Source of the DNA: Actinomycetota bacterium
GTDB taxonomy: Bacteria > Actinomycetota > Rubrobacteria > Rubrobacterales > Rubrobacteraceae
Direction of reading: 5' to 3'
Assembly: GCA_004563715.1 (NCBI GenBank)
Contig: SIRX01000012.1
Location: 1 to 59,928, forward strand
DNA length: 59,928 bases
Shown here: piece after piece, positions 1 to 59,928 of the stretch
How positions within the stretch are numbered: the first letter of the stretch is position 1
Layout: each line of letters begins with the position of its first letter
Program-made: the position numbers and the translations under genes
Notes under the pieces: generated by a model
What the model saw: the letters and a program-made list of their open reading frames with translations, nothing else
Database searches by the model: none
What the model was told of the DNA's origin: nothing

Positions 1-303
1 GAGAAGGTGAACATCGAGGCCCTGCTGGTGGCCGCCGGCCAGAACGTCAAGCGGTTGCTTGCTTTCGGCCGGAAGGGGCCGAGACGCCCGGCCCAGGTCG
101 TGGCCCTGCGCGTCACGCCAACGGCGTGTCGTCCGCACCGTGGCCTCCTCTCAGGCCGCCAATTTCCGCTGGTCCGGGCCTTTTTCAACGGGCTGGCAAG
201 CTCAGGCAGCGTTAGCCCCGGCACGAAGACCAGATCACGCCGGGGAAAGCCCCTCTGCACCTTAACAACCGCTCGACATACGGGCTCCCGGGCGTGCGCA
301 TGA
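1..303 (+). pseudogene. C-terminal remnant of a transposase (IS1182-like)
   Basis: The reading frame is open from the first base and ends with TGA at 301-303. It begins EKVNIEALLVAAGQNVKRLL and continues with a basic stretch, then FFNGL about 60 residues later. A tail of the form 'x-I-(E/Q)-x-LLxAAxQNxKRLL' followed by FFNxL is what I know from the C-terminus of IS1182-type DDE transposases. The catalytic part, if present, lies outside the window, so I cannot tell an intact element from a decayed one. No terminal inverted repeat was found downstream. Nothing else recognisable lies between 304 and 430. Confidence 0.5.
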
Positions 304-431
304 TGCCCCGGGCCTCCGACAAGGCGCTAGTGCTGGCCGGGATGATCTGCGGCGCGCGACTATCCGACTCGCGCCGAGAGCTCTGCTTCGAGCGGACCAG
401 CCGGAGCCGGCGTCAAGTCCTACCTGGAACG

Positions 432-463
432 AAGCCGGGCTCCCAGGAGCGGGAGCCCGGCTT
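432..463 (-). terminator. Hairpin downstream of the tandem secreted-protein operon
   Basis: A perfect 13-bp stem, AAGCCGGGCTCCC and its complement, closes a 6-base loop. It lies 27 bases past the stop of the minus-strand gene at 490. No clear T-run follows on the minus strand, so it could be a stem-only terminator or an mRNA 3'-end stabiliser. Confidence 0.6.
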
Positions 464-489
464 CGGAGGTTGGCCTGCCAGTCCGGCGC

Positions 490-1917
490 CTAACGGATCA
501 CGTAGCGGTAGACGCCGACGGGGCTCCTGTTGCCCGCGCGGTCGATTGAGATAGCTTTTATCGTGCGGGTTTTGGAGATCTTGATCTGCTTGCGGTACAC
601 GGGGCTATTGGCGGTCGGCCGTTTTCCGTTTAGCGTGTAGCGGATAACCGTGCCCGGCTGCGAGTCCAGCGTGACGAGTTGCGTCCGGGGGTAGAAGCCC
701 GGGCGCGGCGTGGCGGACGGGGCTTTTGCCGGCGCGATCGTGTCCTTGAGTATCCTCAAGTTTACGCCGGAGACGGACGCGCCCCCTATCGTGTAGGTCG
801 CACGGGCGGTCAGCCTACCGTCCTTCAAGAGGCCGAGGAGCCGGAGCTGCCTGGCGGTCATCGCGTCGGTCCTCCAGGTCTGGAAGCCAGCGACGTAGGC
901 GGCCCGGCGCGTGGCGGCGAGCTCGATGGGGGCCGTCGCGGCGTTGTTGTCGTCGAGCGTGACCGAGACCGCGGAAGCGTCTTTCGAGATACCGGCCAGA
1001 CGGAGGCCCTTGCCCACGTTGGCTTTGTTGATGACCTTGGGGTTGCTCATCGTAACGGCGTTCTCGGCGAACGGCGGGCAACCGAGGAGAGCTTCTCCTT
1101 CGGCCTCGTCGGCCACGAAGATCGCGGGCGGGTCCACCTCTTCATCGCCGGCCGGGGGAGCCTCCGACCACTCCAGCGACACCTCGCCCGGGAAATTCTC
1201 CCAGTTCTGGGCGTCCTGGGAGCCCACGTTCAGGACCCTCGTCCAGGTTCCGCCGGGCTGGACGTTCTCACCGATGTCCACGCGCAGGTCCCTGCGGCCC
1301 GGGCGGTCCTGGTCCAGGCCCGGCCCCGTGTCCCAAAGGTCGTTCCGGTCTCCCTTGTTCAGCCGCAGCTCCAGGATATCCGTACCTGGTGCTACGCCGG
1401 TAGCGGCGGTCGCATCGGGGTTGACGCGGCCGGATATCGTGATCGTGCTGGCCCCCACGGCTATCGTCTCGAAGTCAACCTCTATATCGCGCACGACGGC
1501 CCGGTCGAAGCGACCGGCCGGGTCGCCCGCGGTTCTGGTGCGGATGGTGTCGCCCGGCATGATGTCCGGCGAGACGGGCGGCTTGAAGCAGTCACCGCCC
1601 TTCGAGACCTGGCCGCCACCCACGTGGTTGAACTCCGCAAAGCCCGTGGCATCCGTCTTGCCGGTCACGGAGCTTACGAGAACACCGTTTCTCAGCACGG
1701 CGATGGTGACCGACCTGTTGGCCGGGTAGTTTTGGACGTTGACCAAGTTCGTCCCGGTAAAGGCCTCGATCGTCCGTCCAGCCGTTACGTTGTCCGCCGC
1801 GGCAGCGGTGGAGACGAGCGTCGGAATAGCCAGGGCGGCGGCCAGTACCGAGGCGGCCAGCAGCTTTCTCCACCTGCTCCCCCCCTTCTCCAGCGCCGTT
1901 GTTTGTCCTGTCGTCAT
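490..1917 (-). CDS. Secreted protein with C-terminal chitobiase-type Ig-like domain (paralogue 1)
   Basis: A 475-residue protein of unknown function. A basic start with a hydrophobic stretch (about residues 19-40, ending in Ala-Ala-Ala) is a signal peptide, so the protein is exported. The middle has no family I recognise. It carries a conserved WDTGPGLDQDRPGR block and an acidic EVDPPAIFVADEAEGEALLG block. The last ~80 residues, with TPRPGFYP, GTVIRYTLNG, RPTANSPVY and IKAISIDRAGN, match the CHB_HEX_C-type Ig-like domain found at the ends of cell-surface proteins. The start is the ATG at 1915-1917 with AAGGAAGAG upstream. It lies 29 bases downstream of its paralogue and is probably cotranscribed from the promoter region above 3365. 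Confidence 0.8.
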   Translation of the reverse strand: MTTGQTTALEKGGSRWRKLLAASVLAAALAIPTLVSTAAAADNVTAGRTIEAFTGTNLVNVQNYPANRSVTIAVLRNGVLVSSVTGKTDATGFAEFNHVGGGQVSKGGDCFKPPVSPDIMPGDTIRTRTAGDPAGRFDRAVVRDIEVDFETIAVGASTITISGRVNPDATAATGVAPGTDILELRLNKGDRNDLWDTGPGLDQDRPGRRDLRVDIGENVQPGGTWTRVLNVGSQDAQNWENFPGEVSLEWSEAPPAGDEEVDPPAIFVADEAEGEALLGCPPFAENAVTMSNPKVINKANVGKGLRLAGISKDASAVSVTLDDNNAATAPIELAATRRAAYVAGFQTWRTDAMTARQLRLLGLLKDGRLTARATYTIGGASVSGVNLRILKDTIAPAKAPSATPRPGFYPRTQLVTLDSQPGTVIRYTLNGKRPTANSPVYRKQIKISKTRTIKAISIDRAGNRSPVGVYRYVIR

Positions 1918-1946
1918 CGTTCTCTCTTCCTTTCGCCCTGTTCGGC

Positions 1947-3365
1947 CTAGCGGATCACGTAGCGGTAAGCGCCCACGGGGCCCGCGTTGCCGGCTTTGTC
2001 CACCGCGACGGCCTTGATCGTCTGGGTACCGGTCACCCGTATCGGCCTGACGAACTCCCGGCTCCTGGCGGTCGGGCGGCTGCCGTTGACCGTGTAGTGG
2101 ATCTTCGTCCCGGCCGGGGCCTTTAGGGAGACGGAGATCGCCCGCTGGTAGACACCGGCTTTTGGCGTGGCGGCCGGCGCCCGTCTGGGGGCCACAGTAT
2201 CTTTGAGCACGTTCAGGTTCTGGCCCGCGAAGGTGGCGGTGGCGTTCTCGCCCGCCAGGTTCTGGCCGTTTACCGTATAAGTGGCCCGGGCGGTGAGCAT
2301 CCCGTCCTTCAGCCTCCCGAGCTGGGCGTTCGTGAACGAAGCCTGCCAGTTCTGAACCTCCTCCGCCGGCTGGAGGTTTACGACCCTGGTGATCGCCGGC
2401 GTCAGCGGGCTCCGGTCGTCGAGCGTTACGGAGACCCGGCTCGCGTTAAAGGCGACGCCACTCAGGTTGAGGGGCGCGTTCCCCGCGATAAAGGCTTTGT
2501 TGACAACCCCGGGGCTGCTGCTCTTGACGGCGTACTCCGCCAGGGGCGGACAACCGAGGAGAGCTTCTCCTTCGGCCTCGTCGGCCACGAAGATCGCGGG
2601 CGGGTCCACCTCTTCATCGCCGGCCGGGGGAGCCTCCGACCACTCCAGCGACACCTCGCCCGGTGTGTTCTTCCAGTCACGCGCGTCCTGGGAACCCACC
2701 CTCAAAACCCGGGTGAAAACCCCGTTGGCCTTGCGGTCCGCGCCGATGTCCACGCGCAGGTCCTTGCGGCCCGGGCGGTCCTGGTCCAGGCCCGGCCCCG
2801 TGTCCCAGCGGTCGGCGCTGCCCTTGTTGAGCCGCAGCTCCAGCACGTCGCCGTTCGCAATCGGCGCGTTCGCCATGCTCCGGGCGTGGCCGCTGACCGT
2901 TATCGTGCCGTTCTTCACGTTGGTGGAGATGGCGTCGAAGTTGATGCCGATGTTGCGGACCACGGCTGAATTGTTCACCGTGCCGGCCACCGCGCGGACG
3001 GTGTCCCCGGGGAGAACGTCGGGCGTAGAAGGCGGGGCAAAGCAGTCGCCGCCCTCCGAGACCTGGCCGCCGCCCCCGTGGTTGAACTCCGTGAAACCTT
3101 CAGCGTCGGTAGTGCCGGTAACAGACCCGACGACGAGGCCCCGCCGGATCACCTGTATGGTAACCGACGTGTTGGCCGGGTAGTTCTGGACGTTGATCAG
3201 GTTGGTCCCGATGAACGCCTCGATGGTGCCCTGCGGGACGGTCTGCGCCGCAGCCAGTGGGACGTGCGCGGAGACGGCGAGCGTCACGGCGAGAGCCGAG
3301 GCCGCCAGCAGCTTCTTTAGCCTGCCCCCCTCCTTACCCGTTGCTCTTGCAAACCTTGCGGTCAT
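1947..3365 (-). CDS. Secreted protein with C-terminal chitobiase-type Ig-like domain (paralogue 2)
   Basis: A 472-residue tandem paralogue of the gene at 490, with the same order: signal peptide (LKKLLAASALAVTLAVSAHV), GTNLINVQNYPANTSVTIQV near the mature N-terminus, the WDTGPGLDQDRPGR block, and a C-terminal CHB_HEX_C-like domain (GTKIHYTVNGSRPTARSREF, ending AYRYVIR). ATG at 3365 follows GAGGAAA; an in-frame GTG sits directly before it. The two genes share a perfectly identical 113-bp segment although flanking regions have diverged, which suggests recent gene conversion or constraint. It is the first gene of the unit, and shared element A lies about 210 bases upstream. No enzymatic motif is visible, so a structural or binding role at the cell surface is inferred. 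Confidence 0.8.
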   Translation of the reverse strand: MTARFARATGKEGGRLKKLLAASALAVTLAVSAHVPLAAAQTVPQGTIEAFIGTNLINVQNYPANTSVTIQVIRRGLVVGSVTGTTDAEGFTEFNHGGGGQVSEGGDCFAPPSTPDVLPGDTVRAVAGTVNNSAVVRNIGINFDAISTNVKNGTITVSGHARSMANAPIANGDVLELRLNKGSADRWDTGPGLDQDRPGRKDLRVDIGADRKANGVFTRVLRVGSQDARDWKNTPGEVSLEWSEAPPAGDEEVDPPAIFVADEAEGEALLGCPPLAEYAVKSSSPGVVNKAFIAGNAPLNLSGVAFNASRVSVTLDDRSPLTPAITRVVNLQPAEEVQNWQASFTNAQLGRLKDGMLTARATYTVNGQNLAGENATATFAGQNLNVLKDTVAPRRAPAATPKAGVYQRAISVSLKAPAGTKIHYTVNGSRPTARSREFVRPIRVTGTQTIKAVAVDKAGNAGPVGAYRYVIR

Positions 3366-3574
3366 CACTTTCCTCTTCTTTTTCTTTATCGCTGCTACGT
3401 TTTCAACGCCTTGTATGCAACATAAGAACCGGAGGATCGTTTCCCGGGTGCCACCAAGTCTCCCGTCTCGGGCCGCGGACCCCGCTTCTCGGGGGCATTT
3501 GTGGGCTCATCAGTCGAAGCCTCCCTTTCACGCGCTCTTTGTTACAGGCCATGATCTCCTACCGGGTGGCGCGT

Positions 3575-3620
3575 GCCATCGCGAATATGGGCGATCTTTT
3601 GCTAGCCCAGTTGAGCTAGC
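3575..3620 (-). promoter_or_regulatory. Shared upstream element, copy A
   Basis: First of six related ~44-bp elements upstream of minus-strand genes. On the + strand it reads GCCATCGCGAATATGG, GCGATC, a T-tract, then GCTAGCCCA-GT-TGAGCTAGC. Two dyads are visible: ATCGC-N8-GCGAT and a 7-2-7 inverted repeat (TAGCCCA/TGAGCTA), here extended by GC on both sides. It lies about 210 bases upstream of the paralogue operon. The 7-2-7 layout resembles NarL-family operators. The rest of 3366-3645 holds no gene I can support. Confidence 0.65.
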
Positions 3621-3645
3621 GTCAGCGGTGCCGGCGCGGACAGGA

Positions 3646-4263
3646 TCAGTGCCCGCCGTGGGAACCTTTTTCGTTCTCCCGGTCGCCGCCGTTGTCGTGG
3701 CCTTGGCCCCTGGTGGGCTCTAATTCCAGGACGACCGGCTGCCGGGCGTCGCCGAAGGTAAGCAGGAGGTTCCCGGCTTCCTCGGGGGCCTGGAAGATCA
3801 GGGCTCCCGAGGTCCCGCTACCCGGAGGAAGCGTACCCGCTTCGAGCTGGTGCCGGACCGGACCGGTCTCCGGCACGCCGGCGCCGGAGATCCTGAAGTC
3901 TTCCGCCGAGTAGTCGAGGCTTCCGCCCTCCGGGGCCGCCAGGCTGACCTCCACGGTAAAGCGCCGGAACCCCTCGGGGGCCATGTCCATGCCCATAGAA
4001 GACATGCTCATACCGCTCGCGCCGAACTTGCCCGCCTGCATCGGGGCCATGTGCTCCGGGGTGATGCCGTCAACGCGCAGGAAGCCTCCCGGAACCTCGA
4101 CCGTCTCGCCGACGGCCGCCGGCGGGGCCGGCGCTCCGAGAGAGACCAGAAGGCCCCAGCCGCCGGCGGCCAGCGCCACCAGTACGGCGACGAAGAGCAA
4201 GGCCCCGGCGAACAGGGACCACCGCGCGCGAGGCTCCCCGGTCTCGGACAGCGTGGAGATCAT
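3646..4263 (-). CDS. Membrane-anchored Met/His-rich protein, possibly copper-binding
   Basis: A 205-residue protein of no recognised family. One hydrophobic segment near residues 17-42 makes it a single-pass, outward-facing protein. Three features suggest soft-metal binding: a Met-rich stretch (MAPMQAGKFGASGMSMSSMG, then MDMAPEG), a GHDNGG segment, and the C-terminal ending SHGGH. The rest looks like an Ig/cupredoxin-like beta fold. The start is the ATG at 4263 with AAAGGA eight bases upstream. Shared element B lies 67 bases upstream. Proximity to CopC, CopD and a multicopper oxidase under the same element supports a copper-related role, but this is inference. Confidence 0.7.
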   Translation of the reverse strand: MISTLSETGEPRARWSLFAGALLFVAVLVALAAGGWGLLVSLGAPAPPAAVGETVEVPGGFLRVDGITPEHMAPMQAGKFGASGMSMSSMGMDMAPEGFRRFTVEVSLAAPEGGSLDYSAEDFRISGAGVPETGPVRHQLEAGTLPPGSGTSGALIFQAPEEAGNLLLTFGDARQPVVLELEPTRGQGHDNGGDRENEKGSHGGH

Positions 4264-4329
4264 AAGCTGGATCCTTTCTCTGGCGTCGAACCTCCCGGCC
4301 TACCAATGATCTCTCAGGCCGCCGGGCCT

Positions 4330-4374
4330 GCCATCACGCATACGGGCGATCTTTTGCTAGCCCATTTGGGGTAA
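4330..4374 (-). promoter_or_regulatory. Shared upstream element, copy B
   Basis: + strand: GCCATCACGCATACGG, GCGATC, TTTTG, CTAGCCCA-TT-TGGGGTAA. The first dyad is kept as ATCAC/GCGAT (a G-T wobble in place of G-C). The second keeps TAGCCCA on one side and TGGGGTA on the other. It lies 67 bases upstream of the Met/His-rich protein gene at 3646-4263. Confidence 0.65.
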
Positions 4375-4381
4375 CAGGAAA

Positions 4382-4406
4382 GAGCCAGGAGAATAAGTCC
4401 CGGCTC
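4382..4406 (-). terminator. Rho-independent terminator of the RTX-like gene
   Basis: Minus strand: GAGCCGGGA, loop CTTATTC, TCCTGGCTC (9-bp stem with one G-T pair), followed by TTTCCTGTT. It lies 32 bases past the stop of the gene at 4438, which separates that gene from the unit starting at 4263. Confidence 0.65.
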
Positions 4407-4437
4407 CTTCCCGCCGAAGGCGAACGCTCTCGCCGTT

Positions 4438-4839
4438 CTACCTGCGGACCCTGACGATCTCGCAGTTGTTGGCCACGATGTCCTCGGTGCCGGGGTCGAC
4501 CAGGACGCGATCGCGTCCGGGACCGCAGTTGATCCGGTCGGACTCGCCGCGTCCCGGGTCGCGGGCGTCAATAAAGTCGTTGCCCGCGCCTCCAACCAGA
4601 AGGTCGCTGTCGGGACCACCGACGAGCCTGTCAGGTCCGGCGCCACCGTAGAGCCGGTCGGAGTCTCCCCTACCCAGCAGGGTATCCCCGCCTCCCAAAC
4701 CCCGCAGCACATCATTCTGGGCGGTGCCCACCAGCCTGTCGGGACCGTTGGTGCCCACCAGGTTCAACGCCATCGCGGCGCCCGCGTACATGGCGAGCAT
4801 GAACCCCATCGCCGCGAGGATTATGGTTATTCTCTTCAT
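4438..4839 (-). CDS. Small secreted RTX-like calcium-binding repeat protein
   Basis: A 133-residue exported protein: a signal peptide at residues 1-24, then an array of glycine/aspartate nonapeptides such as GGGDTLLGRGDSDRLYG, GGAGPDRLVGG and GGAGNDFIDARD. This GGxGxDxLx pattern is the hemolysin-type (RTX) repeat that folds as a parallel beta-roll on binding calcium outside the cell. There is no catalytic or type-1 secretion domain, so it is a stand-alone beta-roll. Two cysteines near the C-terminus (NCGPGRDR and NNCEIV) may form a disulfide. The start is the ATG at 4839 with GAAGGGA upstream. It has its own terminator and no copy of the shared element was found in 4840-5044. Confidence 0.8.
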   Translation of the reverse strand: MKRITIILAAMGFMLAMYAGAAMALNLVGTNGPDRLVGTAQNDVLRGLGGGDTLLGRGDSDRLYGGAGPDRLVGGPDSDLLVGGAGNDFIDARDPGRGESDRINCGPGRDRVLVDPGTEDIVANNCEIVRVRR

Positions 4840-5044
4840 CTTTTCCCTTCTCTTTCTCTCCGCTCGTTCCGTCCGAAGTGGTGTCTGGGTATCTGGTCCG
4901 GGTATCTGGTTGTGCTTGCTCGCCTCCTTTCCTCGAAGGACTTGCGGATCCTTGCGGCTCTCGCCGCCGGCACCCGTTCGTGGTGTAACGGTTGGCGGAG
5001 CCTGCGGCTCTCGTGGGTCGGGTATCTCGCCAGCCCCGGGCGGC

Positions 5045-7000
5045 CTACCTGGCGGTAAAGCTCCGGGTAACGGCGTTACCCAGGTGGGTCCGGGTCTTCT
5101 GGACGGCGGCCTGTACGGTGTGCCGGCCCGGCCGGCCGGGCCGGTATGTCGAGCGGTACGCGGAGTTCACGAGCGGCACGGCCTTCTTGAAGACGACCTT
5201 GCCGTTGCGCCGGACCGTGATGCTGACCACGCCGTTTTTCCTGGTGGTGACCCGGCCCGCGATGTCTACGTCGTTTCTGTTTTTTTCGGCGTCCGGTGGG
5301 CTTAGAGACACCTTCGCCTTTACGCTCACCGGCCTGCTGGCCGCCGAGCCCTGGATGCCCCTCTCGCCTCCGTAGCGCACCCGGTAGAGCGTGTTCTTCT
5401 TCGGTTTGAGGCCCCCGAGACGGAACGTGCCGTCGGTGGCGGTGGTCAGCGTTCCGCCGGGAACGGCGCCGAAGTCGGCGGCGCCGGCCGGACGTTGCTC
5501 CAACACCACCCGCTTGCCAGAGAGCGGTTTGCCGTCCGCCGTGAGGCTCCCGGAGAGCTTTGTGGCCGCGCCGTACTCGAGGACTGCGGGGCTTGCCGAG
5601 AGGCTCAGCGAAGACCGGACGACCGCCGCCGCATCCGCCCGGGCCGGCAGGGACTCGTTGCCCAGAGCATCCACCGCCGTCACCTTGTAGAAGGATACCG
5701 AGCCCTTCGGGGCGTTCGCGTCCGAGAAGGATGGCGCGGTGAGCAAGGCGGCGTTGAGCTTGGCGAAGCTGCCCTTTGGGGAGCTGCCCCGGTACACGTT
5801 GTAGCCGGCGAGGTCGCTCTCCGCGTTGCGCGCCCACCGGAGCGCGACGCCTTTCAGCGACCCGCTGGCTTTCAGGCTGGCCGGCGTGAGGGGCGCGGCC
5901 TCGACCTCCGCGCCGTAGACGTTGTAGCGGCCGAAGTTGGGCTCGCCCTGATACTGGGATTCCCAGACGATGACCTCGCCGCTGATCGCCGGGCTCGTCT
6001 GTGGCTCGTTGCTCGCGGCCACCAGGAACGAGTTGCCGGTCTTGAGGTCCCTGGCCCACACCTCGGCCTTGCCGTTGCGGTGGTCCTCCCAGACCACGAC
6101 GGTGCCGCTGATCGCCGGCGACACCTGGTCGGCGGAGGTTCCGGCCGGATCCGGGGTAATCTCGAACACCTTGCCGTTGTGCAGGTCCATACCGTAGAGG
6201 TCCCGGCCGAAGATGGTGTAGTCCGCCACGGCCTCCTGACGCCAGACCACGATGTTACCGCTGATCGCCGGCTGGTCCTGGTACTTGTCGCTGGCGCTGA
6301 CGTGGAACACCTCGCCGGTCGCGAGGTTTTTGGCGTATATGTTGGAGGTGACGGTGCCGTCGGACCGCCGGGTCTCAGCCTGCCAGACGACGATGTCGCC
6401 GCTGATCACCGGGTTGGTGTGGATGCCGCTGCCGGTGATTACGGGCTGTGACGCAGGCGGAGACTGGGAAGTCAGGTCGTGGCTGTAGATCTCCCATTTC
6501 CCGGAGCTGTTCTTGCTCTCCCAGATGAGCGTGTTGCCGCTGACCTCCGGCTTGCGTTGGTCCCCGGGGCCGCCAGCGAGCACGCGCTCCTGGGAGGCGG
6601 AATCGCGGAGGTTCTTGACGTAGATGTCGGAGTGTCCGCCGCGGTCGTCCTCCCACGCCACGGACTTACCGTTGGTGACCGGCTTGCCCCGGAGGCTGAC
6701 GCCGGTGGCGACAAGGGTCTCCTGGCCCGTGGCGAGGTCCTTGGCGTAGATGTTGGAGACGTTGTCCCGGTCGTCCTCCCACACCACCACGCCGCCGCCC
6801 ACGGAAGGCTTCTGTTTGTTGCTGCTGGTATCGGAGACCGGAAACTCCGTTTTCTTCACCTCGGCGTCCGCCGGGGCTGCCCAAAACGCGTACACGGCCA
6901 ACCCGGATACGATGAGCGCGGCCGACAGCAGGCCCAGCATCCCGGACATCTTCCGACGACCCGGCCGCTGCCCGGCTACCGACACCGCGCTGGGTTTCAT
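5045..7000 (-). CDS. Exported TolB-like beta-propeller protein with FN3 and Ig-like domains
   Basis: A 651-residue protein. A hydrophobic segment at about 18-45, ending AAPADA, exports it. Residues ~55-380 contain about seven repeats of ~45 residues with the core [V/I]SG-x-x-[V/I]VW-[E/Q/R] followed by IYAKDLATG-like strands, typical of TolB/WD40-like propeller blades. Next is a fibronectin type III domain (~385-470, with LAGYNVYRGSSPKGSF) and then two Ig-like modules to the C-terminus. The final module (RPGRPGRHTVQAAV ... TRSFTAR) resembles the C-terminal ends of the multicopper oxidase and the subtilase in this cluster. ATG at 7000 follows GGAGAGGCGGG. Shared element C is 124 bases upstream. 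A binding or scaffold role at the surface is likely; no enzyme motif is seen. Confidence 0.8.
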   Translation of the reverse strand: MKPSAVSVAGQRPGRRKMSGMLGLLSAALIVSGLAVYAFWAAPADAEVKKTEFPVSDTSSNKQKPSVGGGVVVWEDDRDNVSNIYAKDLATGQETLVATGVSLRGKPVTNGKSVAWEDDRGGHSDIYVKNLRDSASQERVLAGGPGDQRKPEVSGNTLIWESKNSSGKWEIYSHDLTSQSPPASQPVITGSGIHTNPVISGDIVVWQAETRRSDGTVTSNIYAKNLATGEVFHVSASDKYQDQPAISGNIVVWRQEAVADYTIFGRDLYGMDLHNGKVFEITPDPAGTSADQVSPAISGTVVVWEDHRNGKAEVWARDLKTGNSFLVAASNEPQTSPAISGEVIVWESQYQGEPNFGRYNVYGAEVEAAPLTPASLKASGSLKGVALRWARNAESDLAGYNVYRGSSPKGSFAKLNAALLTAPSFSDANAPKGSVSFYKVTAVDALGNESLPARADAAAVVRSSLSLSASPAVLEYGAATKLSGSLTADGKPLSGKRVVLEQRPAGAADFGAVPGGTLTTATDGTFRLGGLKPKKNTLYRVRYGGERGIQGSAASRPVSVKAKVSLSPPDAEKNRNDVDIAGRVTTRKNGVVSITVRRNGKVVFKKAVPLVNSAYRSTYRPGRPGRHTVQAAVQKTRTHLGNAVTRSFTAR

Positions 7001-7123
7001 AGTACCCGCCTCTCCTCGCTAAAAAGTCCCGGACCCGCTAGGTGCCGTCGCAGCCCCGCCCTCTTCGCGGTGGTCCGTACATAGTGGTTCATACCGGGAA
7101 TGATGGCCCAGAGCGCGGCGGCC

Positions 7124-7168
7124 GCCATCGCGAATATGGGCGATCTTTTTCTAGCTCAAGTGGGCTAA
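7124..7168 (-). promoter_or_regulatory. Shared upstream element, copy C
   Basis: + strand: GCCATCGCGAATATGG, GCGATC, TTTTTC, TAGCTCA-AG-TGGGCTA. The first 22 bases are identical to copy A, 3.5 kb away. It lies 124 bases upstream of the propeller-protein start and downstream of the oxidase terminator. Confidence 0.65.
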
Positions 7169-7190
7169 CGGGCTAGCGCCCGTGGAAAAG

Positions 7191-7229
7191 CGGTAAGGTG
7201 TGGCCCGGCGGCCGGGCCACACCTTACCG
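7191..7229 (-). terminator. Strong terminator overlapping the stop codon of the multicopper oxidase
   Basis: An 18-bp perfect stem (CGGTAAGGTGTGGCCCGG and its complement) with a 3-base loop. On the minus strand it is followed by CTTTTCC. The oxidase stop codon (7224-7226) lies inside the first arm, so termination is built into the end of the gene. Confidence 0.85.
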
Positions 7230-10200
7230 GGTTACCCTGAACTCCTTCGCCGGGCTCTTGCTGGGGCGGTGGTCGCGGTCTCCGGCGAAGCTCGCCCGTA
7301 CCGTGTAGACCCCGGGGGGTCCGGCCTTGTGACGGAAGCTGTAGCGGGAGTTCTTGAGCGACAAGGATCTGTTGACGACCGTCTGCCCGCCGCGCTTGAT
7401 GACCAGCTTGACCTTACCCCCGTGCCGGGGCTTCACCGCGCCGGAGAGGGTAACGATCCGTCCGCGCTTTACGGAGGCGGAGGACGACTTCAAGGAGACC
7501 GCGGACTTTGCCTTTGCCGGGCTCGTCGCAGAGGTCTCCAGGGGCATGAGCGGATGATAGCTGCTGGCCAGCGGGTTGTCCGGGCTGCGTAGCGGTGAGG
7601 GACTCAGCGCGGCCGCGGCCGACGGCCGCGTGTAGACCCGCATGAGGCCCCACAACCCGCCCGAGAGGTTGTGCCGGTACATCCCGTCGGCGTACCGGTA
7701 GTCGCCCGCGTAGCCGTTGCCCGCGCTTCTGAGGTGGACGTTGAGCGCCCGGCTGACGCTCATGCCGCCCTGCACGGCGACCCGGGGCGAGCCGGGGTCG
7801 CCGGGGAAGACGTTCCAGGCGTGGCCGAGCTGCTCGAAGGAGTGCTGGCGCTGCTTATCCGCGCCCTGCAGCACCCGCATCCGCACCCGGTCTCCGGCGT
7901 AGGCCCGGAATACCGGGGTGTCCGGGTCGCCGTGCACCCGGGAGCTGTACACGTTGGCCATCTCCCGGCCGTTCATCGGGTTTGCAGCCGTGGCCTCGCC
8001 CGCCTCCCGGCCGCCGAAGCGGTGCCGGAACTGGGCGGTGCCGTAGTTAAAGCCCTTCTCGCCCTGGTCTATGTGGTCGTTGGCCTGGCCGGGCGGCTCG
8101 TTCGGGTCGGAGGACTCCTCGATGGGCGCACCGGACCTGTCCCGGAGGTTCAGGCCGTCCTGGAAGAAGGCCGTGAACTCGCGGAAGTCGTTGTTCTTGC
8201 CCGGCACCCGGATGTCGGCGGAGACGCCGCTCTGGATCTTCTTGCCCGTCAGCGGGTCGTGGTAGGTAGCGCCCTTGGGCTCTATGGTGAGCCCGGCGAA
8301 GAGGCCGTGGTGGCGGTGGGCCCGCACGTCGCCGAAGTCGGTGAGGTTGATGGTCCCGAGCTCGCCGTCGGCGTACCAGCGGTAGAGCCTGGACTCGTCG
8401 GGGCCGACCGTCTGGTCCCGGTTGTAGCCGACCGCCGTGCCGTCGGAGCCGCGCACGTCGTACTTGACGAGTTGCGGGTTGAGCGAGACCCGCAGGCCGG
8501 CCCTGGTGCCCGTGTCGGGCTCCAGCGGCGGTTGGGCGTCGCCGTCGGTTCCGGCGTTGCCGTGCCTCAGGAAGTTGGAGGTGAGCTTGTTGGTGAGACG
8601 CACCTCGATGCAGTCGCCCGCGTTGGCCCGGAGCACCATCGGCTCGGTCTTCTTCTCCGCCCGGACGCGGGCCACCGTCTGGTTGGCGGTCTCGCCGGGA
8701 CGGGATAGGGCATAGATCAGGCCGTAGGGATCGTTGTCGCCCTGCTTGTTGTAGACGAGCTTTTTCTCCAGGGCCACGACGCTGAACTTCCTGGTCGGCG
8801 CCCCGACTTTGCACGGGTTGCCGGGCGAGCTGGACCCGGGCGGCGTAACCGCGCTGGGCGTGGGGGCCTGGGGTCCGGCCGGCGGCACGTTGTCCGGCAG
8901 GGGCAGGAGCGAGGGGACCCGGCTGCCGCGGGCCCGCAGGATGCCCCACATGCCCATGTACAGGTCGTCCACGTTCTGGCTGGAGTAGAGGTAGTCCCCG
9001 ACGCAACTCTCGGCGTTGGCCCCGCACTCTATCTTCGGGACCCTGAAGTTGAACGCCTCGGAAATGCCGACGTCCTGGGAGGCGACGAGCGGCGACCGGG
9101 GATCTTCGACGTCCTCGCGCCAGCGCATGCCGTTTATGGAGAAGGTGTGCTGGTGCTCCTGGGAGCCCTGGATCAGGCGCACCTGCACCGGGTCTTCGGC
9201 GTAGGCTTCGAGCACCGGGGTGGCCGGGTCGCCGTGGACCGTGGAGCTGAAGACGTGCGCCGGGTCCGTGCGCTGGCCGTCCCGGTCTTGGCGCAGCGGG
9301 AACGGCGCGTTGCGGTAGTTGATGCCCACGATGCCCGGGTCCTCGTCGGGGTAGCTCTCCGGCGCGTTCGGGCCGACGAACACGTCGTTACGGTTCGCCG
9401 GGTTGCCGCCCGCCCGCGTCAGAGACACGAAGTCCTGGTAGGCGAGGCCGTACTCGCGGAAATCGTCCCTGGCCCCAGGGCCGATCACGTCCATCGCCGC
9501 CCCCGCCGCGTCGCCCTCGCAACCCTGGGCCGCGGGGCAGTTCGGGGCGCCGGGGACGTTGCCGTTGCCGGGCTGGTAGAACTCACCCGTCCTGGGGTTG
9601 CGGAAGTTCATGCCCGCGGGCTCGACGAGGAGGCCGGCGAACTGCCCGCGGTTCTGGTCTATGGCCGGGAAGTGGTGGTCGTGGGAGAAGGCCGTGCGCA
9701 GCTCGTAGTCCGCGTACCAGCGCTCGCGGATGGTCTGCCCCGGTTGCACCCCGCCGCTCCACGAGGGGTTCCAGGTCGCAGGGTTCGGGAGCGTGCAGCC
9801 GTTCGCTTCGTCACAGCTCCTCTGGCCGCTGGCGACCTGCCGGTTGAAGTTCATCTGCTCCTCGGTAAAGGCGGCCTGCTGGTAGTTCCAGCCGTTGGAA
9901 GCCCCGTCGGAGGCGAGCACGTCGAACTTCACCAGGTGGATGTGCTGGCCCATCATGTTGGTCTGGGTCAACCGGACGAAGGCGTCGCCGCCGAACCAGT
10001 TGGGGAGCAGGTTCGTGAGGTTGAAGTTCACGCAGTCGCCCGCGTTTACCCGCACGAAGAGCGGCTCGGGCTGGTTTCTGTAGGAGCCGTTGGGGTTCCT
10101 GGCGAGCATCCGGGGCACGTCCTTGTCGAGGACGAGGAAACGGCCCTGGGTGTCGTGCCAGCCGGCTTCGTTGTACACGATGTCGCGCTGCATGACGGAG

Positions 10201-12845
10201 ACGTTGTAGGTAACCTCGCGGGCCCCCGGCGGGCAGGGGTCGGCGAACGGGGCTCCGGGCTCGCCCAGGGAGCCGCCGTTGCTGCGCCGCCGCACCTGCT
10301 CCTCGACCTCCAGCTTCTCGGCGAGCCGCTTCTCCAGGGGATCGGTGAGGTCGAGCTGCGCCGGGTCGAGGGCCTTGCCGGCCACGACCCGGGTCGCCGC
10401 GACCTTCTGGTCGGGGTTGTTGGGATCGGGCTCCTGTACGCTGCCCGGCGGTTGGGGCGCCCGCCAGCCGTACTCGCCGGGGATAAAGCGCGGGAAGCCG
10501 GGGTTGTCCACCGTGGGCCGGGGCGGGGCCGTCCTGTCGGGGAGCTTCACGAGCTGGCGGACCTTCGTGCCGTCGGGAGTCTTTCCGGTGCCGTTCTCGT
10601 ACACGTCGTGCACCCGCAGGAGCGACCAGAAGCCCTCGGCGAAGTGCGGGTAGAGGTGGCAGTGGAAGATAGAGTCCCCGAAGGTACCCGGCTGGCTGCC
10701 GGCCCCGTAGAGCAGGTCGGCGGTGAACGTCTCGCCCGGCCCGAAGGTCTGGGAGTCGAGGGTGGAGGAGTTGGGGTTCCTGGGGTTGAAGGTCGCCTTG
10801 TCCTTAGGGTTGGCGAGCCACTGGTGGGCGTGGAGGTGGAAGACGTGCGTCTCGGCCACGCCGGCCATGGCGTACCGGATCTTGGTCGGGTCCCCGACGT
10901 AGGAGTGGGTGACGTTGGCCACGTAACAGGAGCCCTTGCCCGCGAGCTTCGCCTCCAGGCCGCAGTCCTCCCGGCCCGGCTCCCAGGGGCTCTCCCGGGT
11001 CGCCTTGCCGCTGGCGAGCTTTACGAGGGACGGGTCGCCGTAGCCCCAGGAGGAGAGAGAGACCTCTTCCCCGAGGCCGTCGGCCGGGAGCCGGCCGGCT
11101 TCCTCCCGGTTGCGCTGCGGCTCGGTGCCGTAGTTGAAGCCGTGGCCCACCAAGCCGGGCTGGACCTCGTTGTAGTCCTGGGCGAGCTGCACGCTCTCCC
11201 GGAAAGAAGCGGCGCCCACCGGGCGGATGTCCGCGTCCACGTAGGGGTCGCCGCTGGACTTGGTGACCCGGGTGTGGTTCGTGGTCCCGTTGTAGAGCGG
11301 CTGGCCGGTCTCCGGGTCGGTCCACCGGGAGCCCGCAGGCTCGACCGCCACCGCGCCGTAGAGGCCGTGGGCGTTGGATCCGGCATCCTCCTCCTCGCCG
11401 CTGGTCATCGTCTGGCTGCGGAACAGGTGGAGGCCCTCCTCGTTCGGGGCCTGCCAGAAGTAGGTGGTGGACTGGCCGATGCCGACCGTCGTGTCCTTGT
11501 TGAAGCCCACCGCGCCGCCGTCAGAGGTCTTGGCGTCGTAGGCCATGCCGCGCACCTGCATGGAGGCCCGCGGGTTCACCAGCCGCCCGCTCCACTGGGT
11601 CGGGCTCAGCTCGTTTTTGAAGTTGATCTTGATGCACTCCCCGGCGTTGGCCCGCAGGATGAGGGGCCGGGGACGCAGACGCCGGTTTCCGGCTGGGTCA
11701 TCAGCCGCGTTGGCTGCGAGCGGCCGGAACCAGTTTTTGGTGGCCAGCTTGTCGCCCTGGAGCACGTAGACCTGGCCGTCGGGGTCGAGGTCGCCCCAGC
11801 GGTTGAAGGGTATGGCCACGTTGACGGCGGCCACGCTGTACGAGCGGTCGTAGGAGGCGGCGGAGCACGCCGGCGCGGCCTGGGCCTCGGCCGGCCGCGA
11901 GAAACCTTCGAAGAAGCCCAGCCCGAAAACGACCGCTACCGCCGCCGCCAGCCCGGCGACGACGGCGGCGGTCCGGGGCCGCCAGAAGCCCACGACCTTC
12001 GGCTCCTCCCACGGCAGCCCGCGCAGGGCGGCGAAGCCGAGCAGGATCAGGAAACCCGCGCCGAGCACCGCGCCCGCGTCGCCCAACGCCTGCGCCAGGA
12101 AAGTTTCCGGCGTGGTGTGCCGCATGGCGAGGCCGTTCGTGGGGACGCTCAGGACACCATAAGCGGCCGCGAGGCCGAGCGCCCAAACGACGTTGGCGGA
12201 GAGGCCGTCCCGGAGCCCGGAAGCGGCGACGGCCCGCCGGGCCAGCGGGGAGACCGACCAGACGACGAGCCCGGAGAGCGGTAGGGCGAGAACCGAGACC
12301 CAGGCCCAGTGCAGCAGGGGAGCGGGGGCGTGGGCCTCGGGCATCCCCGCGTGAAGCGCGTGCAGCACCGCGCCGGTCCCAAACGCCAGGAGCGTGGCCG
12401 GCAAGAGGTAAGCGCGGGTGGAGGAGAAGCCCCGGGCGAGGGCCAGCAGCAACAAGACCAGCGCCAGCTCCGAAGCCGTGGCGGAGATACCGAGGGCGTC
12501 GACCGGATGCGCCTCGCCCGTGTGCGGCCCGAGCGGCAGGCCCGCCGTGTGCATCGAGACGAAGAGTGAGATCAACGCCAGGTTGCCGGCCACACCGGCG
12601 AGCAAGAGCCGCCGTTCCGGCCAGCGCAGGAGGACCACCCCGTAGAGGCCCTGGGCGAGCGCCACAAAGAGGAAAAAGAAGCCGTAGCCCCACCACTCCC
12701 CGAGGTGGTCGGGCACTACCCAGAGGTGGATCATGGCCGCCGCCAGGGAGAGCGCGGCGGCCGGGTAGATCGCCAGCTCCAGGCCCAGGCCGGCGCCCAG
12801 GTGCCGGGCTACGCTCGTCCTGGAACTGCTCGGCGCTGTCGTCAT
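7224..12845 (-). CDS. Giant multicopper oxidase fused to an N-terminal membrane domain
   Basis: A protein of about 1,873 residues. Residues 1 to ~315 form a polytopic membrane region with many histidines near its helices (MIHLWVVPDH, SMHTAGLPLGPHTGEAH, HALHAGMPEAH). The remainder is a chain of cupredoxin-like domains. Visible copper motifs (approximate residues) are HLHAHQW (667), FHCHLYPHFAEGFW (725, type-1-like Cys), GQHIHLVKFD (965), SHDHHFP (1052), QEHQHTFSING (1228), RAHRHHGLF (1503) and KQRQHSF (1660). The last ~90 residues are an Ig-like module. Ligand pairs spread over many domains recall six-domain or manganese-oxidase (MnxG-like) enzymes, so oxidation of a metal ion or organic substrate outside the membrane is likely; the substrate is unknown. 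An in-frame ATG exists upstream at 12950, but ATG 12845 has GGAGG nine bases before it and is preferred. Element D lies 70 bases upstream and CopC/CopD are adjacent. Confidence 0.85.
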   Translation of the reverse strand: MTTAPSSSRTSVARHLGAGLGLELAIYPAAALSLAAAMIHLWVVPDHLGEWWGYGFFFLFVALAQGLYGVVLLRWPERRLLLAGVAGNLALISLFVSMHTAGLPLGPHTGEAHPVDALGISATASELALVLLLLALARGFSSTRAYLLPATLLAFGTGAVLHALHAGMPEAHAPAPLLHWAWVSVLALPLSGLVVWSVSPLARRAVAASGLRDGLSANVVWALGLAAAYGVLSVPTNGLAMRHTTPETFLAQALGDAGAVLGAGFLILLGFAALRGLPWEEPKVVGFWRPRTAAVVAGLAAAVAVVFGLGFFEGFSRPAEAQAAPACSAASYDRSYSVAAVNVAIPFNRWGDLDPDGQVYVLQGDKLATKNWFRPLAANAADDPAGNRRLRPRPLILRANAGECIKINFKNELSPTQWSGRLVNPRASMQVRGMAYDAKTSDGGAVGFNKDTTVGIGQSTTYFWQAPNEEGLHLFRSQTMTSGEEEDAGSNAHGLYGAVAVEPAGSRWTDPETGQPLYNGTTNHTRVTKSSGDPYVDADIRPVGAASFRESVQLAQDYNEVQPGLVGHGFNYGTEPQRNREEAGRLPADGLGEEVSLSSWGYGDPSLVKLASGKATRESPWEPGREDCGLEAKLAGKGSCYVANVTHSYVGDPTKIRYAMAGVAETHVFHLHAHQWLANPKDKATFNPRNPNSSTLDSQTFGPGETFTADLLYGAGSQPGTFGDSIFHCHLYPHFAEGFWSLLRVHDVYENGTGKTPDGTKVRQLVKLPDRTAPPRPTVDNPGFPRFIPGEYGWRAPQPPGSVQEPDPNNPDQKVAATRVVAGKALDPAQLDLTDPLEKRLAEKLEVEEQVRRRSNGGSLGEPGAPFADPCPPGAREVTYNVSVMQRDIVYNEAGWHDTQGRFLVLDKDVPRMLARNPNGSYRNQPEPLFVRVNAGDCVNFNLTNLLPNWFGGDAFVRLTQTNMMGQHIHLVKFDVLASDGASNGWNYQQAAFTEEQMNFNRQVASGQRSCDEANGCTLPNPATWNPSWSGGVQPGQTIRERWYADYELRTAFSHDHHFPAIDQNRGQFAGLLVEPAGMNFRNPRTGEFYQPGNGNVPGAPNCPAAQGCEGDAAGAAMDVIGPGARDDFREYGLAYQDFVSLTRAGGNPANRNDVFVGPNAPESYPDEDPGIVGINYRNAPFPLRQDRDGQRTDPAHVFSSTVHGDPATPVLEAYAEDPVQVRLIQGSQEHQHTFSINGMRWREDVEDPRSPLVASQDVGISEAFNFRVPKIECGANAESCVGDYLYSSQNVDDLYMGMWGILRARGSRVPSLLPLPDNVPPAGPQAPTPSAVTPPGSSSPGNPCKVGAPTRKFSVVALEKKLVYNKQGDNDPYGLIYALSRPGETANQTVARVRAEKKTEPMVLRANAGDCIEVRLTNKLTSNFLRHGNAGTDGDAQPPLEPDTGTRAGLRVSLNPQLVKYDVRGSDGTAVGYNRDQTVGPDESRLYRWYADGELGTINLTDFGDVRAHRHHGLFAGLTIEPKGATYHDPLTGKKIQSGVSADIRVPGKNNDFREFTAFFQDGLNLRDRSGAPIEESSDPNEPPGQANDHIDQGEKGFNYGTAQFRHRFGGREAGEATAANPMNGREMANVYSSRVHGDPDTPVFRAYAGDRVRMRVLQGADKQRQHSFEQLGHAWNVFPGDPGSPRVAVQGGMSVSRALNVHLRSAGNGYAGDYRYADGMYRHNLSGGLWGLMRVYTRPSAAAALSPSPLRSPDNPLASSYHPLMPLETSATSPAKAKSAVSLKSSSASVKRGRIVTLSGAVKPRHGGKVKLVIKRGGQTVVNRSLSLKNSRYSFRHKAGPPGVYTVRASFAGDRDHRPSKSPAKEFRVTR

Positions 12846-12914
12846 ACGGACCGTCCTCCGCTCTTTGACTCTCCGGGTGGTGCAAGGTGAATAATGGACC
12901 CGGCGGACCCCACC

Positions 12915-12959
12915 GCCATCGTAAATATGAGCGATCTTTGCGTAGCCCAAGTGGGCTAG
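12915..12959 (-). promoter_or_regulatory. Shared upstream element, copy D
   Basis: + strand: GCCATCGTAAATATGA, GCGATC, TTTGCG, TAGCCCA-AG-TGGGCTA. The 7-2-7 inverted repeat is perfect here. The first dyad is ATCG/CGAT with a slightly longer loop. It lies 70 bases upstream of the multicopper oxidase start. Confidence 0.7.
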
Positions 12960-13026
12960 AGCCCCCGCTATAAGGCGAGGGAAGGCGGTTTAGAGAGGTC
13001 GGATCCGGCTAGTCTCGAGGCACGCC

Positions 13027-14028
13027 CTATTCGAGCACGGACCCGGCGGGCGGGAGGCTCGTCAGAAAGCCGGCGGCGACAAAGATCCCCACCGCCAGCG
13101 CCAGCTCGGCGCCGACCATGCGCCCGAGCGGCCCGCGGCCCTTGTCTATGAAGTTGATCCCGCCGACCGCCAGCAGCAGCACCATGAGGCCGAGTTTCAT
13201 GATGAGCGCCCGCCCGTAGGGCGTGCCGACGAGCCCGGCGAGGCTCGGTATCTGGGCCAGGGCTGCGTAGATGCCGGTGACGACGATGAGCATAACCGCC
13301 AGGGTCGCCACCCGCGAGAAACGCCGGACCGTTCCGATGCGTAGCTTGTTGCCGTCATCGGGCTCCAGCGGGCGGAGCGGCCCGAGCAGGAGCAGCGGGA
13401 AGCCGAGCAGCCCCCCCATCCAGAGCGCCGCCCCGACCACGTGCAGCCAGCTGGCCAGCAGGGCGACGCCGCCCTCCGCCGCCGCGTGGCCCTGCAGGGC
13501 CAGCGTGGCGAGCATGGCGGCACCCGGGACGGTGGCTGCCCACCAGCCCAGCACGCCCGGCCGCCGGTAGGCCCACGCCGCCAGGAGCACCGTGAGCAGC
13601 CCGAGGCCGAGCCGTACCGCCCAGAGGCGTCCGGTCCGGGTGCCGGATAACGCCTCCCAGAACAACCCCGGGCTCAAGGGCTCTCCGGAGGCGCGCACGG
13701 CGAAGAGCGAGAGCTCCGCCACCCCGGCGGCCGCGAGCAACCCGAGCAGAAACAGCGCCGCGCGGGCAAACCAGCGTCCGGCCCCCAGGCCGGTTTCGAA
13801 CCCCAGGTTCCGGCTGACCGGAAACCAGACCAGGGCCGCGAAGGCGACCAGCCCGGCGAGGAAGACCGCAGACCCCTGAGCCGCCCCGTGGGCGATCCCC
13901 ACGGCGGTTACGAACCGCGGCTCGGTCACCAGCTCACCCTGAGCCCGGGCGACGCCCGGCACCGCCAGCCCCGCGGCGACGGCCAGCGCCAGGGAGATTC
14001 CGGCACGTCGCAGAGCGTTCCCCGTCAA
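13027..14028 (-). CDS. copD: CopD family copper membrane protein
   Basis: A 333-residue membrane protein with a cleavable-looking N-terminus (ISLALAVAAGLAVPGVARA) and about eight hydrophobic helices, consistent with the CopD domain that takes part in copper uptake across the inner membrane with CopC. Conserved helix histidines are visible: GIAHGAAQG near residue 48, QGHAAAEGG and SWLHVVGAALWMGGL. The SWLHVxGAxxWxGG signature is typical of CopD. The start is TTG 14028, three bases after the stop codon of copC, so the two are translationally linked. Both are minus strand downstream of the protease gene. Related CopD proteins can be fused to CopC; here they are separate. Confidence 0.88.
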   Translation of the reverse strand: MTGNALRRAGISLALAVAAGLAVPGVARAQGELVTEPRFVTAVGIAHGAAQGSAVFLAGLVAFAALVWFPVSRNLGFETGLGAGRWFARAALFLLGLLAAAGVAELSLFAVRASGEPLSPGLFWEALSGTRTGRLWAVRLGLGLLTVLLAAWAYRRPGVLGWWAATVPGAAMLATLALQGHAAAEGGVALLASWLHVVGAALWMGGLLGFPLLLLGPLRPLEPDDGNKLRIGTVRRFSRVATLAVMLIVVTGIYAALAQIPSLAGLVGTPYGRALIMKLGLMVLLLAVGGINFIDKGRGPLGRMVGAELALAVGIFVAAGFLTSLPPAGSVLE

Positions 14029-14032
14029 GGCC

Positions 14033-14593
14033 CTACCGCCTCCGCAGCATCAGGCCCCCCAGGGCCAGCGCGCCCAGCGCGAGCGCCCCGATCCCCAGTA
14101 CCGCGTATAAAGCGGTGGAGGCCGCGCCGCGCTCCGGGCCGGACGATGAATCGCCGCCCGACGCCGGCTCTTCCGAACCTGTTCCCTCGTCCTCCGCGAC
14201 CGCCGGCTCCGAACCGGAGCGGGCGCTGAACTGGTAGGAGCCTTCTATGACGTGCCCGTCGACGCCCGTGTAGCGGTACTCGGCCGTGTAGGAACCCGCG
14301 GGCAGGCCGTCCTTCAGGTCTACCATCAGGGTGGTGGGGGCATCCGGGTCTACCCGCGCGTTGTCCTCGTCCACCCGCCCGCCCGCCTCGTCGTAGACTT
14401 GTAGCGGGCTGAACTCAGCCTCCACCGGCTCCTCCAGGAAGAGCTGTACCCGCTCGGGCACCGTCTCCAACTCCTCTCCCGGCTCCGGCGCGGACCTTAC
14501 GATCTGCGTGTGGGCCGTGGCAACACCGGCGGCGCCCAACAGCAAACCCCCGGCCAGAAACACAGCCGCTATTATGATAGTAGCACGCAACAC
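14033..14593 (-). CDS. copC: CopC domain copper-binding protein with C-terminal membrane anchor
   Basis: A 186-residue protein. The signal peptide ends VATA and the predicted mature protein begins with His (HTQIVRSAPEPGE), the N-terminal histidine that, with a second His, forms the copper 'histidine brace' in CopC. The second conserved His lies in DGHVIEGSYQF. The beta-sandwich spans to about residue 125, then an acidic Ser/Gly linker and a transmembrane helix (YAVLGIGALALGALALGGLM) ending RRR, so copper binding occurs at the outer face. Start GTG 14593 has GGAGG six bases upstream; an ATG further upstream (14647) has no comparable site. It overlaps functionally with copD directly downstream. 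Confidence 0.9.
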   Translation of the reverse strand: MLRATIIIAAVFLAGGLLLGAAGVATAHTQIVRSAPEPGEELETVPERVQLFLEEPVEAEFSPLQVYDEAGGRVDEDNARVDPDAPTTLMVDLKDGLPAGSYTAEYRYTGVDGHVIEGSYQFSARSGSEPAVAEDEGTGSEEPASGGDSSSGPERGAASTALYAVLGIGALALGALALGGLMLRRR

Positions 14594-14704
14594 AGAGTGC
14601 CTCCCTCCTGGCTCCGGCCGTCGCAACCAGTTTGCCACCGGTGGCATGGAATCGCGTCCCTCATTTGGGCTATTTTTCTTTTTCGGCCGTTCATCGCGCG
14701 GCGT

Positions 14705-17377
14705 TTACCGCACGGTGAAGTGCCGGGGGCGGCTCTTGGTGGCGGCGTGGTTCTCGCCGGTGTGGTATGCCCTTACGCGCCACCGTCCGGGGCGGTTCAG
14801 CGCGGGGCGCGCCGCGTACCTCGTGTAGCCTTCGTACTCGAAGTTCCGGGTCTTTACTGATTTTTCGAGCCGCCACCGGCCCCCCTCGCGGCGGAAAAAG
14901 TCCAGCCGGGTCACGCCCGCCTGATACGGCCTCAGGTAACCGCTGACCTCGAAGCTCCTGGACGCTCTCACCCTCGCGGGCGTCGAGGGCCGCGAGAGCC
15001 GGACCTTCGCCCGGACCCCGACCCTCGGGGAGGATGCGGCCTCGAAAAAGGCGTCGCCGGCAAAGCGGAACTGGAAGGCCGTATTGGCCGTGAGCGTGCG
15101 GGAAGCCCGGTACTCGCCCGAGGTCCGGTCGTAGGCGGCAAGCCCATCCTTTTTCCAGCTCCGGCCGCCGTCCGTGGAGCGCCACACCTCGACGCGCCGG
15201 GCGGCGAGCTTTCCGGAGGGGCCGCGTAACCCGCCGGTAAGCCGCGTCTTTCCCCGGTATTCGACGAGCTTCCTGGACGCCCCTAGGACCAGCTTCGTGG
15301 TGGCCGGCGGAAGCATCTCCAGCGCGGCGGCCGCGTCGAGACGCCCCCCCGCGGCCGTTTTGCCTTGAAAAGCCGGTTTCTTCTCTGCGGAGCCGAGGAT
15401 AGCGGCCTTCAAGGTCCCGTAGCCGACGGAAGGGGCGTGAGATCGGAGCAGCGCCGCGGTACCGGCGACGTGCGGGGCGGCCATCGAGGTCCCGCTCATG
15501 GTCGCGTACGCTTCGTTCTCCTCGACCGAGAGGAGCGCCGCCGTGGCCGTGGCCGAGTACCCGAGCCGGTCCACGTACCGGGTGTAGGAGGCGCCGTCCC
15601 CTCCGGAGAGCTCGTAGCGGTCGTCGGGGCCGAAAGGCCCGTCGCCCATACCGGCGACCGCGGCGGGATCGTAGTCGTCGTCTACCAGGACGGCGCCGAG
15701 CCGGCCCCGGTAGAACGGCGTCGGGGTTGATCTCGGCCTCCCGCCGCCGATGTCGTAGCCGAGGTCCTGGCCCATCAGGAGCAGCTTTCCGCCGCCTCCC
15801 AGGTGGGTTTCGAGGCCAGCCTGATCGGCGGGGCGCAGGGTGTCCGTGTACGTGGCCCCCGTAAACCAGACGACGGTCTTGCCGGACATCGCCGCGGTGT
15901 CCGGGCCGTCGGCGCCCGGCGCCACGGTCTCGGTCGCAACGTCGGTAAAACCTAGGGCTGCGAGAGCCTGTTCGTAGTAGGCTTCATGGTCCGCGCCACC
16001 GTCGTCGTCGACCAGCAGGACGGGGGTGGCGACGGTCGTCTCCAGGCCGCCGAGCGCCCGGGCGAGAAAGCTCCGGCGGCCGGCGGGGGTGGAGATCTGC
16101 TCGAGCCCGAACCCCGCGTAGATCGAAGCCCCATCCACCCGGACGGCAACGGGGACGCGGGTCGGCCGGGGCAGCGCGGTGGAGAGGACGCCCGCCCCGG
16201 GGGCCGCCAAGTCTACCGAGGTAACCCCGAAGTTCGAGAAGTCGGCCAGCCCATCCCCCTCGTCGCTGGCGGCCACGGAGATTATGTTGTCGCCGTCGTA
16301 GGAGGCGGGGTAGAAAGGCGCGGCGTCCGCGTCGTCACCGACCTGGTCCGGACCTCCATTGCCCGCCGGAAAGACAAAGAGGACGCCTTTGCCCCGGGCG
16401 GCCTCGATGGCGTCGCGCTCCGCCCGGCTCTCCTGCCCGCCGCCCAGGCTGGCGTTGACGACCTTTACGCCTCTGGCGGTCGCGTATCCAAAAGCGTTTA
16501 TCATGGCGAGCGAGGAGCAGGTCTGGTCCTCGCCGCAAACTTTGAGCGGCATAATCCTGGCCCCTGGCGCGACGCCCGAGATGCCACGCCCGTTGTTCGC
16601 GGTGGCCGCGATGATGCCCGCGACGTGGGTGCCGTGCTCCTCGCCTTCCACCCCGTCGTACACGCTGGCGTCGCCGTTCGCGAAGTCCCAGCCGTGCACG
16701 TCGTCCACGTACCCGTTGCCGTCGTTGTCCCGCCCGTCACCGGGCACCTCCCCGGGGTTGGTCCAGATCCGGCCCCTCAAGTCCGGGTGGCCCGTGTAGA
16801 CACCGGTATCCACCACGGCTACCACGTTCGGGGCCGTGCCGGTAGTCGCCGTCCAGGCTTCGAGCGCGTTTATATCGGCGCCTCCGACCGCCGTCCGGCC
16901 TCCTCCGGTGTTGTGCAGGTTCCACTGCCGGTGGAAGAGCGGGTCTCCGGGCGGCGTCGCCGCCGGGCGTCGAATAAAGTCCGGCTCGGCGTACTCCACG
17001 GCGGGGTCTCGCGCGTAAGCGGCGGCCACGGCTTCCACCGGACGGGACGGGGAGAACTCGACCACCTCGATACCCAGGGCGGGCAGCTCCTCCCCGGTGC
17101 GGGCACGGAGACGCCGGTTGGTGGCTTCCAGGTCTTTGTCTCCGGCGGTCTTTACCAGCAGCCGGCCGGTAACGAACTCCTCGTCCGGGGCCGCGCCGAC
17201 CGTGGAAGACGGCCGGTCCGGGACATCGTCCGTGGGCGGCTCTTCCTGCGCCCCGCCGGAGGAAGACAAAACCAGGATCAGCGTCGCGGCGACGAGCAAG
17301 GCCGCCAGCGTCCCGCGCGCCCTTCTCCCCGGGGTTTGCGATTCCGGCTGTAGAGGTTCTGATCCGGCAAGCTGCAT
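14705..17377 (-). CDS. Secreted subtilisin-like serine protease (S8) with Ig-like C-terminal modules
   Basis: An 890-residue protease precursor. After a signal segment (ALLVAATLILVLSSSGG, about 24-42), a propeptide-like region precedes the catalytic domain. The catalytic triad is visible: Asp190 in VVAVVDTGVYTGHPDL, His248 in EEHGTHVAGII, and Ser631 in GTSMAAPHVAG. The oxyanion-hole Asn sits in PAGNGG. The His-Ser distance (383 residues) is far above the ~155 usual for the family. The insert (about 400-580) holds a domain with VLLVDDDGGADHE and KLLLMGQDLGYDIGGG, resembling a flavodoxin- or amidotransferase-like fold. The C-terminal ~200 residues are two Ig-like modules ending RHFTVR. ATG 17377 is 28 bases after the pseudo-receiver gene, so probably the same operon. 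Confidence 0.9.
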   Translation of the reverse strand: MQLAGSEPLQPESQTPGRRARGTLAALLVAATLILVLSSSGGAQEEPPTDDVPDRPSSTVGAAPDEEFVTGRLLVKTAGDKDLEATNRRLRARTGEELPALGIEVVEFSPSRPVEAVAAAYARDPAVEYAEPDFIRRPAATPPGDPLFHRQWNLHNTGGGRTAVGGADINALEAWTATTGTAPNVVAVVDTGVYTGHPDLRGRIWTNPGEVPGDGRDNDGNGYVDDVHGWDFANGDASVYDGVEGEEHGTHVAGIIAATANNGRGISGVAPGARIMPLKVCGEDQTCSSLAMINAFGYATARGVKVVNASLGGGQESRAERDAIEAARGKGVLFVFPAGNGGPDQVGDDADAAPFYPASYDGDNIISVAASDEGDGLADFSNFGVTSVDLAAPGAGVLSTALPRPTRVPVAVRVDGASIYAGFGLEQISTPAGRRSFLARALGGLETTVATPVLLVDDDGGADHEAYYEQALAALGFTDVATETVAPGADGPDTAAMSGKTVVWFTGATYTDTLRPADQAGLETHLGGGGKLLLMGQDLGYDIGGGRPRSTPTPFYRGRLGAVLVDDDYDPAAVAGMGDGPFGPDDRYELSGGDGASYTRYVDRLGYSATATAALLSVEENEAYATMSGTSMAAPHVAGTAALLRSHAPSVGYGTLKAAILGSAEKKPAFQGKTAAGGRLDAAAALEMLPPATTKLVLGASRKLVEYRGKTRLTGGLRGPSGKLAARRVEVWRSTDGGRSWKKDGLAAYDRTSGEYRASRTLTANTAFQFRFAGDAFFEAASSPRVGVRAKVRLSRPSTPARVRASRSFEVSGYLRPYQAGVTRLDFFRREGGRWRLEKSVKTRNFEYEGYTRYAARPALNRPGRWRVRAYHTGENHAATKSRPRHFTVR

Positions 17378-17405
17378 TCCACCACCCGGCGCGTTCTCGG
17401 CCCGG

Positions 17406-17744
17406 CTATCCGGCCTCGGCCGCGCGGTCCACGCGGTCGATCACGGAGAGCAAGTCTGCCAACTGGACGTCTTCTTTCGTTGTACGCCGCCCGCGGACGT
17501 TGATCATCGCGTGAGGCTCGCAGTCCGGGTAGAGCTCCACCCAGACCGGGATGCGGTCCTCTACCAGCTCGGTGAGGTGCGAGGTGATTACCACGTCGGG
17601 GAGCAGCCTCCGGACCTCCAGGTCCAGGTACCAGGCCCCCGCCTCGAAGACCTCCACGTCGGGACGCAGCTCCCGCAGAACCGCGGCCACGGCTTCTTTG
17701 TAAGACTTGAGATCGCTGGCTACCAGCACTCGCGTGTTGCCCAT
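17406..17744 (-). CDS. Small receiver-like protein lacking the phospho-acceptor Asp (paralogue 1)
   Basis: A 112-residue soluble protein resembling a CheY-type receiver in outline: first strand TRVLVASD, helix SYKEAVAAVLREL, strand VEVFEA and strand PDVVITSH. The position where a receiver has its phosphorylated Asp is Thr-Ser-His, so it is probably a pseudo-receiver. The C-terminal half has two blocks shared with the next gene: WVELYP and TKEDVQLADLLSVIDR. The function is unknown; a sensing or protein-interaction role is inferred. Start ATG 17744 lacks a clear ribosome binding site. Shared element E lies 34 bases upstream and the protease gene follows 28 bases downstream. Confidence 0.7.
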   Translation of the reverse strand: MGNTRVLVASDLKSYKEAVAAVLRELRPDVEVFEAGAWYLDLEVRRLLPDVVITSHLTELVEDRIPVWVELYPDCEPHAMINVRGRRTTKEDVQLADLLSVIDRVDRAAEAG

Positions 17745-17777
17745 GCAGAAGATGATAGTCAGGACGCGGTTGCGGGC

Positions 17778-17820
17778 GCATCGCGAAAACTGGCGATCTT
17801 TTTCTAGCTACGTTGGGCTA
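17778..17820 (-). promoter_or_regulatory. Shared upstream element, copy E
   Basis: + strand: GCATCGCGAAAACTGGCGAT, then CTTTTTC, TAGCTAC-GT-TGGGCTA. The first dyad ATCGC-N8-GCGAT is perfect although the loop bases differ from other copies. The stop codon of the upstream gene (17804-17806) lies inside it. It sits 34 bases upstream of the gene at 17406-17744, whose probable operon continues through the protease and perhaps copC-copD. Confidence 0.65.
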
Positions 17821-18157
17821 GACGCCGGGTTTGATCTATTATGGAGAGGAGATCTGGTAGCTGGATGTCGTCGTAGGTGGTGTGCTCTTCTCCGACACAG
17901 GAGAACGACTCCGTCCCATAGCCCGGATAGAGCTCCACCCAGGCCGGAACCCGGGAGCGCACCGCCGGGGAGACCCGGTTGCCGACCACCACGTGAGGGC
18001 GCAACTCTTCGACAAGGCTCTCCAGCTCCTCCGGCTCAGCAGCCACGATCCGGGCCTGCGGCCGTAGCGCGCGCACAGCCTCCGCTATAACCTCTCGGTA
18101 GGAGCGCGGCTCGTTGGCCATTATGACGACGACCTTATCTGAGGGACATCGAGCCAA
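17804..18157 (-). CDS. Small receiver-like protein lacking the phospho-acceptor Asp (paralogue 2)
   Basis: A 117-residue paralogue of the next gene downstream. It starts with a receiver-like strand (KVVVIMANEP), helix SYREVIAEAVRAL, then VEELRPHVVVGNRVSP, where Gly-Asn replaces the usual acceptor Asp. The C-terminal half carries WVELYPGYG and TTYDDIQLPDLLSIID, nearly the same as its neighbour. The start is TTG 18157 with GGCAGG upstream; the first strand would be lost if the next ATG (18121) were used. The stop codon lies within shared element E. Nothing recognisable lies in 18158-18329. Confidence 0.68.
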   Translation of the reverse strand: MARCPSDKVVVIMANEPRSYREVIAEAVRALRPQARIVAAEPEELESLVEELRPHVVVGNRVSPAVRSRVPAWVELYPGYGTESFSCVGEEHTTYDDIQLPDLLSIIDQTRRLAQRS

Positions 18158-18329
18158 GAGAACCTGCCGCTGCTAACCGTCCGTACCGGAAGACCGGAAG
18201 GAATAATCAGTATCGAACAACCTTACCTGAGATTCTAGCATCGTTAGGGCGGCAGAGCACCGCGTTTTCTGGTGTCTTTGCGCGCCACGCCCAGCCAGAC
18301 ACGTGGTCGCCGGATCCGGCAACGCTTAC

Positions 18330-19040
18330 CTAGCGGATCTCGATGACCCCGTGACGCACCGCGAAGACTAGCGCCTGGAGCCGCGAGTGGACGCCGAGCT
18401 TGTTCAGGATGTTGACCATGTGGGTACGCTCGGTCTCGACGGTAATGTGCAGGTTCTCGGCGATCTCCTTGCTGTCCATGCCCGTGGCCAGCGCCTGGAG
18501 CACCTCCTTTTCGCGGCGGGTCAGCTTCTCAATGGCCTGGCGCGCGTCCATCTCCTCCTGCCGCTTGCGGCTCACCGTCCGGAGCATCTGGATCATCTCG
18601 TTCGGCGAGAGCAAGGCCTGGCCGTTTCTCAGCCGCCGCACCGCGTCCACGATCTCGCCTATGGAGGCGCTCTTGTGCAACACGCCGGCGGCCCCGGCCT
18701 CGACCGCGCTGGCGAAGCGCGCGGGCTCCAGGCTCGCACTCAGCACCAGGGTAGCTATCCTGGGCTCGGAAGAAGAAAACTCTTCCACCAGCTCGATGCC
18801 GTCTCCGTCGGGCAACCCGAGGTCCACGACCGCCACGTCCACGCCGTTCTTGGCTACCCGCGCCTCGCTCACAGACCCCGCCTGGGCGATCACGCTGAAC
18901 TCCGGCTCACGCTCGAACATGAACGCCAGGGCCTGGCGAAACGAAGCGTGGTCTTCGACAAGCAGGATGTTCGCCGTCTGCTCTTCCACCTGTCCCTCGG
19001 TTATCTCGATTTTTCCGTGTAGTGTCTTAGCTTCACCCAT
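18330..19040 (-). CDS. NarL/LuxR-family response regulator
   Basis: A 236-residue regulator. The receiver domain covers residues ~24-140: NILLVEDH with the acidic pair, the phospho-acceptor Asp in VAVVDLGLPDGDG, and a Lys in LHKSASIGE. A linker precedes the GerE/LuxR helix-turn-helix at ~170-232 (LTRREKEVLQALATG, SKEIAENLHITVETERTHMV, NILNKLGVHSR), which binds DNA as a dimer. It is preceded by two sensor kinases on the same strand, the likely phospho-donors. A diverged copy of the shared element lies 31 bases upstream, suggesting autoregulation. NarL-family proteins use 7-2-7 inverted repeats, so this protein is the best candidate to bind the shared element (inference). Confidence 0.92.
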   Translation of the reverse strand: MGEAKTLHGKIEITEGQVEEQTANILLVEDHASFRQALAFMFEREPEFSVIAQAGSVSEARVAKNGVDVAVVDLGLPDGDGIELVEEFSSSEPRIATLVLSASLEPARFASAVEAGAAGVLHKSASIGEIVDAVRRLRNGQALLSPNEMIQMLRTVSRKRQEEMDARQAIEKLTRREKEVLQALATGMDSKEIAENLHITVETERTHMVNILNKLGVHSRLQALVFAVRHGVIEIR

Positions 19041-19070
19041 TCCGTATTATGGCTCTCCGGCCGACGCCAT

Positions 19071-19114
19071 TCCATCATACAGATGTACCAATTTATAGTA
19101 GCCCAAACGAGCCA
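19071..19114 (-). promoter_or_regulatory. Shared upstream element, diverged copy F
   Basis: Aligned without gaps to the consensus of copies A-E it matches at about 26 of 44 positions by eye. It keeps CCATC at the left and TAGCCCA-AA-CGAGCCA at the right with identical spacing, but the inner GCGAT dyad has decayed. It lies 31 bases upstream of the response-regulator start, close to the 34-base spacing of copy E. Confidence 0.45.
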
Positions 19115-19171
19115 GGCGGGACGGCGCGCTGTTTCGGGCATCCGGCTCCGGAACCCGCCAGCGTGCGGTGC

Positions 19172-22096
19172 CTAGGCATCGTCGGTTGGGGGATATGGCA
19201 TCTCGAAAACCACCCTGGTTCCTTCGCCGGGCGCGCTCTCCACGTGGAGCTCTCCTCCCAACTCTTGCGACCGCTGGCGCATGGAGTGCTGCCCCACCCC
19301 ACCGGTAAAGGTTCCGGGAACGAAACCCTTGCCGTCGTCGGCTATCTCCACCCGGACCTTCCCATCCTCGTAACCCAGCCTGACCCACACGTTCTCGGGT
19401 TCGGCATGCCGCCGGACGTTGTTCAGCGCCTCCTGGACGATGCGCACGATCTCCCGTCCCGGCCTCCCCGGGATCTCTTGGGGAAACCCGTTCCCGACGA
19501 AAAGGTCTATACGGTACTTCCTGCGGGACATCCGCAAGTTTAGGTCTATCAGTTGCTTCAACAGGTCTACAAAGGACTGCTTGAGCGTACTTTCCAGCCG
19601 TAACTCGAAGATGGCGCTGCGGAGCCCCTCTACCGACCGCCGGAGGGCTGCCGCGACGCTCTCAAGCTCGGCCTCCGGGCCGTCGTCTGCGATGGCCCGC
19701 ATTATCTGGGTCTCTTGCAGCGCGTAGACGATGTCCTGCAGGATGTCGTCGTGCAGGTCCCGGGCTATGCGGTTGCGCTCGGCTTCCCGGGCTTCTTCCA
19801 GGGCCTCCTCGGCCCGCTTGCGACCGGTGATGTCGTGGGCCACCACGCACATGACCGGTTGGTTATCTACGGACACCGTGCTGACGCTGACCTCCACGTC
19901 TACCAGGGTACCGTCCTTGCGCCGGTACTGGCGCTCGCCGACATGGTACCTGCCATGCTCCAGTATGCGCCGGACGTTCTCGTCGATGCTCTCCCGGTCT
20001 CCGGCGACGAGGTCGTAGAGCGTCAAGTTTGGCATATCTTCGCTCTCGTACCCGAGCGAGCTATAAAAGGCGTCGTTGCACTCCAGGATGCGCTTTGACG
20101 CCACGTCCACGAGGAAGATGTTCTCCGCGGCCTGCTCGACCACGGTGCGGTAGAGTGTCTCGCTCTGGCGCAAGGCCTCTTCTACCCGCCGCTGCTCGGT
20201 TATGTCCACCGCGTAGATACGCAGGAGCCCGCTCTCGGGCAGCCGGGATATGATCTGCAGGTAGAAACTCCCCCCTACCCGGACCTCGCGGTTGAACGTC
20301 CGGCCACCGGTGGCCACGATCCCGGCTTCCACCGACTCCAGATCCGCCAGCATCGGATGGTCTTTCTTCAGCCCTCTCAGGTCCGGGAAACGCTCCTCGG
20401 CGGCCGGGTTGAGGTAAGTGGGCTCGCCGGCGATGCTCGTTTCGACGATGGGGTTGGGGTTCAGGGTAGGGTACGAGGCGAGCCGCGCGAGCTCTTCCTC
20501 AGCCCGTTTGCGCTCGGTGATGTCCTCGAAGATAGCGTAGACCTGGTAGGGTTTCTCCTCCCCCGGCCGGAACTGCGGGATGGCGTTGATGGTGATCCAG
20601 CGGTGGGTCGCCTCTGTGGGAACGTAGACTCCGATCACGACGTTCTCGAGCCTGGTGCCGGTCTTGAGAGCCAGCATCGTGGGGTGCTCCTCGCCCGGCA
20701 GCTCAGAGCCGTCCTCGCGGATCGTCCGCCACCGAGGGTCCATGGAGGTCCTGCCCTGCATCTGGTCCAGCGTAAGGCCCAGGATGCGCTCGGCGGCCGG
20801 GTTGGCGGAGGTGATACTGCCCTCCGCGTTCTGGTAGACGATGCCCTGGGTCATGGTCTCGAACAGGGTTCTGTAGCGCTCCTCCGAGACCCGGAGCTCC
20901 TCTTCGGCCCGCTTGCGCTCGGTGATGTCGAACACGACGCCCTGCCAGAACAGGGGCCGGCCCTCGGCGTCCCGCACCAGGGCTGCCTCATCTTGCACCC
21001 ACACAACCCGTCCGTCCCGGGTGAACTGACGGTACTCTACCCTGAAGGGCTCGCCGGTCTCGTCCGTGCGGGCGTCCTCGTTCAAAACGCGCTCGCGGTC
21101 CTCGGGGTGCAGGAGCCGGGGGAAAAGCCCGGGGTCCGCCATCCACTCCTCGGCGGAGTAGCCGAACAAAGATTCGATCTGCGGGCTCACGTAGAGCAAG
21201 GTCGTGGTGCGCTCCTCGTAATCGACGGCCTCGACGTAGGTTATGGCCGGGATCTGCTCGACCAGCGTGCGGAACCGTGTCTCGGCCTCTTGCAGTTGCT
21301 TCTCGGCCTCCTTGCGCCCGGTGATGTCGCGAACCGTAGCCACGAGGAGCGGTTTCTCCTCGTTCTCGAAGACCCCCACGCGAACCTCTACCGGGAAGGT
21401 GGAGCCGTCTTTGCGGCGGTGGCGGCCTTCCAGGGTACGGGGCGAGCCGGAGGAGACCTCGTTCCACACCCGCTCCAGCGCGCCGGGCTCGTAGTAGACC
21501 TCCACCTCCGGAACGGACATCTCCAGCAGCTCCTCGCGAGCGTAGCCCAGCGACTCGCAGGCCTGACGGTTTACGTCCACGAACCGTCCGTCGAGGTCGT
21601 GGACGAACATGGTGTCGGCGGCCTGCTCCACGAGCCGCCGGAAACGGTCCTCGCTCCGTTCCAAAGCCTTCTCGGTCTTCCCCCGCTCCCGGCGGACCTC
21701 GGCCTCCCGCAGCTCCCTCTCTACGGCGGCGTTGAGGCGCGCCATGTTTTCTTTGGTAATGTAATCGTGCGCCCCGGCGCGCATGAGCTCGACCGCGAGG
21801 TCCTCCCCGACCTTGCCGCTGACGACGATGAACGGGATATCGTAGCCCAGGCTCCTGAGCAGGCGGAGCGCCGCTGGAGCCCGAAAACAGGGCATGTAGT
21901 AGTCGGAGATTACTATTTCCCAGGGCTCGCCCCGATCGTCGGCTTCCTTGAGGGCGGCCTTCATACCGCCCGGCGTATCCACGCGCTGGTATACGGGGTC
22001 ATAGCCGCCTCGCCGGAGCTCCGTGATGAGGAGTATGGCGTCGTTCTCCGAGTCTTCCACCAGCAGGAGCCGCAGGGGCCTGGACGGTCCGCTCAC
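19172..22096 (-). CDS. Soluble hybrid sensor histidine kinase: receiver, five PAS, HisKA_3, HATPase
   Basis: A 974-residue cytoplasmic kinase without membrane helices. An N-terminal receiver (LRLLLVEDSEND; acceptor Asp in VISDYYMP) is followed by five PAS/PAC units, several ending DITGRK or DITERK. The fourth is degenerate. The C-terminal kinase is of the NarX/DesK type: phospho-His in ERNRIARDLHDDILQD and ATP-binding boxes EALNNVRRHAE and VEIADDGKGF. Start GTG 22096 overlaps the stop codon of the preceding CHASE kinase (GTGA), indicating translational coupling. The order CHASE kinase, receiver-PAS kinase, NarL regulator suggests a phosphorelay in which this protein takes phosphate on its receiver and controls the regulator at 18330. 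Confidence 0.9.
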   Translation of the reverse strand: MSGPSRPLRLLLVEDSENDAILLITELRRGGYDPVYQRVDTPGGMKAALKEADDRGEPWEIVISDYYMPCFRAPAALRLLRSLGYDIPFIVVSGKVGEDLAVELMRAGAHDYITKENMARLNAAVERELREAEVRRERGKTEKALERSEDRFRRLVEQAADTMFVHDLDGRFVDVNRQACESLGYAREELLEMSVPEVEVYYEPGALERVWNEVSSGSPRTLEGRHRRKDGSTFPVEVRVGVFENEEKPLLVATVRDITGRKEAEKQLQEAETRFRTLVEQIPAITYVEAVDYEERTTTLLYVSPQIESLFGYSAEEWMADPGLFPRLLHPEDRERVLNEDARTDETGEPFRVEYRQFTRDGRVVWVQDEAALVRDAEGRPLFWQGVVFDITERKRAEEELRVSEERYRTLFETMTQGIVYQNAEGSITSANPAAERILGLTLDQMQGRTSMDPRWRTIREDGSELPGEEHPTMLALKTGTRLENVVIGVYVPTEATHRWITINAIPQFRPGEEKPYQVYAIFEDITERKRAEEELARLASYPTLNPNPIVETSIAGEPTYLNPAAEERFPDLRGLKKDHPMLADLESVEAGIVATGGRTFNREVRVGGSFYLQIISRLPESGLLRIYAVDITEQRRVEEALRQSETLYRTVVEQAAENIFLVDVASKRILECNDAFYSSLGYESEDMPNLTLYDLVAGDRESIDENVRRILEHGRYHVGERQYRRKDGTLVDVEVSVSTVSVDNQPVMCVVAHDITGRKRAEEALEEAREAERNRIARDLHDDILQDIVYALQETQIMRAIADDGPEAELESVAAALRRSVEGLRSAIFELRLESTLKQSFVDLLKQLIDLNLRMSRRKYRIDLFVGNGFPQEIPGRPGREIVRIVQEALNNVRRHAEPENVWVRLGYEDGKVRVEIADDGKGFVPGTFTGGVGQHSMRQRSQELGGELHVESAPGEGTRVVFEMPYPPTDDA

Positions 22097-24036
22097 GCGA
22101 GCCCCGCCTTTTGCCGGCGGACCTCCTCGGGACCCGGTTGAGAACCGCCGAGCGTGAAGTAGAAGGTGGCCCCCTTCCCGACCTCGCCCTCCGCCCACAC
22201 CCGGCCCCCGTGCCGGTGCACTATCCGCTGCACGGTCGCCAGCCCTATGCCGGTACCCTCGAAATCCCGAGCCCGATGCAACCGCTGAAAAGCCCCGAAG
22301 AGCTTGCTAGCGTAGTCCATGTTGAACCCCGCCCCATCGTCCCGGACGTAGAAGATCCTGCCCGTAACAGCCCCGGAAGCGGAACCCGGAACGGGGCCGG
22401 TGGTAGAGCCGAACTCGATGGTGGCCCGGGGCTTCTTGCTGGTAAACTTCCACGCGTTACCCAGCAGGTTCTCCAGCACCAGGAGCAGCAGTCTGCTGTC
22501 GCCCCACGCGGTGACGCCCTCCTCGATAACGAACTCCACGTCCCGGCCGGGGTCGGCCTGGCGCAAGTCCCGGGCTACGCCGGAGGCCAGAGAGCTCAGA
22601 TCCACCCGCTCCCGGCTCAGGACGCTGCGGGTAACGCGGGAGAGGTTCAGCAAATCGTCTATGAGGTGCCCCATGTGCTGGCTGGCCAGCCGCACCCGCT
22701 CCAGGTAGTCCCGGCCGTCGGCGTCGAGGGTATCCCGGTAGTCGTCGAGCAGTATGCGGGAGAAGCCGTCGATGGTTCTCAGGGGAGCCCGCAGGTCGTG
22801 GGAGACCGAGTAGCTGAACGACTCCAGCTCGCGGTTGGCATCCTCCAGCTGCCGGTTGGCGTCCTCCAGGGACCGGCTCGCCTGCTCAGCCCGGTTGCGG
22901 CTGCGGACCAGCAGCCAGGTTATCGCGAAGAGCAGTACGCTTATGCCGATGCCGCTCACCCGGACAAACTCCGGCAGCGCGCTGTCGACCCGCGCTTCGA
23001 ACTCAGGCAGCGTGGAGTAGTAGAGGGTCCACGGACGCCCGGCGACGTCGATGCTGCTCTGCCGGGTGAAGAGCACGTTCAGCGCATCGTTTCCGGCGCG
23101 CCGGATGCCGTCGTCGTCGTACATTAGCGTGCCCCGCTCCACCACGTCGCCGTCGTAGACCTCGAAGTCTATGCCCGGATCGAACGAGTCCTCGAAGATG
23201 CCCTGGAGCAACCCGCCCGAACCGGACGGCTCCACGTCCGGTTCGTCCGGGCTGCGTTGCTGCTCGGGCACGCTCTCCTGGGGGCTCTCGGTTCCTCCCA
23301 GCCAGAAGAGCCCGAAAACGACGCCCTCGAGGGCACTCCGCCGCTCGGCCGCGGTCTCCTGCGGCCGTCCCAACTCGTAGACCGGGAGGTACACCGCGAA
23401 GCCTTTGCGCAGGGCCAGGTCCGCCGGCGAGCCGGGGGCGGTCTCGTCCGTGAGCACGTAGATCATGCTCGTGGCCCGGGGCTCGCCCGTTTCTACGGCC
23501 CGGATCAGGGCCTCGCGGTGCACGGGGTTGGCGTGTAGGTCCTGGTTGAGCAGGGTGTCGTTCGCGTCGTTCGACGGTCCTATGTAGGTTACCGGGAAGT
23601 AAACCGAACGCTCCCCGCCGGGATCGAGATTCGGCCTGAAGCGCGGGAGGCCCCTCTCCCGCGCCTGCCGCAGGAACTCTTCCCGACTGGCAGGGGCGAC
23701 CCGCTCAGCGTACCCCAGCGCCTGCAGCCCGCTGTAGTTGCTCTCGGGCTCGATGCCCGATACGTAGGCGAGCCACTCTTCGGGCTCTACGACCTCGCTC
23801 GCGTAGAACAGGCTGCGGACCCCGTAGAGCGCGGCCACGTAATCGCTGGTGCGGCGGTCTACCGCCTCCTGGGTAGCCTGTACCGTCTCCCGAAACCGGA
23901 CGCTGGCCTGGTTCTCCACGACGGCGTTCACATAGTACCAAGCCAGCAGCGTCAGCATCAGGGCGATCAGGAGCACCACGTAGGCCACCACCGCACGGCC
24001 CAGGTGGCGGAACACGGGCTTTACGAGCTTTTCCAT
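22093..24036 (-). CDS. Membrane sensor histidine kinase with extracellular CHASE domain
   Basis: A 647-residue membrane kinase. Helix 1 (~14-36, VVAYVVLLIALMLTLLAWYY) and helix 2 (~350-372) flank a large extracytoplasmic CHASE domain (SNYSGLQALGYAERV, RYSVYFPVTYIGP-like region, GEPRATSMIYVLTDE). A short coiled coil (SRSLEDANRQLEDANRELES) leads to a HisKA domain with phospho-His in SYSVSHDLRAPLRTIDGFSR. An HATPase_c domain follows (ENLLGNAWKFTSKK, RDDGAGFNMDYASKLF, GTGIGLATVQRIVHRHGG). CHASE domains sense small external ligands; the ligand here is unknown. It is the first gene of the kinase operon, and its stop overlaps the start of the next kinase. Confidence 0.92.
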   Translation of the reverse strand: MEKLVKPVFRHLGRAVVAYVVLLIALMLTLLAWYYVNAVVENQASVRFRETVQATQEAVDRRTSDYVAALYGVRSLFYASEVVEPEEWLAYVSGIEPESNYSGLQALGYAERVAPASREEFLRQARERGLPRFRPNLDPGGERSVYFPVTYIGPSNDANDTLLNQDLHANPVHREALIRAVETGEPRATSMIYVLTDETAPGSPADLALRKGFAVYLPVYELGRPQETAAERRSALEGVVFGLFWLGGTESPQESVPEQQRSPDEPDVEPSGSGGLLQGIFEDSFDPGIDFEVYDGDVVERGTLMYDDDGIRRAGNDALNVLFTRQSSIDVAGRPWTLYYSTLPEFEARVDSALPEFVRVSGIGISVLLFAITWLLVRSRNRAEQASRSLEDANRQLEDANRELESFSYSVSHDLRAPLRTIDGFSRILLDDYRDTLDADGRDYLERVRLASQHMGHLIDDLLNLSRVTRSVLSRERVDLSSLASGVARDLRQADPGRDVEFVIEEGVTAWGDSRLLLLVLENLLGNAWKFTSKKPRATIEFGSTTGPVPGSASGAVTGRIFYVRDDGAGFNMDYASKLFGAFQRLHRARDFEGTGIGLATVQRIVHRHGGRVWAEGEVGKGATFYFTLGGSQPGPEEVRRQKAGLA

Positions 24037-24414
24037 CCGCCGCCCCCACCCGGAGCCCCACCCGAGATACGGTCTACGTTCCGTCCCAACTGTTTTCTGC
24101 CTCCATAGGGTGGTCCCGGCCCTAGAAGCTCAACGGCGCATCGGGCGCCGCGAAACACGCTCCGTCCGGACGTTCACCCCGGTACGACGCTCCTCATCTG
24201 GGCCATAAAAGTGCGCGAGACCCTCTGGTGGACGGACACTTTAACTACAAGGTATGTTACCCGGGCCACCAGGGGGCCGCAACACGGCCCCGCAGGCTAC
24301 TACGATCGGTCCCCGGCCCCCTGCCGGCTACCTGGGCGGCCAAACTCTGATAGGATTTCCCCCCGCGAGGCACCTCGCCGTTCGAGACCACCACGAGACA
24401 GGAACCCCGATAAC
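24037..24414. other. Intergenic region between divergent kinase and phosphorylase genes
   Basis: About 378 bases separate the minus-strand CHASE kinase from the plus-strand phosphorylase. It must hold both promoters. A short AT-richer stretch near 24205-24255 (including ACTTTAACTACAAGGTAT) is the most promoter-like part for the plus strand. No copy of the shared element, RNA gene or small gene with a good ribosome binding site was seen. Confidence 0.4.
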
Positions 24415-26520
24415 ATGCGCCAAGAGATTCCCAACGAGCTACAGAAACTCCCAGACATAGCATACAACCTTCTCTGGACCTGGCACCCGGCGGCCCAGGC
24501 CCTTTTCTCCCGGCTGGACCCGGAGCAGTGGGAGGCCACGGAGCACAACCCGGTCCGGCTGCTGGCGGAGACGGAGAACCTGGCGTCCGCCGCCTCCGAC
24601 ACCGCGTTCCTGGAAGCCTACGGGGCGGTCGTCAAGGACTTCGGAGCCTACCTGGAGCAGGAAGACACCTGGATGGCGTACGCCTACCCGGGCCTGCAGG
24701 AGCCGGTGGCGTACTTCTCGGCGGAGTTCGGGCTGCACGAGTCGCTCCCTATCTACTCCGGCGGCCTGGGCGTTCTGGCCGGGGACCACGTAAAGAGCGC
24801 CTCGGACCTCGGCCTCCCGCTGGTTGGCGTGGGGCTACTCTACGCCCAGGGCTATTTCCGCCAGCGCCTCACCGCCGAGGGCCGGCAGGAGGAAGTCTAC
24901 GAGCCCTTCGGGCCGGCGTCGCGACCCCTGCGGCCCCTCCTGGACGAGGAAGGCCGGGATGTGCTCGTCCCGGTAGACGTGGCGGGGCGCGAGCTCTACC
25001 TTAAGGTGTGGCGGGTCGAGGTGGGCCGCTCCGCGGTGCTGCTGCTCGACGCCGACATCCCGGAGAACGCCGAGGAAGACCGCGGGCTAACCGCCCGGCT
25101 CTACGGCGGCGGCCAGCGGACCCGCATCGCGCAGGAGGTGATCCTGGGGGTCGGCGGCGTCCGGGCGCTGCGGGCCGCCGGCATCCAGCCCGGCGTCTAC
25201 CACATGAACGAAGGCCACGCCGCCTTCTCCGGCCTGGAGCGGCTGCGCGAGCTGGTCGAGGGTGGAGCCTCGTTCGGGGAAGCCCGCGAGGCGGTGGCGC
25301 GGAACACGGTCTTCACCACCCACACCCCCGTGCCCGCCGGCCACGACGCCTTCCCCCCGGACCTGTTCGGGGAGTTTACGGGCGGCTGGGCCGAGTCCCT
25401 GGGCGTCTCCGGGGAGGGGTTGTGGGCACTCGGGCACAAAGAGGAGGAGTGGGGCCCGACCTTCAACATGACCGTGCTCGCCATGAACCTCTCGGCCGTG
25501 AGCAACGCCGTCTCCGAGCTGCACGGGGAGGTGACCCGAGACATGTGGCGTCCGCCGGCCGGGAATGGAGCCGAGAACGAGGCTTCCGAAACCCCGATCA
25601 CGCACGTCACCAACGGCATCCACACCTGGAGCTGGCTCTCCCCGGAGCTGGCGGACCTCTTCCAGCGCTACTCGGGAGGCCGGGCCTGGCGCCGGATGGT
25701 CCAGGACCCCGCGGCCTGGTCTTTCGTGGGGGAGATACCGCCGGAGGAGCTCTGGCGGGCGCACGCCGCGGTCAAGCTCGAGACCACCGGCTTTATAAAC
25801 GACCGGCTCCGGTTGCAGGCCGGCCGCACCGGCACCTCTTACCGGGAGCTGGACCCCGACGCGCTCACCCTGGGGTTCGCCCGCCGCTTCGCCACCTACA
25901 AGCGGGCCACCCTGCTGCTCCACGACCCGGAGCGGCTGCGCCGCATCCTCGCGTCCGCCGACCGGCCCGTGCAGTTCATCTTCGCCGGCAAGGCCCATCC
26001 GGCCGACGAGCCGGCCAAGGAGTTTATCCGGGCGCTATACGAGGCGGCGGAAGGTGACTTTGCCGGCCACCTGTTTATCCTGGAGGACTACGACATGAAC
26101 GTGGCCCGGCACCTCGTGCAGGGCGTGGACGTGTGGCACAACAACCCGCGCCGTCCCCTGGAGGCCAGCGGCACCTCCGGGCAGAAAGCCTCGCTCAACG
26201 GCGCGCCCAACTTCAGCGTGCTCGACGGGTGGTGGCCCGAGGCGTACAACGGCCGCAACGGCTGGATCATCGGCGAAGCCCGGGAGTACGCCTCCCAGGA
26301 GGAGCAGGACGCCGCCGACGCCGACTCGTTGTACACGACGCTGGAAGAGGAGATCGTCCCGCTCTACTACGACCGGGACGCGGCCGGAGTGCCCGGAGCC
26401 TGGGTCGAGGTGATGAAGGAGGCCATAACCACCGTCGCCCCCGACTTCTCCACCCAGCGCATGGTCCGCGACTACGTTCACAAGCTCTACGTGCCACGGA
26501 TGGCCCAGGCCGCGCGATAA
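24415..26520 (+). CDS. glgP: Alpha-glucan phosphorylase (GT35, short bacterial type)
   Basis: A 701-residue cytoplasmic enzyme that releases glucose-1-phosphate from glycogen or other alpha-1,4-glucans. The N-terminal ~100 residues (LPDIAYNLLWTWHPAAQALF, DPEQWEATEHNPVRLL) are the DUF3417-type extension seen in this short subfamily. YFSAEFGLHESLPIYSGGLG, GVGLLYAQGYFRQRL and HMNEGHAAFSGLERLREL are phosphorylase signatures. The cofactor region EASGTSGQKASLNGAPNFSV carries the Lys that would hold pyridoxal phosphate. ATG 24415 follows CAGGAACC; an open frame further upstream lacks homology. It stands alone, not in a glycogen operon. Confidence 0.93.
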   Translation: MRQEIPNELQKLPDIAYNLLWTWHPAAQALFSRLDPEQWEATEHNPVRLLAETENLASAASDTAFLEAYGAVVKDFGAYLEQEDTWMAYAYPGLQEPVAYFSAEFGLHESLPIYSGGLGVLAGDHVKSASDLGLPLVGVGLLYAQGYFRQRLTAEGRQEEVYEPFGPASRPLRPLLDEEGRDVLVPVDVAGRELYLKVWRVEVGRSAVLLLDADIPENAEEDRGLTARLYGGGQRTRIAQEVILGVGGVRALRAAGIQPGVYHMNEGHAAFSGLERLRELVEGGASFGEAREAVARNTVFTTHTPVPAGHDAFPPDLFGEFTGGWAESLGVSGEGLWALGHKEEEWGPTFNMTVLAMNLSAVSNAVSELHGEVTRDMWRPPAGNGAENEASETPITHVTNGIHTWSWLSPELADLFQRYSGGRAWRRMVQDPAAWSFVGEIPPEELWRAHAAVKLETTGFINDRLRLQAGRTGTSYRELDPDALTLGFARRFATYKRATLLLHDPERLRRILASADRPVQFIFAGKAHPADEPAKEFIRALYEAAEGDFAGHLFILEDYDMNVARHLVQGVDVWHNNPRRPLEASGTSGQKASLNGAPNFSVLDGWWPEAYNGRNGWIIGEAREYASQEEQDAADADSLYTTLEEEIVPLYYDRDAAGVPGAWVEVMKEAITTVAPDFSTQRMVRDYVHKLYVPRMAQAAR

Positions 26521-26855
26521 AAGCACAGGTAGGAGAAGACCCGCCGGGAAAAGCGGTCTAAGCTCAGGCTGCACCCGCAAACAAGGTCGGAGAGAGTTGG
26601 CCGCGATCGCGCACGTCCACCCCGCGACGCGGATGGCCGCAGACCAGGACGCCGCGCCCGCCTTCTACGTCGGGAAGCTGCGCCGGAAGAAGCTGGCGGC
26701 CTCCTCCTACGACGGTGCGAGCCGAAGAGACCGGGGATCGAGACGGAAGCACGGGTAGTGGATCCGGGCTCCGAAGAGGCAAGAGAGAGGCGAACCGGCT
26801 ACTCAGCGGGAAGTACGGCAGGGTGGCGACGGTGGCGACCCGCCTCCAACTTCTT
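26521..26855. other. Intergenic region between convergent phosphorylase and DoxX-like genes
   Basis: About 335 bases with no gene that I can support. Both strands are open over parts of it, as expected from composition. A plus-strand segment near 26600-26730 reads like protein (HPATRMAADQDAAPAFYVGK) but has no start with a ribosome binding site and hits a stop quickly, so it may be a gene remnant or chance. An imperfect stem lies just after the phosphorylase stop (26539-26562). Confidence 0.35.
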
Positions 26856-27926
26856 CTAGCTTCGACCCCTTTCGGCCTCCTCGGGAACGGGCAGGAGCCG
26901 GTCGCGCAGGCCCTGCCGCCACAGGTCCTGGTCCTTGAGACCTGCGCCCCACACCAGCAGCACCGCCATCACGCCGTAGATGGGGAGGTGACCGATCAAC
27001 TCCTCCCAGGCGAACAGCGTGAGCGTGATGTTGGTGGGGAACCACGCTATGATGACCAGCTCGCGCACGAAGACGCCGAGGACCAGCCACAGCCCGATCA
27101 AGAGCTCCACCGCCCCCGCCCCGATGACGAAGAGTTCGTCCGAGACCGGCAACCCCAGGGCGGCGGCGAAGTTGAGCGGATTCTGCTCCAGAAAGGCGAG
27201 CCCCAGCGGGATGTTCGCCAGCTTCTCGGTGAACGCGAGGACTATAAAGCTCGCCCCAACCCCAACCCGCACCGCGGGCAGGGAGTAGCGCGTCAGCTCC
27301 GGGCGGGGTTCGAGCTTCGGGAAGAGCAGGCGGTCGATGGAGATGGGTCCCCGCCCCGCCACGAAGAAGAAGGCCGCGAACCCGAGGAAGAACACGTTGT
27401 CCAGCATCGGCTGCAACCCCACGATAAAGATGCCCGACACCCACAGCCCGGCCAGGACACCCGCCGCGATGCGGGTGAGACCGCCGTAGAACAGGGAGAG
27501 CGCCACGCCGGTCTGCAGGAGGCCGAGCACGTTCGCCCAGACGCCGGGAAGCTCGTTGTCCGGGGAGAACAGGCTGCCCTGCACGCCGTTCACCAGCAGG
27601 GGAACGGCGACGTGGACGCCCAGGATCAGGGGCACCAGCCCGTACAGGAGGCTTCTGCGGCTCTCCGTGGCGCCGAACGCCTCCGGACCCGGCACGAAGC
27701 CCCTCCCCCGCGCCCGCCACAGCAGTACCGCCGCGAGCGTCGCCAGCAACACCGCGCCGACCAGCGCGAGCGGCAACGGCCGGAAGAAGAGGTCCCAGCG
27801 CAGCGTGTCGTCGCCCTCCGTGAACCACTTGACGTGCGCCAGAGCCGGACGGGCCGCCAGCCCCGCCGATATCACGGCCAGCGCCAGGGCGACGACGCCC
27901 CGCAGCAACTTCGCACAACGAGTCAC
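26856..27926 (-). CDS. DoxX-like integral membrane protein
   Basis: A 356-residue membrane protein with about ten hydrophobic helices. The C-terminal part (~205-340, with GVGASFIVLAFTEKLANIP and GAGAVELLIGLWLVLGVF) matches the DoxX-type four-helix unit; similar helices occur earlier, so it may be a duplicated DoxX fold. An N-terminal export signal (ISAGLAARPALAHVKWF) places residue ~37 outside. DoxX proteins are linked to redox or thiol stress in actinobacteria; the specific role is unknown. GTG 27926 has GAGGAGG eight bases upstream, better than the TTG at 27950. A perfect inverted repeat sits 32 bases upstream. Confidence 0.8.
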   Translation of the reverse strand: MTRCAKLLRGVVALALAVISAGLAARPALAHVKWFTEGDDTLRWDLFFRPLPLALVGAVLLATLAAVLLWRARGRGFVPGPEAFGATESRRSLLYGLVPLILGVHVAVPLLVNGVQGSLFSPDNELPGVWANVLGLLQTGVALSLFYGGLTRIAAGVLAGLWVSGIFIVGLQPMLDNVFFLGFAAFFFVAGRGPISIDRLLFPKLEPRPELTRYSLPAVRVGVGASFIVLAFTEKLANIPLGLAFLEQNPLNFAAALGLPVSDELFVIGAGAVELLIGLWLVLGVFVRELVIIAWFPTNITLTLFAWEELIGHLPIYGVMAVLLVWGAGLKDQDLWRQGLRDRLLPVPEEAERGRS

Positions 27927-27957
27927 GTCACGCACCTCCTCTCGGATCAAAAGCCCA

Positions 27958-27983
27958 GGGACGCCAGACGGAACTAGCGTCCC
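27958..27983 (-). promoter_or_regulatory. Inverted repeat in the DoxX-like gene leader
   Basis: GGGACGC, 12 bases, GCGTCCC: a perfect 7-bp dyad, 32-57 bases upstream of the DoxX-like start and just downstream of an AT-rich stretch (27984-28020) that probably holds the promoter. It could be a repressor operator or an mRNA leader hairpin. Confidence 0.45.
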
Positions 27984-28042
27984 TTACGTATATCCATATT
28001 TCATCAAAAAACCGGAATTTCGTGGTCAAAGAGATCACGCCC

Positions 28043-28075
28043 AGAGAAAAGAACCGCCCCCTTGGAGAGCGGTTC
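28043..28075 (-). terminator. Rho-independent terminator of clpC
   Basis: Minus strand: GAACCGC, 11-base loop, GCGGTTC, then TTTTCTCT. It lies 24 bases past the clpC stop codon and separates clpC from the DoxX-like gene. Confidence 0.85.
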
Positions 28076-28098
28076 TCTCTCGAAGCGCGGGCGCGACT

Positions 28099-30765
<2,667 letters not shown>

Positions 30766-30860
30766 CCGCCAGAGACCTCCTGAAACTTTGACTCTACAAG
30801 ACCCTCGTTCCCGAACCGGGTGGGCCGCAACAGCCTCAAATCTTAGTCTGTTACGCTCAT

Positions 30861-30888
30861 ATTTTATTACCGATCGGGGTTGTATCAA
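30861..30888 (-). promoter_or_regulatory. Putative sigma-A-type promoter of clpC
   Basis: Minus strand: TTGATA, 16-base spacer, TAAAAT, in an AT-rich pocket. It lies about 95 bases upstream of the clpC start and between divergent genes. Confidence 0.55.
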
Positions 30889-30962
30889 GAGCGGCGCTTT
30901 GGTGCCGGGCGTACGTGGTAAGTAGAGGGCGTAGTTTCAGAGAGTTGCGAGGAGGTTTCAGG

Positions 30963-31628
30963 ATGGAAGAGCGAGGTCTGGTAGGTCTCACGGCGCGGAC
31001 GGCCGGGGGCGCGGAGGTCGGACGCATCTCGGAGGTGCTGGCGGACGAGGAGAGCGGCGAGGTTACGCACGTCGTGGTCGAGCGGGAGGGGGAGCGGTTC
31101 GAGGTCCCCCTCTCGTCCATCTCGCTGGACCCGGGGGCAGACTTCGCCACCTTCCAAGCCGACCGGGCGGACGAGGAGCCTGGAGACCACATTGGGAACG
31201 CGGTGAAGCCGGGGGAGTACGCGCCGGCGGAATCGGCGGCCGAGGACCGGCGGCACGAGGGCCAGCTGGTCACTGGGCCCGAGAGCGAGGAGGAGGCCCA
31301 GGCCGCGGAGGACCTGGTCCGGGAGGACTGGGAGGACGAGACGCACACACCGGTGGACTCCGGCTACCCGCGCACCGACGCCTACGTGGACCCGGAGACG
31401 GGCGAAGTGGAGGTGGACCCGGCGATGAACGAGGGCGCGGGGCTTGGGGACGACGTGGGGCGGCTCCTGGACGGCACGGGCCTGGAGGCCCGCTCGGTAG
31501 AGGACGGGGTCGTGGCGCTCACCGGCTCGGCGGCGCGCCAGGAAGACCTGGGGGCGGCCATCGAGGAGCTCATGGGCCTCGACGGCGTGCTGGAGGTGGA
31601 CGCCTCGGAGGTAGAGGTGGGTGGCTAG
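30963..31628 (+). CDS. PRC-barrel protein with C-terminal BON-like domain
   Basis: A 221-residue acidic, soluble protein. Residues ~5-65 form a PRC-barrel (GLVGLTARTAGGAEVGRISE, THVVVEREGERFEVPLSSI), a small beta-barrel found in ribosome maturation and photosynthetic proteins and in many stress-related actinobacterial proteins. An acidic, disordered-looking middle follows. The last ~65 residues (DDVGRLLDGTGLEARSVEDG, LTGSAARQEDLGAAIEELMG) look like a BON-type domain, which often binds membranes or ligands. ATG 30963 follows GAGGAGG. It is divergent from clpC and convergent with the gene at 31643. The exact role is unknown. Confidence 0.8.
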   Translation: MEERGLVGLTARTAGGAEVGRISEVLADEESGEVTHVVVEREGERFEVPLSSISLDPGADFATFQADRADEEPGDHIGNAVKPGEYAPAESAAEDRRHEGQLVTGPESEEEAQAAEDLVREDWEDETHTPVDSGYPRTDAYVDPETGEVEVDPAMNEGAGLGDDVGRLLDGTGLEARSVEDGVVALTGSAARQEDLGAAIEELMGLDGVLEVDASEVEVGG

Positions 31629-31642
31629 GCCCTTCGGGCACC

Positions 31643-33250
31643 CTACTGGGCCAGGGCGCAGCCGTCTTTGCGCGCGTCGCTGCCGCAGGCCCGGACGCCG
31701 TTCTCCAGGAGGCGGATGAGCTGCGCCCCGCCGGTAGGTATCGCGTAGTTCGGGCCGACCTCGACGCGGTGGCCCAGATCGCGCAGGCGTTTTATGGTGG
31801 TATCGGGGAGGCGGGCTTCGAGGAGTAGGGTGTCCTCGTGGTGGAAGTGGCGGGGATGGTCCACGGCCTCCTGGGGGCTCATGCCGTAGTCGAGGAGGTT
31901 GGCGAGTAGCTGGGCGTGGCCCTGGGGCTGCATGGGGCCGCCCATCACGCCGAAGGCGGCCCAGAGCGCGCCGTCAGCGGGGCTGGTGGCGAGGCCGGGG
32001 ATAATGGTGTGCAGCGGGCGCTTGCCGGGGGCGAGGGCGTTCGGATGGCCCTCCGCGAGCCGGAAAGAGCGGCCCCGGTTCTGGAGGCAGACGCCGGTTC
32101 CGGCGGCGACCACGCCGCTACCGAAGCCCATGAACAGGCTGTTGATAAACGAGCAGCCGTTGCCCTCGGCGTCAACGGCGCACAGGTAGGTGGTGTCGTC
32201 GCCGAGTGCCGGGGATGCGGAAGCGGCAGCCCTGGAGGTCGAGATCTCCCGCCGCAGCCCGGCGGCGTACTCCCCGGAGAGCATCTCCCGGGTCGGCACG
32301 TCGCCGAACTCCGGGTCGCCGACCTTCTCGTGGAGATCCCGGAAGGCGAGCTTCTTGGCCTCGGCCTCCAGGTGGATGCGCTCCGCGCCCCGGGGGTCGA
32401 GGGAGGCCAGCTCAAAGCCTCCGAGTATGTTCAGCATCTGGAGGGCGGCGACGCCCTGCCCGGGCGGCGGTATCTCGTAGACCCGGACGCCCCGGTAATC
32501 GGTGGAGATCGGCTCTACCCAGCTCGACTCGTGGGCGGCCAGGTCTTCTTCCGAGAGGTATCCTCCGGCCTCCTGCGCGGCGGCGGCGAAGCTCCGGGCG
32601 GTCTCGCCGGTGTAGAAGGCGTCGGCGCCGCTTTCGGCTACGGCGGCGAGCGTGCGGGCCAGGTCCGGCTGGCGGAAGACCTCTCCGGGCCGCGGCGGGC
32701 GCCCGTCCGGCAGAAACGTCTCTGTGGCGGCTTCGTTTTGCCGCAGGACCCGCTCGTTGATCTCCCAATAGCGGGCGACGACCTCGGAGACGGGATATCC
32801 TTCGTCGGCGAGTTCGTAGGCTGGCTCCAGGAGCTGGGCCAGCGGACGGCGGCCGAGCGTCGCGGCGGCGTCCTCCCAGAGCCGGACGGCGCCGGGCACG
32901 GTCACCGGAAGGCCGCCGCGATCGGGGACCTCCTGTATACCCCGTCCGCGCAACTTCTCTATGGTGGCGGCGCGAGGGGCGCGGCCGGAGCCGTTGGCGC
33001 CGGCCACCCGGCCCGAGGCGGCCTCGTAGAACAGCAGGAAGGCGTCGCCGCCCATGCCGGTCGCCATCGGGGCGAGGACGGCCATGCCGGCGGCCATCGC
33101 CACGCAGGCGTCGGCGGCGTTCCCGCCGGCGTCCAGGACGCGGATGCCGGCCAGGGCCGCGTCGGGGTGCTCGCAGACGACCGCCCCCCGGCGCCCGAAC
33201 ACCGTCGAACGGCCGCCCAAGTCTGGCCGCTGGGCTCTCTCGGATCTCAC
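31643..33250 (-). CDS. ggt: Gamma-glutamyltransferase family protein
   Basis: A 535-residue Ntn-hydrolase. Large-subunit signatures are GAVVCEHPDAALAGIRVLDA, GGNAADACVAMAAGMAVLAP and TGMGGDAFLLFY. The autocatalytic cleavage site and nucleophile Thr lie in DDTTYLCAVDAEGNGCSFINS, followed by a small-subunit block GMSPQEAVDHPRHFH. The family transfers or hydrolyses gamma-glutamyl groups from glutathione-like thiols; some members are cephalosporin acylases or capsule depolymerases. No signal peptide is evident, so a cytoplasmic enzyme is likely. GTG 33250 has GGGGGAG just upstream. Confidence 0.9.
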   Translation of the reverse strand: MRSERAQRPDLGGRSTVFGRRGAVVCEHPDAALAGIRVLDAGGNAADACVAMAAGMAVLAPMATGMGGDAFLLFYEAASGRVAGANGSGRAPRAATIEKLRGRGIQEVPDRGGLPVTVPGAVRLWEDAAATLGRRPLAQLLEPAYELADEGYPVSEVVARYWEINERVLRQNEAATETFLPDGRPPRPGEVFRQPDLARTLAAVAESGADAFYTGETARSFAAAAQEAGGYLSEEDLAAHESSWVEPISTDYRGVRVYEIPPPGQGVAALQMLNILGGFELASLDPRGAERIHLEAEAKKLAFRDLHEKVGDPEFGDVPTREMLSGEYAAGLRREISTSRAAASASPALGDDTTYLCAVDAEGNGCSFINSLFMGFGSGVVAAGTGVCLQNRGRSFRLAEGHPNALAPGKRPLHTIIPGLATSPADGALWAAFGVMGGPMQPQGHAQLLANLLDYGMSPQEAVDHPRHFHHEDTLLLEARLPDTTIKRLRDLGHRVEVGPNYAIPTGGAQLIRLLENGVRACGSDARKDGCALAQ

Positions 33251-33367
33251 CTCTCCCCCTCTCCGCGTCTGTATCCCGCGTTATTCCGCGTGCGAACTCT
33301 TACAGTTTATATTCTTTGCCGGCGGGTATATTGCCCCTGTAATCTCTGTCTATAGAGGAGGCGGTTC

Positions 33368-33520
33368 ATGGGCAAGGAAGTCTATGTGGTAGGTACGCTG
33401 GTCTCGATAGTGCTCTCGCTGGTGCTTTTCCTACGGGGCAATAGGAGCGAGGGCATATTCGTCGGCCTCTGGGCTCCGACCATCCTGAACCTGGGCCAGA
33501 CGCTGCTGGAAGACGACTAG
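33368..33520 (+). CDS. 50-residue small membrane protein
   Basis: A short gene: ATG 33368, stop TAG 33518-33520, preceded by GAGGAGG at a good distance. The product starts MGKEVYVVGTLVSIVLSLVL, continues with RGNRSEG, then a second mildly hydrophobic stretch (FVGLWAPTILNLGQTLL) and ends EDD. One clear transmembrane helix and a second amphipathic or membrane segment are seen. It is divergent from the gamma-glutamyltransferase gene. Its stop codon overlaps that of mutL on the other strand (CTAG). The function is unknown. Confidence 0.75.
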   Translation: MGKEVYVVGTLVSIVLSLVLFLRGNRSEGIFVGLWAPTILNLGQTLLEDD

Positions 33521-35160
33521 ACCCTACCGAACTCGCGGAGCAGGTCCGCGAGCCTTACACGCTTCACTATCGGGCGGCCGTGCGGGCAAACTTCTTTGAA
33601 CTCGCACGCCGCCCAGTCGTTTAGCAGAACCTCCAACGCTTCCCGCGGCATCTCTTCCCCGAACTTTGTCGAACCCTTGCAGGCGAGGGCTTTCGCGAGG
33701 TCCTCGCCGCCCGCGAGCGCCCCGACCGCCGCCTCCAGCGCGGCCCCGGGGTCCGTGACGGTCTCCGGGACCTCCAGCAGCCGCACCGCGTCGCCCCCGA
33801 AAGGCTCGACCACGAAGCCCAGCCTCGATAGCTCGTCCTCGAAGCCCCAGACCTCCGGGGCCAGGTCCTCCGGCAGCCGGGCCACGACCGGACGGGGTAG
33901 CTCTACGGGCGTGCTCGCCGGGTTCTCCGACAGCCGCTCGTAGAGGACGCGCTCGTGGGCGCCGTGCTGGTCGAGGATGATCAGGTCTTCCCCCTCCTGG
34001 GCCAGGATGCAGCGGCCCGCGAACTGCCCGACGAGCTTTAGCTCCGCCGGCGTGTCCTCCGGCCCGGCCCCGCCGCCCGGCTCCCGCGCCGGGGAGAGCG
34101 CGTTCCGTATGGTCCCGACGACGAGCGGGTAGGCCGAGCGCCCGCCGCGCAGCCGCACCGCGCTCTTGGCCGGGTGGACGTTCACGTCAACCTCGCCGGG
34201 GCCAAGCTCCAGCCGCAGGAACGCCGCCGGATGGCGGCCCCTGGGCAGCAGGTCCGCGTAGGCCTTGGCGACCGCCGGGGCGAACGAGTCCGGCTCGACG
34301 ACCCGGCCGTTCACCGTTACGTGCAGGTAGCGGCGGGTCGGGAAGCTGACCGAGAGCGGGCTGACGAAACCCCAGACTAGCGGATCCTCCAGCGGCACCA
34401 GCCGACGCGCCAGCGGGAGCCCGTGGGCCTGGGCGAGCCGCTCCCGAAGGTCCGCCGCCGCGGGCAACGCCAGAGCCCGCCGCCCGTCCGAGCGCAGGTA
34501 GAATCCCACCTCCGGGCGGCTGAGGGCTAGAGACCGGACCACCGACACGACGGCGTTCGTCTCGGCCCGCACGGTCCCCAGAAATCCCCGGCGCACCGGG
34601 AGGTTCAGGAATAGGTCGCGCGCCTCGGCCGTGGTGCCCGGCGGGTGGGCGGCGGGCAGGGTTTCAAACCGTTCGCCGCAGCGCACCCGCACCCGGCAGC
34701 CGGTCCTCGAACCGCGCTCGCGGGTGGTGAGCGTAAGGGAAGAGACGGAGCCGATGGCGTGCAGGGCCTCGCCCCGGAAGCCCAGAGAAAGCACGCGGGC
34801 CAGGTCGTCGGCGCTCGCTATCTTGCTGGTGGCGTGCTCCCCGACCGCGCGCGCGGCGTCCTCGGGGGACATCCCGGAGCCGTCGTCGCGGACCCGGACC
34901 AGGGAGACCCCACCGCCCTCGATCTCGACCTCCACCCGTGAAGCCCCGGCGTCCAACGAGTTCTCGACCAGCTCCTTCACGGCGGAGGCCGGACGCTCTA
35001 CGACCTCCCCGGCGGCGATCCGGTGCGCCACCTCCGGCGGGAGGACCCGGACCCTTCTTCCGAAGCCCCCGTAGTCTTCCGGCGCTTCGGCCAGCAGGGA
35101 CGGGAACAACCCCGAAACCCTGTATTCCGGACGCCGCACACCATCAAAACCCAGCCTCAT
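33517..35160 (-). CDS. mutL: DNA mismatch repair protein MutL
   Basis: A 547-residue protein (the family usually exceeds 600). The GHKL ATPase N-domain shows ELVENSLDAGASRVEVEIEG, VRDDGSGMSPEDAARAVGEH and LGFRGEALHAIGSVSSL. A short linker leads to a C-terminal dimerisation/endonuclease domain with ILDQHGAHERVLYERLSE, a variant of the metal-binding DQHA-x2-E-x4-E motif, and the later VCPHGRPIVKR block, so it is probably a nicking MutL. A block usually read ACHxA is ACKGS here. Start ATG 35160 fits the family N-terminus but has no strong ribosome binding site, and there are ~35 extra residues before RVLPPEVAHRIAAGEVVERP. It lies 0.65 kb downstream of mutS on the same strand, separated by an unrelated gene with its own terminator. 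Confidence 0.92.
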   Translation of the reverse strand: MRLGFDGVRRPEYRVSGLFPSLLAEAPEDYGGFGRRVRVLPPEVAHRIAAGEVVERPASAVKELVENSLDAGASRVEVEIEGGGVSLVRVRDDGSGMSPEDAARAVGEHATSKIASADDLARVLSLGFRGEALHAIGSVSSLTLTTRERGSRTGCRVRVRCGERFETLPAAHPPGTTAEARDLFLNLPVRRGFLGTVRAETNAVVSVVRSLALSRPEVGFYLRSDGRRALALPAAADLRERLAQAHGLPLARRLVPLEDPLVWGFVSPLSVSFPTRRYLHVTVNGRVVEPDSFAPAVAKAYADLLPRGRHPAAFLRLELGPGEVDVNVHPAKSAVRLRGGRSAYPLVVGTIRNALSPAREPGGGAGPEDTPAELKLVGQFAGRCILAQEGEDLIILDQHGAHERVLYERLSENPASTPVELPRPVVARLPEDLAPEVWGFEDELSRLGFVVEPFGGDAVRLLEVPETVTDPGAALEAAVGALAGGEDLAKALACKGSTKFGEEMPREALEVLLNDWAACEFKEVCPHGRPIVKRVRLADLLREFGRV

Positions 35161-35204
35161 GCCCCCATTGTTCCACAGCCGGAAGGCCCGAGGCCAGTAA
35201 AGAA

Positions 35205-35241
35205 CGGAAAACAAGAGGGGGCGGGCAGGCGACGCCCCCTC
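35205..35241 (-). terminator. Rho-independent terminator of the His/Asp-rich gene
   Basis: Minus strand: GAGGGGGCG, 9-base loop, CGCCCCCTC, then TTGTTTTCC. It lies 24 bases past the stop codon of the gene at 35265. It implies that mutL has its own promoter. Confidence 0.88.
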
Positions 35242-35264
35242 AGAAGAGGTTTACACGTCCGCGG

Positions 35265-35561
35265 CTAAGCGCGTCGAAGAACCCTGACGTACGCTATCCC
35301 GGCAAGCCCCACGGCCAGCAAGACGGCGCCGAGCATCACCGGCGACACGCCACCGGTATCGGGAAGATCGTCGTGGTCGGCATGCTCGTGGTCGGCGTGG
35401 TCGTGGTCATGGTCGTGGTCATGGTCGTGGTCGGCGTGGTCGTGGTCGTGGGCTGCGTGGTCGTGGTCATGGTCATGGTCGTGGTCGTTCGCCAGCGCGG
35501 CCGGCGCGGAAAGCGCCATAACCATCATAGCCAACAAGGCCAGAAAGAGCATCCGCTTCAA
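35265..35561 (-). CDS. Secreted His/Asp-rich protein with LPXTG-like wall anchor
   Basis: A 98-residue protein. A signal peptide (MLFLALLAMMVMALSAPAALA) is followed by ~45 residues made almost only of His, Asp and Ala (HDHDHDHDHAAHDHDH pattern), then LPDTGG, a hydrophobic helix (VMLGAVLLAVGLAGIAYV) and a basic tail RVLRRA. LPxTG-helix-basic tail is the sortase cell-wall sorting signal. The His/Asp tract should bind Zn, Ni, Cu or similar ions, so metal storage or capture at the wall is inferred. ATG 35561 follows AGGAGG. The upstream 250 bases contain an AT-rich pocket (35634-35670), unlike the surroundings, which may hold a promoter or metal-regulator site. Confidence 0.85.
   Translation of the reverse strand: MKRMLFLALLAMMVMALSAPAALANDHDHDHDHDHAAHDHDHADHDHDHDHDHDHADHEHADHDDLPDTGGVSPVMLGAVLLAVGLAGIAYVRVLRRA
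35371..35489 (-). repeat. Short tandem repeat coding for the His-Asp tract
   Basis: On the + strand, irregular repeats of GTGGTC and ATGGTC hexamers run for about 119 bases. They encode alternating His and Asp on the minus strand. Such repeats are prone to slippage in steps of two residues, so tract length may vary between strains. Confidence 0.8.
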
Positions 35562-35810
35562 AAGCTACCTCCTTGATCTGCTTTCTACGGCACGTACGGG
35601 AGAGGCCGCCTGCTCACCCCTCCCGGACGAGATTTAACAATAACACAATATCATTAATGGTTTGTAGAAGTTTCTCAAGAGATTCGTTCCACGGCCCCCG
35701 AACGCGAGCCATATAGTCCACCGGAGGCTGTCCTGGAGGCCCTCCTGTTCTGCGGTCGGAGGCTTCTCCCTACCGGCCAGGTTTCTATCCCGAAACGCCC
35801 GCGCCGGCTA

Positions 35811-38165
35811 TCAGCCGGTAAAGTCCTTGACACCCTCGGCTTCGAGGCGCGCCAGGATCTCTCCGGCCCGCTCCGTTACCCGGTGGGGCAGCCCGGCGAG
35901 TTTGGCGACGTGGACGCCGTAGGAGGAGGACTCGGCCCCCGCCTCGATGCGGTGGAGAAAGACGATCTCGCCGCCCACCTCGTCCACGGCGGCCTTGTAG
36001 TTGCGGCAGCCGGGGAGCACGTCCGCCAGCCGCGTCAGCTCGTGGTAGTGGGTGGCGAAGAGCGTCAGGGCCTGCACGTCGTCGTGGAGGTACTCGGCGA
36101 TGGCCCACGCCAGGCTCATCCCGTCGTAGGTCGAGGTCCCACGCCCCACCTCGTCCAGGATGACGAGCGACCGCTCCGTGGCGCTGTTCAGGATGCTCGC
36201 CGCCTCGGTCATCTCGACCATAAAAGTGGACTCCCCGCTCGCGAGCCGGTCCTCGGCCCCGACCCGGGTGAAGATGCGGTCCACGACGCCTAAAGAAGCC
36301 TCGTCGGCGGGGACGTAGGAGCCGGTCTGGGCCAAGAGGACTACGAGGGCGACCTGCCGGAGGTAGACGGACTTCCCGGCCATGTTGGGGCCGGTGATGA
36401 TCTGGAGCCGCGAGTCCCCGTCTACCTCCGCGTCGTTGGGCACGAACGGGGTCTCCAGGTTGTGCTCGACTACGGGATGCCGTCCGCCGGTGATACGCAG
36501 GCCCCGCTCCCCGGTCACGGCGGGCCGGCAGTAGCGTAGCTCGGTGGCGGCGGCGGCGAGGGCGGCGGCCACGTCCACGACGGCGACGGCGCGGGCGACG
36601 CGCTGGAGGTCGGGGGCGGCCTCTTTGACGGCGGCCCGGATCTCCCCGAGTATCTGGTGCTCCAGCCGCTCGACCTCGTCGCGGGCGGTGAGCATCCGGG
36701 ACTCGTGCTCCTTTAGCTCCGTGGTGACATAGCGGGCGTTGTGCTTGAGCGCCTTGCGGTGCTGGTAGTGCTCTGGGACCGAGGCTGTCTCCCGGCCCGC
36801 CACCTCGATAAAGTACCCCTCGCCGTCCCGGTAGCCGACCTTGAGGGTCTTGAGGCCGGTTTTGAGGCGCTGCTCGGCCTCGAAGCGGGTCAGCCACTCG
36901 TGGGCGCCGTCGCGGAACCCGCGGGCCTCGTCCAGCTCCGTGGAGTAGCCGGCGCGGATGATCTCACCCTCCTCCTCGCTTATGGCCGCTGATATAAGCT
37001 CCCGCACCCCCGGCGGCTCCTCCATCGCCCCGAGCACCCGCGAGAGCAGCGAGCTGCGCCCGGCGGCCGGCGCCAGCGACACCTTCAGCGGGCCGATGGC
37101 TTCCAGAGCACCTTTTAGAGAAAGCAGGTCGTTCGGCGAGGCCGAGAGGCGCACGATGCGGGTGGCGATGCGCTCGACGTCCGGGATGAGGCCCAGCACG
37201 TAGCGGGTTTCCTCCCGGAGCATGTAGTCGGCGGCGAAGGCGTCCACCGCCGAGAGCCGCTGCTCGATGCGGTCCACCTCCAGCAGCGGGCGCTCCAGCC
37301 AGCGCCGCAGGGCGCGCTGGCCCATCGGGGTGCGGGTGCGGTCTATCGTGGAGATCAGCTCTTCCAGGCCCAGGTTGCGGCGGGTGGCGGCGTCGAGGAC
37401 CATCGCGGAGCCCGGGCTGTAGGGCCGGAAAGAGACGACCTGCTCCGGCGGGCTCCCGCCGCGCAGGCTGGAGAGGTACTGGATCAGGGCCCCGGCCGCC
37501 CCCACGAGCGCGCCCCGCCCGTCGAGCCCGAAGCCTTTGAGGTTCGATACCCCGAAGTGCCGCAAGAGGGACTGCTCTCCGGCGGAGGGCTCGAACGTCC
37601 AGCGCGGGGCCGGGCTGAACTTGGCCTGTATCCTGGGCAGGTTCTCCGCCAGCGTCCGCTCGGGCACCACCAGCTCCCGCGGCGACCAGCGCTCCAGCTC
37701 GGCGGCGACCTCCTCTTCGGAGACCTCGGCACCGGTAAACTCGCCGGTCGAGGCTTCGACCACGGCGATACCCGCCGTCCCGTCCCGGACGACGACGGCG
37801 GCCAGGTAGTTCGCCCGCCCGGCGGCGAGGACGTTGTCCTCGATCACGGTGCCGGGCGTGAGAACCTGGGAGATCTCGCGCGTAAACTGCTTCGGCTTTG
37901 TCGGGTGGGGCCGCTGGTCGGCGACGGCGACGGAGTACCCTTTCCTCAGAAGCGTCGCCAGGTGCTCTTGGAGGGCGTGTCCCGGGACGCCGGCGAGCGG
38001 AACCCGGCCTTCGCCGGCGGCCTCGCGGCTCGTCAACCGGATCGAGAGGGCCTGCGAGATCCTCTTGGCGTCCTCCTCGAACGTCTCGAAAAAGGTGCCG
38101 ACCTGGTAGAAGAGGATCGTCTCCGGCGGAAGCTGCGCCTTCAGCTCTGCGTAACGTCCCAGCAT
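35811..38165 (-). CDS. mutS: DNA mismatch repair protein MutS
   Basis: A 784-residue mismatch-recognition ATPase, shorter than the ~850 usual. Domain I has the Phe-x-Glu mismatch wedge as VGTFFETFEEDA and the DNA-binding start ETILFYQ. The connector, lever and clamp regions follow. The ATPase has Walker A ITGPNMAGKSVYLRQ, STFMVEM, the signature DEVGRGTSTYDGMSLAWA and FATHYHEL. It ends soon after GLPHRVTERAGEILARLEAE, so the C-terminal tetramerisation or clamp-binding tail of long MutS proteins is absent. ATG 38165 fits the family start; no clear ribosome binding site is seen. TerC lies 38 bases upstream on the same strand, so they may be cotranscribed. Confidence 0.95.
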   Translation of the reverse strand: MLGRYAELKAQLPPETILFYQVGTFFETFEEDAKRISQALSIRLTSREAAGEGRVPLAGVPGHALQEHLATLLRKGYSVAVADQRPHPTKPKQFTREISQVLTPGTVIEDNVLAAGRANYLAAVVVRDGTAGIAVVEASTGEFTGAEVSEEEVAAELERWSPRELVVPERTLAENLPRIQAKFSPAPRWTFEPSAGEQSLLRHFGVSNLKGFGLDGRGALVGAAGALIQYLSSLRGGSPPEQVVSFRPYSPGSAMVLDAATRRNLGLEELISTIDRTRTPMGQRALRRWLERPLLEVDRIEQRLSAVDAFAADYMLREETRYVLGLIPDVERIATRIVRLSASPNDLLSLKGALEAIGPLKVSLAPAAGRSSLLSRVLGAMEEPPGVRELISAAISEEEGEIIRAGYSTELDEARGFRDGAHEWLTRFEAEQRLKTGLKTLKVGYRDGEGYFIEVAGRETASVPEHYQHRKALKHNARYVTTELKEHESRMLTARDEVERLEHQILGEIRAAVKEAAPDLQRVARAVAVVDVAAALAAAATELRYCRPAVTGERGLRITGGRHPVVEHNLETPFVPNDAEVDGDSRLQIITGPNMAGKSVYLRQVALVVLLAQTGSYVPADEASLGVVDRIFTRVGAEDRLASGESTFMVEMTEAASILNSATERSLVILDEVGRGTSTYDGMSLAWAIAEYLHDDVQALTLFATHYHELTRLADVLPGCRNYKAAVDEVGGEIVFLHRIEAGAESSSYGVHVAKLAGLPHRVTERAGEILARLEAEGVKDFTG

Positions 38166-38203
38166 GGCGCTATTCTACGGCGAGAGCGGTGTCCCGTCAG
38201 CGG

Positions 38204-39130
38204 CTATTTGCTCCCGCGGGTCTTGTAGAGGGAGGCTAGGATCGAGGTCGTGACTACGATGGCTATGAACGGCAGCGAGATCCAGATCGGCACCTTGGCG
38301 TCGAAGAAGCCGGAGTAGAAGAACTTACCGCCCACGAAGACGAGGACTATCGCGAGGCCGACGCTCAAGTAGACAAAGCGGTCCATCAGACCGGCCAGCA
38401 TGAAGTACAGGGGCCGCAGGCCGAGCACCGCGAAGGCGTTGGCGCTCCACACGATGAACGCGCTGGAGGTGATGGCGAAGATCGCCGGGATGGAGTCCAC
38501 CGCGAAGACCACGTCCGTTGTGCCGATAACGATGATAACCGCGAAGAGCGGCGTCGCCAGCAGCTTGCCGCTGTTGCGGACGAAGAAGTTGTTGCCCTGG
38601 AAGTCATCGGTCATAGGAACAAGCCGCCGCACGAGGCGCAGCACCGGGTTGCGCTCGGGATGAACCTCGGCGTCGTTGTGAAGCGCTATGCGGATGCCGG
38701 TGTAGACGAGGAAAGCCCCGAAGACGTAGACGACCCACTCGTAACGGTTCAGCAGCCCCGCCCCGACGGCGATAAACACGCCGCGCAGCACCAGCGCCCC
38801 GACGATCCCCCAGAACAGAACCCGGTACTGATAGCGAGACGGCACGGCGAAGTAGGCGAAGATCAGGGCGAACACGAACACGTTGTCCACCGAGAGGCTC
38901 TTCTCGACTATGTAGCCGGTAAAGTACTCGGCGCCCCGGGTAGGCCCGGCCACGAGCAGCACCACCACCCCGAAAAGCAGGGCGAGCCCGATCCATACCG
39001 CGCTCAGCATGGTCGCCTGCCGGAAGGTGATCTCGCGCGACCCCCGCCCGAGCAGCATCAGGTCCACGACGAGCAGAAAGACGATCAGGGACGTAAACCC
39101 GACCCAAGCCCAGAGCGGGAACTCCGTCAC
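38204..39130 (-). CDS. TerC/Alx-family membrane protein, likely manganese exporter
   Basis: A 308-residue protein with about nine helices. TerC motifs carry acidic residues within helices: FLLVVDLMLL, VEKSLSVDNVFVFALIF and VIGTTDVVFAVDSIPAIFAI. E. coli Alx and related proteins export Mn2+; some TerC members metalate exported enzymes. GTG 39130 has GAGGAGG five bases upstream, while the GTG at 39151 lies before that site and is less likely. Regulation by Mn2+ is supported by the yybP-ykoY riboswitch in the leader. MutS follows 38 bases downstream. Confidence 0.93.
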   Translation of the reverse strand: MTEFPLWAWVGFTSLIVFLLVVDLMLLGRGSREITFRQATMLSAVWIGLALLFGVVVLLVAGPTRGAEYFTGYIVEKSLSVDNVFVFALIFAYFAVPSRYQYRVLFWGIVGALVLRGVFIAVGAGLLNRYEWVVYVFGAFLVYTGIRIALHNDAEVHPERNPVLRLVRRLVPMTDDFQGNNFFVRNSGKLLATPLFAVIIVIGTTDVVFAVDSIPAIFAITSSAFIVWSANAFAVLGLRPLYFMLAGLMDRFVYLSVGLAIVLVFVGGKFFYSGFFDAKVPIWISLPFIAIVVTTSILASLYKTRGSK

Positions 39131-39478
39131 GAAGTCCTCCTCAAACACCACACTGGTAGATCGACCCTCGCACCTGACACGACCATCTCCTCTCTGCCCG
39201 GCCCCGGAACGCGAAAAGCGAGCCCACCGCGGCCAAACTGCCTCTCGATGGTCTCGCTCGATGCGCCGTAGCGCCGGTGATCGGCCGGGGGATATACCCC
39301 GGGCTGACGGCCGATACCCCCGCCTTTCCGGCGGGCGGCTACTCCCCAGTCCGCATGATTATATCCGCGTTCCGGCAGAACGTCGCAAATATCCCCTCCG
39401 GGCCTTTCTGGACGACGGCCGCTCCCCCGGCTAACATCCACCCATGCCCGCACGCAGAGACCCCGCCCAACGGACGAG
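39131..39478. other. Intergenic region containing the TerC leader
   Basis: About 348 bases between divergent terC and the carotenoid gene. The part from 39240 to 39352 is the riboswitch. The segment 39131-39239 is the expression platform and ribosome binding region. The AT-richer stretch 39355-39400 (minus strand contains GATATAATC) is the likely terC promoter. No other gene is seen. Confidence 0.5.
39240..39352 (-). promoter_or_regulatory. yybP-ykoY manganese riboswitch
   Basis: The minus-strand RNA contains the two conserved parts of this aptamer. First is GGGGAGUAGC followed by a GC hairpin (GCCCGCC-GAAAG-type), then GCCGUCAGCCCGGGG. After a second helix (CCCCCGGCCGAU) comes GAGCGAGACC, the counterpart of the consensus GCAAGACC. 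The first block maps to 39338-39347 and the last to 39250-39259. Its place upstream of a TerC/Alx gene is the classical context for Mn2+-activated control. I could not decide between transcriptional and translational output from the platform sequence. Confidence 0.85.
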
Positions 39479-40171
39479 ATGGACGACGTAGATGCCAGGA
39501 TCTCGAAGCTCTTTCTGGCCCACGCGCTCGTGGGCGCGGGCCTCAACCTCGCGTACTCCGTCCGCGCCCACGGCCCGGTCCGCGCCGCGGCCTTCTTCGC
39601 GCTTTCTACCGGGGGCCCCGCTATCGGGGAGCTTCTGGTAACGGGTCCCCTCGGGCTCCTGCGCCACCGCACCCGGCCCCGGGTGACGGGCGTGCCCCCG
39701 GCCGTCCTGCTGCTCTGGTACAACGTGATCTACGGTTCGTACTGCGCCGCGGACCGCGCCCTGTCGAAGCTTTCTCTGGGCGAAGCGGCCCGCCGTGAGG
39801 CCCTGGCACCGGGCGCCGCGCTGGCCGCCACGAGCCTGGACCTCGCCCTGGACCCTTTCGGGCTCGACGCCGGGCTCTGGGAGTGGAACGCGGACGGGGC
39901 CTACGCCCCGGAGGTGACGGGCGCCAACGGCCGTCACGGCGTGCCGCTTCTGAACTACTGGGGGTGGCTGGTCGTGGTCATGGGCGTCGTGCTGGCCTAC
40001 GAGCGTCTTTTTCCGGATGGCGGGCGCGGGGGCCGCGCGCCGGCGCTCCTCTTGCTGCCGTACTACCTGGTCGCGGCCGGGTGGGCGCTAAAAAAGCGCC
40101 GGGGCCGGTTTCTGGTCTACTCGGCGCTGTTTCCCGCCGCGCTGTACCTGGCCCTCGGGGACGGAGAATGA
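39479..40171 (+). CDS. cruF: CruF-like carotenoid biosynthesis protein (C50 carotenoid hydratase family)
   Basis: A 230-residue integral membrane protein with about six helices. The motifs LDLALDPFGLDAGLWEWN and GVPLLNYWGWLVVV are signatures of the CruF/DUF422 family, 1',2'-hydratases and related carotenoid-end-group enzymes used in bacterioruberin synthesis. Rubrobacter is known for red C50 carotenoids, which fits. Other carotenoid genes are not in this window. The start ATG 39479 has only a weak GGACGAG upstream. Its stop codon overlaps the next gene start (ATGA), so they are translated together although the functions look unrelated. Confidence 0.82.
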   Translation: MDDVDARISKLFLAHALVGAGLNLAYSVRAHGPVRAAAFFALSTGGPAIGELLVTGPLGLLRHRTRPRVTGVPPAVLLLWYNVIYGSYCAADRALSKLSLGEAARREALAPGAALAATSLDLALDPFGLDAGLWEWNADGAYAPEVTGANGRHGVPLLNYWGWLVVVMGVVLAYERLFPDGGRGGRAPALLLLPYYLVAAGWALKKRRGRFLVYSALFPAALYLALGDGE

Positions 40172-41112
40172 GCCGCCCCCGGGTGATCCTGGACGTAGAC
40201 CCCGGCCACGACGACGCGGTGGCCCTGATGATGGCTTGCGGGGCCGAACAGCGGGAGGAGCTGGAGCTCCTCGGCGTCACCACCGTCGCCGGCAACGCGA
40301 CGCTGGAGAAGACCACCCGCAACGCCCTCCGGGTGCTCTCCCTGGCCGGCCGCCCGGACGTGCCGGTCGCCGCCGGGGCTGCGGCCCCCCTCGTCCGGCC
40401 GCTCCACACCGCCGAGGACATCCACGGCGAGAGCGGGCTGGACGGACCGGAGATCCCCGAGGCCGTCTCCGGTCGCGACGAACGCGCCGCGGTCGCTTTC
40501 ATGGCCGACGCGCTCCGCGAAGCCCCCGGCCCCGTCACGCTGGTCCCCACGGGCCCGCTCACGAACGTCGCCGCCTTTCTCCGCTCCCACCCGGGCCTCA
40601 AGAAAAAGATCAGCCACGTCTCTCTCATGGGCGGCAGCGTCGGATTGGGCAACACCACGCCCGCCGCCGAGTTCAACATCTACGTGGACCCGGAGGCGGC
40701 CCGCCAGGTGTTCGAGTCCGGTTTGCCGGTCACCATGAGCGGCCTGGACGTTACCCACCAGGCCGGCGCGGGGACCGCGGAAAGAGAGCGGCTGCGCGCC
40801 CTGGGCGAGGTGGGAGAGACGGTCGCCGGGTTTTTGGATTTCTTCGCGGAGACCTACGAGAGCGTCTTCGGCTTCGACGCCCCGCCGCTGCACGATCCGG
40901 TGGCGCTCGCGGCGGTACTGGAGCCGGAGTTGGTGGAGGTTCGATCCATGCGGGTAGACGTGGAGTGCGAGAGCACGCTCACCCGCGGCGAGACCGTCTG
41001 CGACCTCTACGGGGTTACGGGAAAGCCGGCCAACGCCGAGGTCGCCCTGAAGCTGGACCGGGAAGGCTTTTTCGAGCTGCTGTACCGGACCCTGGAAGGC
41101 CTCCGGGGTTGA
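40168..41112 (+). CDS. Inosine-uridine preferring nucleoside hydrolase family protein
   Basis: A 314-residue hydrolase that cleaves ribonucleosides to base and ribose for purine or pyrimidine salvage. The calcium-binding DxDxGxDD motif is present as ILDVDPGHDDAVALMM at residues 7-22. Further signatures are LLGVTTVAGNATLEKTTRNA, LVPTGPLTNVAAFL, SLMGGSVGLGNTTPAAEFNI and the late HDPVALAAVL. No signal peptide, so cytoplasmic. The start overlaps the stop codon of cruF; GGAG is just upstream inside that gene. Confidence 0.93.
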   Translation: MSRPRVILDVDPGHDDAVALMMACGAEQREELELLGVTTVAGNATLEKTTRNALRVLSLAGRPDVPVAAGAAAPLVRPLHTAEDIHGESGLDGPEIPEAVSGRDERAAVAFMADALREAPGPVTLVPTGPLTNVAAFLRSHPGLKKKISHVSLMGGSVGLGNTTPAAEFNIYVDPEAARQVFESGLPVTMSGLDVTHQAGAGTAERERLRALGEVGETVAGFLDFFAETYESVFGFDAPPLHDPVALAAVLEPELVEVRSMRVDVECESTLTRGETVCDLYGVTGKPANAEVALKLDREGFFELLYRTLEGLRG

Positions 41113-41114
41113 GG

Positions 41115-41699
41115 CTACTCCGTCGAGGGCCGCTCGCGCTCCGGCATTCGAGAGCGCCGCGGTGACGCCGGCTCGGGGAGCTTGGGGAAAGGGACCTCGC
41201 TGACCATCAGCACGCTCACGAGAAGCGCGGACGCCAGGGCGACGACCGGGGGTGGACCCAGGGCGGATAGCACCACGAGCACTACTCCCGCGGGGGGTAT
41301 AGGAAGCCCGACGAAGCGCTCGCTCCTCTGGACCAGAGGAAAGCGGGCGAGCCGCAGGGCGCCGCACACGACGTAAACAAAGCAGACGGCGGCCCCCACG
41401 ACCGGCGAGTTCTGGAACAGAGCCAGGTAGAGGACGGCGGCCGGGACTACGCCGAAGGAGACCATGTCCGCCAGCGAGTCCAGGTTGCGGCCGAACTCGC
41501 CGTCGACGCCTCTCCTGCGGGCCACCGCGCCGTCGAGCAGGTCCAGGGCCGCGGCGAAAAGCACGAGGCCCGCAGCCCAGACAAACCTTCCCTGGAGGGC
41601 CAGGATCAGGGCCGCAAAGCCCGCCGCCAGGTTGCCGCAGGTAATAAACGTGGGGAGCAGCGGGACTTTCAAATCAGGCGTCGCTCCGGCGATGGGCAC
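41115..41699 (-). CDS. pssA: CDP-diacylglycerol-serine O-phosphatidyltransferase
   Basis: A 194-residue membrane enzyme with about six helices making phosphatidylserine from CDP-diacylglycerol and serine. The CDP-alcohol phosphotransferase motif D-x2-DG-x2-AR-x8-G-x3-D-x3-D is complete: DLLDGAVARR, then GEFGRNLDSLADMVSFG. The N-terminus LLPTFITCGNLAAGF is typical of PssA. ATG 41699 overlaps the end of psd by 26 bases. It is the last gene of a three-gene phospholipid operon and converges with the nucleoside hydrolase gene. Confidence 0.93.
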   Translation of the reverse strand: MPIAGATPDLKVPLLPTFITCGNLAAGFAALILALQGRFVWAAGLVLFAAALDLLDGAVARRRGVDGEFGRNLDSLADMVSFGVVPAAVLYLALFQNSPVVGAAVCFVYVVCGALRLARFPLVQRSERFVGLPIPPAGVVLVVLSALGPPPVVALASALLVSVLMVSEVPFPKLPEPASPRRSRMPERERPSTE

Positions 41700-42360
41700 G
41701 GTTGCGGGTACGGTAGCGGGCCAGCGGCGTGAGCCCGGCCCGGACGCGTGAGCCGGGGAAGACCAGAACCTCGACCTCTTCTAGCGGCAGCAACACGTCA
41801 GTGCGGGAGCCGAAGTGGATCAGGCCGACCCTCTGACCCGCTTCCACCTCTTCGCCGACCTCGACCCAGGAGGAGATGCGGCGGGCTATTGCGCCGGACT
41901 TCTGCACGAGGACCACCGGGCCTCGCCGCCCCTCCAGCAGCACCCGGTTGCGATAGTTCGACTCCGAGCCCCCGAAGAGGGCCGGGACGTACCCGCCGTC
42001 TACTTTCTCCGCGGCCGCGATCCGGCCGGCGACGGGGCTCCGGTTGACGTGGACGTTGTGCAGCGAGAGAAAGGTGCTGACGCGCGCCGCCCGGCCCCCG
42101 GAGATCCACGGCTCCTCTACCTCGTCCACCTCTCGCACCACCCCGTCGGCGGCGGCGTATACCACGTCCGGCTCCGGCTCCAGGGAGCGCTCGGGGTCCC
42201 GGAAGAACAGGAGCACCGCGCCGGCGGCTCCGAGAGACAGCCAACCGGCCCGCCGCAGGCCGGCCCCTCCGGCGAACACGCTGGCGAGCAGAAAAAGGAG
42301 CCCGGCCGCCAGGGGCCACGCTACGTACCGGCGGGCCACCGCCCAGCTCCGGCGGGTCAC
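41674..42360 (-). CDS. psd: Phosphatidylserine decarboxylase (archaeal/short type)
   Basis: A 228-residue pyruvoyl enzyme converting phosphatidylserine to phosphatidylethanolamine. Two N-terminal helices (~10-50) anchor it to the membrane. FFRDPER, FLSLHNVHVNRSPVAGRI and the self-cleavage site LIHFGSRTDVLLP (Gly-Ser, where the Ser becomes the pyruvoyl group) identify the short family. GTG 42360 overlaps the TGA of the methyltransferase (GTGA), and its own end overlaps pssA by 26 bases, so the three genes are tightly coupled. Confidence 0.93.
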   Translation of the reverse strand: MTRRSWAVARRYVAWPLAAGLLFLLASVFAGGAGLRRAGWLSLGAAGAVLLFFRDPERSLEPEPDVVYAAADGVVREVDEVEEPWISGGRAARVSTFLSLHNVHVNRSPVAGRIAAAEKVDGGYVPALFGGSESNYRNRVLLEGRRGPVVLVQKSGAIARRISSWVEVGEEVEAGQRVGLIHFGSRTDVLLPLEEVEVLVFPGSRVRAGLTPLARYRTRNRAHRRSDA

Positions 42361-42962
42361 GAGCCACCCCCGTCCCGCGGGTCCTCGCAGGCGTAGAGAA
42401 AAGCGGGGGGCAGGTTGAGCGGCGAGACGCGCCGCCGCACGCGGGAGAACCGGCGGCGCAGGTGCGGCAGCACGGCGGGCGAGTACTGGAGCACCAGCAC
42501 CACGCCCCCCGGCGCGAGTACCCGGCACGCCAGGTCCAGGACGCCGTCGCGGACGCCGGGCGGAAGAGTGGTAAACGGGAGGCTGGAGACGATCACGTCG
42601 GCCTTTCCGCCCTCCATATAGGCTTCGGCGTTCTCGGCCGAGTCGCAGATCACCCGCAGGCGCGGGTCCCGGAGCTTCTCTTCTACGGACGAAGCCAGCC
42701 CCGGGTCCACCTCGAAGGCCAGGAGCCTCGCGTCCGGGGGGATACGGCCCAGGATCCCCTGCGTGTAGACCCCCGTGCCGGCGCCGAACTCGAGTACGCG
42801 GCGGGCGCCGGAGAGGTCCGCCATGTCCAGCAGATCCCGCACGGCCCGGCGGGAGGTCGGCCACACGGCCCCGACCTCCCGCGGGCGGGCCAACATGGAG
42901 CGCAAGAACAGCGCCCGGCGGGTGAGGTCCTCCCGCAGCCCACCTTCTCCGCTGCCTGACAA
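42357..42962 (-). CDS. PmtA-like phospholipid N-methyltransferase
   Basis: A 201-residue SAM-dependent methyltransferase. FLRSMLARPREVGAVWPTSR is the typical N-terminal segment of the PmtA group. Motif I is VLEFGAGTGVYTQGIL, followed by LLAFEVDPGLASSVEE and VIVSSLPFTTLPPGVRDG. It heads an operon with psd and pssA, so stepwise methylation of phosphatidylethanolamine is the most likely role; KsgA-like RNA methylation is less likely given the context. The start TTG 42962 has AAAGGA six bases upstream. A longer frame to 43067 adds sequence without homology. Confidence 0.85.
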   Translation of the reverse strand: MSGSGEGGLREDLTRRALFLRSMLARPREVGAVWPTSRRAVRDLLDMADLSGARRVLEFGAGTGVYTQGILGRIPPDARLLAFEVDPGLASSVEEKLRDPRLRVICDSAENAEAYMEGGKADVIVSSLPFTTLPPGVRDGVLDLACRVLAPGGVVLVLQYSPAVLPHLRRRFSRVRRRVSPLNLPPAFLYACEDPRDGGGS

Positions 42963-43159
42963 GCAGGTTCCTTTCCGACGCGAACAAAATTCGGCCCGGT
43001 TCTCGCCGCTGGCAACACGCTGGCAACACGCCAGCAGCTCGCGGGCAACTCTACCCCGCACGCCCACTCTACGCTGTAAAAGGGTTCGTGTCAGGCGGAA
43101 CGGACCCCTCGTGTAACCTTTCGCTGCCCCGGGAACGCCCCGAACGTAGAATCTCTGGC

Positions 43160-44548
43160 GTGTTCTATCGGACGACAGCGGAGCCCCTCGGGGACCACGC
43201 GCTCGTCATCGGGGCCGGCATGGCCGGGCTCCTGGCGGCGCGGGTTCTCTCAGGCTTTTTCGGGCGGGTGACGGTCGTGGACCGCGACCGGCTCCCCGAG
43301 GGGCCGGAGCCCCGCAAGGGCGTGCCCCAGGGGCGGCACCTGCACAGCCTCGCCGTCCGGGGCTCGGAGCTGCTGGAGGGTTTCTTTCCCGGCCTCGACC
43401 GGGAGCTGGCGGAAGCCGGCTGCCCGGCCGTGGACCAGGCGTGGGACACCATAACCGAGACACCCGCCGGGCGTCTGCCCCGCTTCCGTTCCGGCATCGT
43501 GATGCGCGCCGTGAGCCGGGAACTGCTGGAGTGGCGCGTCCGGCGGCGCCTGCTGGGAGACCCGAAGGTCCGCTTCGTTTCGGGCCACGAGGCCACGGGC
43601 TTTCTCTACGACAAGTCCACCGGCCAGCTAACGGGGATGCGGACGCGGGTCCGGGGTAGGCCGGCGCCGGGAGAGGACCAGAGAAGAGATTTCACGGCCG
43701 ACCTTGTGGTGGACGCGGGCGGCCAGAGTTCCCGGACGCCCCGGTGGCTGACGGAGCTGGGCCTGGAGGCGCCCCGGGAGACGGTGGTGGACGCCGGGCT
43801 CGGCTACGCCACGCGGTGGTACCGGGTACCGGAGGGGTTCGCGGAGGACTGGAAGAGCCTCGCGGTGCTGCCGAGCTGGCCGGAGGCGCCCCGGGGCGGG
43901 TCGCTGCGGCGGGTGGAGGGCGGCCTGTGGACGGTGGTCATGATCGGCATCGGGGAGGACGACCAACCCCCGAACGACGCCGCGGCTTTCCCGGCGTTCG
44001 CCCGCAGCCTGCCGAGCCCGATCATCGCCGACGCCATAGAGGAGGCCGAGCCCGTCTCGCCGGCCTACGGCTACCGCCGCACGGCCAACCGTCGCCGACA
44101 CTACGAGAAGGTCACCGGGCTGCCGAATAACCTCCTGGTCCTCGGGGACGCCGCCTGCGTGATGAACCCCTCCTACGGCCAGGGCATGACGGTCGCCGCG
44201 GTCTCGGCGTCTGCCCTCGATGGGTGCCTCCGCCGGCAACAGCGGCGACGCCGGGGCACGGCCGGGCTGGGACGGCGGTTCCACCGCCGGCAGGCGCGGG
44301 CCATAGCCCCAAGCTGGACGGCGACGGTGTCCAGCGACGCCCAGTGGGCGGCCGGGAGCGTGGAGGGCCTGGGGCTCGCCCGGCGGTTCCTGCACCGCGT
44401 CTCGGGGGAAGTAATGCGGCTCGCGGCCGAGGACCCGGAGGTGGCCCGGACCCTGCTGGAGGTAAAGAACCTGCTCGAGCCACCCCGAGCCCTGCTGCGC
44501 CCGCGCGTCCTGCTCCCGGCCCTGCGGCGAACGGCGTCCCGCCGGTAG
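43160..44548 (+). CDS. FAD-dependent oxidoreductase / monooxygenase
   Basis: A protein of about 462 residues with an N-terminal FAD Rossmann motif, HALVIGAGMAGLLAARVLSG, then VTVVDRDRLP. RKGVPQGRHLHSL is seen in a group of actinobacterial FAD proteins. The later LVVLGDAACVMNPSYGQGM is the second FAD contact (GD motif) of the PHBH/geranylgeranyl-reductase superfamily. The substrate is unknown. Start choice is uncertain: GTG 43160 is close to the Rossmann motif but lacks a good ribosome binding site, and GTG 43088 has AAAGGG just upstream. It is divergent from the phospholipid operon. Confidence 0.82.
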   Translation: MFYRTTAEPLGDHALVIGAGMAGLLAARVLSGFFGRVTVVDRDRLPEGPEPRKGVPQGRHLHSLAVRGSELLEGFFPGLDRELAEAGCPAVDQAWDTITETPAGRLPRFRSGIVMRAVSRELLEWRVRRRLLGDPKVRFVSGHEATGFLYDKSTGQLTGMRTRVRGRPAPGEDQRRDFTADLVVDAGGQSSRTPRWLTELGLEAPRETVVDAGLGYATRWYRVPEGFAEDWKSLAVLPSWPEAPRGGSLRRVEGGLWTVVMIGIGEDDQPPNDAAAFPAFARSLPSPIIADAIEEAEPVSPAYGYRRTANRRRHYEKVTGLPNNLLVLGDAACVMNPSYGQGMTVAAVSASALDGCLRRQQRRRRGTAGLGRRFHRRQARAIAPSWTATVSSDAQWAAGSVEGLGLARRFLHRVSGEVMRLAAEDPEVARTLLEVKNLLEPPRALLRPRVLLPALRRTASRR

Positions 44549-44604
44549 AGAACCCGGCCGGGCGGGTATAGAAGCTACCCGCTGTCTCCGCGAGAAAGGA
44601 ACCC

Positions 44605-45120
44605 ATGCTATTCGACGGCTGGATGGCGTTGGGACGCACGGCGGTGGTGGGCGTGCTCGCCTACCTGGCGCTGGTGTTCATGCTCCGGGTGTCGGGCAAG
44701 CGCACGCTCTCCAAGATGAACTCCTTCGACTTCATCGTCACTGTGGCCCTGGGCTCCACGCTGGCGACGGTGCTGCTCTCCAGCGACGTCTCCCTCGCCC
44801 GCGGGGTGCTGGCGTTTGCGGTCTTGATCTTTTTACAGCTCGCGGTAACCTGGCTGTCGGTGCGCTCGCCGGCCGTGCGCTCGCTGGTCAAGGCCGAGCC
44901 GACCCTGCTCGTCCACAAGGGAGAGCTCCTGCGCGGGGCTATGAAGCGGGAGCGGGTGACCGAGGACGAGGTGCTGGCGGCCCTGCGCTCTCAGGGCGTG
45001 GCCGCCGTCGAAGACGTCGAATCGGTGGTGCTGGAGACCGAGAGCAGCTTCAGCGTGGTAATGAAACCTTCCGGTGACTCATACTCTTCCCTCGGCAACG
45101 TCTCCGGCCTGGGAGGGTAG
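44605..45120 (+). CDS. YetF-like (DUF421) membrane protein
   Basis: A 171-residue protein with three N-terminal helices (~8-25, ~45-62 and ~66-84) and a cytoplasmic C-terminal domain. RVSGKRTLSKMNSFDFIVTV is the DUF421 signature, and EPTLLVHKGELLRGAMKRER matches the C-terminal YetF domain. The B. subtilis homologues YetF/YdfS work in spore membrane biology; the role elsewhere is not known. AAAGGA lies upstream of ATG 44605. It is 56 bases after the oxidoreductase, possibly cotranscribed. Confidence 0.88.
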   Translation: MLFDGWMALGRTAVVGVLAYLALVFMLRVSGKRTLSKMNSFDFIVTVALGSTLATVLLSSDVSLARGVLAFAVLIFLQLAVTWLSVRSPAVRSLVKAEPTLLVHKGELLRGAMKRERVTEDEVLAALRSQGVAAVEDVESVVLETESSFSVVMKPSGDSYSSLGNVSGLGG

Positions 45121-45183
45121 GCGCGGCGGGAAAGAGAGGCTTTGCATGACACGAAAAACCTACGCTAAACGGTGCAACCCGTG

Positions 45184-46764
45184 ATGCCGCGCCGCGCCGC
45201 GGCACCGGTAGAGATGTACCGGGGCTGGCTGGACCACAGCCGTTCCGTGACCCAGCGGTGGGCCCGCGGTACGTTCGAGGCGCAGCGGATACTGGCTACC
45301 GCCGCCCGGCGTGCCCGGCAGGACGCGTGGGAGGCGGCGTCCGGGAATTCCGGTCCGGCAGGTTCCGCTTATCTGACGCGGCTCGGGGATCTCTACCGTT
45401 CCCAGGCCTTTCTCTGGGCGGCGGCGGGCTTTACAGCGGGGGAGCGCCTGGGGCGGGCCGCGCCGGGCGCCGCACCCGAATGGCTGCCGCGGGCGGCGGT
45501 TATCGGGACGGTTACGGCGGACCTCTACCTGGGGTACGCCACGCTGCGCGAGCGGTCACGGTGGGCCCCGGGGCTCGTCGAGGAGTTGGACCGGGGCTTG
45601 CAGCACCGGCGCGGGGCAGGACGGGTGCTGGACGCCGCGGCGGCTCTGGGCGGAGCCCTGATCAAAGCCGCCCAGTTCGCCTCTACCCGGCCGGACCTGC
45701 TCCCCACCGACTACACCAGCACCCTCTCCGCCCTCCAGGACCGCGTCCCGCCCCAGCCGTGGTCGGTGATGGAGCCGGCTATCGCCCGCGAGCTGGGCCG
45801 GCCCATAGACGAGGTGTTCGACCGCGTAGACCCCGAGCCCGTAGCCGCCGCCTCCATCGCCCAGGTCCACCGAGCCCGGCTCGCGAACGGCCGGGAGGTC
45901 GCCGTCAAGGTCCAGTACCCGCACGTTGCGGACACCATAGAGGCCGACCTCTCGGCGCTGGAGCGGACCTTCGCCGCCCTCGCCGCCGTGGAGCCCTCGG
46001 TGCGCCTGCAACCCATCGCCGACTACCTGCGCTGGACGCTCCCGCTGGAGCTGGACTTCCGCCGGGAGGCGGAAGCCCTCGCGGAGCTGCGGTCCGCGCT
46101 GGAGGACTGGAGAGACGTGGTCGTCCCCGGCGTGGTGGAGGGGCTCACGACCGGGCGCCTGATCGTCATGGACTACGTGGAGGGGATCAAGGTCACCGAC
46201 CGCGACGCGATGCTCGCCGCTGGCATAGAACCCCGGAAGGTGGCCCGGCTGCTCAACGACGTCTACGCGGACCAGATGTTTGTCCGGCGCGTGCTCCACG
46301 CCGACCCGCACCCCGGCAACATACTCGTCCAGCCCGGCCCGAAGCTCGCGCTCCTAGACCACGGCCTCACCACGGGCCTGGAGCCGGACTTCGTGGGCTC
46401 GCTCGCCCGCCTCGTGCGGGCGCTACGCGGCGGAGACCTGGAGGAGATCACGGCCTCCCTCCGGGGTTCGGGCCTGCCCGTAGACGAGGACACGGACCTC
46501 GACACCCTGCTCGGCGTGGTCGGCGTCCTGCTCGGCGCGGAGGGTACGTCCGACGACGAGAGCGATAACGGGACCAGCGGTGAGGCCCTCGACCTCGCGG
46601 ACTTCGGGCGGCGGCTGGGCGCGAGCGTCGGGGACGTGCCGCCGAAGCTGCTCCTCGTGGGCCGGGCCATCGGGTTGCTCGACGGCATCACCCGCCAGCT
46701 CGACCCGGAGCTGGACTCCCTGGAGGTGGTGGGCCGCTACACCGGCGAGCCCGAAACGCCGTAG
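45184..46764 (+). CDS. ABC1/UbiB-family atypical kinase
   Basis: A protein of about 526 residues of the ABC1 (AarF/UbiB) group, ATPase-like kinases linked to quinone and isoprenoid metabolism. Motifs: LGGALIKAAQFASTRPDLLP (normally KxGQ; here KAAQ), the alanine-rich loop PVAAASIAQVHRA, VAVKVQYP with the ATP-site Lys, HADPHPGNILVQPG as catalytic loop and LLDHGLTTG in place of DFG. The ~100 residues before the kinase fold are unrecognised. Start ATG 45184 has no strong ribosome binding site; alternatives are nearby in frame. Confidence 0.85.
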   Translation: MPRRAAAPVEMYRGWLDHSRSVTQRWARGTFEAQRILATAARRARQDAWEAASGNSGPAGSAYLTRLGDLYRSQAFLWAAAGFTAGERLGRAAPGAAPEWLPRAAVIGTVTADLYLGYATLRERSRWAPGLVEELDRGLQHRRGAGRVLDAAAALGGALIKAAQFASTRPDLLPTDYTSTLSALQDRVPPQPWSVMEPAIARELGRPIDEVFDRVDPEPVAAASIAQVHRARLANGREVAVKVQYPHVADTIEADLSALERTFAALAAVEPSVRLQPIADYLRWTLPLELDFRREAEALAELRSALEDWRDVVVPGVVEGLTTGRLIVMDYVEGIKVTDRDAMLAAGIEPRKVARLLNDVYADQMFVRRVLHADPHPGNILVQPGPKLALLDHGLTTGLEPDFVGSLARLVRALRGGDLEEITASLRGSGLPVDEDTDLDTLLGVVGVLLGAEGTSDDESDNGTSGEALDLADFGRRLGASVGDVPPKLLLVGRAIGLLDGITRQLDPELDSLEVVGRYTGEPETP

Positions 46765-46823
46765 CCTCCGGGTATCGCCGCGTCGTACACTTACCCGGAC
46801 CGACAACCGCGCAAAGGAGACCG

Positions 46824-47276
<453 letters not shown>

Positions 47277-47378
47277 AAGGTTGACCAGAAAGCATCATGC
47301 CCGGGTAGACCCGGACTTGTACTCGACCGGTTCTGCCTACCCCTGGACGTACCCCACTGCCACGGTTGCCGCTCTCCT

Positions 47379-47978
47379 CTATCGTGCCAGCGCGTGGTAC
47401 TCCTCGTTGGGGATCATGCCGCACGCCAGCGACATGCGGTTGGTGAAATTGTACATGGCGGCTATCTCCACCACGTCCCACACTTCCTGCTCGGTCAGGC
47501 CGTGCTCGCGCAGGCGGGTGAGGTCCTCTGGGACACAGTCGAGAGGGTTCTCGGTTACCTTCGTGGCGTAGTCGAGGATGGCGGTGCGGCGCTCGTCGAG
47601 GCCGGCACGCCGGTAGTCGAGCGTGATGCGGTCCGCCAGGATGGGGTCGCCCAGGGCCTCGCGCAAGGCGGCGCCGTGGGCGACCAGGCAGTAGAGGCAA
47701 CCGTTCGCCATCGAGACGGCGACCGCGATCATCTCCCGCTCGGCCGCGTCCAGGTTCTCGGTGGGCTCGTGGAGCTGCTTGTAGTGGTTGAACCACGCGC
47801 TCAGGCGCTCGGGCCGGTAGCTGTAGGCCCGGAAGACGTTGGGCACGAAGCCGACCGCCTCCCGGGCCTTCGCGAAGAGGCCGCGGAGGCCCTCGGGCAA
47901 CTCTTCCTCTTCGGGGACCGGGAACCAACTCACGGGGACGGCGCTCCCCTTGCCCGAGATGTGCTCTACGTCGGCCAC
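47379..47978 (-). CDS. AhpD-like peroxidase-related protein (carboxymuconolactone decarboxylase fold)
   Basis: A 199-residue helical protein. [27 protein letters not shown] holds the CxxC-x3-H redox centre of the AhpD / uncharacterised peroxidase-related family. [18 protein letters not shown] and [21 protein letters not shown] are also typical. The likely role is reduction of peroxides with the two active-site Cys. GTG 47978 is seven bases after the OsmC-family stop, so the two genes form an operon. Confidence 0.88.
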
Positions 47979-47985
47979 GCCGGCG

Positions 47986-48426
47986 CTAGCTCTCCAGAGA
48001 GGCGTTCACCTCTATCTCCACGTTGCCGCGCAGGGCGTTGGAGACGGGGCAGCCCTGCCCGGCCTCCCGGACAGCTTCCTCGAAAGAAGACTCATCCAGC
48101 CCGGGAACACGCCCGCGGATGGTCAACTCTACGGTCGCGATCTTCAGGCTCTCCATGTCGAACGTGCACACGGCGTTCACTTCGAGTTGCTCCGGCTCGC
48201 TGCCCATCTCGGCGAGAACGTTCGAGAGGGCCATGGAGTAGCACCCGGCGTGGGCGGCCGCGATCAACTCCTCCGGGCTGGTTTTCCCGTCGGAACGCTC
48301 CGTCCGCGAGGCCCAGGTTATAGGGGCCTGCTGCAGAGCCTCGCTGCTGTTCAGGTCGAGGGTTCCCGCGCCTCCCACCAGGTCTCCCTTCCAAACCACG
48401 TTGGCCCGTCGCTGTGCCTGCGCCAT
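47986..48426 (-). CDS. osmC: OsmC-family organic hydroperoxide reductase
   Basis: A 146-residue peroxidase of the OsmC/Ohr superfamily. The reactive Cys lies in [20 protein letters not shown] and the second in [17 protein letters not shown]; the sequence around both is more OsmC-like than Ohr-like. It reduces organic hydroperoxides with thiol help. ATG 48426 has AGGAGG at ideal distance. First gene of the operon with the AhpD-like protein. Confidence 0.92.
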
Positions 48427-48518
48427 AAGGTTTCCTCCTGTTTAGCTCCGCAACATCCTACTCTACACGATCTCTGGTTCCGGCGGCGGCAAGGCCCTCC
48501 AACCGGCCTCGGCCGGTT

Positions 48519-48803
48519 CTAGCCCTCGCCCCGTAGCTCCCGGGCCCGGTCGATACCGGGGACGGTGATCCTGTACGTCGCCGGCTCGTCAGCGGCTTCT
48601 ACGAGGTCCTGGTTTACGAGGTACCTGACCGCGACATCACAGCGGTTGGTCGTGGGATCTATACCAGCCTTGGGGGCCGCAGCCTCCACCTCCGTGCTCT
48701 CCGCGTTTCCGACGGGCACGGCTTCGTTGGGCTTGCCGCCGGATAACTCGTAGAACGCCCGCAGTAGCCTCATCGCGTCGTCTTCGACTCCGCTGCCGAC
48801 CAT
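48519..48803 (-). CDS. Small winged-helix-like protein of unknown function
   Basis: A 94-residue soluble protein. EDDAMRLLRAFYELSGG at the start, DPTTNRCDVAVRYLVNQDLVE in the middle and TYRITVPGIDRARELRG at the end give the helix-helix-wing outline seen in small winged-helix proteins, including the common 'YxIT-xxGxxxAxEL' ending. DNA binding is possible but not proven. ATG 48803 has GGAGG eight bases upstream; a longer frame to 48947 lacks this. No operon partner. Confidence 0.7.
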   Translation of the reverse strand: MVGSGVEDDAMRLLRAFYELSGGKPNEAVPVGNAESTEVEAAAPKAGIDPTTNRCDVAVRYLVNQDLVEAADEPATYRITVPGIDRARELRGEG

Positions 48804-49042
48804 ATCTGCCACCTCCGTTTGCCTGACTGTAACCGTACCTGAATATTCTCCAGCATCTGGCAAACCCAAACCAGAGGTCGCCGGAGTGGACCCCGGTATC
48901 CGGAAATTACATGAAACACGGGTTTCAAAAAGGCCCTTTCGGGGCATTATCTGGTTTGCGAGGGTTCTCCTCCGAGTTTGATAGATAGCCGGGTTCCGGC
49001 TTGCTAAGATTGGAGCGTTACAGCCGACGTGGAGGGTGTTCG

Positions 49043-50650
49043 GTGCAGTTCCTGCAGGCAGGTGAATCTCGCATGAAACGGCCGTTCCGCCTGCTGCTGG
49101 TGACGGTGCTGTCCCTCTGGGTCGTGCTTACGGCCGGGTTCGCGCTGATGCCGGTCGGTTCTTCGCAACAGACCGCGGTAGCGACCATCGTTTACTGGGC
49201 CGCGGCAGCTTTCGCCGTGGGGACCTTCGGGCGCGCCGTTTCGCTGGCGGCTGGCAGGGAACGGCTTCTGTGGGCGCTGCTGGGGGCGGGGTTGCTGGTC
49301 CGGTTTATCGGGTACCTGCTCTGGACGGCTGCCGAGGGGCTGCAGCTTTCCGGTGGGTTCTTGCTGGCGCTGCCGGTACTGTATGCGGCCTCCTACGCGC
49401 TGCTGCTGGGCGGCCTCCTGTGCCTGGTGAGCCTCACCACCAGGAGGATCATACCCGTCACCGCCCTCGACGCGCTGAGCATCGTGATCTCGGTCGGCAC
49501 GCTGCTCTACTTCTTTGTCCTGGACCCGGCCCCGCCAGGTCTGGCAGGCTGGCAGGAGTCGCTCCTCGTTTTCTTCCGGCCCGCGCTGGACTCCGCGCTG
49601 CTCTTTTTGAGCCTCGTCACGCTCTCCCTGGTCCACCGGCCGCCTTTTATCGCCTATCTGGCCCTGGGGTTCCTGGGGTTTCTGGTCGCAGACTCGGTTT
49701 ACCTGGTGGAGGTCTTCGGCGGTACGCCCGCGGCGGACGGCTGGTTCGAGGTTCTGCTCGCGCTCGGGGTCGTGTTTCTCGGGTTTGCGGCCCTGCACGC
49801 GGTGCCCGCGACGTTCACGCCGCAGCAGCGCATCGACCCGTGGCGGGTGCTGTCCTTCTGGTTCGGCCCCCTCTCCCCCCCGCTACACTTCGGGTTCTTG
49901 CTGGCCTGGGGAGCTTTCTATCCGCCCCTGCCGGCCTACGTCTACGTGGGCGTCGCCGTGGTCCTGCTCTACCTGGCGCTGCGCGTCGCGCTGGTCTCGT
50001 TCGTCACCCAGGGGCTCACCCGGGAACAGGAGGAGCTTGCCCGCCGGCTGGAACAGAACCGGGTGCTGCGCGAGCTGCACGAGACCGTGAAGCAAGACGT
50101 GCACGGTATCTCTCTCACCCTCAAGTCGGCCCTCGAAGCCGAGCGGCGCGGCAGGCGTGGCACCGCCTCCGAAGCCCTGGGCCGGGCGTACAGGATCTCG
50201 CGCGAGGCGGAGTACCGGATCTCCCGCCCCTACGACGAGATGCTGGCGTTCCAGGGCGAGACCCCGCCGAGCCCGGACGACTACCTCCGGGAGCGCCTGG
50301 AGAAGTTCGGGGACTACTTCGGCATAGAGACCCACGAAGACCTCCGGGAGCCGCTCGACATCCTGAAGCCCGCGGAGATCGCCGCCGCCAACCGCTTTGT
50401 GGTGGAGGCGTTCTGGAACGTCGCCAAGCACTCCGGAGCCCGCAACATGTACCTGGAGTCCCGGCGGATCGGCAACGTCTTTATCCTGCGGGTCCGGGAT
50501 GACGGCCGGGGCTTCGACGCCAAAAACCCGCCACCCGGGATGGGCCTGCGCTACCTGAGCCAGCGGGCCGCCGAGGTCGGAGCCTGGCTGGACGTTATCT
50601 CCAACCCCGGACGCGGCACGACCGTCCAACTCCGGTTCCGCAAGAAGTAG
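49043..50650 (+). CDS. Orphan membrane sensor histidine kinase (NarX/DesK-like)
   Basis: A protein of about 535 residues. The first ~340 residues hold nine or so hydrophobic helices with short loops, a membrane-embedded sensor rather than an extracellular one. A helical segment with the phospho-His in LHETVKQDVHGISLTLKSAL is followed by a region with VVEAFWNVAKHSGARNMYLE, VRDDGRGFDAKN and GMGLRYLSQRAAEVGAW, the HATPase of the NarX/DesK class. No response regulator is adjacent. GTG 49043 has GGAGGG six bases upstream; ATG 49073 with GCAGGTGA is a good alternative start. Confidence 0.85.
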   Translation: MQFLQAGESRMKRPFRLLLVTVLSLWVVLTAGFALMPVGSSQQTAVATIVYWAAAAFAVGTFGRAVSLAAGRERLLWALLGAGLLVRFIGYLLWTAAEGLQLSGGFLLALPVLYAASYALLLGGLLCLVSLTTRRIIPVTALDALSIVISVGTLLYFFVLDPAPPGLAGWQESLLVFFRPALDSALLFLSLVTLSLVHRPPFIAYLALGFLGFLVADSVYLVEVFGGTPAADGWFEVLLALGVVFLGFAALHAVPATFTPQQRIDPWRVLSFWFGPLSPPLHFGFLLAWGAFYPPLPAYVYVGVAVVLLYLALRVALVSFVTQGLTREQEELARRLEQNRVLRELHETVKQDVHGISLTLKSALEAERRGRRGTASEALGRAYRISREAEYRISRPYDEMLAFQGETPPSPDDYLRERLEKFGDYFGIETHEDLREPLDILKPAEIAAANRFVVEAFWNVAKHSGARNMYLESRRIGNVFILRVRDDGRGFDAKNPPPGMGLRYLSQRAAEVGAWLDVISNPGRGTTVQLRFRKK

Positions 50651-50693
50651 CGCGGCCCCGGGGAGCGGCCCTGGGGAGCGGCCCCGGTTTGTT

Positions 50694-50921
50694 TCAGGCC
50701 CAGGAGCCGGAGCCCATGGTGTCCTCCACTATCTCTCGCGCCTCGGGCATCGCGTCCTCGGGCACCAGCACCTCCCGGGGACCGGCGGCCAGAAACTCCG
50801 GCACGTCGAAGCCCGCCGACCGGCGGATGAGAACCGGTATGTCAGCATCCCGGAGCAAGCCCTCCATCATGAGGGCCAGGGTCTCGTTGGGGGCGGTACC
50901 TACTTTTACCCAGTTGTGCAT
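50694..50921 (-). CDS. Small DUF2007-like protein
   Basis: A 75-residue soluble protein: WVKVGTAPNETLALMMEGLL, RDADIPVLIRRSAGFDVPEF and GPREVLVPEDAMPEAREIVE. This is the alpha-beta pattern of DUF2007 ('putative signal transducing protein'), a PII-like small domain. A TATACT hexamer ends only about eight bases before ATG 50921, so the mRNA may be nearly leaderless. The function is unknown. Confidence 0.78.
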   Translation of the reverse strand: MHNWVKVGTAPNETLALMMEGLLRDADIPVLIRRSAGFDVPEFLAAGPREVLVPEDAMPEAREIVEDTMGSGSWA

Positions 50922-51038
50922 GCGGTGTCAGTATACCGGAGAGCGCTTAGAGACTTTACGCCGGCGGCGAAGCTACCGCAGCCGGTTGCACGCCGGTAGA
51001 AAACGCAAAGAGACGCCGCCGCGCGCCAGAGGCACCCG

Positions 51039-52763
51039 CTAGCCGTCCGGGCGCTCCTTGTAGCGGTTGGTTATGGGCATGCGGCGGTCGCGGCCGAAGG
51101 CGCGGCTGGTGATCTTGATGCCGGTCGGGGCCTGGCGGCGCTTGTACTCGGCCCGGTCCACGAGCTGTATGACGCGCCGCACGTCCTCCGCGTCGTAGCC
51201 GGCGGCGGAGATCTCGCCCAGGTCCTTGTCTTCCTCTATGTAGGCTTCGAGGATGGGGTCGAGCACCTCGTAGGGCGGCAGGGAATCCACGTCCCGCTGG
51301 TTCTCCCGCAGCTCAGCGGTAGGTTCTTTCTCCAGCACGGTGTCGGGGATGACCTGGCGTCCCGCCAGCTCGTTTATGTGGCGGGCGACCCGGTAGACGA
51401 GCGTCTTGGGCACATCCTTTATGACGGAGAAGCCGCCGGCCATGTCGCCGTAGAGCGTGGAGTAGCCGACGCTCATCTCGCTCTTGTTGCCGGTAGAGAG
51501 AACGATCCAGCCGAACTTGTTGGAGAGGGCCATGAGGATGTTGCCCCGGATGCGGGCCTGGATGTTCTCCTCGGCCTCGTTCTCCGGCAGGCCCTTGAAG
51601 CTGTCCTCCAGCATCTCCAGGTACGCGTCGAAGGCCGGGCCGATGGGCACCACCTGCGCGTCGATGCCGAGGTTCTTGGCCAGCGCCTCGGCGTCGGTGT
51701 TGGACGCCTCGGAGGTGTAGCGGCTGGGCATGAGGACGCCGGTGACGTTCTCCGCCCCCAGCGCCCGCACCGCGACCGCCGCCCCGAGCGAGGAGTCTAT
51801 GCCGCCCGAGAGCCCGAGCACGGCCCGCGAAAAGCCGTTCTTGCCGAAGTAGTCCCGCAGGCCCAACGTGAGGGCTTCGAGCACCTCGCCCTCCTCGGAG
51901 AGCTGCGGCTCGACGCGGGGGGCGGCGGCACCATCCAGATCCCGAACCTCCGCCCCGGGCACCTCGACCACCTGCATCGGGGGGTCTGGCTCGTCCTTGC
52001 GCAGCCGGGGGTCATGGAGGCGCTGTATAAGGGCCTCCTCCGGGTGGAGGTCCACGCAGAGCATGTCCTCCTCGAACTGCCTGCCCCGGGCGACGAGCTC
52101 GCCCTCCGGGTCGAAGACGACCGAGTGCCCGTCGAAGACCAGCTCGTCCTGGCCGCCGACCAGGTTGCAGAACAGGACGTAACACCCGTAGTCCGAGGCC
52201 CGCACGCTGAGCATCCGCTCCCGGAAGAGCCCCTTGCGCCGGTGGTACGGTGAGGCAGAGATGTTGAGTAGCATGCTCGCGCCCCCGACCGCCTGCTCCC
52301 GGGCCGGGCCGCCCGGGTACCAGATGTCCTCGCACACGCTCACCCCGAGCAGCGCGCCGTCCAGCCTGATCACCGGCGCCCCGAAACCCCGCCTGAAGTA
52401 CCGGTTCTCGTCGAAGACGCCGTAGTTGGGCAGGTAGCGCTTGTGGTAGCGGTGCAGGACCTCCCCCCCGGAGATTATGGCGCAGGCGTTGTAGAGGTCG
52501 GCCTGCAGGTCCACGAAGCCCACAGCGGCAACCACGCCCTCGGGGACCCGGCCCGCGAGCTCATCCAAGGCCTCCAGGTTGTTCTCGATAAACCCCGGCC
52601 TCAGAAGCAGGTCCTCCGGCGGGTAGCCGGTGATGGTCAGCTCCGGGAAGGCGACGAGCCCCGCGCCGCTCTCCACCGCCTTGTCCAGCGCCGCCCCGGC
52701 CTTCTCGACGTTGCCCCACACGTCGCCGACGGTGGTGTTTATCTGGGCCAGCGCGATCCTCAT
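51039..52763 (-). CDS. nadE: Glutamine-dependent NAD+ synthetase
   Basis: A 574-residue two-domain enzyme for the last step of NAD biosynthesis. The N-terminal nitrilase-fold glutaminase has its triad in VAFPELTITGYPPEDLL (Glu), YHKRYLPNYGVFDENRYF (Lys) and LGVSVCEDIWYPGG (Cys). The C-terminal synthetase has the ATP loop LGLSGGIDSSLGAAVAV, then MPSRYTSEAS and STGNKSEMSVGYSTLYGDMA. Ammonia passes from the first domain to the second. ATG 52763 begins the canonical MRIALAQINTTVGD. Confidence 0.97.
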   Translation of the reverse strand: MRIALAQINTTVGDVWGNVEKAGAALDKAVESGAGLVAFPELTITGYPPEDLLLRPGFIENNLEALDELAGRVPEGVVAAVGFVDLQADLYNACAIISGGEVLHRYHKRYLPNYGVFDENRYFRRGFGAPVIRLDGALLGVSVCEDIWYPGGPAREQAVGGASMLLNISASPYHRRKGLFRERMLSVRASDYGCYVLFCNLVGGQDELVFDGHSVVFDPEGELVARGRQFEEDMLCVDLHPEEALIQRLHDPRLRKDEPDPPMQVVEVPGAEVRDLDGAAAPRVEPQLSEEGEVLEALTLGLRDYFGKNGFSRAVLGLSGGIDSSLGAAVAVRALGAENVTGVLMPSRYTSEASNTDAEALAKNLGIDAQVVPIGPAFDAYLEMLEDSFKGLPENEAEENIQARIRGNILMALSNKFGWIVLSTGNKSEMSVGYSTLYGDMAGGFSVIKDVPKTLVYRVARHINELAGRQVIPDTVLEKEPTAELRENQRDVDSLPPYEVLDPILEAYIEEDKDLGEISAAGYDAEDVRRVIQLVDRAEYKRRQAPTGIKITSRAFGRDRRMPITNRYKERPDG

Positions 52764-52835
52764 GGCCCCAGATAATACCGTGCCGTACCGCTTCGCGCTG
52801 TGCGCGGGCCCACCGGCGCGCGGACGCGCGGATGG

Positions 52836-55331
52836 TTAACCGGTAGTCACGTTCAGGGTGTGGTACGCGTCGGAGTCGGTCTCGACCCGCACCTCCAGGC
52901 CCCGCTCGGTCTCCACCTCCTCGTAGTCTTCCACGGGCTCGCCGTCGAGCAGGACCTCCTCCACTTCGGCATCCTCCGGGAGGACGTGGCCGAGGATGAG
53001 GGTAAGCCCGGACGGGGCCGAGACGGTCGTGGTGTAGGAGCCGTCGCCGCGGGCGGCGAACGCCCCGATGGTTTCTTCCCCGACCCGCAGGTCCTGCACC
53101 GCCAGGCCGGGCCAAGTCTCGGGGACGTGGGGCACGACCGAGAGGCTCTCTTCCGGCAGGTCGGGCCGGATGCCGAGGAAGTGGTGGATCACGGGCCACT
53201 GCACCCCGTAGGCCGACCACGCCTGCATGAACATCAGCCGGTCGCGGAAGTCGTCGAAGGTCTCGTAGTCAGGGCTCGGGGCCAGCTCGGGCAGGGCACC
53301 CGGCATCTCCAGGTCTATAAAGTCCGAGGTGGCGGTCATGTACTTGAGCGCCTGGTCCTCGCCGACGTGCCCGTAGTTGGCCGCCCCGACGGCCATCGCG
53401 GAGTTGGGCAGGGTCCAGATGTTGAGCTCGCCCTCCCCGTCCGGGCCGCCGCCCTCCGCGGTGTGGTAGAGGCCGTTCTCGCCGGTGAACGCGTCGGACT
53501 CCAGGGTCTCGAGGACGGTCTCGGCCCGCTCGCCGGAGATCATCTCCGTCTCCAGGGGCGTTACGTTGATCCAGTGCCGCTGCTGGAGCTTCTGGCCCGG
53601 CTCCTCGCAGACGTTTTCGCCTTCGATCTCGGCCTCCTCCAGCTCTTCCTGCGCGGCCTCGCCGTCGCCCTCGATGCATAGCGAGTCGGCGTAGAGACCC
53701 TCGTCCTCCATCCACCAGTCCTCGCCGAAGGCGTCTTCCATCTCCTGCGCACGCTGGCGGGCGAAGTCCGCGGTCTCTGCGTCGTCCCGGTACTCGGCCA
53801 TGCGCTCCAGGGATTTGAGGCCCCGCCAGGTGTAGGTAGTGGTGTCCAACGTCTCGGAGCCCATGCCGGGCCGCTCGACCATCGCGAGGCCCTCCGGCCA
53901 GTTATTGTCGTTCTCGTCGAGGTCGGTGACGACGTGGCGCATCCCGTCGTTCACGAACGGGTACATCTCGTCCATGAATTCGTCGTCGCCGGTCCAGCGC
54001 CAGTAAGCCTCTACATTGTGGGCGAACTGGCCGGTGACGTTGGTGTTGCCCTCGTCCTCGTTGGCCCCGAAAAAGACCGAGCCGTCGGAGACGATCTCGT
54101 GTACCACCTTGCCGGTGTCGCCGTTTATGGCGCGGGAAACCTCCTTGACGAAGACCATGTGGTCCCGGGCGGTCTCCCACTGGCCCGCCGCGAGCAGCGG
54201 GTAGAGGGTGTAGGCGCCGTCGGTGCCGAACGGCCAGGAGTAATCCGGGAAGCCGCCACCGATGGCGGTCATCGTCTCCAGCGTACCGGCGGGTTCTTCG
54301 GGGTAGCTCTCCCCGGCGTTGACGGCCCGCAGCTCGGCGTCTCGGACCGTTATCTTGAGGTCTTCCATGTTGAGCTTGGCCCAGTCGAAGGCCGCCTGGA
54401 GCCCGGCGTCGGGCAGGCTGACCTTTGTGCGCCCCAGAAGCTCCTCCCGGGCCGCCACCTTCTCTTCGAGCAGGGCCTGCGGGTCTTCGAGCGACGTCTC
54501 GAGCGCCTCCCGGGCCTCGTCTTCGGAGACGTTGGAACCCGCTACGGCAAACCAGATGGTTTGCTCCTCGCCGCCCGCGAGGTCCACGCTCCACTCCAGC
54601 CGGCCGCCGGTGCCGTCCCCGAACTCGGAGTGATCCTCCTGCTCGGCCTCGGGGACCGGCCCCCAGATGTCGTCGCCGGTCTCGCCGTTCTGCGCCTCCT
54701 CCTGACCCCGCACCAGCGCCGTCCACTCCTCGCCCGGCTCCCGGAAGACGAGCGTCCCGTCCTCGTAGGAGCCCTCGTCTTTCTCGTTTACGTCCTCGAC
54801 GCTGGGCTCGGTCTCGCCCCACGGGTAGGAGGCCATGATGTCGCTGCGGGCGGCCATCGCCAGGTCCAGGCTGCGGTCTTCATCTCCGGTGTTGTTAACG
54901 GTGAGCCCGACGAGCACCGCCGGGCTGCCGTCCGGCGCGAACTCGGTGCGGGTCACCTCCAGCCCGTTGGCTTCCGGGAGCTGCATCTGGATGTAGCCGG
55001 CGCCGCTGGTGAACTCCTCGGCTTCCGGCAGCCACTCGCCGTCCACGGAGAACCAGTAGCCGTCGAGGAGCTTTATGGGGTGGGCCCAGACCCCGCCCAT
55101 CTCGCCCCGGATGTGCCAGCCGGTCGGCGGGAACGTGCCGTCGGCGGCGCCCACGACGTAGGCCCGGTCCCCGGCGGCCACGTACCGCTTCTCGTCCAAC
55201 CGCTCCTCCGTGGAGCGGGTCGGCCCGCCGGGCTCCGGCGGGGCCGCGAGCGCGGAGGATGCGAACAAAGCCACCAGGCAAGAGAGCAGAACCACCCCGA
55301 CGGAATAATTTGTGCGAGACCCTGATCGCAT
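52836..55331 (-). CDS. Secreted acidic glycosidase-like protein with six-hairpin fold
   Basis: An 831-residue exported protein. The signal peptide ends SSALAAPPEPGG. The N-terminal ~280 residues look like a beta-sandwich. The region ~300-700 has alternating helices with motifs of (alpha/alpha)6 glycosidases: GGGFPDYSWPFGTDGAYTLY, HNVEAYWRWTGDDEFMDEMY, NNWPEGLAMVER and WSAYGVQWPVIHHFLGIRP. A final beta domain closes the protein. Clades such as GH63, GH65 and GH15 share this layout; the exact family and substrate are not clear. Asp and Glu are strikingly frequent, as in salt- or calcium-adapted extracellular enzymes. ATG 55331 has AAAGGAGGGG upstream. Confidence 0.8.
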   Translation of the reverse strand: MRSGSRTNYSVGVVLLSCLVALFASSALAAPPEPGGPTRSTEERLDEKRYVAAGDRAYVVGAADGTFPPTGWHIRGEMGGVWAHPIKLLDGYWFSVDGEWLPEAEEFTSGAGYIQMQLPEANGLEVTRTEFAPDGSPAVLVGLTVNNTGDEDRSLDLAMAARSDIMASYPWGETEPSVEDVNEKDEGSYEDGTLVFREPGEEWTALVRGQEEAQNGETGDDIWGPVPEAEQEDHSEFGDGTGGRLEWSVDLAGGEEQTIWFAVAGSNVSEDEAREALETSLEDPQALLEEKVAAREELLGRTKVSLPDAGLQAAFDWAKLNMEDLKITVRDAELRAVNAGESYPEEPAGTLETMTAIGGGFPDYSWPFGTDGAYTLYPLLAAGQWETARDHMVFVKEVSRAINGDTGKVVHEIVSDGSVFFGANEDEGNTNVTGQFAHNVEAYWRWTGDDEFMDEMYPFVNDGMRHVVTDLDENDNNWPEGLAMVERPGMGSETLDTTTYTWRGLKSLERMAEYRDDAETADFARQRAQEMEDAFGEDWWMEDEGLYADSLCIEGDGEAAQEELEEAEIEGENVCEEPGQKLQQRHWINVTPLETEMISGERAETVLETLESDAFTGENGLYHTAEGGGPDGEGELNIWTLPNSAMAVGAANYGHVGEDQALKYMTATSDFIDLEMPGALPELAPSPDYETFDDFRDRLMFMQAWSAYGVQWPVIHHFLGIRPDLPEESLSVVPHVPETWPGLAVQDLRVGEETIGAFAARGDGSYTTTVSAPSGLTLILGHVLPEDAEVEEVLLDGEPVEDYEEVETERGLEVRVETDSDAYHTLNVTTG

Positions 55332-55468
55332 TACCCCTCCTTTTGTCTCCCGCGACGGCCTACCGCCGCACTTCCGCGAACCTCACCCTTATTTACTCAA
55401 AATACTGTCTTCCGGCGCCGCAGTCAATTCTCCGGCGCCGGCCCCCGGGCCGCCCTCCCCCTACCCGC

Positions 55469-55474
55469 TATAAT
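55469..55474 (+). promoter_or_regulatory. Putative -10 box of the DUF1206 gene
   Basis: A perfect TATAAT 32 bases before the GTG start, in a GC-rich setting. No TTGACA-like -35 is seen. Two copies of TCCGGCGCCG lie upstream (55410-55419 and 55430-55440), which may be an activator site. Confidence 0.4.
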
Positions 55475-55506
55475 TCGGGGCCGACCGTCCCCGAAAGGAC
55501 CAGCGC

Positions 55507-56364
55507 GTGACGAACGGCCCGCCGACAGCCGAAAGCCCTGCGAAAGACCTCCAGGAGCGCGTCGAAGAAACGGCCCGCCGGGTGACGCCGTGGATAGCCT
55601 GGACCGCGCGCGCCGGGTACGTGGCGAAGGGCGTGGTCTACGCGGCGGTGGGGGTCCTGGCCGCCCGGGTGGCGCTCGGGGCCGGCGGCGAGACCACCGG
55701 CGTAGGCGGGGCGGTGGAGAACATCGGCGAACAGCCCTTCGGCAAAGTGCTGCTGCTCCTGCTGGCGGCCGGGCTCCTGGGGTACGCGCTGTGGAAGCTC
55801 GTGCAGGGGGTGATGGACCCCGACGGCCGGGGCTCGGACCTCGGGGGGATAGTGCGGCGGATGGCGTACGGGGGGAGTGCCCTGATCCACGGCGGCCTCG
55901 CCTTCTCCGCCCTGGAGGAGCTTTTCGGTATCGAGGGCCAGAGCACCTCGCTGGACCAGTGGACGGCCCAGGTCATGGCCCAGCCCCTCGGCCGGTGGCT
56001 CGTGGCGCTGGCGGGGTTGGGCGTGGTCGCGGTCGGCCTCTACCAGCTCTACGCGGGCCTCACCGCCCGGTTCCGGGCCGAGCTGAAGACCTACCACATG
56101 AGCGAGGCTGCCCGGTGGGCGACGATAACGGGCCGCGTCGGGACCGCCGCCCGCGCCGTCGCCATCCTGGTGGCCGGGGGCTTCGTGCTCCTGGCCGCCT
56201 GGCAGGCCGACCCCGACGAGACCCGCGGCCTCGGGGGCGCGCTGGAGGCGATGCTGCACCAGCCGTTCGGCCCGTACCTCCTGGGCACCCTGGCCTTCGG
56301 GCTCGTCGCCTACGCCGCCTTCATGTTCCTGGTCGCCCGCTGCCGCAACATAGAGGCGTGCTGA
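55507..56364 (+). CDS. DUF1206 membrane protein
   Basis: A 285-residue integral membrane protein built from three repeats of two helices: ARAGYVAKGVVYAAVGVLAARVAL, YGGSALIHGGLAFSALEELF-type and GRVGTAARAVAILVAGGFVLLAA. Each repeat begins with a Gly/Arg-rich turn, which is the DUF1206 pattern. The function is unknown. GTG 55507 has AAAGGA upstream. The next gene starts within its last codons (GTGCTGA), so they are coupled. Confidence 0.88.
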   Translation: MTNGPPTAESPAKDLQERVEETARRVTPWIAWTARAGYVAKGVVYAAVGVLAARVALGAGGETTGVGGAVENIGEQPFGKVLLLLLAAGLLGYALWKLVQGVMDPDGRGSDLGGIVRRMAYGGSALIHGGLAFSALEELFGIEGQSTSLDQWTAQVMAQPLGRWLVALAGLGVVAVGLYQLYAGLTARFRAELKTYHMSEAARWATITGRVGTAARAVAILVAGGFVLLAAWQADPDETRGLGGALEAMLHQPFGPYLLGTLAFGLVAYAAFMFLVARCRNIEAC

Positions 56365-56813
56365 GCCGTTCAGGCACCGGCGCGGCGGCCGCGGAGCTCC
56401 TGGGGCGGGCCTGCGAGATAGCGTCGGAGTCCGAAAGCTCCGCGCAACTGGAGGTCGTCCGGGAGCTGGCGGAGGACCTCCGGCTGTTGCTGGCAGCCTT
56501 GCCACCAGCGACGGAAGGCGAGGCCTCGCCGCATTTGCTGGCCGAGGGGGCTCTGCGCTGCGCGGACCTAGCGAACCTCGCGGCCTGTAACACCCCGGAG
56601 CTTCCGGAGGAAAAGAGGGCCGAGGGCGCCGCCGCCGTCCACCTCGCCGCCGGGGCTGCCCGGGCGCTGGGGCTCCTAGCCGAATCCGGGACCGCCGCAC
56701 TGGAGGAGACGCCGGCCGAGTACGTCCGGCGGGACGCCCGCAGCGCCGGGTGGCGGGCCGCGCTCGCCATCCGGCAGGTGGAGGAGTTCCTGGAAGCCCG
56801 GTCCCCGGCTTAG
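56358..56813 (+). CDS. Ala/Glu-rich helical protein coupled to DUF1206
   Basis: A 151-residue protein, almost entirely alpha-helical by composition (AAAELLGRACEIASESESS, VVRELAEDLRLLLAALPP, AALAIRQVEEFLEARSPA). It has no signal peptide, membrane helix or recognised domain. GTG 56358 overlaps the DUF1206 stop; AGAGG lies just upstream. Its stop codon overlaps that of the Nudix gene on the other strand. It is judged real from its position, and because the frame keeps a coherent protein composition after the preceding gene ends. A role with the DUF1206 protein is inferred. Confidence 0.65.
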   Translation: MLSRSGTGAAAAELLGRACEIASESESSAQLEVVRELAEDLRLLLAALPPATEGEASPHLLAEGALRCADLANLAACNTPELPEEKRAEGAAAVHLAAGAARALGLLAESGTAALEETPAEYVRRDARSAGWRAALAIRQVEEFLEARSPA

Positions 56814-57442
56814 AAGATCGGTCCGGGCTCCTCCCCGGCGAGCGCCCGGCGTGCCGCCCGCGCCACCCGGTAGAGGTAACCGTCGTCGTTGGGGACGAAA
56901 CCTCTCAGGCTGATACGCACGGCCTCGGGCTCGCCGTTTCTCCACTCGCGCGCGGTCACGGCCTCCCCGGCGCCCAGCCTCTCCGCGGCGTCGAGGTCTA
57001 CGCACGCGATGGATGCGACCTCCGCTTCCTGGAGACGGAAGCATTCTGGAGGGGTGGAATCTACCAGCAAGAACACGTCGTGGAACTCCCGGTCGCAGCC
57101 CTGCGGGATGTCCTGCTCGATCCTCCGGGTGCCGAGCGGGACGAGCCGGTCCGGGTCCACGCGCAGCCCGAGCTCCTCTTCCAGCTCCCGCAGGCCGTCG
57201 AGGGTGCTCTCCCCCGAGGACAGGTGCCCGGCGGCGGTCACGTCCAGCCGGCCCGGCCAGGTGTCCTTTGCGGCGGCGCGGCGCTGCGCCAGCAGGTAGG
57301 GAGGTTCGGCCTCCGAGCCCGGGTGTGAGATCCAGCAGTGAAAGCACCGGTGCCAGAGCCCCCGCCGGTGCGCCTCGCTCTTCCACACCACCTGCCCGGT
57401 CGGCTCCCCCGACTCGTCGAGCATGTCGATCTTCTCGTCCAC
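56810..57442 (-). CDS. Nudix hydrolase (YfcD/IDI-like)
   Basis: A 210-residue hydrolase of nucleoside-diphosphate-X compounds. The Nudix box G-x5-E-x7-RE-x2-EE-x-G is intact as GHLSSGESTLDGLRELEEEL followed by GL. The N-terminus (EKIDMLDESGEPTGQVVWKS, HRRGLWHRCFHCWI) resembles isopentenyl-diphosphate isomerase and E. coli YfcD, but the two active-site residues of the isomerase are not evident, so hydrolase is favoured. GTG 57442 lacks a strong ribosome binding site but fits the family start. It converges with the helical protein gene. Confidence 0.87.
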   Translation of the reverse strand: MDEKIDMLDESGEPTGQVVWKSEAHRRGLWHRCFHCWISHPGSEAEPPYLLAQRRAAAKDTWPGRLDVTAAGHLSSGESTLDGLRELEEELGLRVDPDRLVPLGTRRIEQDIPQGCDREFHDVFLLVDSTPPECFRLQEAEVASIACVDLDAAERLGAGEAVTAREWRNGEPEAVRISLRGFVPNDDGYLYRVARAARRALAGEEPGPIF

Positions 57443-57498
57443 GAGCCCAGGGTAACATCCGGGGCAACCGTCCGCGGCAAAGAGCGCCTTCCGCGAGC

Positions 57499-58401
57499 TC
57501 AGAAGAGAAACGCAAACGTATAGCCTATAAAGATCGCGAGGGCCAGAACCGTCGCGACGAAGACGAGCAGGAGGCGGGGCTTGAAGACCGTGCCGAGGAC
57601 AGCCACCTCGGGGATGCTCGTCCCGGCGCCCCCGACCACCAGGGCAATGAGCGTCCCCACGCCCATCCCTTTGTCTACAAACGCCACGCCCATCGGCAGC
57701 ACGGTCTCCGGCCAGATGTACAGGGGCGCGCCGATAGCGGCCGCCACCGGGATGGCGAACGGGTTCTCCGGCCCGGCCACGGAAGAGATCCAGGCCTCCG
57801 GGACGAAACCCTGGATCACCGCCCCCGCCGCTACCCCAGCGAAGAGATAGGGCAGCGCCCGCCGGAACTCCACCCAACCCTCCATCGCGGCAGACCACAG
57901 CCGGAGCCCGAGACCAGCTTTATCTCCCCCGACACCCAGCATTCCACAGCCTTCCACTAAAATACCCTCCCTGACGTGCTTGTGAAGTTCTAGCCGCTCC
58001 CACGCTACACCCACGAGCACGGCGAGCGAGAGGCTCAAAGCAGCGTAGACCACGGCGATGCGCCAGCCGAAGAGCAACAGAAAGAGGCCCAGCACCACCG
58101 GGTTCGCCAGCGGCGAGGCGAAGAGAAAAGCCGTCGCCGCCCCGAACGGCGCCCCGGACCTGAGCAGCCCGATCAGGATCGGGATGGTCGAGAACGAGCA
58201 GAAGGGCGTCAACGACCCAAACGCCGCCCCCAACACTTTCCCCAAACCCCACCGCAACTCCAGTGCCCCGCGAACCCGTCCCTCGGACAGGTACTGCCGG
58301 GCCAGGCCCACCACCACGCTCACCCCCAGGAACAAAACCGCCAGCTCCGCCATCACCACGACGAAGAACCTCAAAGACTCTTCCATCGGCTCCGGCAACA
58401 C
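57499..58401 (-). CDS. UPF0718/ArsP-like permease
   Basis: A 300-residue permease with about eight helices. GSLTPFCSFSTIPILIGLLR and a mirrored AAIGAPLYIWPETVLPMGVAFVDKG form the inverted helix-hairpin signature of the YraQ/ArsP (permease) family, whose members export organoarsenicals or other small compounds. In many members the first motif is CSCSTIP; here the second Cys is Phe. GTG 58401 has GGAGG eight bases upstream. It follows a PadR-type regulator by 59 bases on the same strand, with a repeated putative operator between them. Confidence 0.82.
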   Translation of the reverse strand: MLPEPMEESLRFFVVVMAELAVLFLGVSVVVGLARQYLSEGRVRGALELRWGLGKVLGAAFGSLTPFCSFSTIPILIGLLRSGAPFGAATAFLFASPLANPVVLGLFLLLFGWRIAVVYAALSLSLAVLVGVAWERLELHKHVREGILVEGCGMLGVGGDKAGLGLRLWSAAMEGWVEFRRALPYLFAGVAAGAVIQGFVPEAWISSVAGPENPFAIPVAAAIGAPLYIWPETVLPMGVAFVDKGMGVGTLIALVVGGAGTSIPEVAVLGTVFKPRLLLVFVATVLALAIFIGYTFAFLF

Positions 58402-58438
58402 CTCAGCTCCCTCCGTTCCGCTATCTAAGCATCGATCA

Positions 58439-58448
58439 TCTAGGTATA
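58439..58448. repeat. Putative PadR operator, copy 1 (TCTAGGTATA)
   Basis: The 10-mer TCTAGGTATA lies between the padR stop codon and the permease start. An identical copy is found upstream of padR at 58851. Adjacent bases share an ATC[A/T]TCTAGGTATA context. Confidence 0.45.
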
Positions 58449-58460
58449 GACATAAATTTT

Positions 58461-58826
58461 TTAGCCGGCCTCCTTCCGAGTGGCTTCGGAGGCGTGCTGG
58501 ATGTGCGGTATCGCGCCCTGCCACACCTCTGCGCCGACCTCGAACGCCTCCCGGCCCAGGGGAGTGAGGGTGTAAACCTTGCGTTCCCGGCCACCCACAA
58601 CCTGGCGGTCGGAGGTCACGCAGCCGTCCCGCTCGAACTCCCGCAACACCGGGTAGACGGCCCCCTCGGTTGGGACGCAGAAGCCCCCGGTGAGGCTGGA
58701 GACCTTGCGGATGATCTCGTACCCGTAAGAGGGCTGCGCATACAACACCCGCAGGATAAAGAACTTGCACAGGCTCATGTTGATAACGTCGTTCCAGTAC
58801 CGGCGGTTGGTGTACTCCACGCTCAT
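58461..58826 (-). CDS. PadR-family transcriptional repressor
   Basis: A 121-residue winged-helix regulator. CKFFILRVLYAQPSYGYEII is the PadR helix 1-2 pattern, followed by PTEGAVYPVLREFERDGCVT (recognition helix region) and RKVYTLTPLGREAF (wing). The regulator usually dissociates from DNA when it binds a small ligand. ATG 58826 has AAGGAG six bases upstream and is preferred to ATG 58844. Its target is probably the permease gene just downstream and its own promoter. Confidence 0.9.
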   Translation of the reverse strand: MSVEYTNRRYWNDVINMSLCKFFILRVLYAQPSYGYEIIRKVSSLTGGFCVPTEGAVYPVLREFERDGCVTSDRQVVGGRERKVYTLTPLGREAFEVGAEVWQGAIPHIQHASEATRKEAG

Positions 58827-58850
58827 CCCGAGCTCCTTATACATATATCT

Positions 58851-58860
58851 TCTAGGTATA
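58851..58860. repeat. Putative PadR operator, copy 2 (TCTAGGTATA)
   Basis: Second copy of the 10-mer, 25 bases upstream of the padR start in an AT-rich promoter pocket (58840-58870). The pocket on the minus strand contains AAGATAGTATACC, with a TATACC hexamer that could be a -10 box. Confidence 0.45.
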
Positions 58861-58957
58861 CTATCTTGCTTTGGGGTGTTTGACAAGCAGCGTGAGCCCG
58901 CTGGCTCCGGTACCGTAGGAGCCGGGGACGAGATAAGGCGGAACACGAGGAGGTTTC

Positions 58958-59928
58958 TTGGTCACGGTAGTGATAGCCAGCTTTTTCGAGAAGCAGTACG
59001 TAGAGCGCATCCGGGCGGTGGATGGGCGCCTGCAGGTTCTCTACCGGGAAGACCTCGTTCCCCCGCCGCGGTGGCCGGGAGATCACGTCGGCCCCGAAGG
59101 CTGGAGCCGCTCGCCGGAGCAGGACGCGGAGTTCCGGGCGATGCTCTCCGAGGCCGAGGTCCTCTACGACTTCCCGCGGGGGCACGTCGAAGACCTTTTG
59201 GAGTTAGCGCCGAAGCTGCGCTGGGTGCAGGGGAGCATGGCCGGGGCCGGGGAGGTGGCCCGCAGGGCCGGCCTGCAGGACACGGACGTGGTGGTGACGA
59301 CGGCGGGCGGCGTGTACTCGGGACCGCTGGCGGAGTTTGCGCTCATGGCGCTTCTCCAGCACGCCAAACAGCTCGGCCGCCTGCGCCAGGATAAGGTCGA
59401 GAGAGCCTGGCGTCCGGCTCCCACGGACACGCTGGAGGGCAAGACACTGTGCGTCGTGGGCTTCGGGAGCATCGGGCAAGCCGTGGCCCGGCGGGCGCGG
59501 CCCTTCGGGATGCACGTCGTCGGGGTCAAGCGCACGGTGCGCAAGGACGACGCGGCCTGGGAGCACGCCGACGAGCTTTACGCGACAGAGGACCTGCGGA
59601 CGGCTCTAGGCGGGGCCGACTACGTAGTCGCCACCCTGCCGGGCACCCCGGAGACGCGCCACCTGCTCGACGCTGGGGCGCTGGAGAGCGCGAAACCGGG
59701 GGCGTACTTCGTGAACATCGGGCGGGGAAGCGTCGTGGACGAGGCGGCGCTGGTGGAAGCGCTAAAGGAGAGGCGTATCTCGGGGGCGGCGCTCGACGTG
59801 TTCGAGAACGAGCCGCTACCGGAGGAGAACCCTTTGTGGGAGCTGGAGAGCGTGATCGTCAGCCCGCACTCGACGGACGTGGTGCCCGCGCTCATAAACG
59901 AGGCGCAGACGGAGCTCTTCTGCGAGAA
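58958..59928 (+). CDS. D-2-hydroxyacid dehydrogenase, partial (runs off window)
   Basis: The first 323 codons of an NAD(P)-dependent D-isomer-specific 2-hydroxyacid dehydrogenase. Substrate-domain strands lead to GKTLCVVGFGSIGQAVARRA (dinucleotide loop GxGxxG). The catalytic residues are Arg in VNIGRGSVVDEAALV, Glu in FENEPLPEENPLWE and His in VSPHSTDV, all before the window end. The start is TTG 58958 with GAGGAGG four bases upstream; a GTG at 58970 is too far from that site. The 3' end is beyond base 59928. The substrate cannot be read from the sequence. It is divergent from padR. Confidence 0.88.
   Translation, partial: MVTVVIASFFEKQYVERIRAVDGRLQVLYREDLVPPPRWPGDHVGPEGWSRSPEQDAEFRAMLSEAEVLYDFPRGHVEDLLELAPKLRWVQGSMAGAGEVARRAGLQDTDVVVTTAGGVYSGPLAEFALMALLQHAKQLGRLRQDKVERAWRPAPTDTLEGKTLCVVGFGSIGQAVARRARPFGMHVVGVKRTVRKDDAAWEHADELYATEDLRTALGGADYVVATLPGTPETRHLLDAGALESAKPGAYFVNIGRGSVVDEAALVEALKERRISGAALDVFENEPLPEENPLWELESVIVSPHSTDVVPALINEAQTELFCE

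Follow-up and report, generated by a model that had tools for sequence, protein, structure and literature searches.

A shared NarL-type promoter element that appears to coordinate exported copper-enzyme genes in part of the Rubrobacteraceae

The window, meaning the whole 59,928-nucleotide stretch analysed here (contig SIRX01000012.1 of the Rubrobacteraceae assembly GCA_004563715.1), contains five copies of a 44-bp element that lie where the initial annotation had placed them, at 3575, 4330, 7124, 12915 and 17778, in a single orientation and every one preceding a minus-strand gene; a pattern search gave 5 matches in the window and 0 in 100 shuffles. Copy 1 (3551..3618, minus strand; site I 3603-3618, site II 3578-3595, -10 GATCAT 3551-3556, predicted start ~3544) precedes an exported Fn3/CHB_HEX_C protein (1947-3368) and probably also serves its paralogue (490-1917), and copy 2 (4306..4373, minus strand; site I 4358-4373 with 1 mismatch, site II 4333-4350, -10 GATCAT 4306-4311, predicted start ~4299) precedes a Met/His-rich anchored protein with no Pfam match (3646-4263). 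Copy 3 (7100..7167, minus strand; site I 7152-7167, site II 7127-7144, -10 CATCAT 7100-7105, predicted start ~7093) stands before a propeller-like exported protein (5045-7000) whose PD40 match falls under the cut-off, and copy 4 (12891..12958, minus strand; site I 12943-12958, site II 12918-12935, -10 CATTAT 12891-12896, predicted start ~12884) before a giant multicopper oxidase of ~1870 aa (7224-12845). Copy 5 (17752..17820, minus strand; site I 17805-17820 with 2 mismatches, site II 17780-17797) has its -10, TATCAT at 17752-17757, 1 bp outside the usual register. The downstream units had been described as encoding secreted or copper proteins, which needs amending for the fifth, since this unit opens with a small receiver-like protein (17406-17744) that is not exported, followed by a subtilase (14705-17377). 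The predicted start of copy 5 adjoins the ATG at 17744, and the receiver-like mRNA is therefore predicted to be leaderless. A site-like sequence, TAGCCCAAATGAGGGA, precedes copC at 14657-14672, with no -10 in register.

Signalling genes lie beyond copy 5, also on the minus strand. A second small receiver-like gene (17804..18157), which runs with its 3' end into site I of copy 5, separates that copy from the gene of the candidate regulator (18330..19040), a response regulator of 236 aa with receiver and GerE (LuxR/NarL) domains according to Pfam. The regulator gene is preceded by a partial sixth copy (19046..19114, minus strand) with site I, TGGCTCGTTTGGGCTA, at 19099-19114 and a -10 of CATAAT at 19046-19051, in which site II is not recognisable; this partial copy points to putative autoregulation of the regulator gene, and the mRNA would be leaderless if the ATG at 19040 is the start used. 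Farther on are a candidate cognate kinase (19172..22198) with a receiver, PAS repeats, HisKA_3 and HATPase, and a second kinase (22093..24036) with CHASE, HisKA and HATPase.

NarL-family regulators bind inverted heptamers with a 2-bp spacing, and the element has this NarL/LuxR-type operator geometry. Site I is the strong distal 7-2-7 site, TAGCCCA-N2-TGGGCTA, with inverted heptamers 2 bp apart; the copies at 3603, 7152 and 12943 fit the originally proposed pattern, TAGCYCA-N2-TGRGCTA, perfectly, whereas the one at 4358 shows one mismatch and that at 17805 two. The NarL heptamer is TACYYMT, compared with the TAGCCCA box here. Site II is weaker and has the same layout, its centre lying 24 bp downstream of the site I centre. 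Under the site I matrix its score exceeds background by a wide margin, with a renewed peak at exactly +24, in agreement with the earlier suggestion that a further dimer site makes the operator composite. It is in its right half that site II is least like site I. The reported T-tract, read in the gene direction, is an A-tract separating site I and site II. The conserved profile is bounded among the 59 copies used (from the matches listed; the 60-copy set described below minus one near-duplicate). The 24 bp between the box centres do not correspond to an integral number of helical turns, a point counted against the main model.

The region of site II had been annotated as a dyad, ATCGC-N8-GCGAT, with a conserved stem. 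This stem is not borne out, as the inner pairs are matched no more often than in shuffled columns (19/30, p 0.15; 20/29, p 0.59; 18/31, p 0.32), and the outer pairs reach borderline values (17/32, p 0.04; 16/33, p 0.056; 60 copies among the matches listed in each case). The dyad is better read as the second, weaker 7-2-7 site. The abundance of similar, palindrome-bearing copies within a single genome could also suggest either a mobile REP-like repeat or a structured RNA leader, but the probability of either is close to negligible. The inner pairs of the dyad show no clear covariation, an RNA hairpin is impossible at a 7-2-7 site because its loop would be only 2 nt, and scanning the window against Rfam at gathering scores returned no match. 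A REP-like repeat, the case that the initial annotation had itself raised against its reading, is expected in either orientation and in no fixed relation to gene starts, whereas the copies are intergenic, keep a fixed distance to the -10 and, in 63 of 71 cases (among the matches listed), are oriented alike, facing a gene; it is rejected on orientation and placement.

The matrix search of the genome and family that had been proposed yields further in-register copies elsewhere in the genome and in part of the Rubrobacteraceae. Matches occur in 19 of 296 sampled genomes of the phylum, all 19 in Rubrobacteraceae, and Rubrobacter marinus SCSIO 52915, a named and completely sequenced strain, carries the element system. 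At least 62 matches reach 24 bits or more, and 60 of them were analysed (G011:C444 and G023:C1:672587 were left out); 77 among the matches listed were put in register, and 71 scoring at least 19 bits were assigned a target. For these 71 copies among the matches listed, a called same-strand gene follows within 320 bp in 63 and no called gene lies downstream in 8, overlap with called genes is at most 4 bp, and a same-strand gene start falls within 130 bp in 39, compared with 235 of 4259 random positions, the gene starts coming from a simple purpose-written caller and being uncertain where caller and longest-ORF start differ (e.g., lepB of C141 and G031). Two weak matches of a later set begin inside a called gene.

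The -10 hexamer, of CATCAT type, lies outside the search model that found the copies, and its fixed position is a new observation beyond the initial annotation. It starts at one position in 50 and within 1 bp of that position in 58 of the 60 copies among the matches listed, against 2.6 expected; G011:C444, outside this set, also has the hexamer. Model R2 was built from alignment A4, which holds 49 of the 50 copies selected on the presence of the -10 (G000:C33 was left out); it leans towards the -10 and was therefore not used to prove it. From the fixed -10, the centres of site II and site I are predicted at about -42.5 and -66.5, and the element is thus predicted to lie upstream of the start and not inside the mRNA. 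There is no -35 box in this layout; the proximal site, as predicted from the -10, lies over the -35 region and the second site close upstream, as at DevR promoters. By analogy, the promoter is predicted to be activator-dependent, resembling DevR and NarL promoters.

A promoter class of another kind, with mapped starts, has been described in Rubrobacter (PMC8325347): the WhiG promoters, which differ in their TAAA and GCCGATAA boxes, their type IV pilus genes and their sequence and layout. The same paper provides a map of starts across the genome of R. radiotolerans RSPS-4. That WhiG promoters are known in this genus, and that the AAA and CGAT blocks of the element recall TAAA and GCCGATAA, could suggest an alternative sigma-factor promoter core, e.g., of WhiG or flagellar type with GCGATG as the -10. 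Such a core is very improbable, as sigma boxes leave the two 7-2-7 palindromes unexplained, a second, -10-like hexamer stands at a fixed place 20 bp further down, and the element consensus does not match the TAAA and GCCGATAA boxes. The box spacing of flagellar sigma promoters is also longer than the spacing of the AAA and CGAT blocks here, which counts against this alternative. The NNNGAT block was rejected as a sigma-70 -10, its position 2 being G in 44 of 59 copies among the matches listed, and the hexamer 20 bp further down, which has the xAnnnT form, also speaks against it.

The NarL-type gene at 18330-19040 is the best candidate for the regulator, on the grounds of synteny, of co-occurrence with the element and of the boxes that precede its gene. 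Its orthologues (at least 70% identity) occur in ten other genomes, with a fragment in G018, and an element copy lies just downstream of the orthologue in 11/11 genomes (the ten and the G018 fragment). Regulator and element tend to co-occur (8/2/3/22, p = 2.6e-4 with model R1; 10/3/1/24, p = 6e-6 with R2), with p-values that overstate independence because genomes and copies are related. Strong elements are found without a 70% orthologue in G007 and G016 (both models) and in G024 (R2), and a 70% orthologue with weaker elements in G029 (both models) and in G027 and G033 (R1 only). A matching box stands before the own gene of 9/12 regulator orthologues vs 1/20 paralogues, in a scoring that left out L130, L134, L139 and L141 and whose second round covered G005, G033, G029, G016, G018 and a further five paralogues. 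The box ahead of the regulator gene stands near the -10 in G025 and G027, an arrangement better suited to repression. Through these three lines of comparative data, a receiver and GerE regulator is linked to the sites, favouring the NarL-type regulon operator that had been proposed.

It is also conceivable, if rather unlikely, that two regulators are at work, with the 18330-19040 product reading site I and a more widespread NarL-type paralogue reading site II and site II-only promoters. Across 25/39 family genomes there are 77 instances of a site II-only box (AAATCACTCATTTGnGnGATG) whose -10 stands at the same spacing or at +1 (30 of the 77 were examined; a handful are two-box copies as well), and this class numbers 0 in the control and is present also in genomes without the 70% orthologue. 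The divergence of the right half of site II from site I is a further point in favour. On the other hand, site II has ATCGC/GCGAT in two-box copies and ATCAC/GTGAT in the site II-only class, and its high score under the site I matrix also counts against this alternative.

The recurrent targets are giant and smaller multicopper oxidases, the Met/His-rich anchored protein, and propeller and Fn3-type exported proteins, together with signal peptidase, a receiver-like protein that is probably leaderless and the regulator itself in most genomes having it; the same target families recur in several genera. A hydrophobic N-terminus is hardly more frequent among the targets (35/63) than among genes in the loci (158/344), which counts against the main model. 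The small receiver-like proteins have a confidently predicted fold (pLDDT 92) and no Pfam match; in Foldseek no match to this fold reaches E 0.001 (best HypX, 3.3e-3) and receiver matches are partial (DesR, 7.5e-3), and they are called receiver-like only tentatively.

Promoters of similar layout are known elsewhere. According to PMC3029386, DevR (DosR) of Mycobacterium tuberculosis is likewise a NarL-subfamily response regulator with closely packed strong and weak sites, and its promoters show a proximal site overlapping the -35 element, cooperative binding and autoregulation. The DevR system differs in lineage, box sequence and targets, which are hypoxia and dormancy genes as opposed to the copper and exported proteins here, where cooperativity is inferred. 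In Escherichia coli, according to PMC7419079, NarL at ogt occupies two 7-2-7 sites at -44.5 and -77.5, and activation is also possible from -67.5; the element described here has predicted centres of -42.5 and -66.5, in one fixed layout kept by the whole regulon.

Taken together, these observations suggest that the element is probably the activator-binding half of a complete NarL-type-regulated promoter coordinating a copper-protein regulon. A NarL-family response regulator, phosphorylated and most likely encoded at 18330-19040, would bind site I as a dimer at about -66.5, a second dimer would bind the weaker proximal site II at about -42.5, and both together would recruit RNA polymerase to a CATCAT-type -10 that has no -35 partner. 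The shared promoter would thereby coordinate the copper-protein regulon, including the regulator itself in most genomes having it. More tentatively, a wider, lineage-specific promoter code may exist in the Rubrobacteraceae, in which the -35 element would give way to a 7-2-7 box at about -42.5 and NarL-type paralogues would read different dialects, TAGCCCA and ATCGCCCA here and ATCACTCA elsewhere; the regulon would then be one dialect, with leaderless receiver-like proteins feeding back on the regulator.

Little literature on gene regulation was found for the Rubrobacteraceae, and no description of the element was found in titles and abstract openings on Rubrobacter and Rubrobacteraceae regulation and multicopper oxidases. 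A formerly nameless repeat becomes a predicted regulon, with starts, regulator and targets given to the base. The element appears to coordinate shared exported copper-enzyme genes in part of the family. The predicted co-regulation joins giant multicopper oxidases and further exported proteins, all without an assigned role, in one system, and finding its inducing signal could therefore reveal the role of the system.

The five copies listed in the initial annotation are real: pattern searches returned exactly these in the window and none in 100 shuffles. On the minus strand, in the sense of the genes, the sequence of each copy is TAGCYCA-N2-TGRGCTA with zero to two mismatches (perfect in three of five, a single mismatch at 4358, a double one at 17805), followed by an A-tract, AAAGATCGC... 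and a GATG end. An Rfam scan of the window gave no match. Across the source genome, the right-half pattern with up to three mismatches is found at 19 places, compared with two for the reversed control, and at four additional sites, all located on other contigs, the palindrome stands in the same register. These lie before an exported protein gene (C83), the gene for a related exported protein with a broken reading frame (C107), a signal peptidase I gene of uncertain start (C141), and a multicopper oxidase gene with a Tat-like SRKDxLK leader, presumably of Tat type (C17). The C107 target (L019:1755-2175) is apparently frame-shifted relative to its C83 relative, which looks like an assembly error or a pseudogene.

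R1, a sequence-only model built from these nine copies (five in the window and four on other contigs), matched 34 of 60 genomes at E <=1 among the matches listed, namely 28 of the 36 Rubrobacteraceae and six of the 24 genomes outside the family, where the best listed match had E = 0.027. R2, an extended model from copies chosen for the -10, matched 28 of 39 Rubrobacteraceae genomes at E <=0.01; at E <=0.001 with stricter filters it matched 19 of 296 sampled phylum genomes, and all 19 belong to Rubrobacteraceae.

A profile of 59 copies among the matches listed has sharp bounds, from -9 to +34 relative to the centre of the first palindrome. When a matrix built from this palindrome alone was slid along 60 copies among the matches listed, the mean score was highest at 0 (20.3) and peaked again precisely at +24 (1.2). 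The next best offset was +14, with -9.6, against an upstream baseline of -27.0 (sd 8.6); scores of at least -15 were reached by 98% of copies at +24 versus 8% of baseline positions. Because the matrix peaks again at +24, the dyad ATCGC-N8-GCGAT described in the initial annotation is best interpreted as another 7-2-7 site (site II), weaker than the strong distal one (site I) and lying downstream of it. In the 60 copies, the inner pairs of the dyad showed no covariation beyond shuffles, and its outer two pairs were borderline (p = 0.04 and 0.056).

What is decisively new is a -10 box. Of 60 copies among the matches listed, 50 have an xAnnnT hexamer beginning at position 55 (2.6 expected; 41 of 49 without the source genome) and eight more have it 1 bp away, although R1 stops at position 39, upstream of the hexamer. 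These copies are partly homologous and hence not independent, but the genes downstream of them represent several unrelated families. Placing the start 7 nt past the hexamer puts the predicted centres of sites II and I at about -42.5 and -66.5, with the end of site II occupying the -35 region. In DevR promoters, strong and weak sites are closely packed and the proximal site lies over the -35 element (PMC3029386). NarL activates the ogt promoter from sites at -44.5 and -77.5, and activation from -67.5 is possible as well (PMC7419079). On this precedent, a phosphorylated NarL-family protein would bind both sites as dimers and recruit polymerase; the two boxes of the same kind, 24 bp apart, and the fixed -10 are the computed part of this mechanism. 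In 11 of 12 genomes the receiver-like target has its start codon at position 67-69 (distances 32-34; G031 uncertain), which is 7-9 nt past the hexamer, and the mRNAs of these targets are therefore probably leaderless. A site I-like palindrome, TAGCCCAAATGAGGGA, also occurs close upstream of copC (14657-14672), with no -10 in register.

Site II boxes also occur singly. The box AAATCACTCATTTGnGnGATG has 77 matches in 25 of 39 family genomes versus none with the reversed pattern (for example G012:C74:6186-6206, G008:C1:552258-552278 and G000:C95:19617-19637, among L225-L254), and in the 30 examined a -10-like hexamer follows at position 55 in 15 and 56 in 13 (1.1 expected each). These boxes constitute a family-wide promoter class. 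The chief rival reading is that a paralogue of the regulator may recognise AAATCACTCATTTGnGnGATG, and perhaps site II of the main element too; the presence of site II-only boxes in genomes that lack a 70% orthologue of the regulator favours it.

The candidate reader of the whole element is the NarL-type regulator encoded at 18330-19040 (minus strand). Orthologues of at least 70% identity were found in ten other genomes, along with a 74% fragment in G018, and in all eleven of these genomes, G018 included, a copy lies just downstream of the orthologue, ahead of the receiver-like gene. With R1 (strong elements at E <=1e-6, source genome left out), 35 genomes divide into 8 with both, 2 with elements only, 3 with the orthologue only and 22 with neither (p = 2.6e-4); with R2 (E <=1e-8), 38 genomes divide into 10, 3, 1 and 24 (p = 6e-6). 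The contrast is kept within genera, G023 (taken as Rubrobacter marinus SCSIO 52915) differing from other g3 members and G015 from G003 in g4. The region just before the regulator's own gene carries a site I-like box (shuffle p <=0.025) in 9 of 12 orthologues versus 1 of 20 paralogues (Fisher p = 7e-5), the lone paralogue (G023, 2697404) adjoining the R. marinus island. The position of these boxes varies, and in G025 and G027 they lie close to the -10, which would fit repression. HIT.ETERTHMVNIL, probably the recognition helix, is common to seven of eight orthologues compared, the eighth having NVTVETERTHMVNIL, and differs in the 14 paralogues compared. With its PAS repeats and HisKA_3 domain, the adjoining kinase fits a NarX/DesK-type partner. 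Beside the regulator are two small paralogous receiver-like proteins (17406-17744 and 17804-18157) with an invariant W-x-ELYP motif, in which the usual phospho-acceptor position is not acidic as judged by eye; such genes recur near regulator orthologues in other genomes.

The target set is coherent. A called same-strand gene lies within 320 bp downstream of 63 of 71 copies, and within 130 bp of 39 of 71 versus 235 of 4259 random positions, while overlap of the 71 copies with called genes is at most 4 bp. Several genomes have copies ahead of many units within one island. Those of G020 (C1:205000-260000) and G023 (C1:2667000-2698600) contain kinases, the regulator, the receiver-like gene, CopC/CopD-like genes (by resemblance; Pfam was run on ten G020 island genes, and tested CopC/CopD in the window only), multicopper oxidases, propeller proteins and a Met/His-rich protein. 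Both islands combine exported copper proteins with their own signal peptidase, and their giant multicopper oxidases reach about 2090 aa. Protein families and leaders seen by eye suggest that the targets are exported; a simple hydrophobicity score gave no support for export (35 of 63 targets versus 158 of 344 locus genes pass). Elsewhere in the window, a small protein (35265-35552) consists of a run of Asp-His repeats (DHDHDHDHAAHDHDH...) and is perhaps metal-binding.

Taken together, the second box at +24, the co-occurrence with the regulator and the coherent targets support the composite NarL-type regulon operator initially proposed, and extend it to a full promoter model. The regulon is new, while the kind of promoter is known.

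Follow-up and report, generated by a model that had tools for sequence, protein, structure and literature searches.

Why would a bacterium make a very large multicopper oxidase in one chain with a polytopic membrane domain, and what would such an enzyme oxidise? This question is raised by a gene of the window analysed here, the whole stretch of 59,928 nucleotides, which lies on contig C9 of a Rubrobacteraceae-type genome (3.47 Mb, 99% complete) whose close relatives include Rubrobacter. The explanation that we favour, and consider reasonably probable, is that this gene specifies an MnxG-class oxidase destined for export, which is co-translated with a membrane partner, carries an internal signal peptide, is likely cut there, and would act on a metal ion.

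A single reading frame conserved in Rubrobacteraceae

The fused-protein gene (7224..12845, reverse strand, like all the features placed within it below) is a single open frame which runs from the ATG at 12845 to the stop at 7224, encodes 1,873 aa and is preceded by a strong Shine-Dalgarno sequence (GGAGGA, 8 nt 5' of the ATG). Its product comprises two membrane modules that we call A and B, a ninth helix, a six-domain MnxG-like oxidase and an Ig-like tail. Full-length orthologues having the same architecture and 55-65% identity are present in five other Rubrobacteraceae genomes, so that the fusion is due neither to chance nor to an assembly join, and the single chain of about 1,870 residues announced by the original prediction, oxidase plus membrane domain, is real. 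The same prediction regarded this size as unusual, a view which does not hold since prokaryotic six-domain oxidases of 1,217-2,681 aa have been published (PMC3600357). In Rubrobacter marinus, the fusion gene exists in two copies, each of them with a frame break that reflects sequencing error or decay.

Another possibility raised at the outset was a frameshift hiding two separate genes. We rejected this reading: the domain border is uninterrupted, with neither stop nor frame change, in all relatives, and the internal start at GTG codon 285 is not conserved. The latter codon could also give rise to two translation products, the internal start yielding an oxidase headed by a signal peptide, while the long frame would be no more than an overlap. 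In the window, AGGAG indeed stands 9 nt before GTG285, just ahead of helix 9 (11991-12011), and a weak version exists at locus L012, but the other Rubrobacteraceae relatives present no Shine-Dalgarno-backed equivalent, no relative has a stop between the two parts and the Shine-Dalgarno sequence of the ATG at 12845 is strong, which makes the two-product scenario very improbable.

The oxidase part belongs to the MnxG class

The oxidase part is composed of six cupredoxin domains (residues 327-1745) arranged as three two-domain repeats, which were recognised by internal comparison with E values of 1e-14 to 1e-43: domains 1-2 (residues 327-770; 10536..11867), which also match Cu-oxidase_2/_3 in Pfam, domains 3-4 (residues 865-1335; 8841..10253) and domains 5-6 (residues 1340-1745; 7611..8828), in which the alignment indicates that the copper sites are lost. 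They are followed by a C-terminal Ig-like domain, Big_3_5 (residues 1785-1872; 7230..7493), whose Pfam score is 36.8 bits for a cut-off of 35.5. The best PDB sequence match, over the whole oxidase length, is MnxG from the Mnx complex of Bacillus sp. PL-12 (9bxa, E 4e-210). Foldseek, used with an AlphaFold model of domains 1-4, also placed 9bxa first (E 1e-61), followed by factor V and ceruloplasmin. The confidence of this model is low (pLDDT 57), so that the geometry of the copper sites rests on homology. Structure prediction thus gave for domains 1-4 a fold like that of 9bxa, the number of six domains coming from the internal repeats, and it agrees with the initial description of an MnxG-like or ceruloplasmin-like multi-domain oxidase, MnxG being on top by both sequence and fold. 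We conclude that the oxidase part belongs to the six-domain multicopper oxidases of the MnxG class. It is not an MnxG equivalog by the curated rule: the NCBIfam model NF041487 (1,894 positions) matches the protein in six stretches with an E value of 4e-122, and the score of 408.5 bits stands against a cut-off of 3,100.

The six-domain cupredoxin fold is also shared with ceruloplasmin, factor V and factor VIII, as found with Foldseek. In these proteins, the trinuclear site, where present, is located between domains 1 and 6. The protein studied here is unlike ceruloplasmin in this respect, its trinuclear site being placed between domains 2 and 3, while domain 1 (LHLFRSQ) and domain 6 (KQRQHSF) are devoid of ligands.

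Copper sites and the nature of the substrate

The alignment of relatives allowed us to assign the copper ligands. The motif HVFHLHAH (10824..10847), invariant in the relatives and in MnxG, provides H667 to the type 1 site and H670 and H672 to the trinuclear centre; HCHLYPHFAEGF (10629..10664) provides H728 and H730 (trinuclear), C729 and H734 (type 1) and the axial F739; HIH (9936..9944) and HDH (9675..9683) provide, respectively, H968 with H970 and H1055 with H1057, all four trinuclear. The three type 1 ligands are thus within domain 2, which also carries half of the trinuclear site, and the eight trinuclear histidines are distributed between domains 2 and 3. These 11 core ligands do not vary among the 22 sequences other than MnxG that were used for the tree, our protein included, and the ligand sets of both centres, which the original prediction proposed to check, are complete. 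Compared with these ligands, MnxG 9bxa differs solely at the equivalent of H734, where it has an alanine; we dropped the idea of a real difference between the type 1 sites, because 9bxa is an engineered H340A mutant (Foldseek).

The copper-ligand motifs listed by the first reading of the sequence are all at their places, and four of them (HLHAHQW, FHCHLYPH, GQHIHLV and SHDHHFP) are true ligand motifs, invariant among the aligned relatives. The other three, QEHQHTF, RAHRHHG and KQRQHSF, belong to domains 4-6 and are mere vestiges, without the Cys and the partner His. LHLFRSQ had been described as a degenerate site: domain 1 is indeed without ligands, but this is normal for a class in which the trinuclear centre is between domains 2 and 3. 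In published bacterial six-domain oxidases, domains 2 and 3 are those which hold the copper (PMC3600357), and the protein has in common with them this location, the domain number and the length range; its size and the degeneration of the motifs elsewhere (domains 1 and 4-6) are therefore normal.

The axial position of the type 1 site is occupied by Phe in the clade of this protein and by Met in MnxG and the other clades. A phenylalanine at this position points to a high potential. An axial Phe is also found in high-potential laccases and domain 2 resembles two-domain laccases by sequence comparison, two features that would suit a laccase-like oxidase of phenols or pigments; we consider this function improbable, since the similarity over the whole length is to the metal-oxidising MnxG class and not to laccases. 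We think of a metal ion as the most likely substrate, Mn(II) being the first candidate and Cu(I) the second. No Mn-specific residue was found, nor any MnxE or MnxF equivalent among the annotated neighbours, which counts against the explanation that we favour. In such an enzyme, the type 1 copper of domain 2 would receive the electrons of the substrate, and the His-Cys-His link would convey them to the trinuclear centre shared by domains 2 and 3 for the reduction of O2 to water.

The membrane part is made of two modules without family match

Ahead of the oxidase, residues 19-315 contain nine helices predicted by hydropathy and AlphaFold (pLDDT 81), in line with the membrane domain of about 315 residues that had been expected. 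Alignment and AlphaFold delimit two modules of four helices each, module A (residues 19-136; 12438..12791) and module B (residues 140-275; 12021..12428). Neither module has a family match in Pfam or NCBIfam, and the membrane part, the new feature of this protein, has no match in the PDB, by sequence or by fold. The conserved residues are H40, P45, H47, E50, W51, GYG, Q65, N88, GPH108 (in GPHAG) and E126 in module A, and P189, R203 and D256 in module B. The histidine clusters noticed in the original prediction are therefore conserved in part: H40 (20/20), H47 (19/21) and, mostly, H108 (16/21) are kept among the relatives, while H99 and H113 are confined to particular lineages and H162-H179 show no conservation. 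With the N-terminus inside, H40, H47 and H108 would be exposed on the outer face of the membrane.

Both modules are repeatedly tied to copper oxidases, as neighbours or by fusion. Module B, with A missing, is fused to MnxG-like oxidases at three loci of Chloroflexota, which were searched at class level, and at nine loci of the actinobacterial Kribbia family. It also exists as its own gene 12 nt before an oxidase gene (L137:4699-5241), and in a B+A gene which overlaps an oxidase gene at the latter's stop codon (ATGA; L124:1982-3151), where the B match is weak (19.6 bits). Module A was found in 50 of 296 actinobacterial genomes. As its own gene, it adjoins a three-domain oxidase at six loci (L045, L046, L047, L049, L050 and L102) and in the host genome too, on the separate contig C26 (L051). 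Three other loci show a further type of membrane-oxidase fusion, in which module A continues in frame into a smaller multicopper oxidase and the chain has an internal Tat signal, SRRDFL (L103:5933-6871, in which the contig end cuts the gene, L125:267-1757 and L126:889-2367). Because both halves occur as separate genes beside copper oxidases, we see in the membrane part a probable partner dedicated to the oxidase. Module A is also present away from oxidases, fused to DUF305 (L094:2353-4059, beside CopC; L095:1293-3002; L096:5345-6526), to a beta-propeller or to unassigned domains, near metal transporters, and beside FTR1 and COX2 genes; its occurrence outside the oxidase context counts against the favoured explanation, as A could be a membrane module of general use.

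The relationships between these oxidases were analysed with a tree rooted on MnxG, for a set of 22 non-MnxG sequences (our protein included) plus MnxG. All the membrane-fused oxidases form one fully supported group, which also includes L052, an oxidase with a plain signal peptide and without membrane part; L068 and L070, oxidases without any membrane part, fall outside this group.

Helix 9, a putative internal signal peptide

The last helix of the membrane part, helix 9 (11883..11984), is signal-peptide-like: it presents RPR, then a hydrophobic core, then PAEA/QAAPAC, where the slash marks the predicted cut after A321. In 7/7 Rubrobacteraceae, basic residues are found ahead of it and [AV]xA/Q behind it, and AxA or VxA follows it in the 19 sequences with membrane part that were checked (19/19). 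This signal-peptidase-type site was called by motif, and AxA alone is weak, being frequent by chance in Ala-rich chains; only the aligned [AV]xA/Q is better. The export and cleavage reading is carried by this aligned motif and by comparative cases: L052 has an ordinary signal peptide at the place homologous to helix 9, and in the module A-oxidase fusions the membrane module is followed by a Tat signal which precedes the oxidase. In L045, L049 and L050, the fusion is adjoined by a gene for signal peptidase I (the L045 gene was assigned to Pfam PF10502). Helix 9 thus resembles a signal peptide embedded in the chain, and the oxidase may be cut off after A321 during export.

According to the explanation that we favour, the oxidase would be translated in one chain behind its nine-helix membrane partner (modules A + B), helix 9 would start its export, and a cut by signal peptidase after A321 would separate the membrane protein from an oxidase of about 1,550 residues, either secreted or held loosely at the membrane. 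A layout of this kind exists in FbcH, the cytochrome b-c1 polyprotein of Bradyrhizobium, in which one chain holds a membrane-embedded protein and a redox protein for export, split from each other by signal peptidase; the likeness concerns the proposed layout only, the proteins being unrelated. Alternatively, the membrane domain could stay attached and form a polytopic anchored oxidase, in which helix 9 would be an ordinary helix and electrons could be exchanged between membrane and oxidase. The border maintained in a single frame in all relatives with membrane part, in two phyla, and the conserved H40, H47 and H108 on the predicted outer face agree with this arrangement, but it explains neither the conserved cleavage-type site nor the plain signal peptide of L052 nor the Tat signal of the independent A-oxidase fusions, and no haem or quinone site is recognisable; we regard it as rather unlikely.

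A copper-related gene neighbourhood

Four conserved neighbours surround the fusion gene on the same reverse strand. Upstream are the genes of a CopD-like membrane protein (13027..14028) and of a CopC-like copper-binding protein (14033..14647); on the other side are those of a beta-propeller protein with TIGR04275 repeats (5045..7000) and of a Met-rich anchored protein with weak similarity to DUF4352 (3646..4263). In the 181-bp gap between the fusion gene and CopD, neither promoter nor terminator was found. When relatives are compared, the cluster is seen to contain, besides the fusion, CopC and CopD, a three-domain oxidase accompanied by module A, the beta-propeller protein, a small RTX-repeat protein, the Met-rich protein and a LuxR-type regulator with kinase. 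The Met-rich protein, kept beside the oxidase in Rubrobacteraceae and Chloroflexota, ends in a His and contains a motif centred on GMSMSSMGMDMAPEGFRRF; it likely binds copper. Further upstream in the window (18330-24036), a LuxR-type response regulator, a multi-PAS kinase and a CHASE kinase are partly conserved in relatives and likely regulate the cluster. The window also encodes, at 490-3368, two similar proteins with CHB_HEX_C_1/Fn3-associated tails, and at L102 such tail domains are fused to a three-domain oxidase.

These neighbours are compatible with a copper-resistance oxidase which would act on Cu(I) within the CopC/CopD system and would not oxidise Mn. CopC and CopD are directly upstream and kept in relatives, the Met-rich protein is close by, and module A occurs beside CopC and fused to DUF305; yet the closest characterised homologue is a Mn oxidase, the high potential to be expected from the axial Phe would be superfluous for Cu(I), and CopC and CopD may serve only to load the enzyme, so that we hold this function to be doubtful. 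For the exported MnxG-class oxidase that we favour, the membrane partner would most likely act alongside CopC and CopD to load the oxidase with copper or to dock it on the outer face of the membrane.

The comparison with Bacillus MnxG underlines what is particular to this system. MnxG has no membrane part, whereas the fusion protein has modules A + B, an axial Phe in place of Met, an Ig-like tail and CopC/CopD neighbours. MnxG requires MnxE and MnxF (PMC5622069). Neither was seen among the annotated neighbours of the fusion gene, and the Met-rich protein, considered as their equivalent, had no PDB match to Mnx chains, which leaves this assignment unsupported. The membrane fusion is not described in the main text of the article on six-domain oxidases, where the words 'transmembrane' and 'Rubrobacter' are absent (PMC3600357), and our literature search on Rubrobacter Mn oxidases or membrane-fused MnxG returned nothing relevant.

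Significance

A broader reading, which seems plausible to us while stopping short of probable, is that A + B constitute an undescribed partner of extracytoplasmic multicopper oxidases, dedicated to their assembly or copper loading, made with MnxG-like oxidases as a polyprotein which signal peptidase would split at the embedded signal peptide and thus supplied 1:1 with the oxidase; the polyprotein would cover Rubrobacteraceae (A+B) as well as Chloroflexota and the Kribbia-type family (B only). Mn oxidation of the MnxG type is hard to study in Bacillus because accessory subunits are needed, and in this clade a single gene provides a system whose membrane partner is built in. Although module A is common among Actinobacteria, we found no family description for it; the recurrent link of A and B with oxidases hints at what they do and yields a model of co-translational pairing that can be tested.
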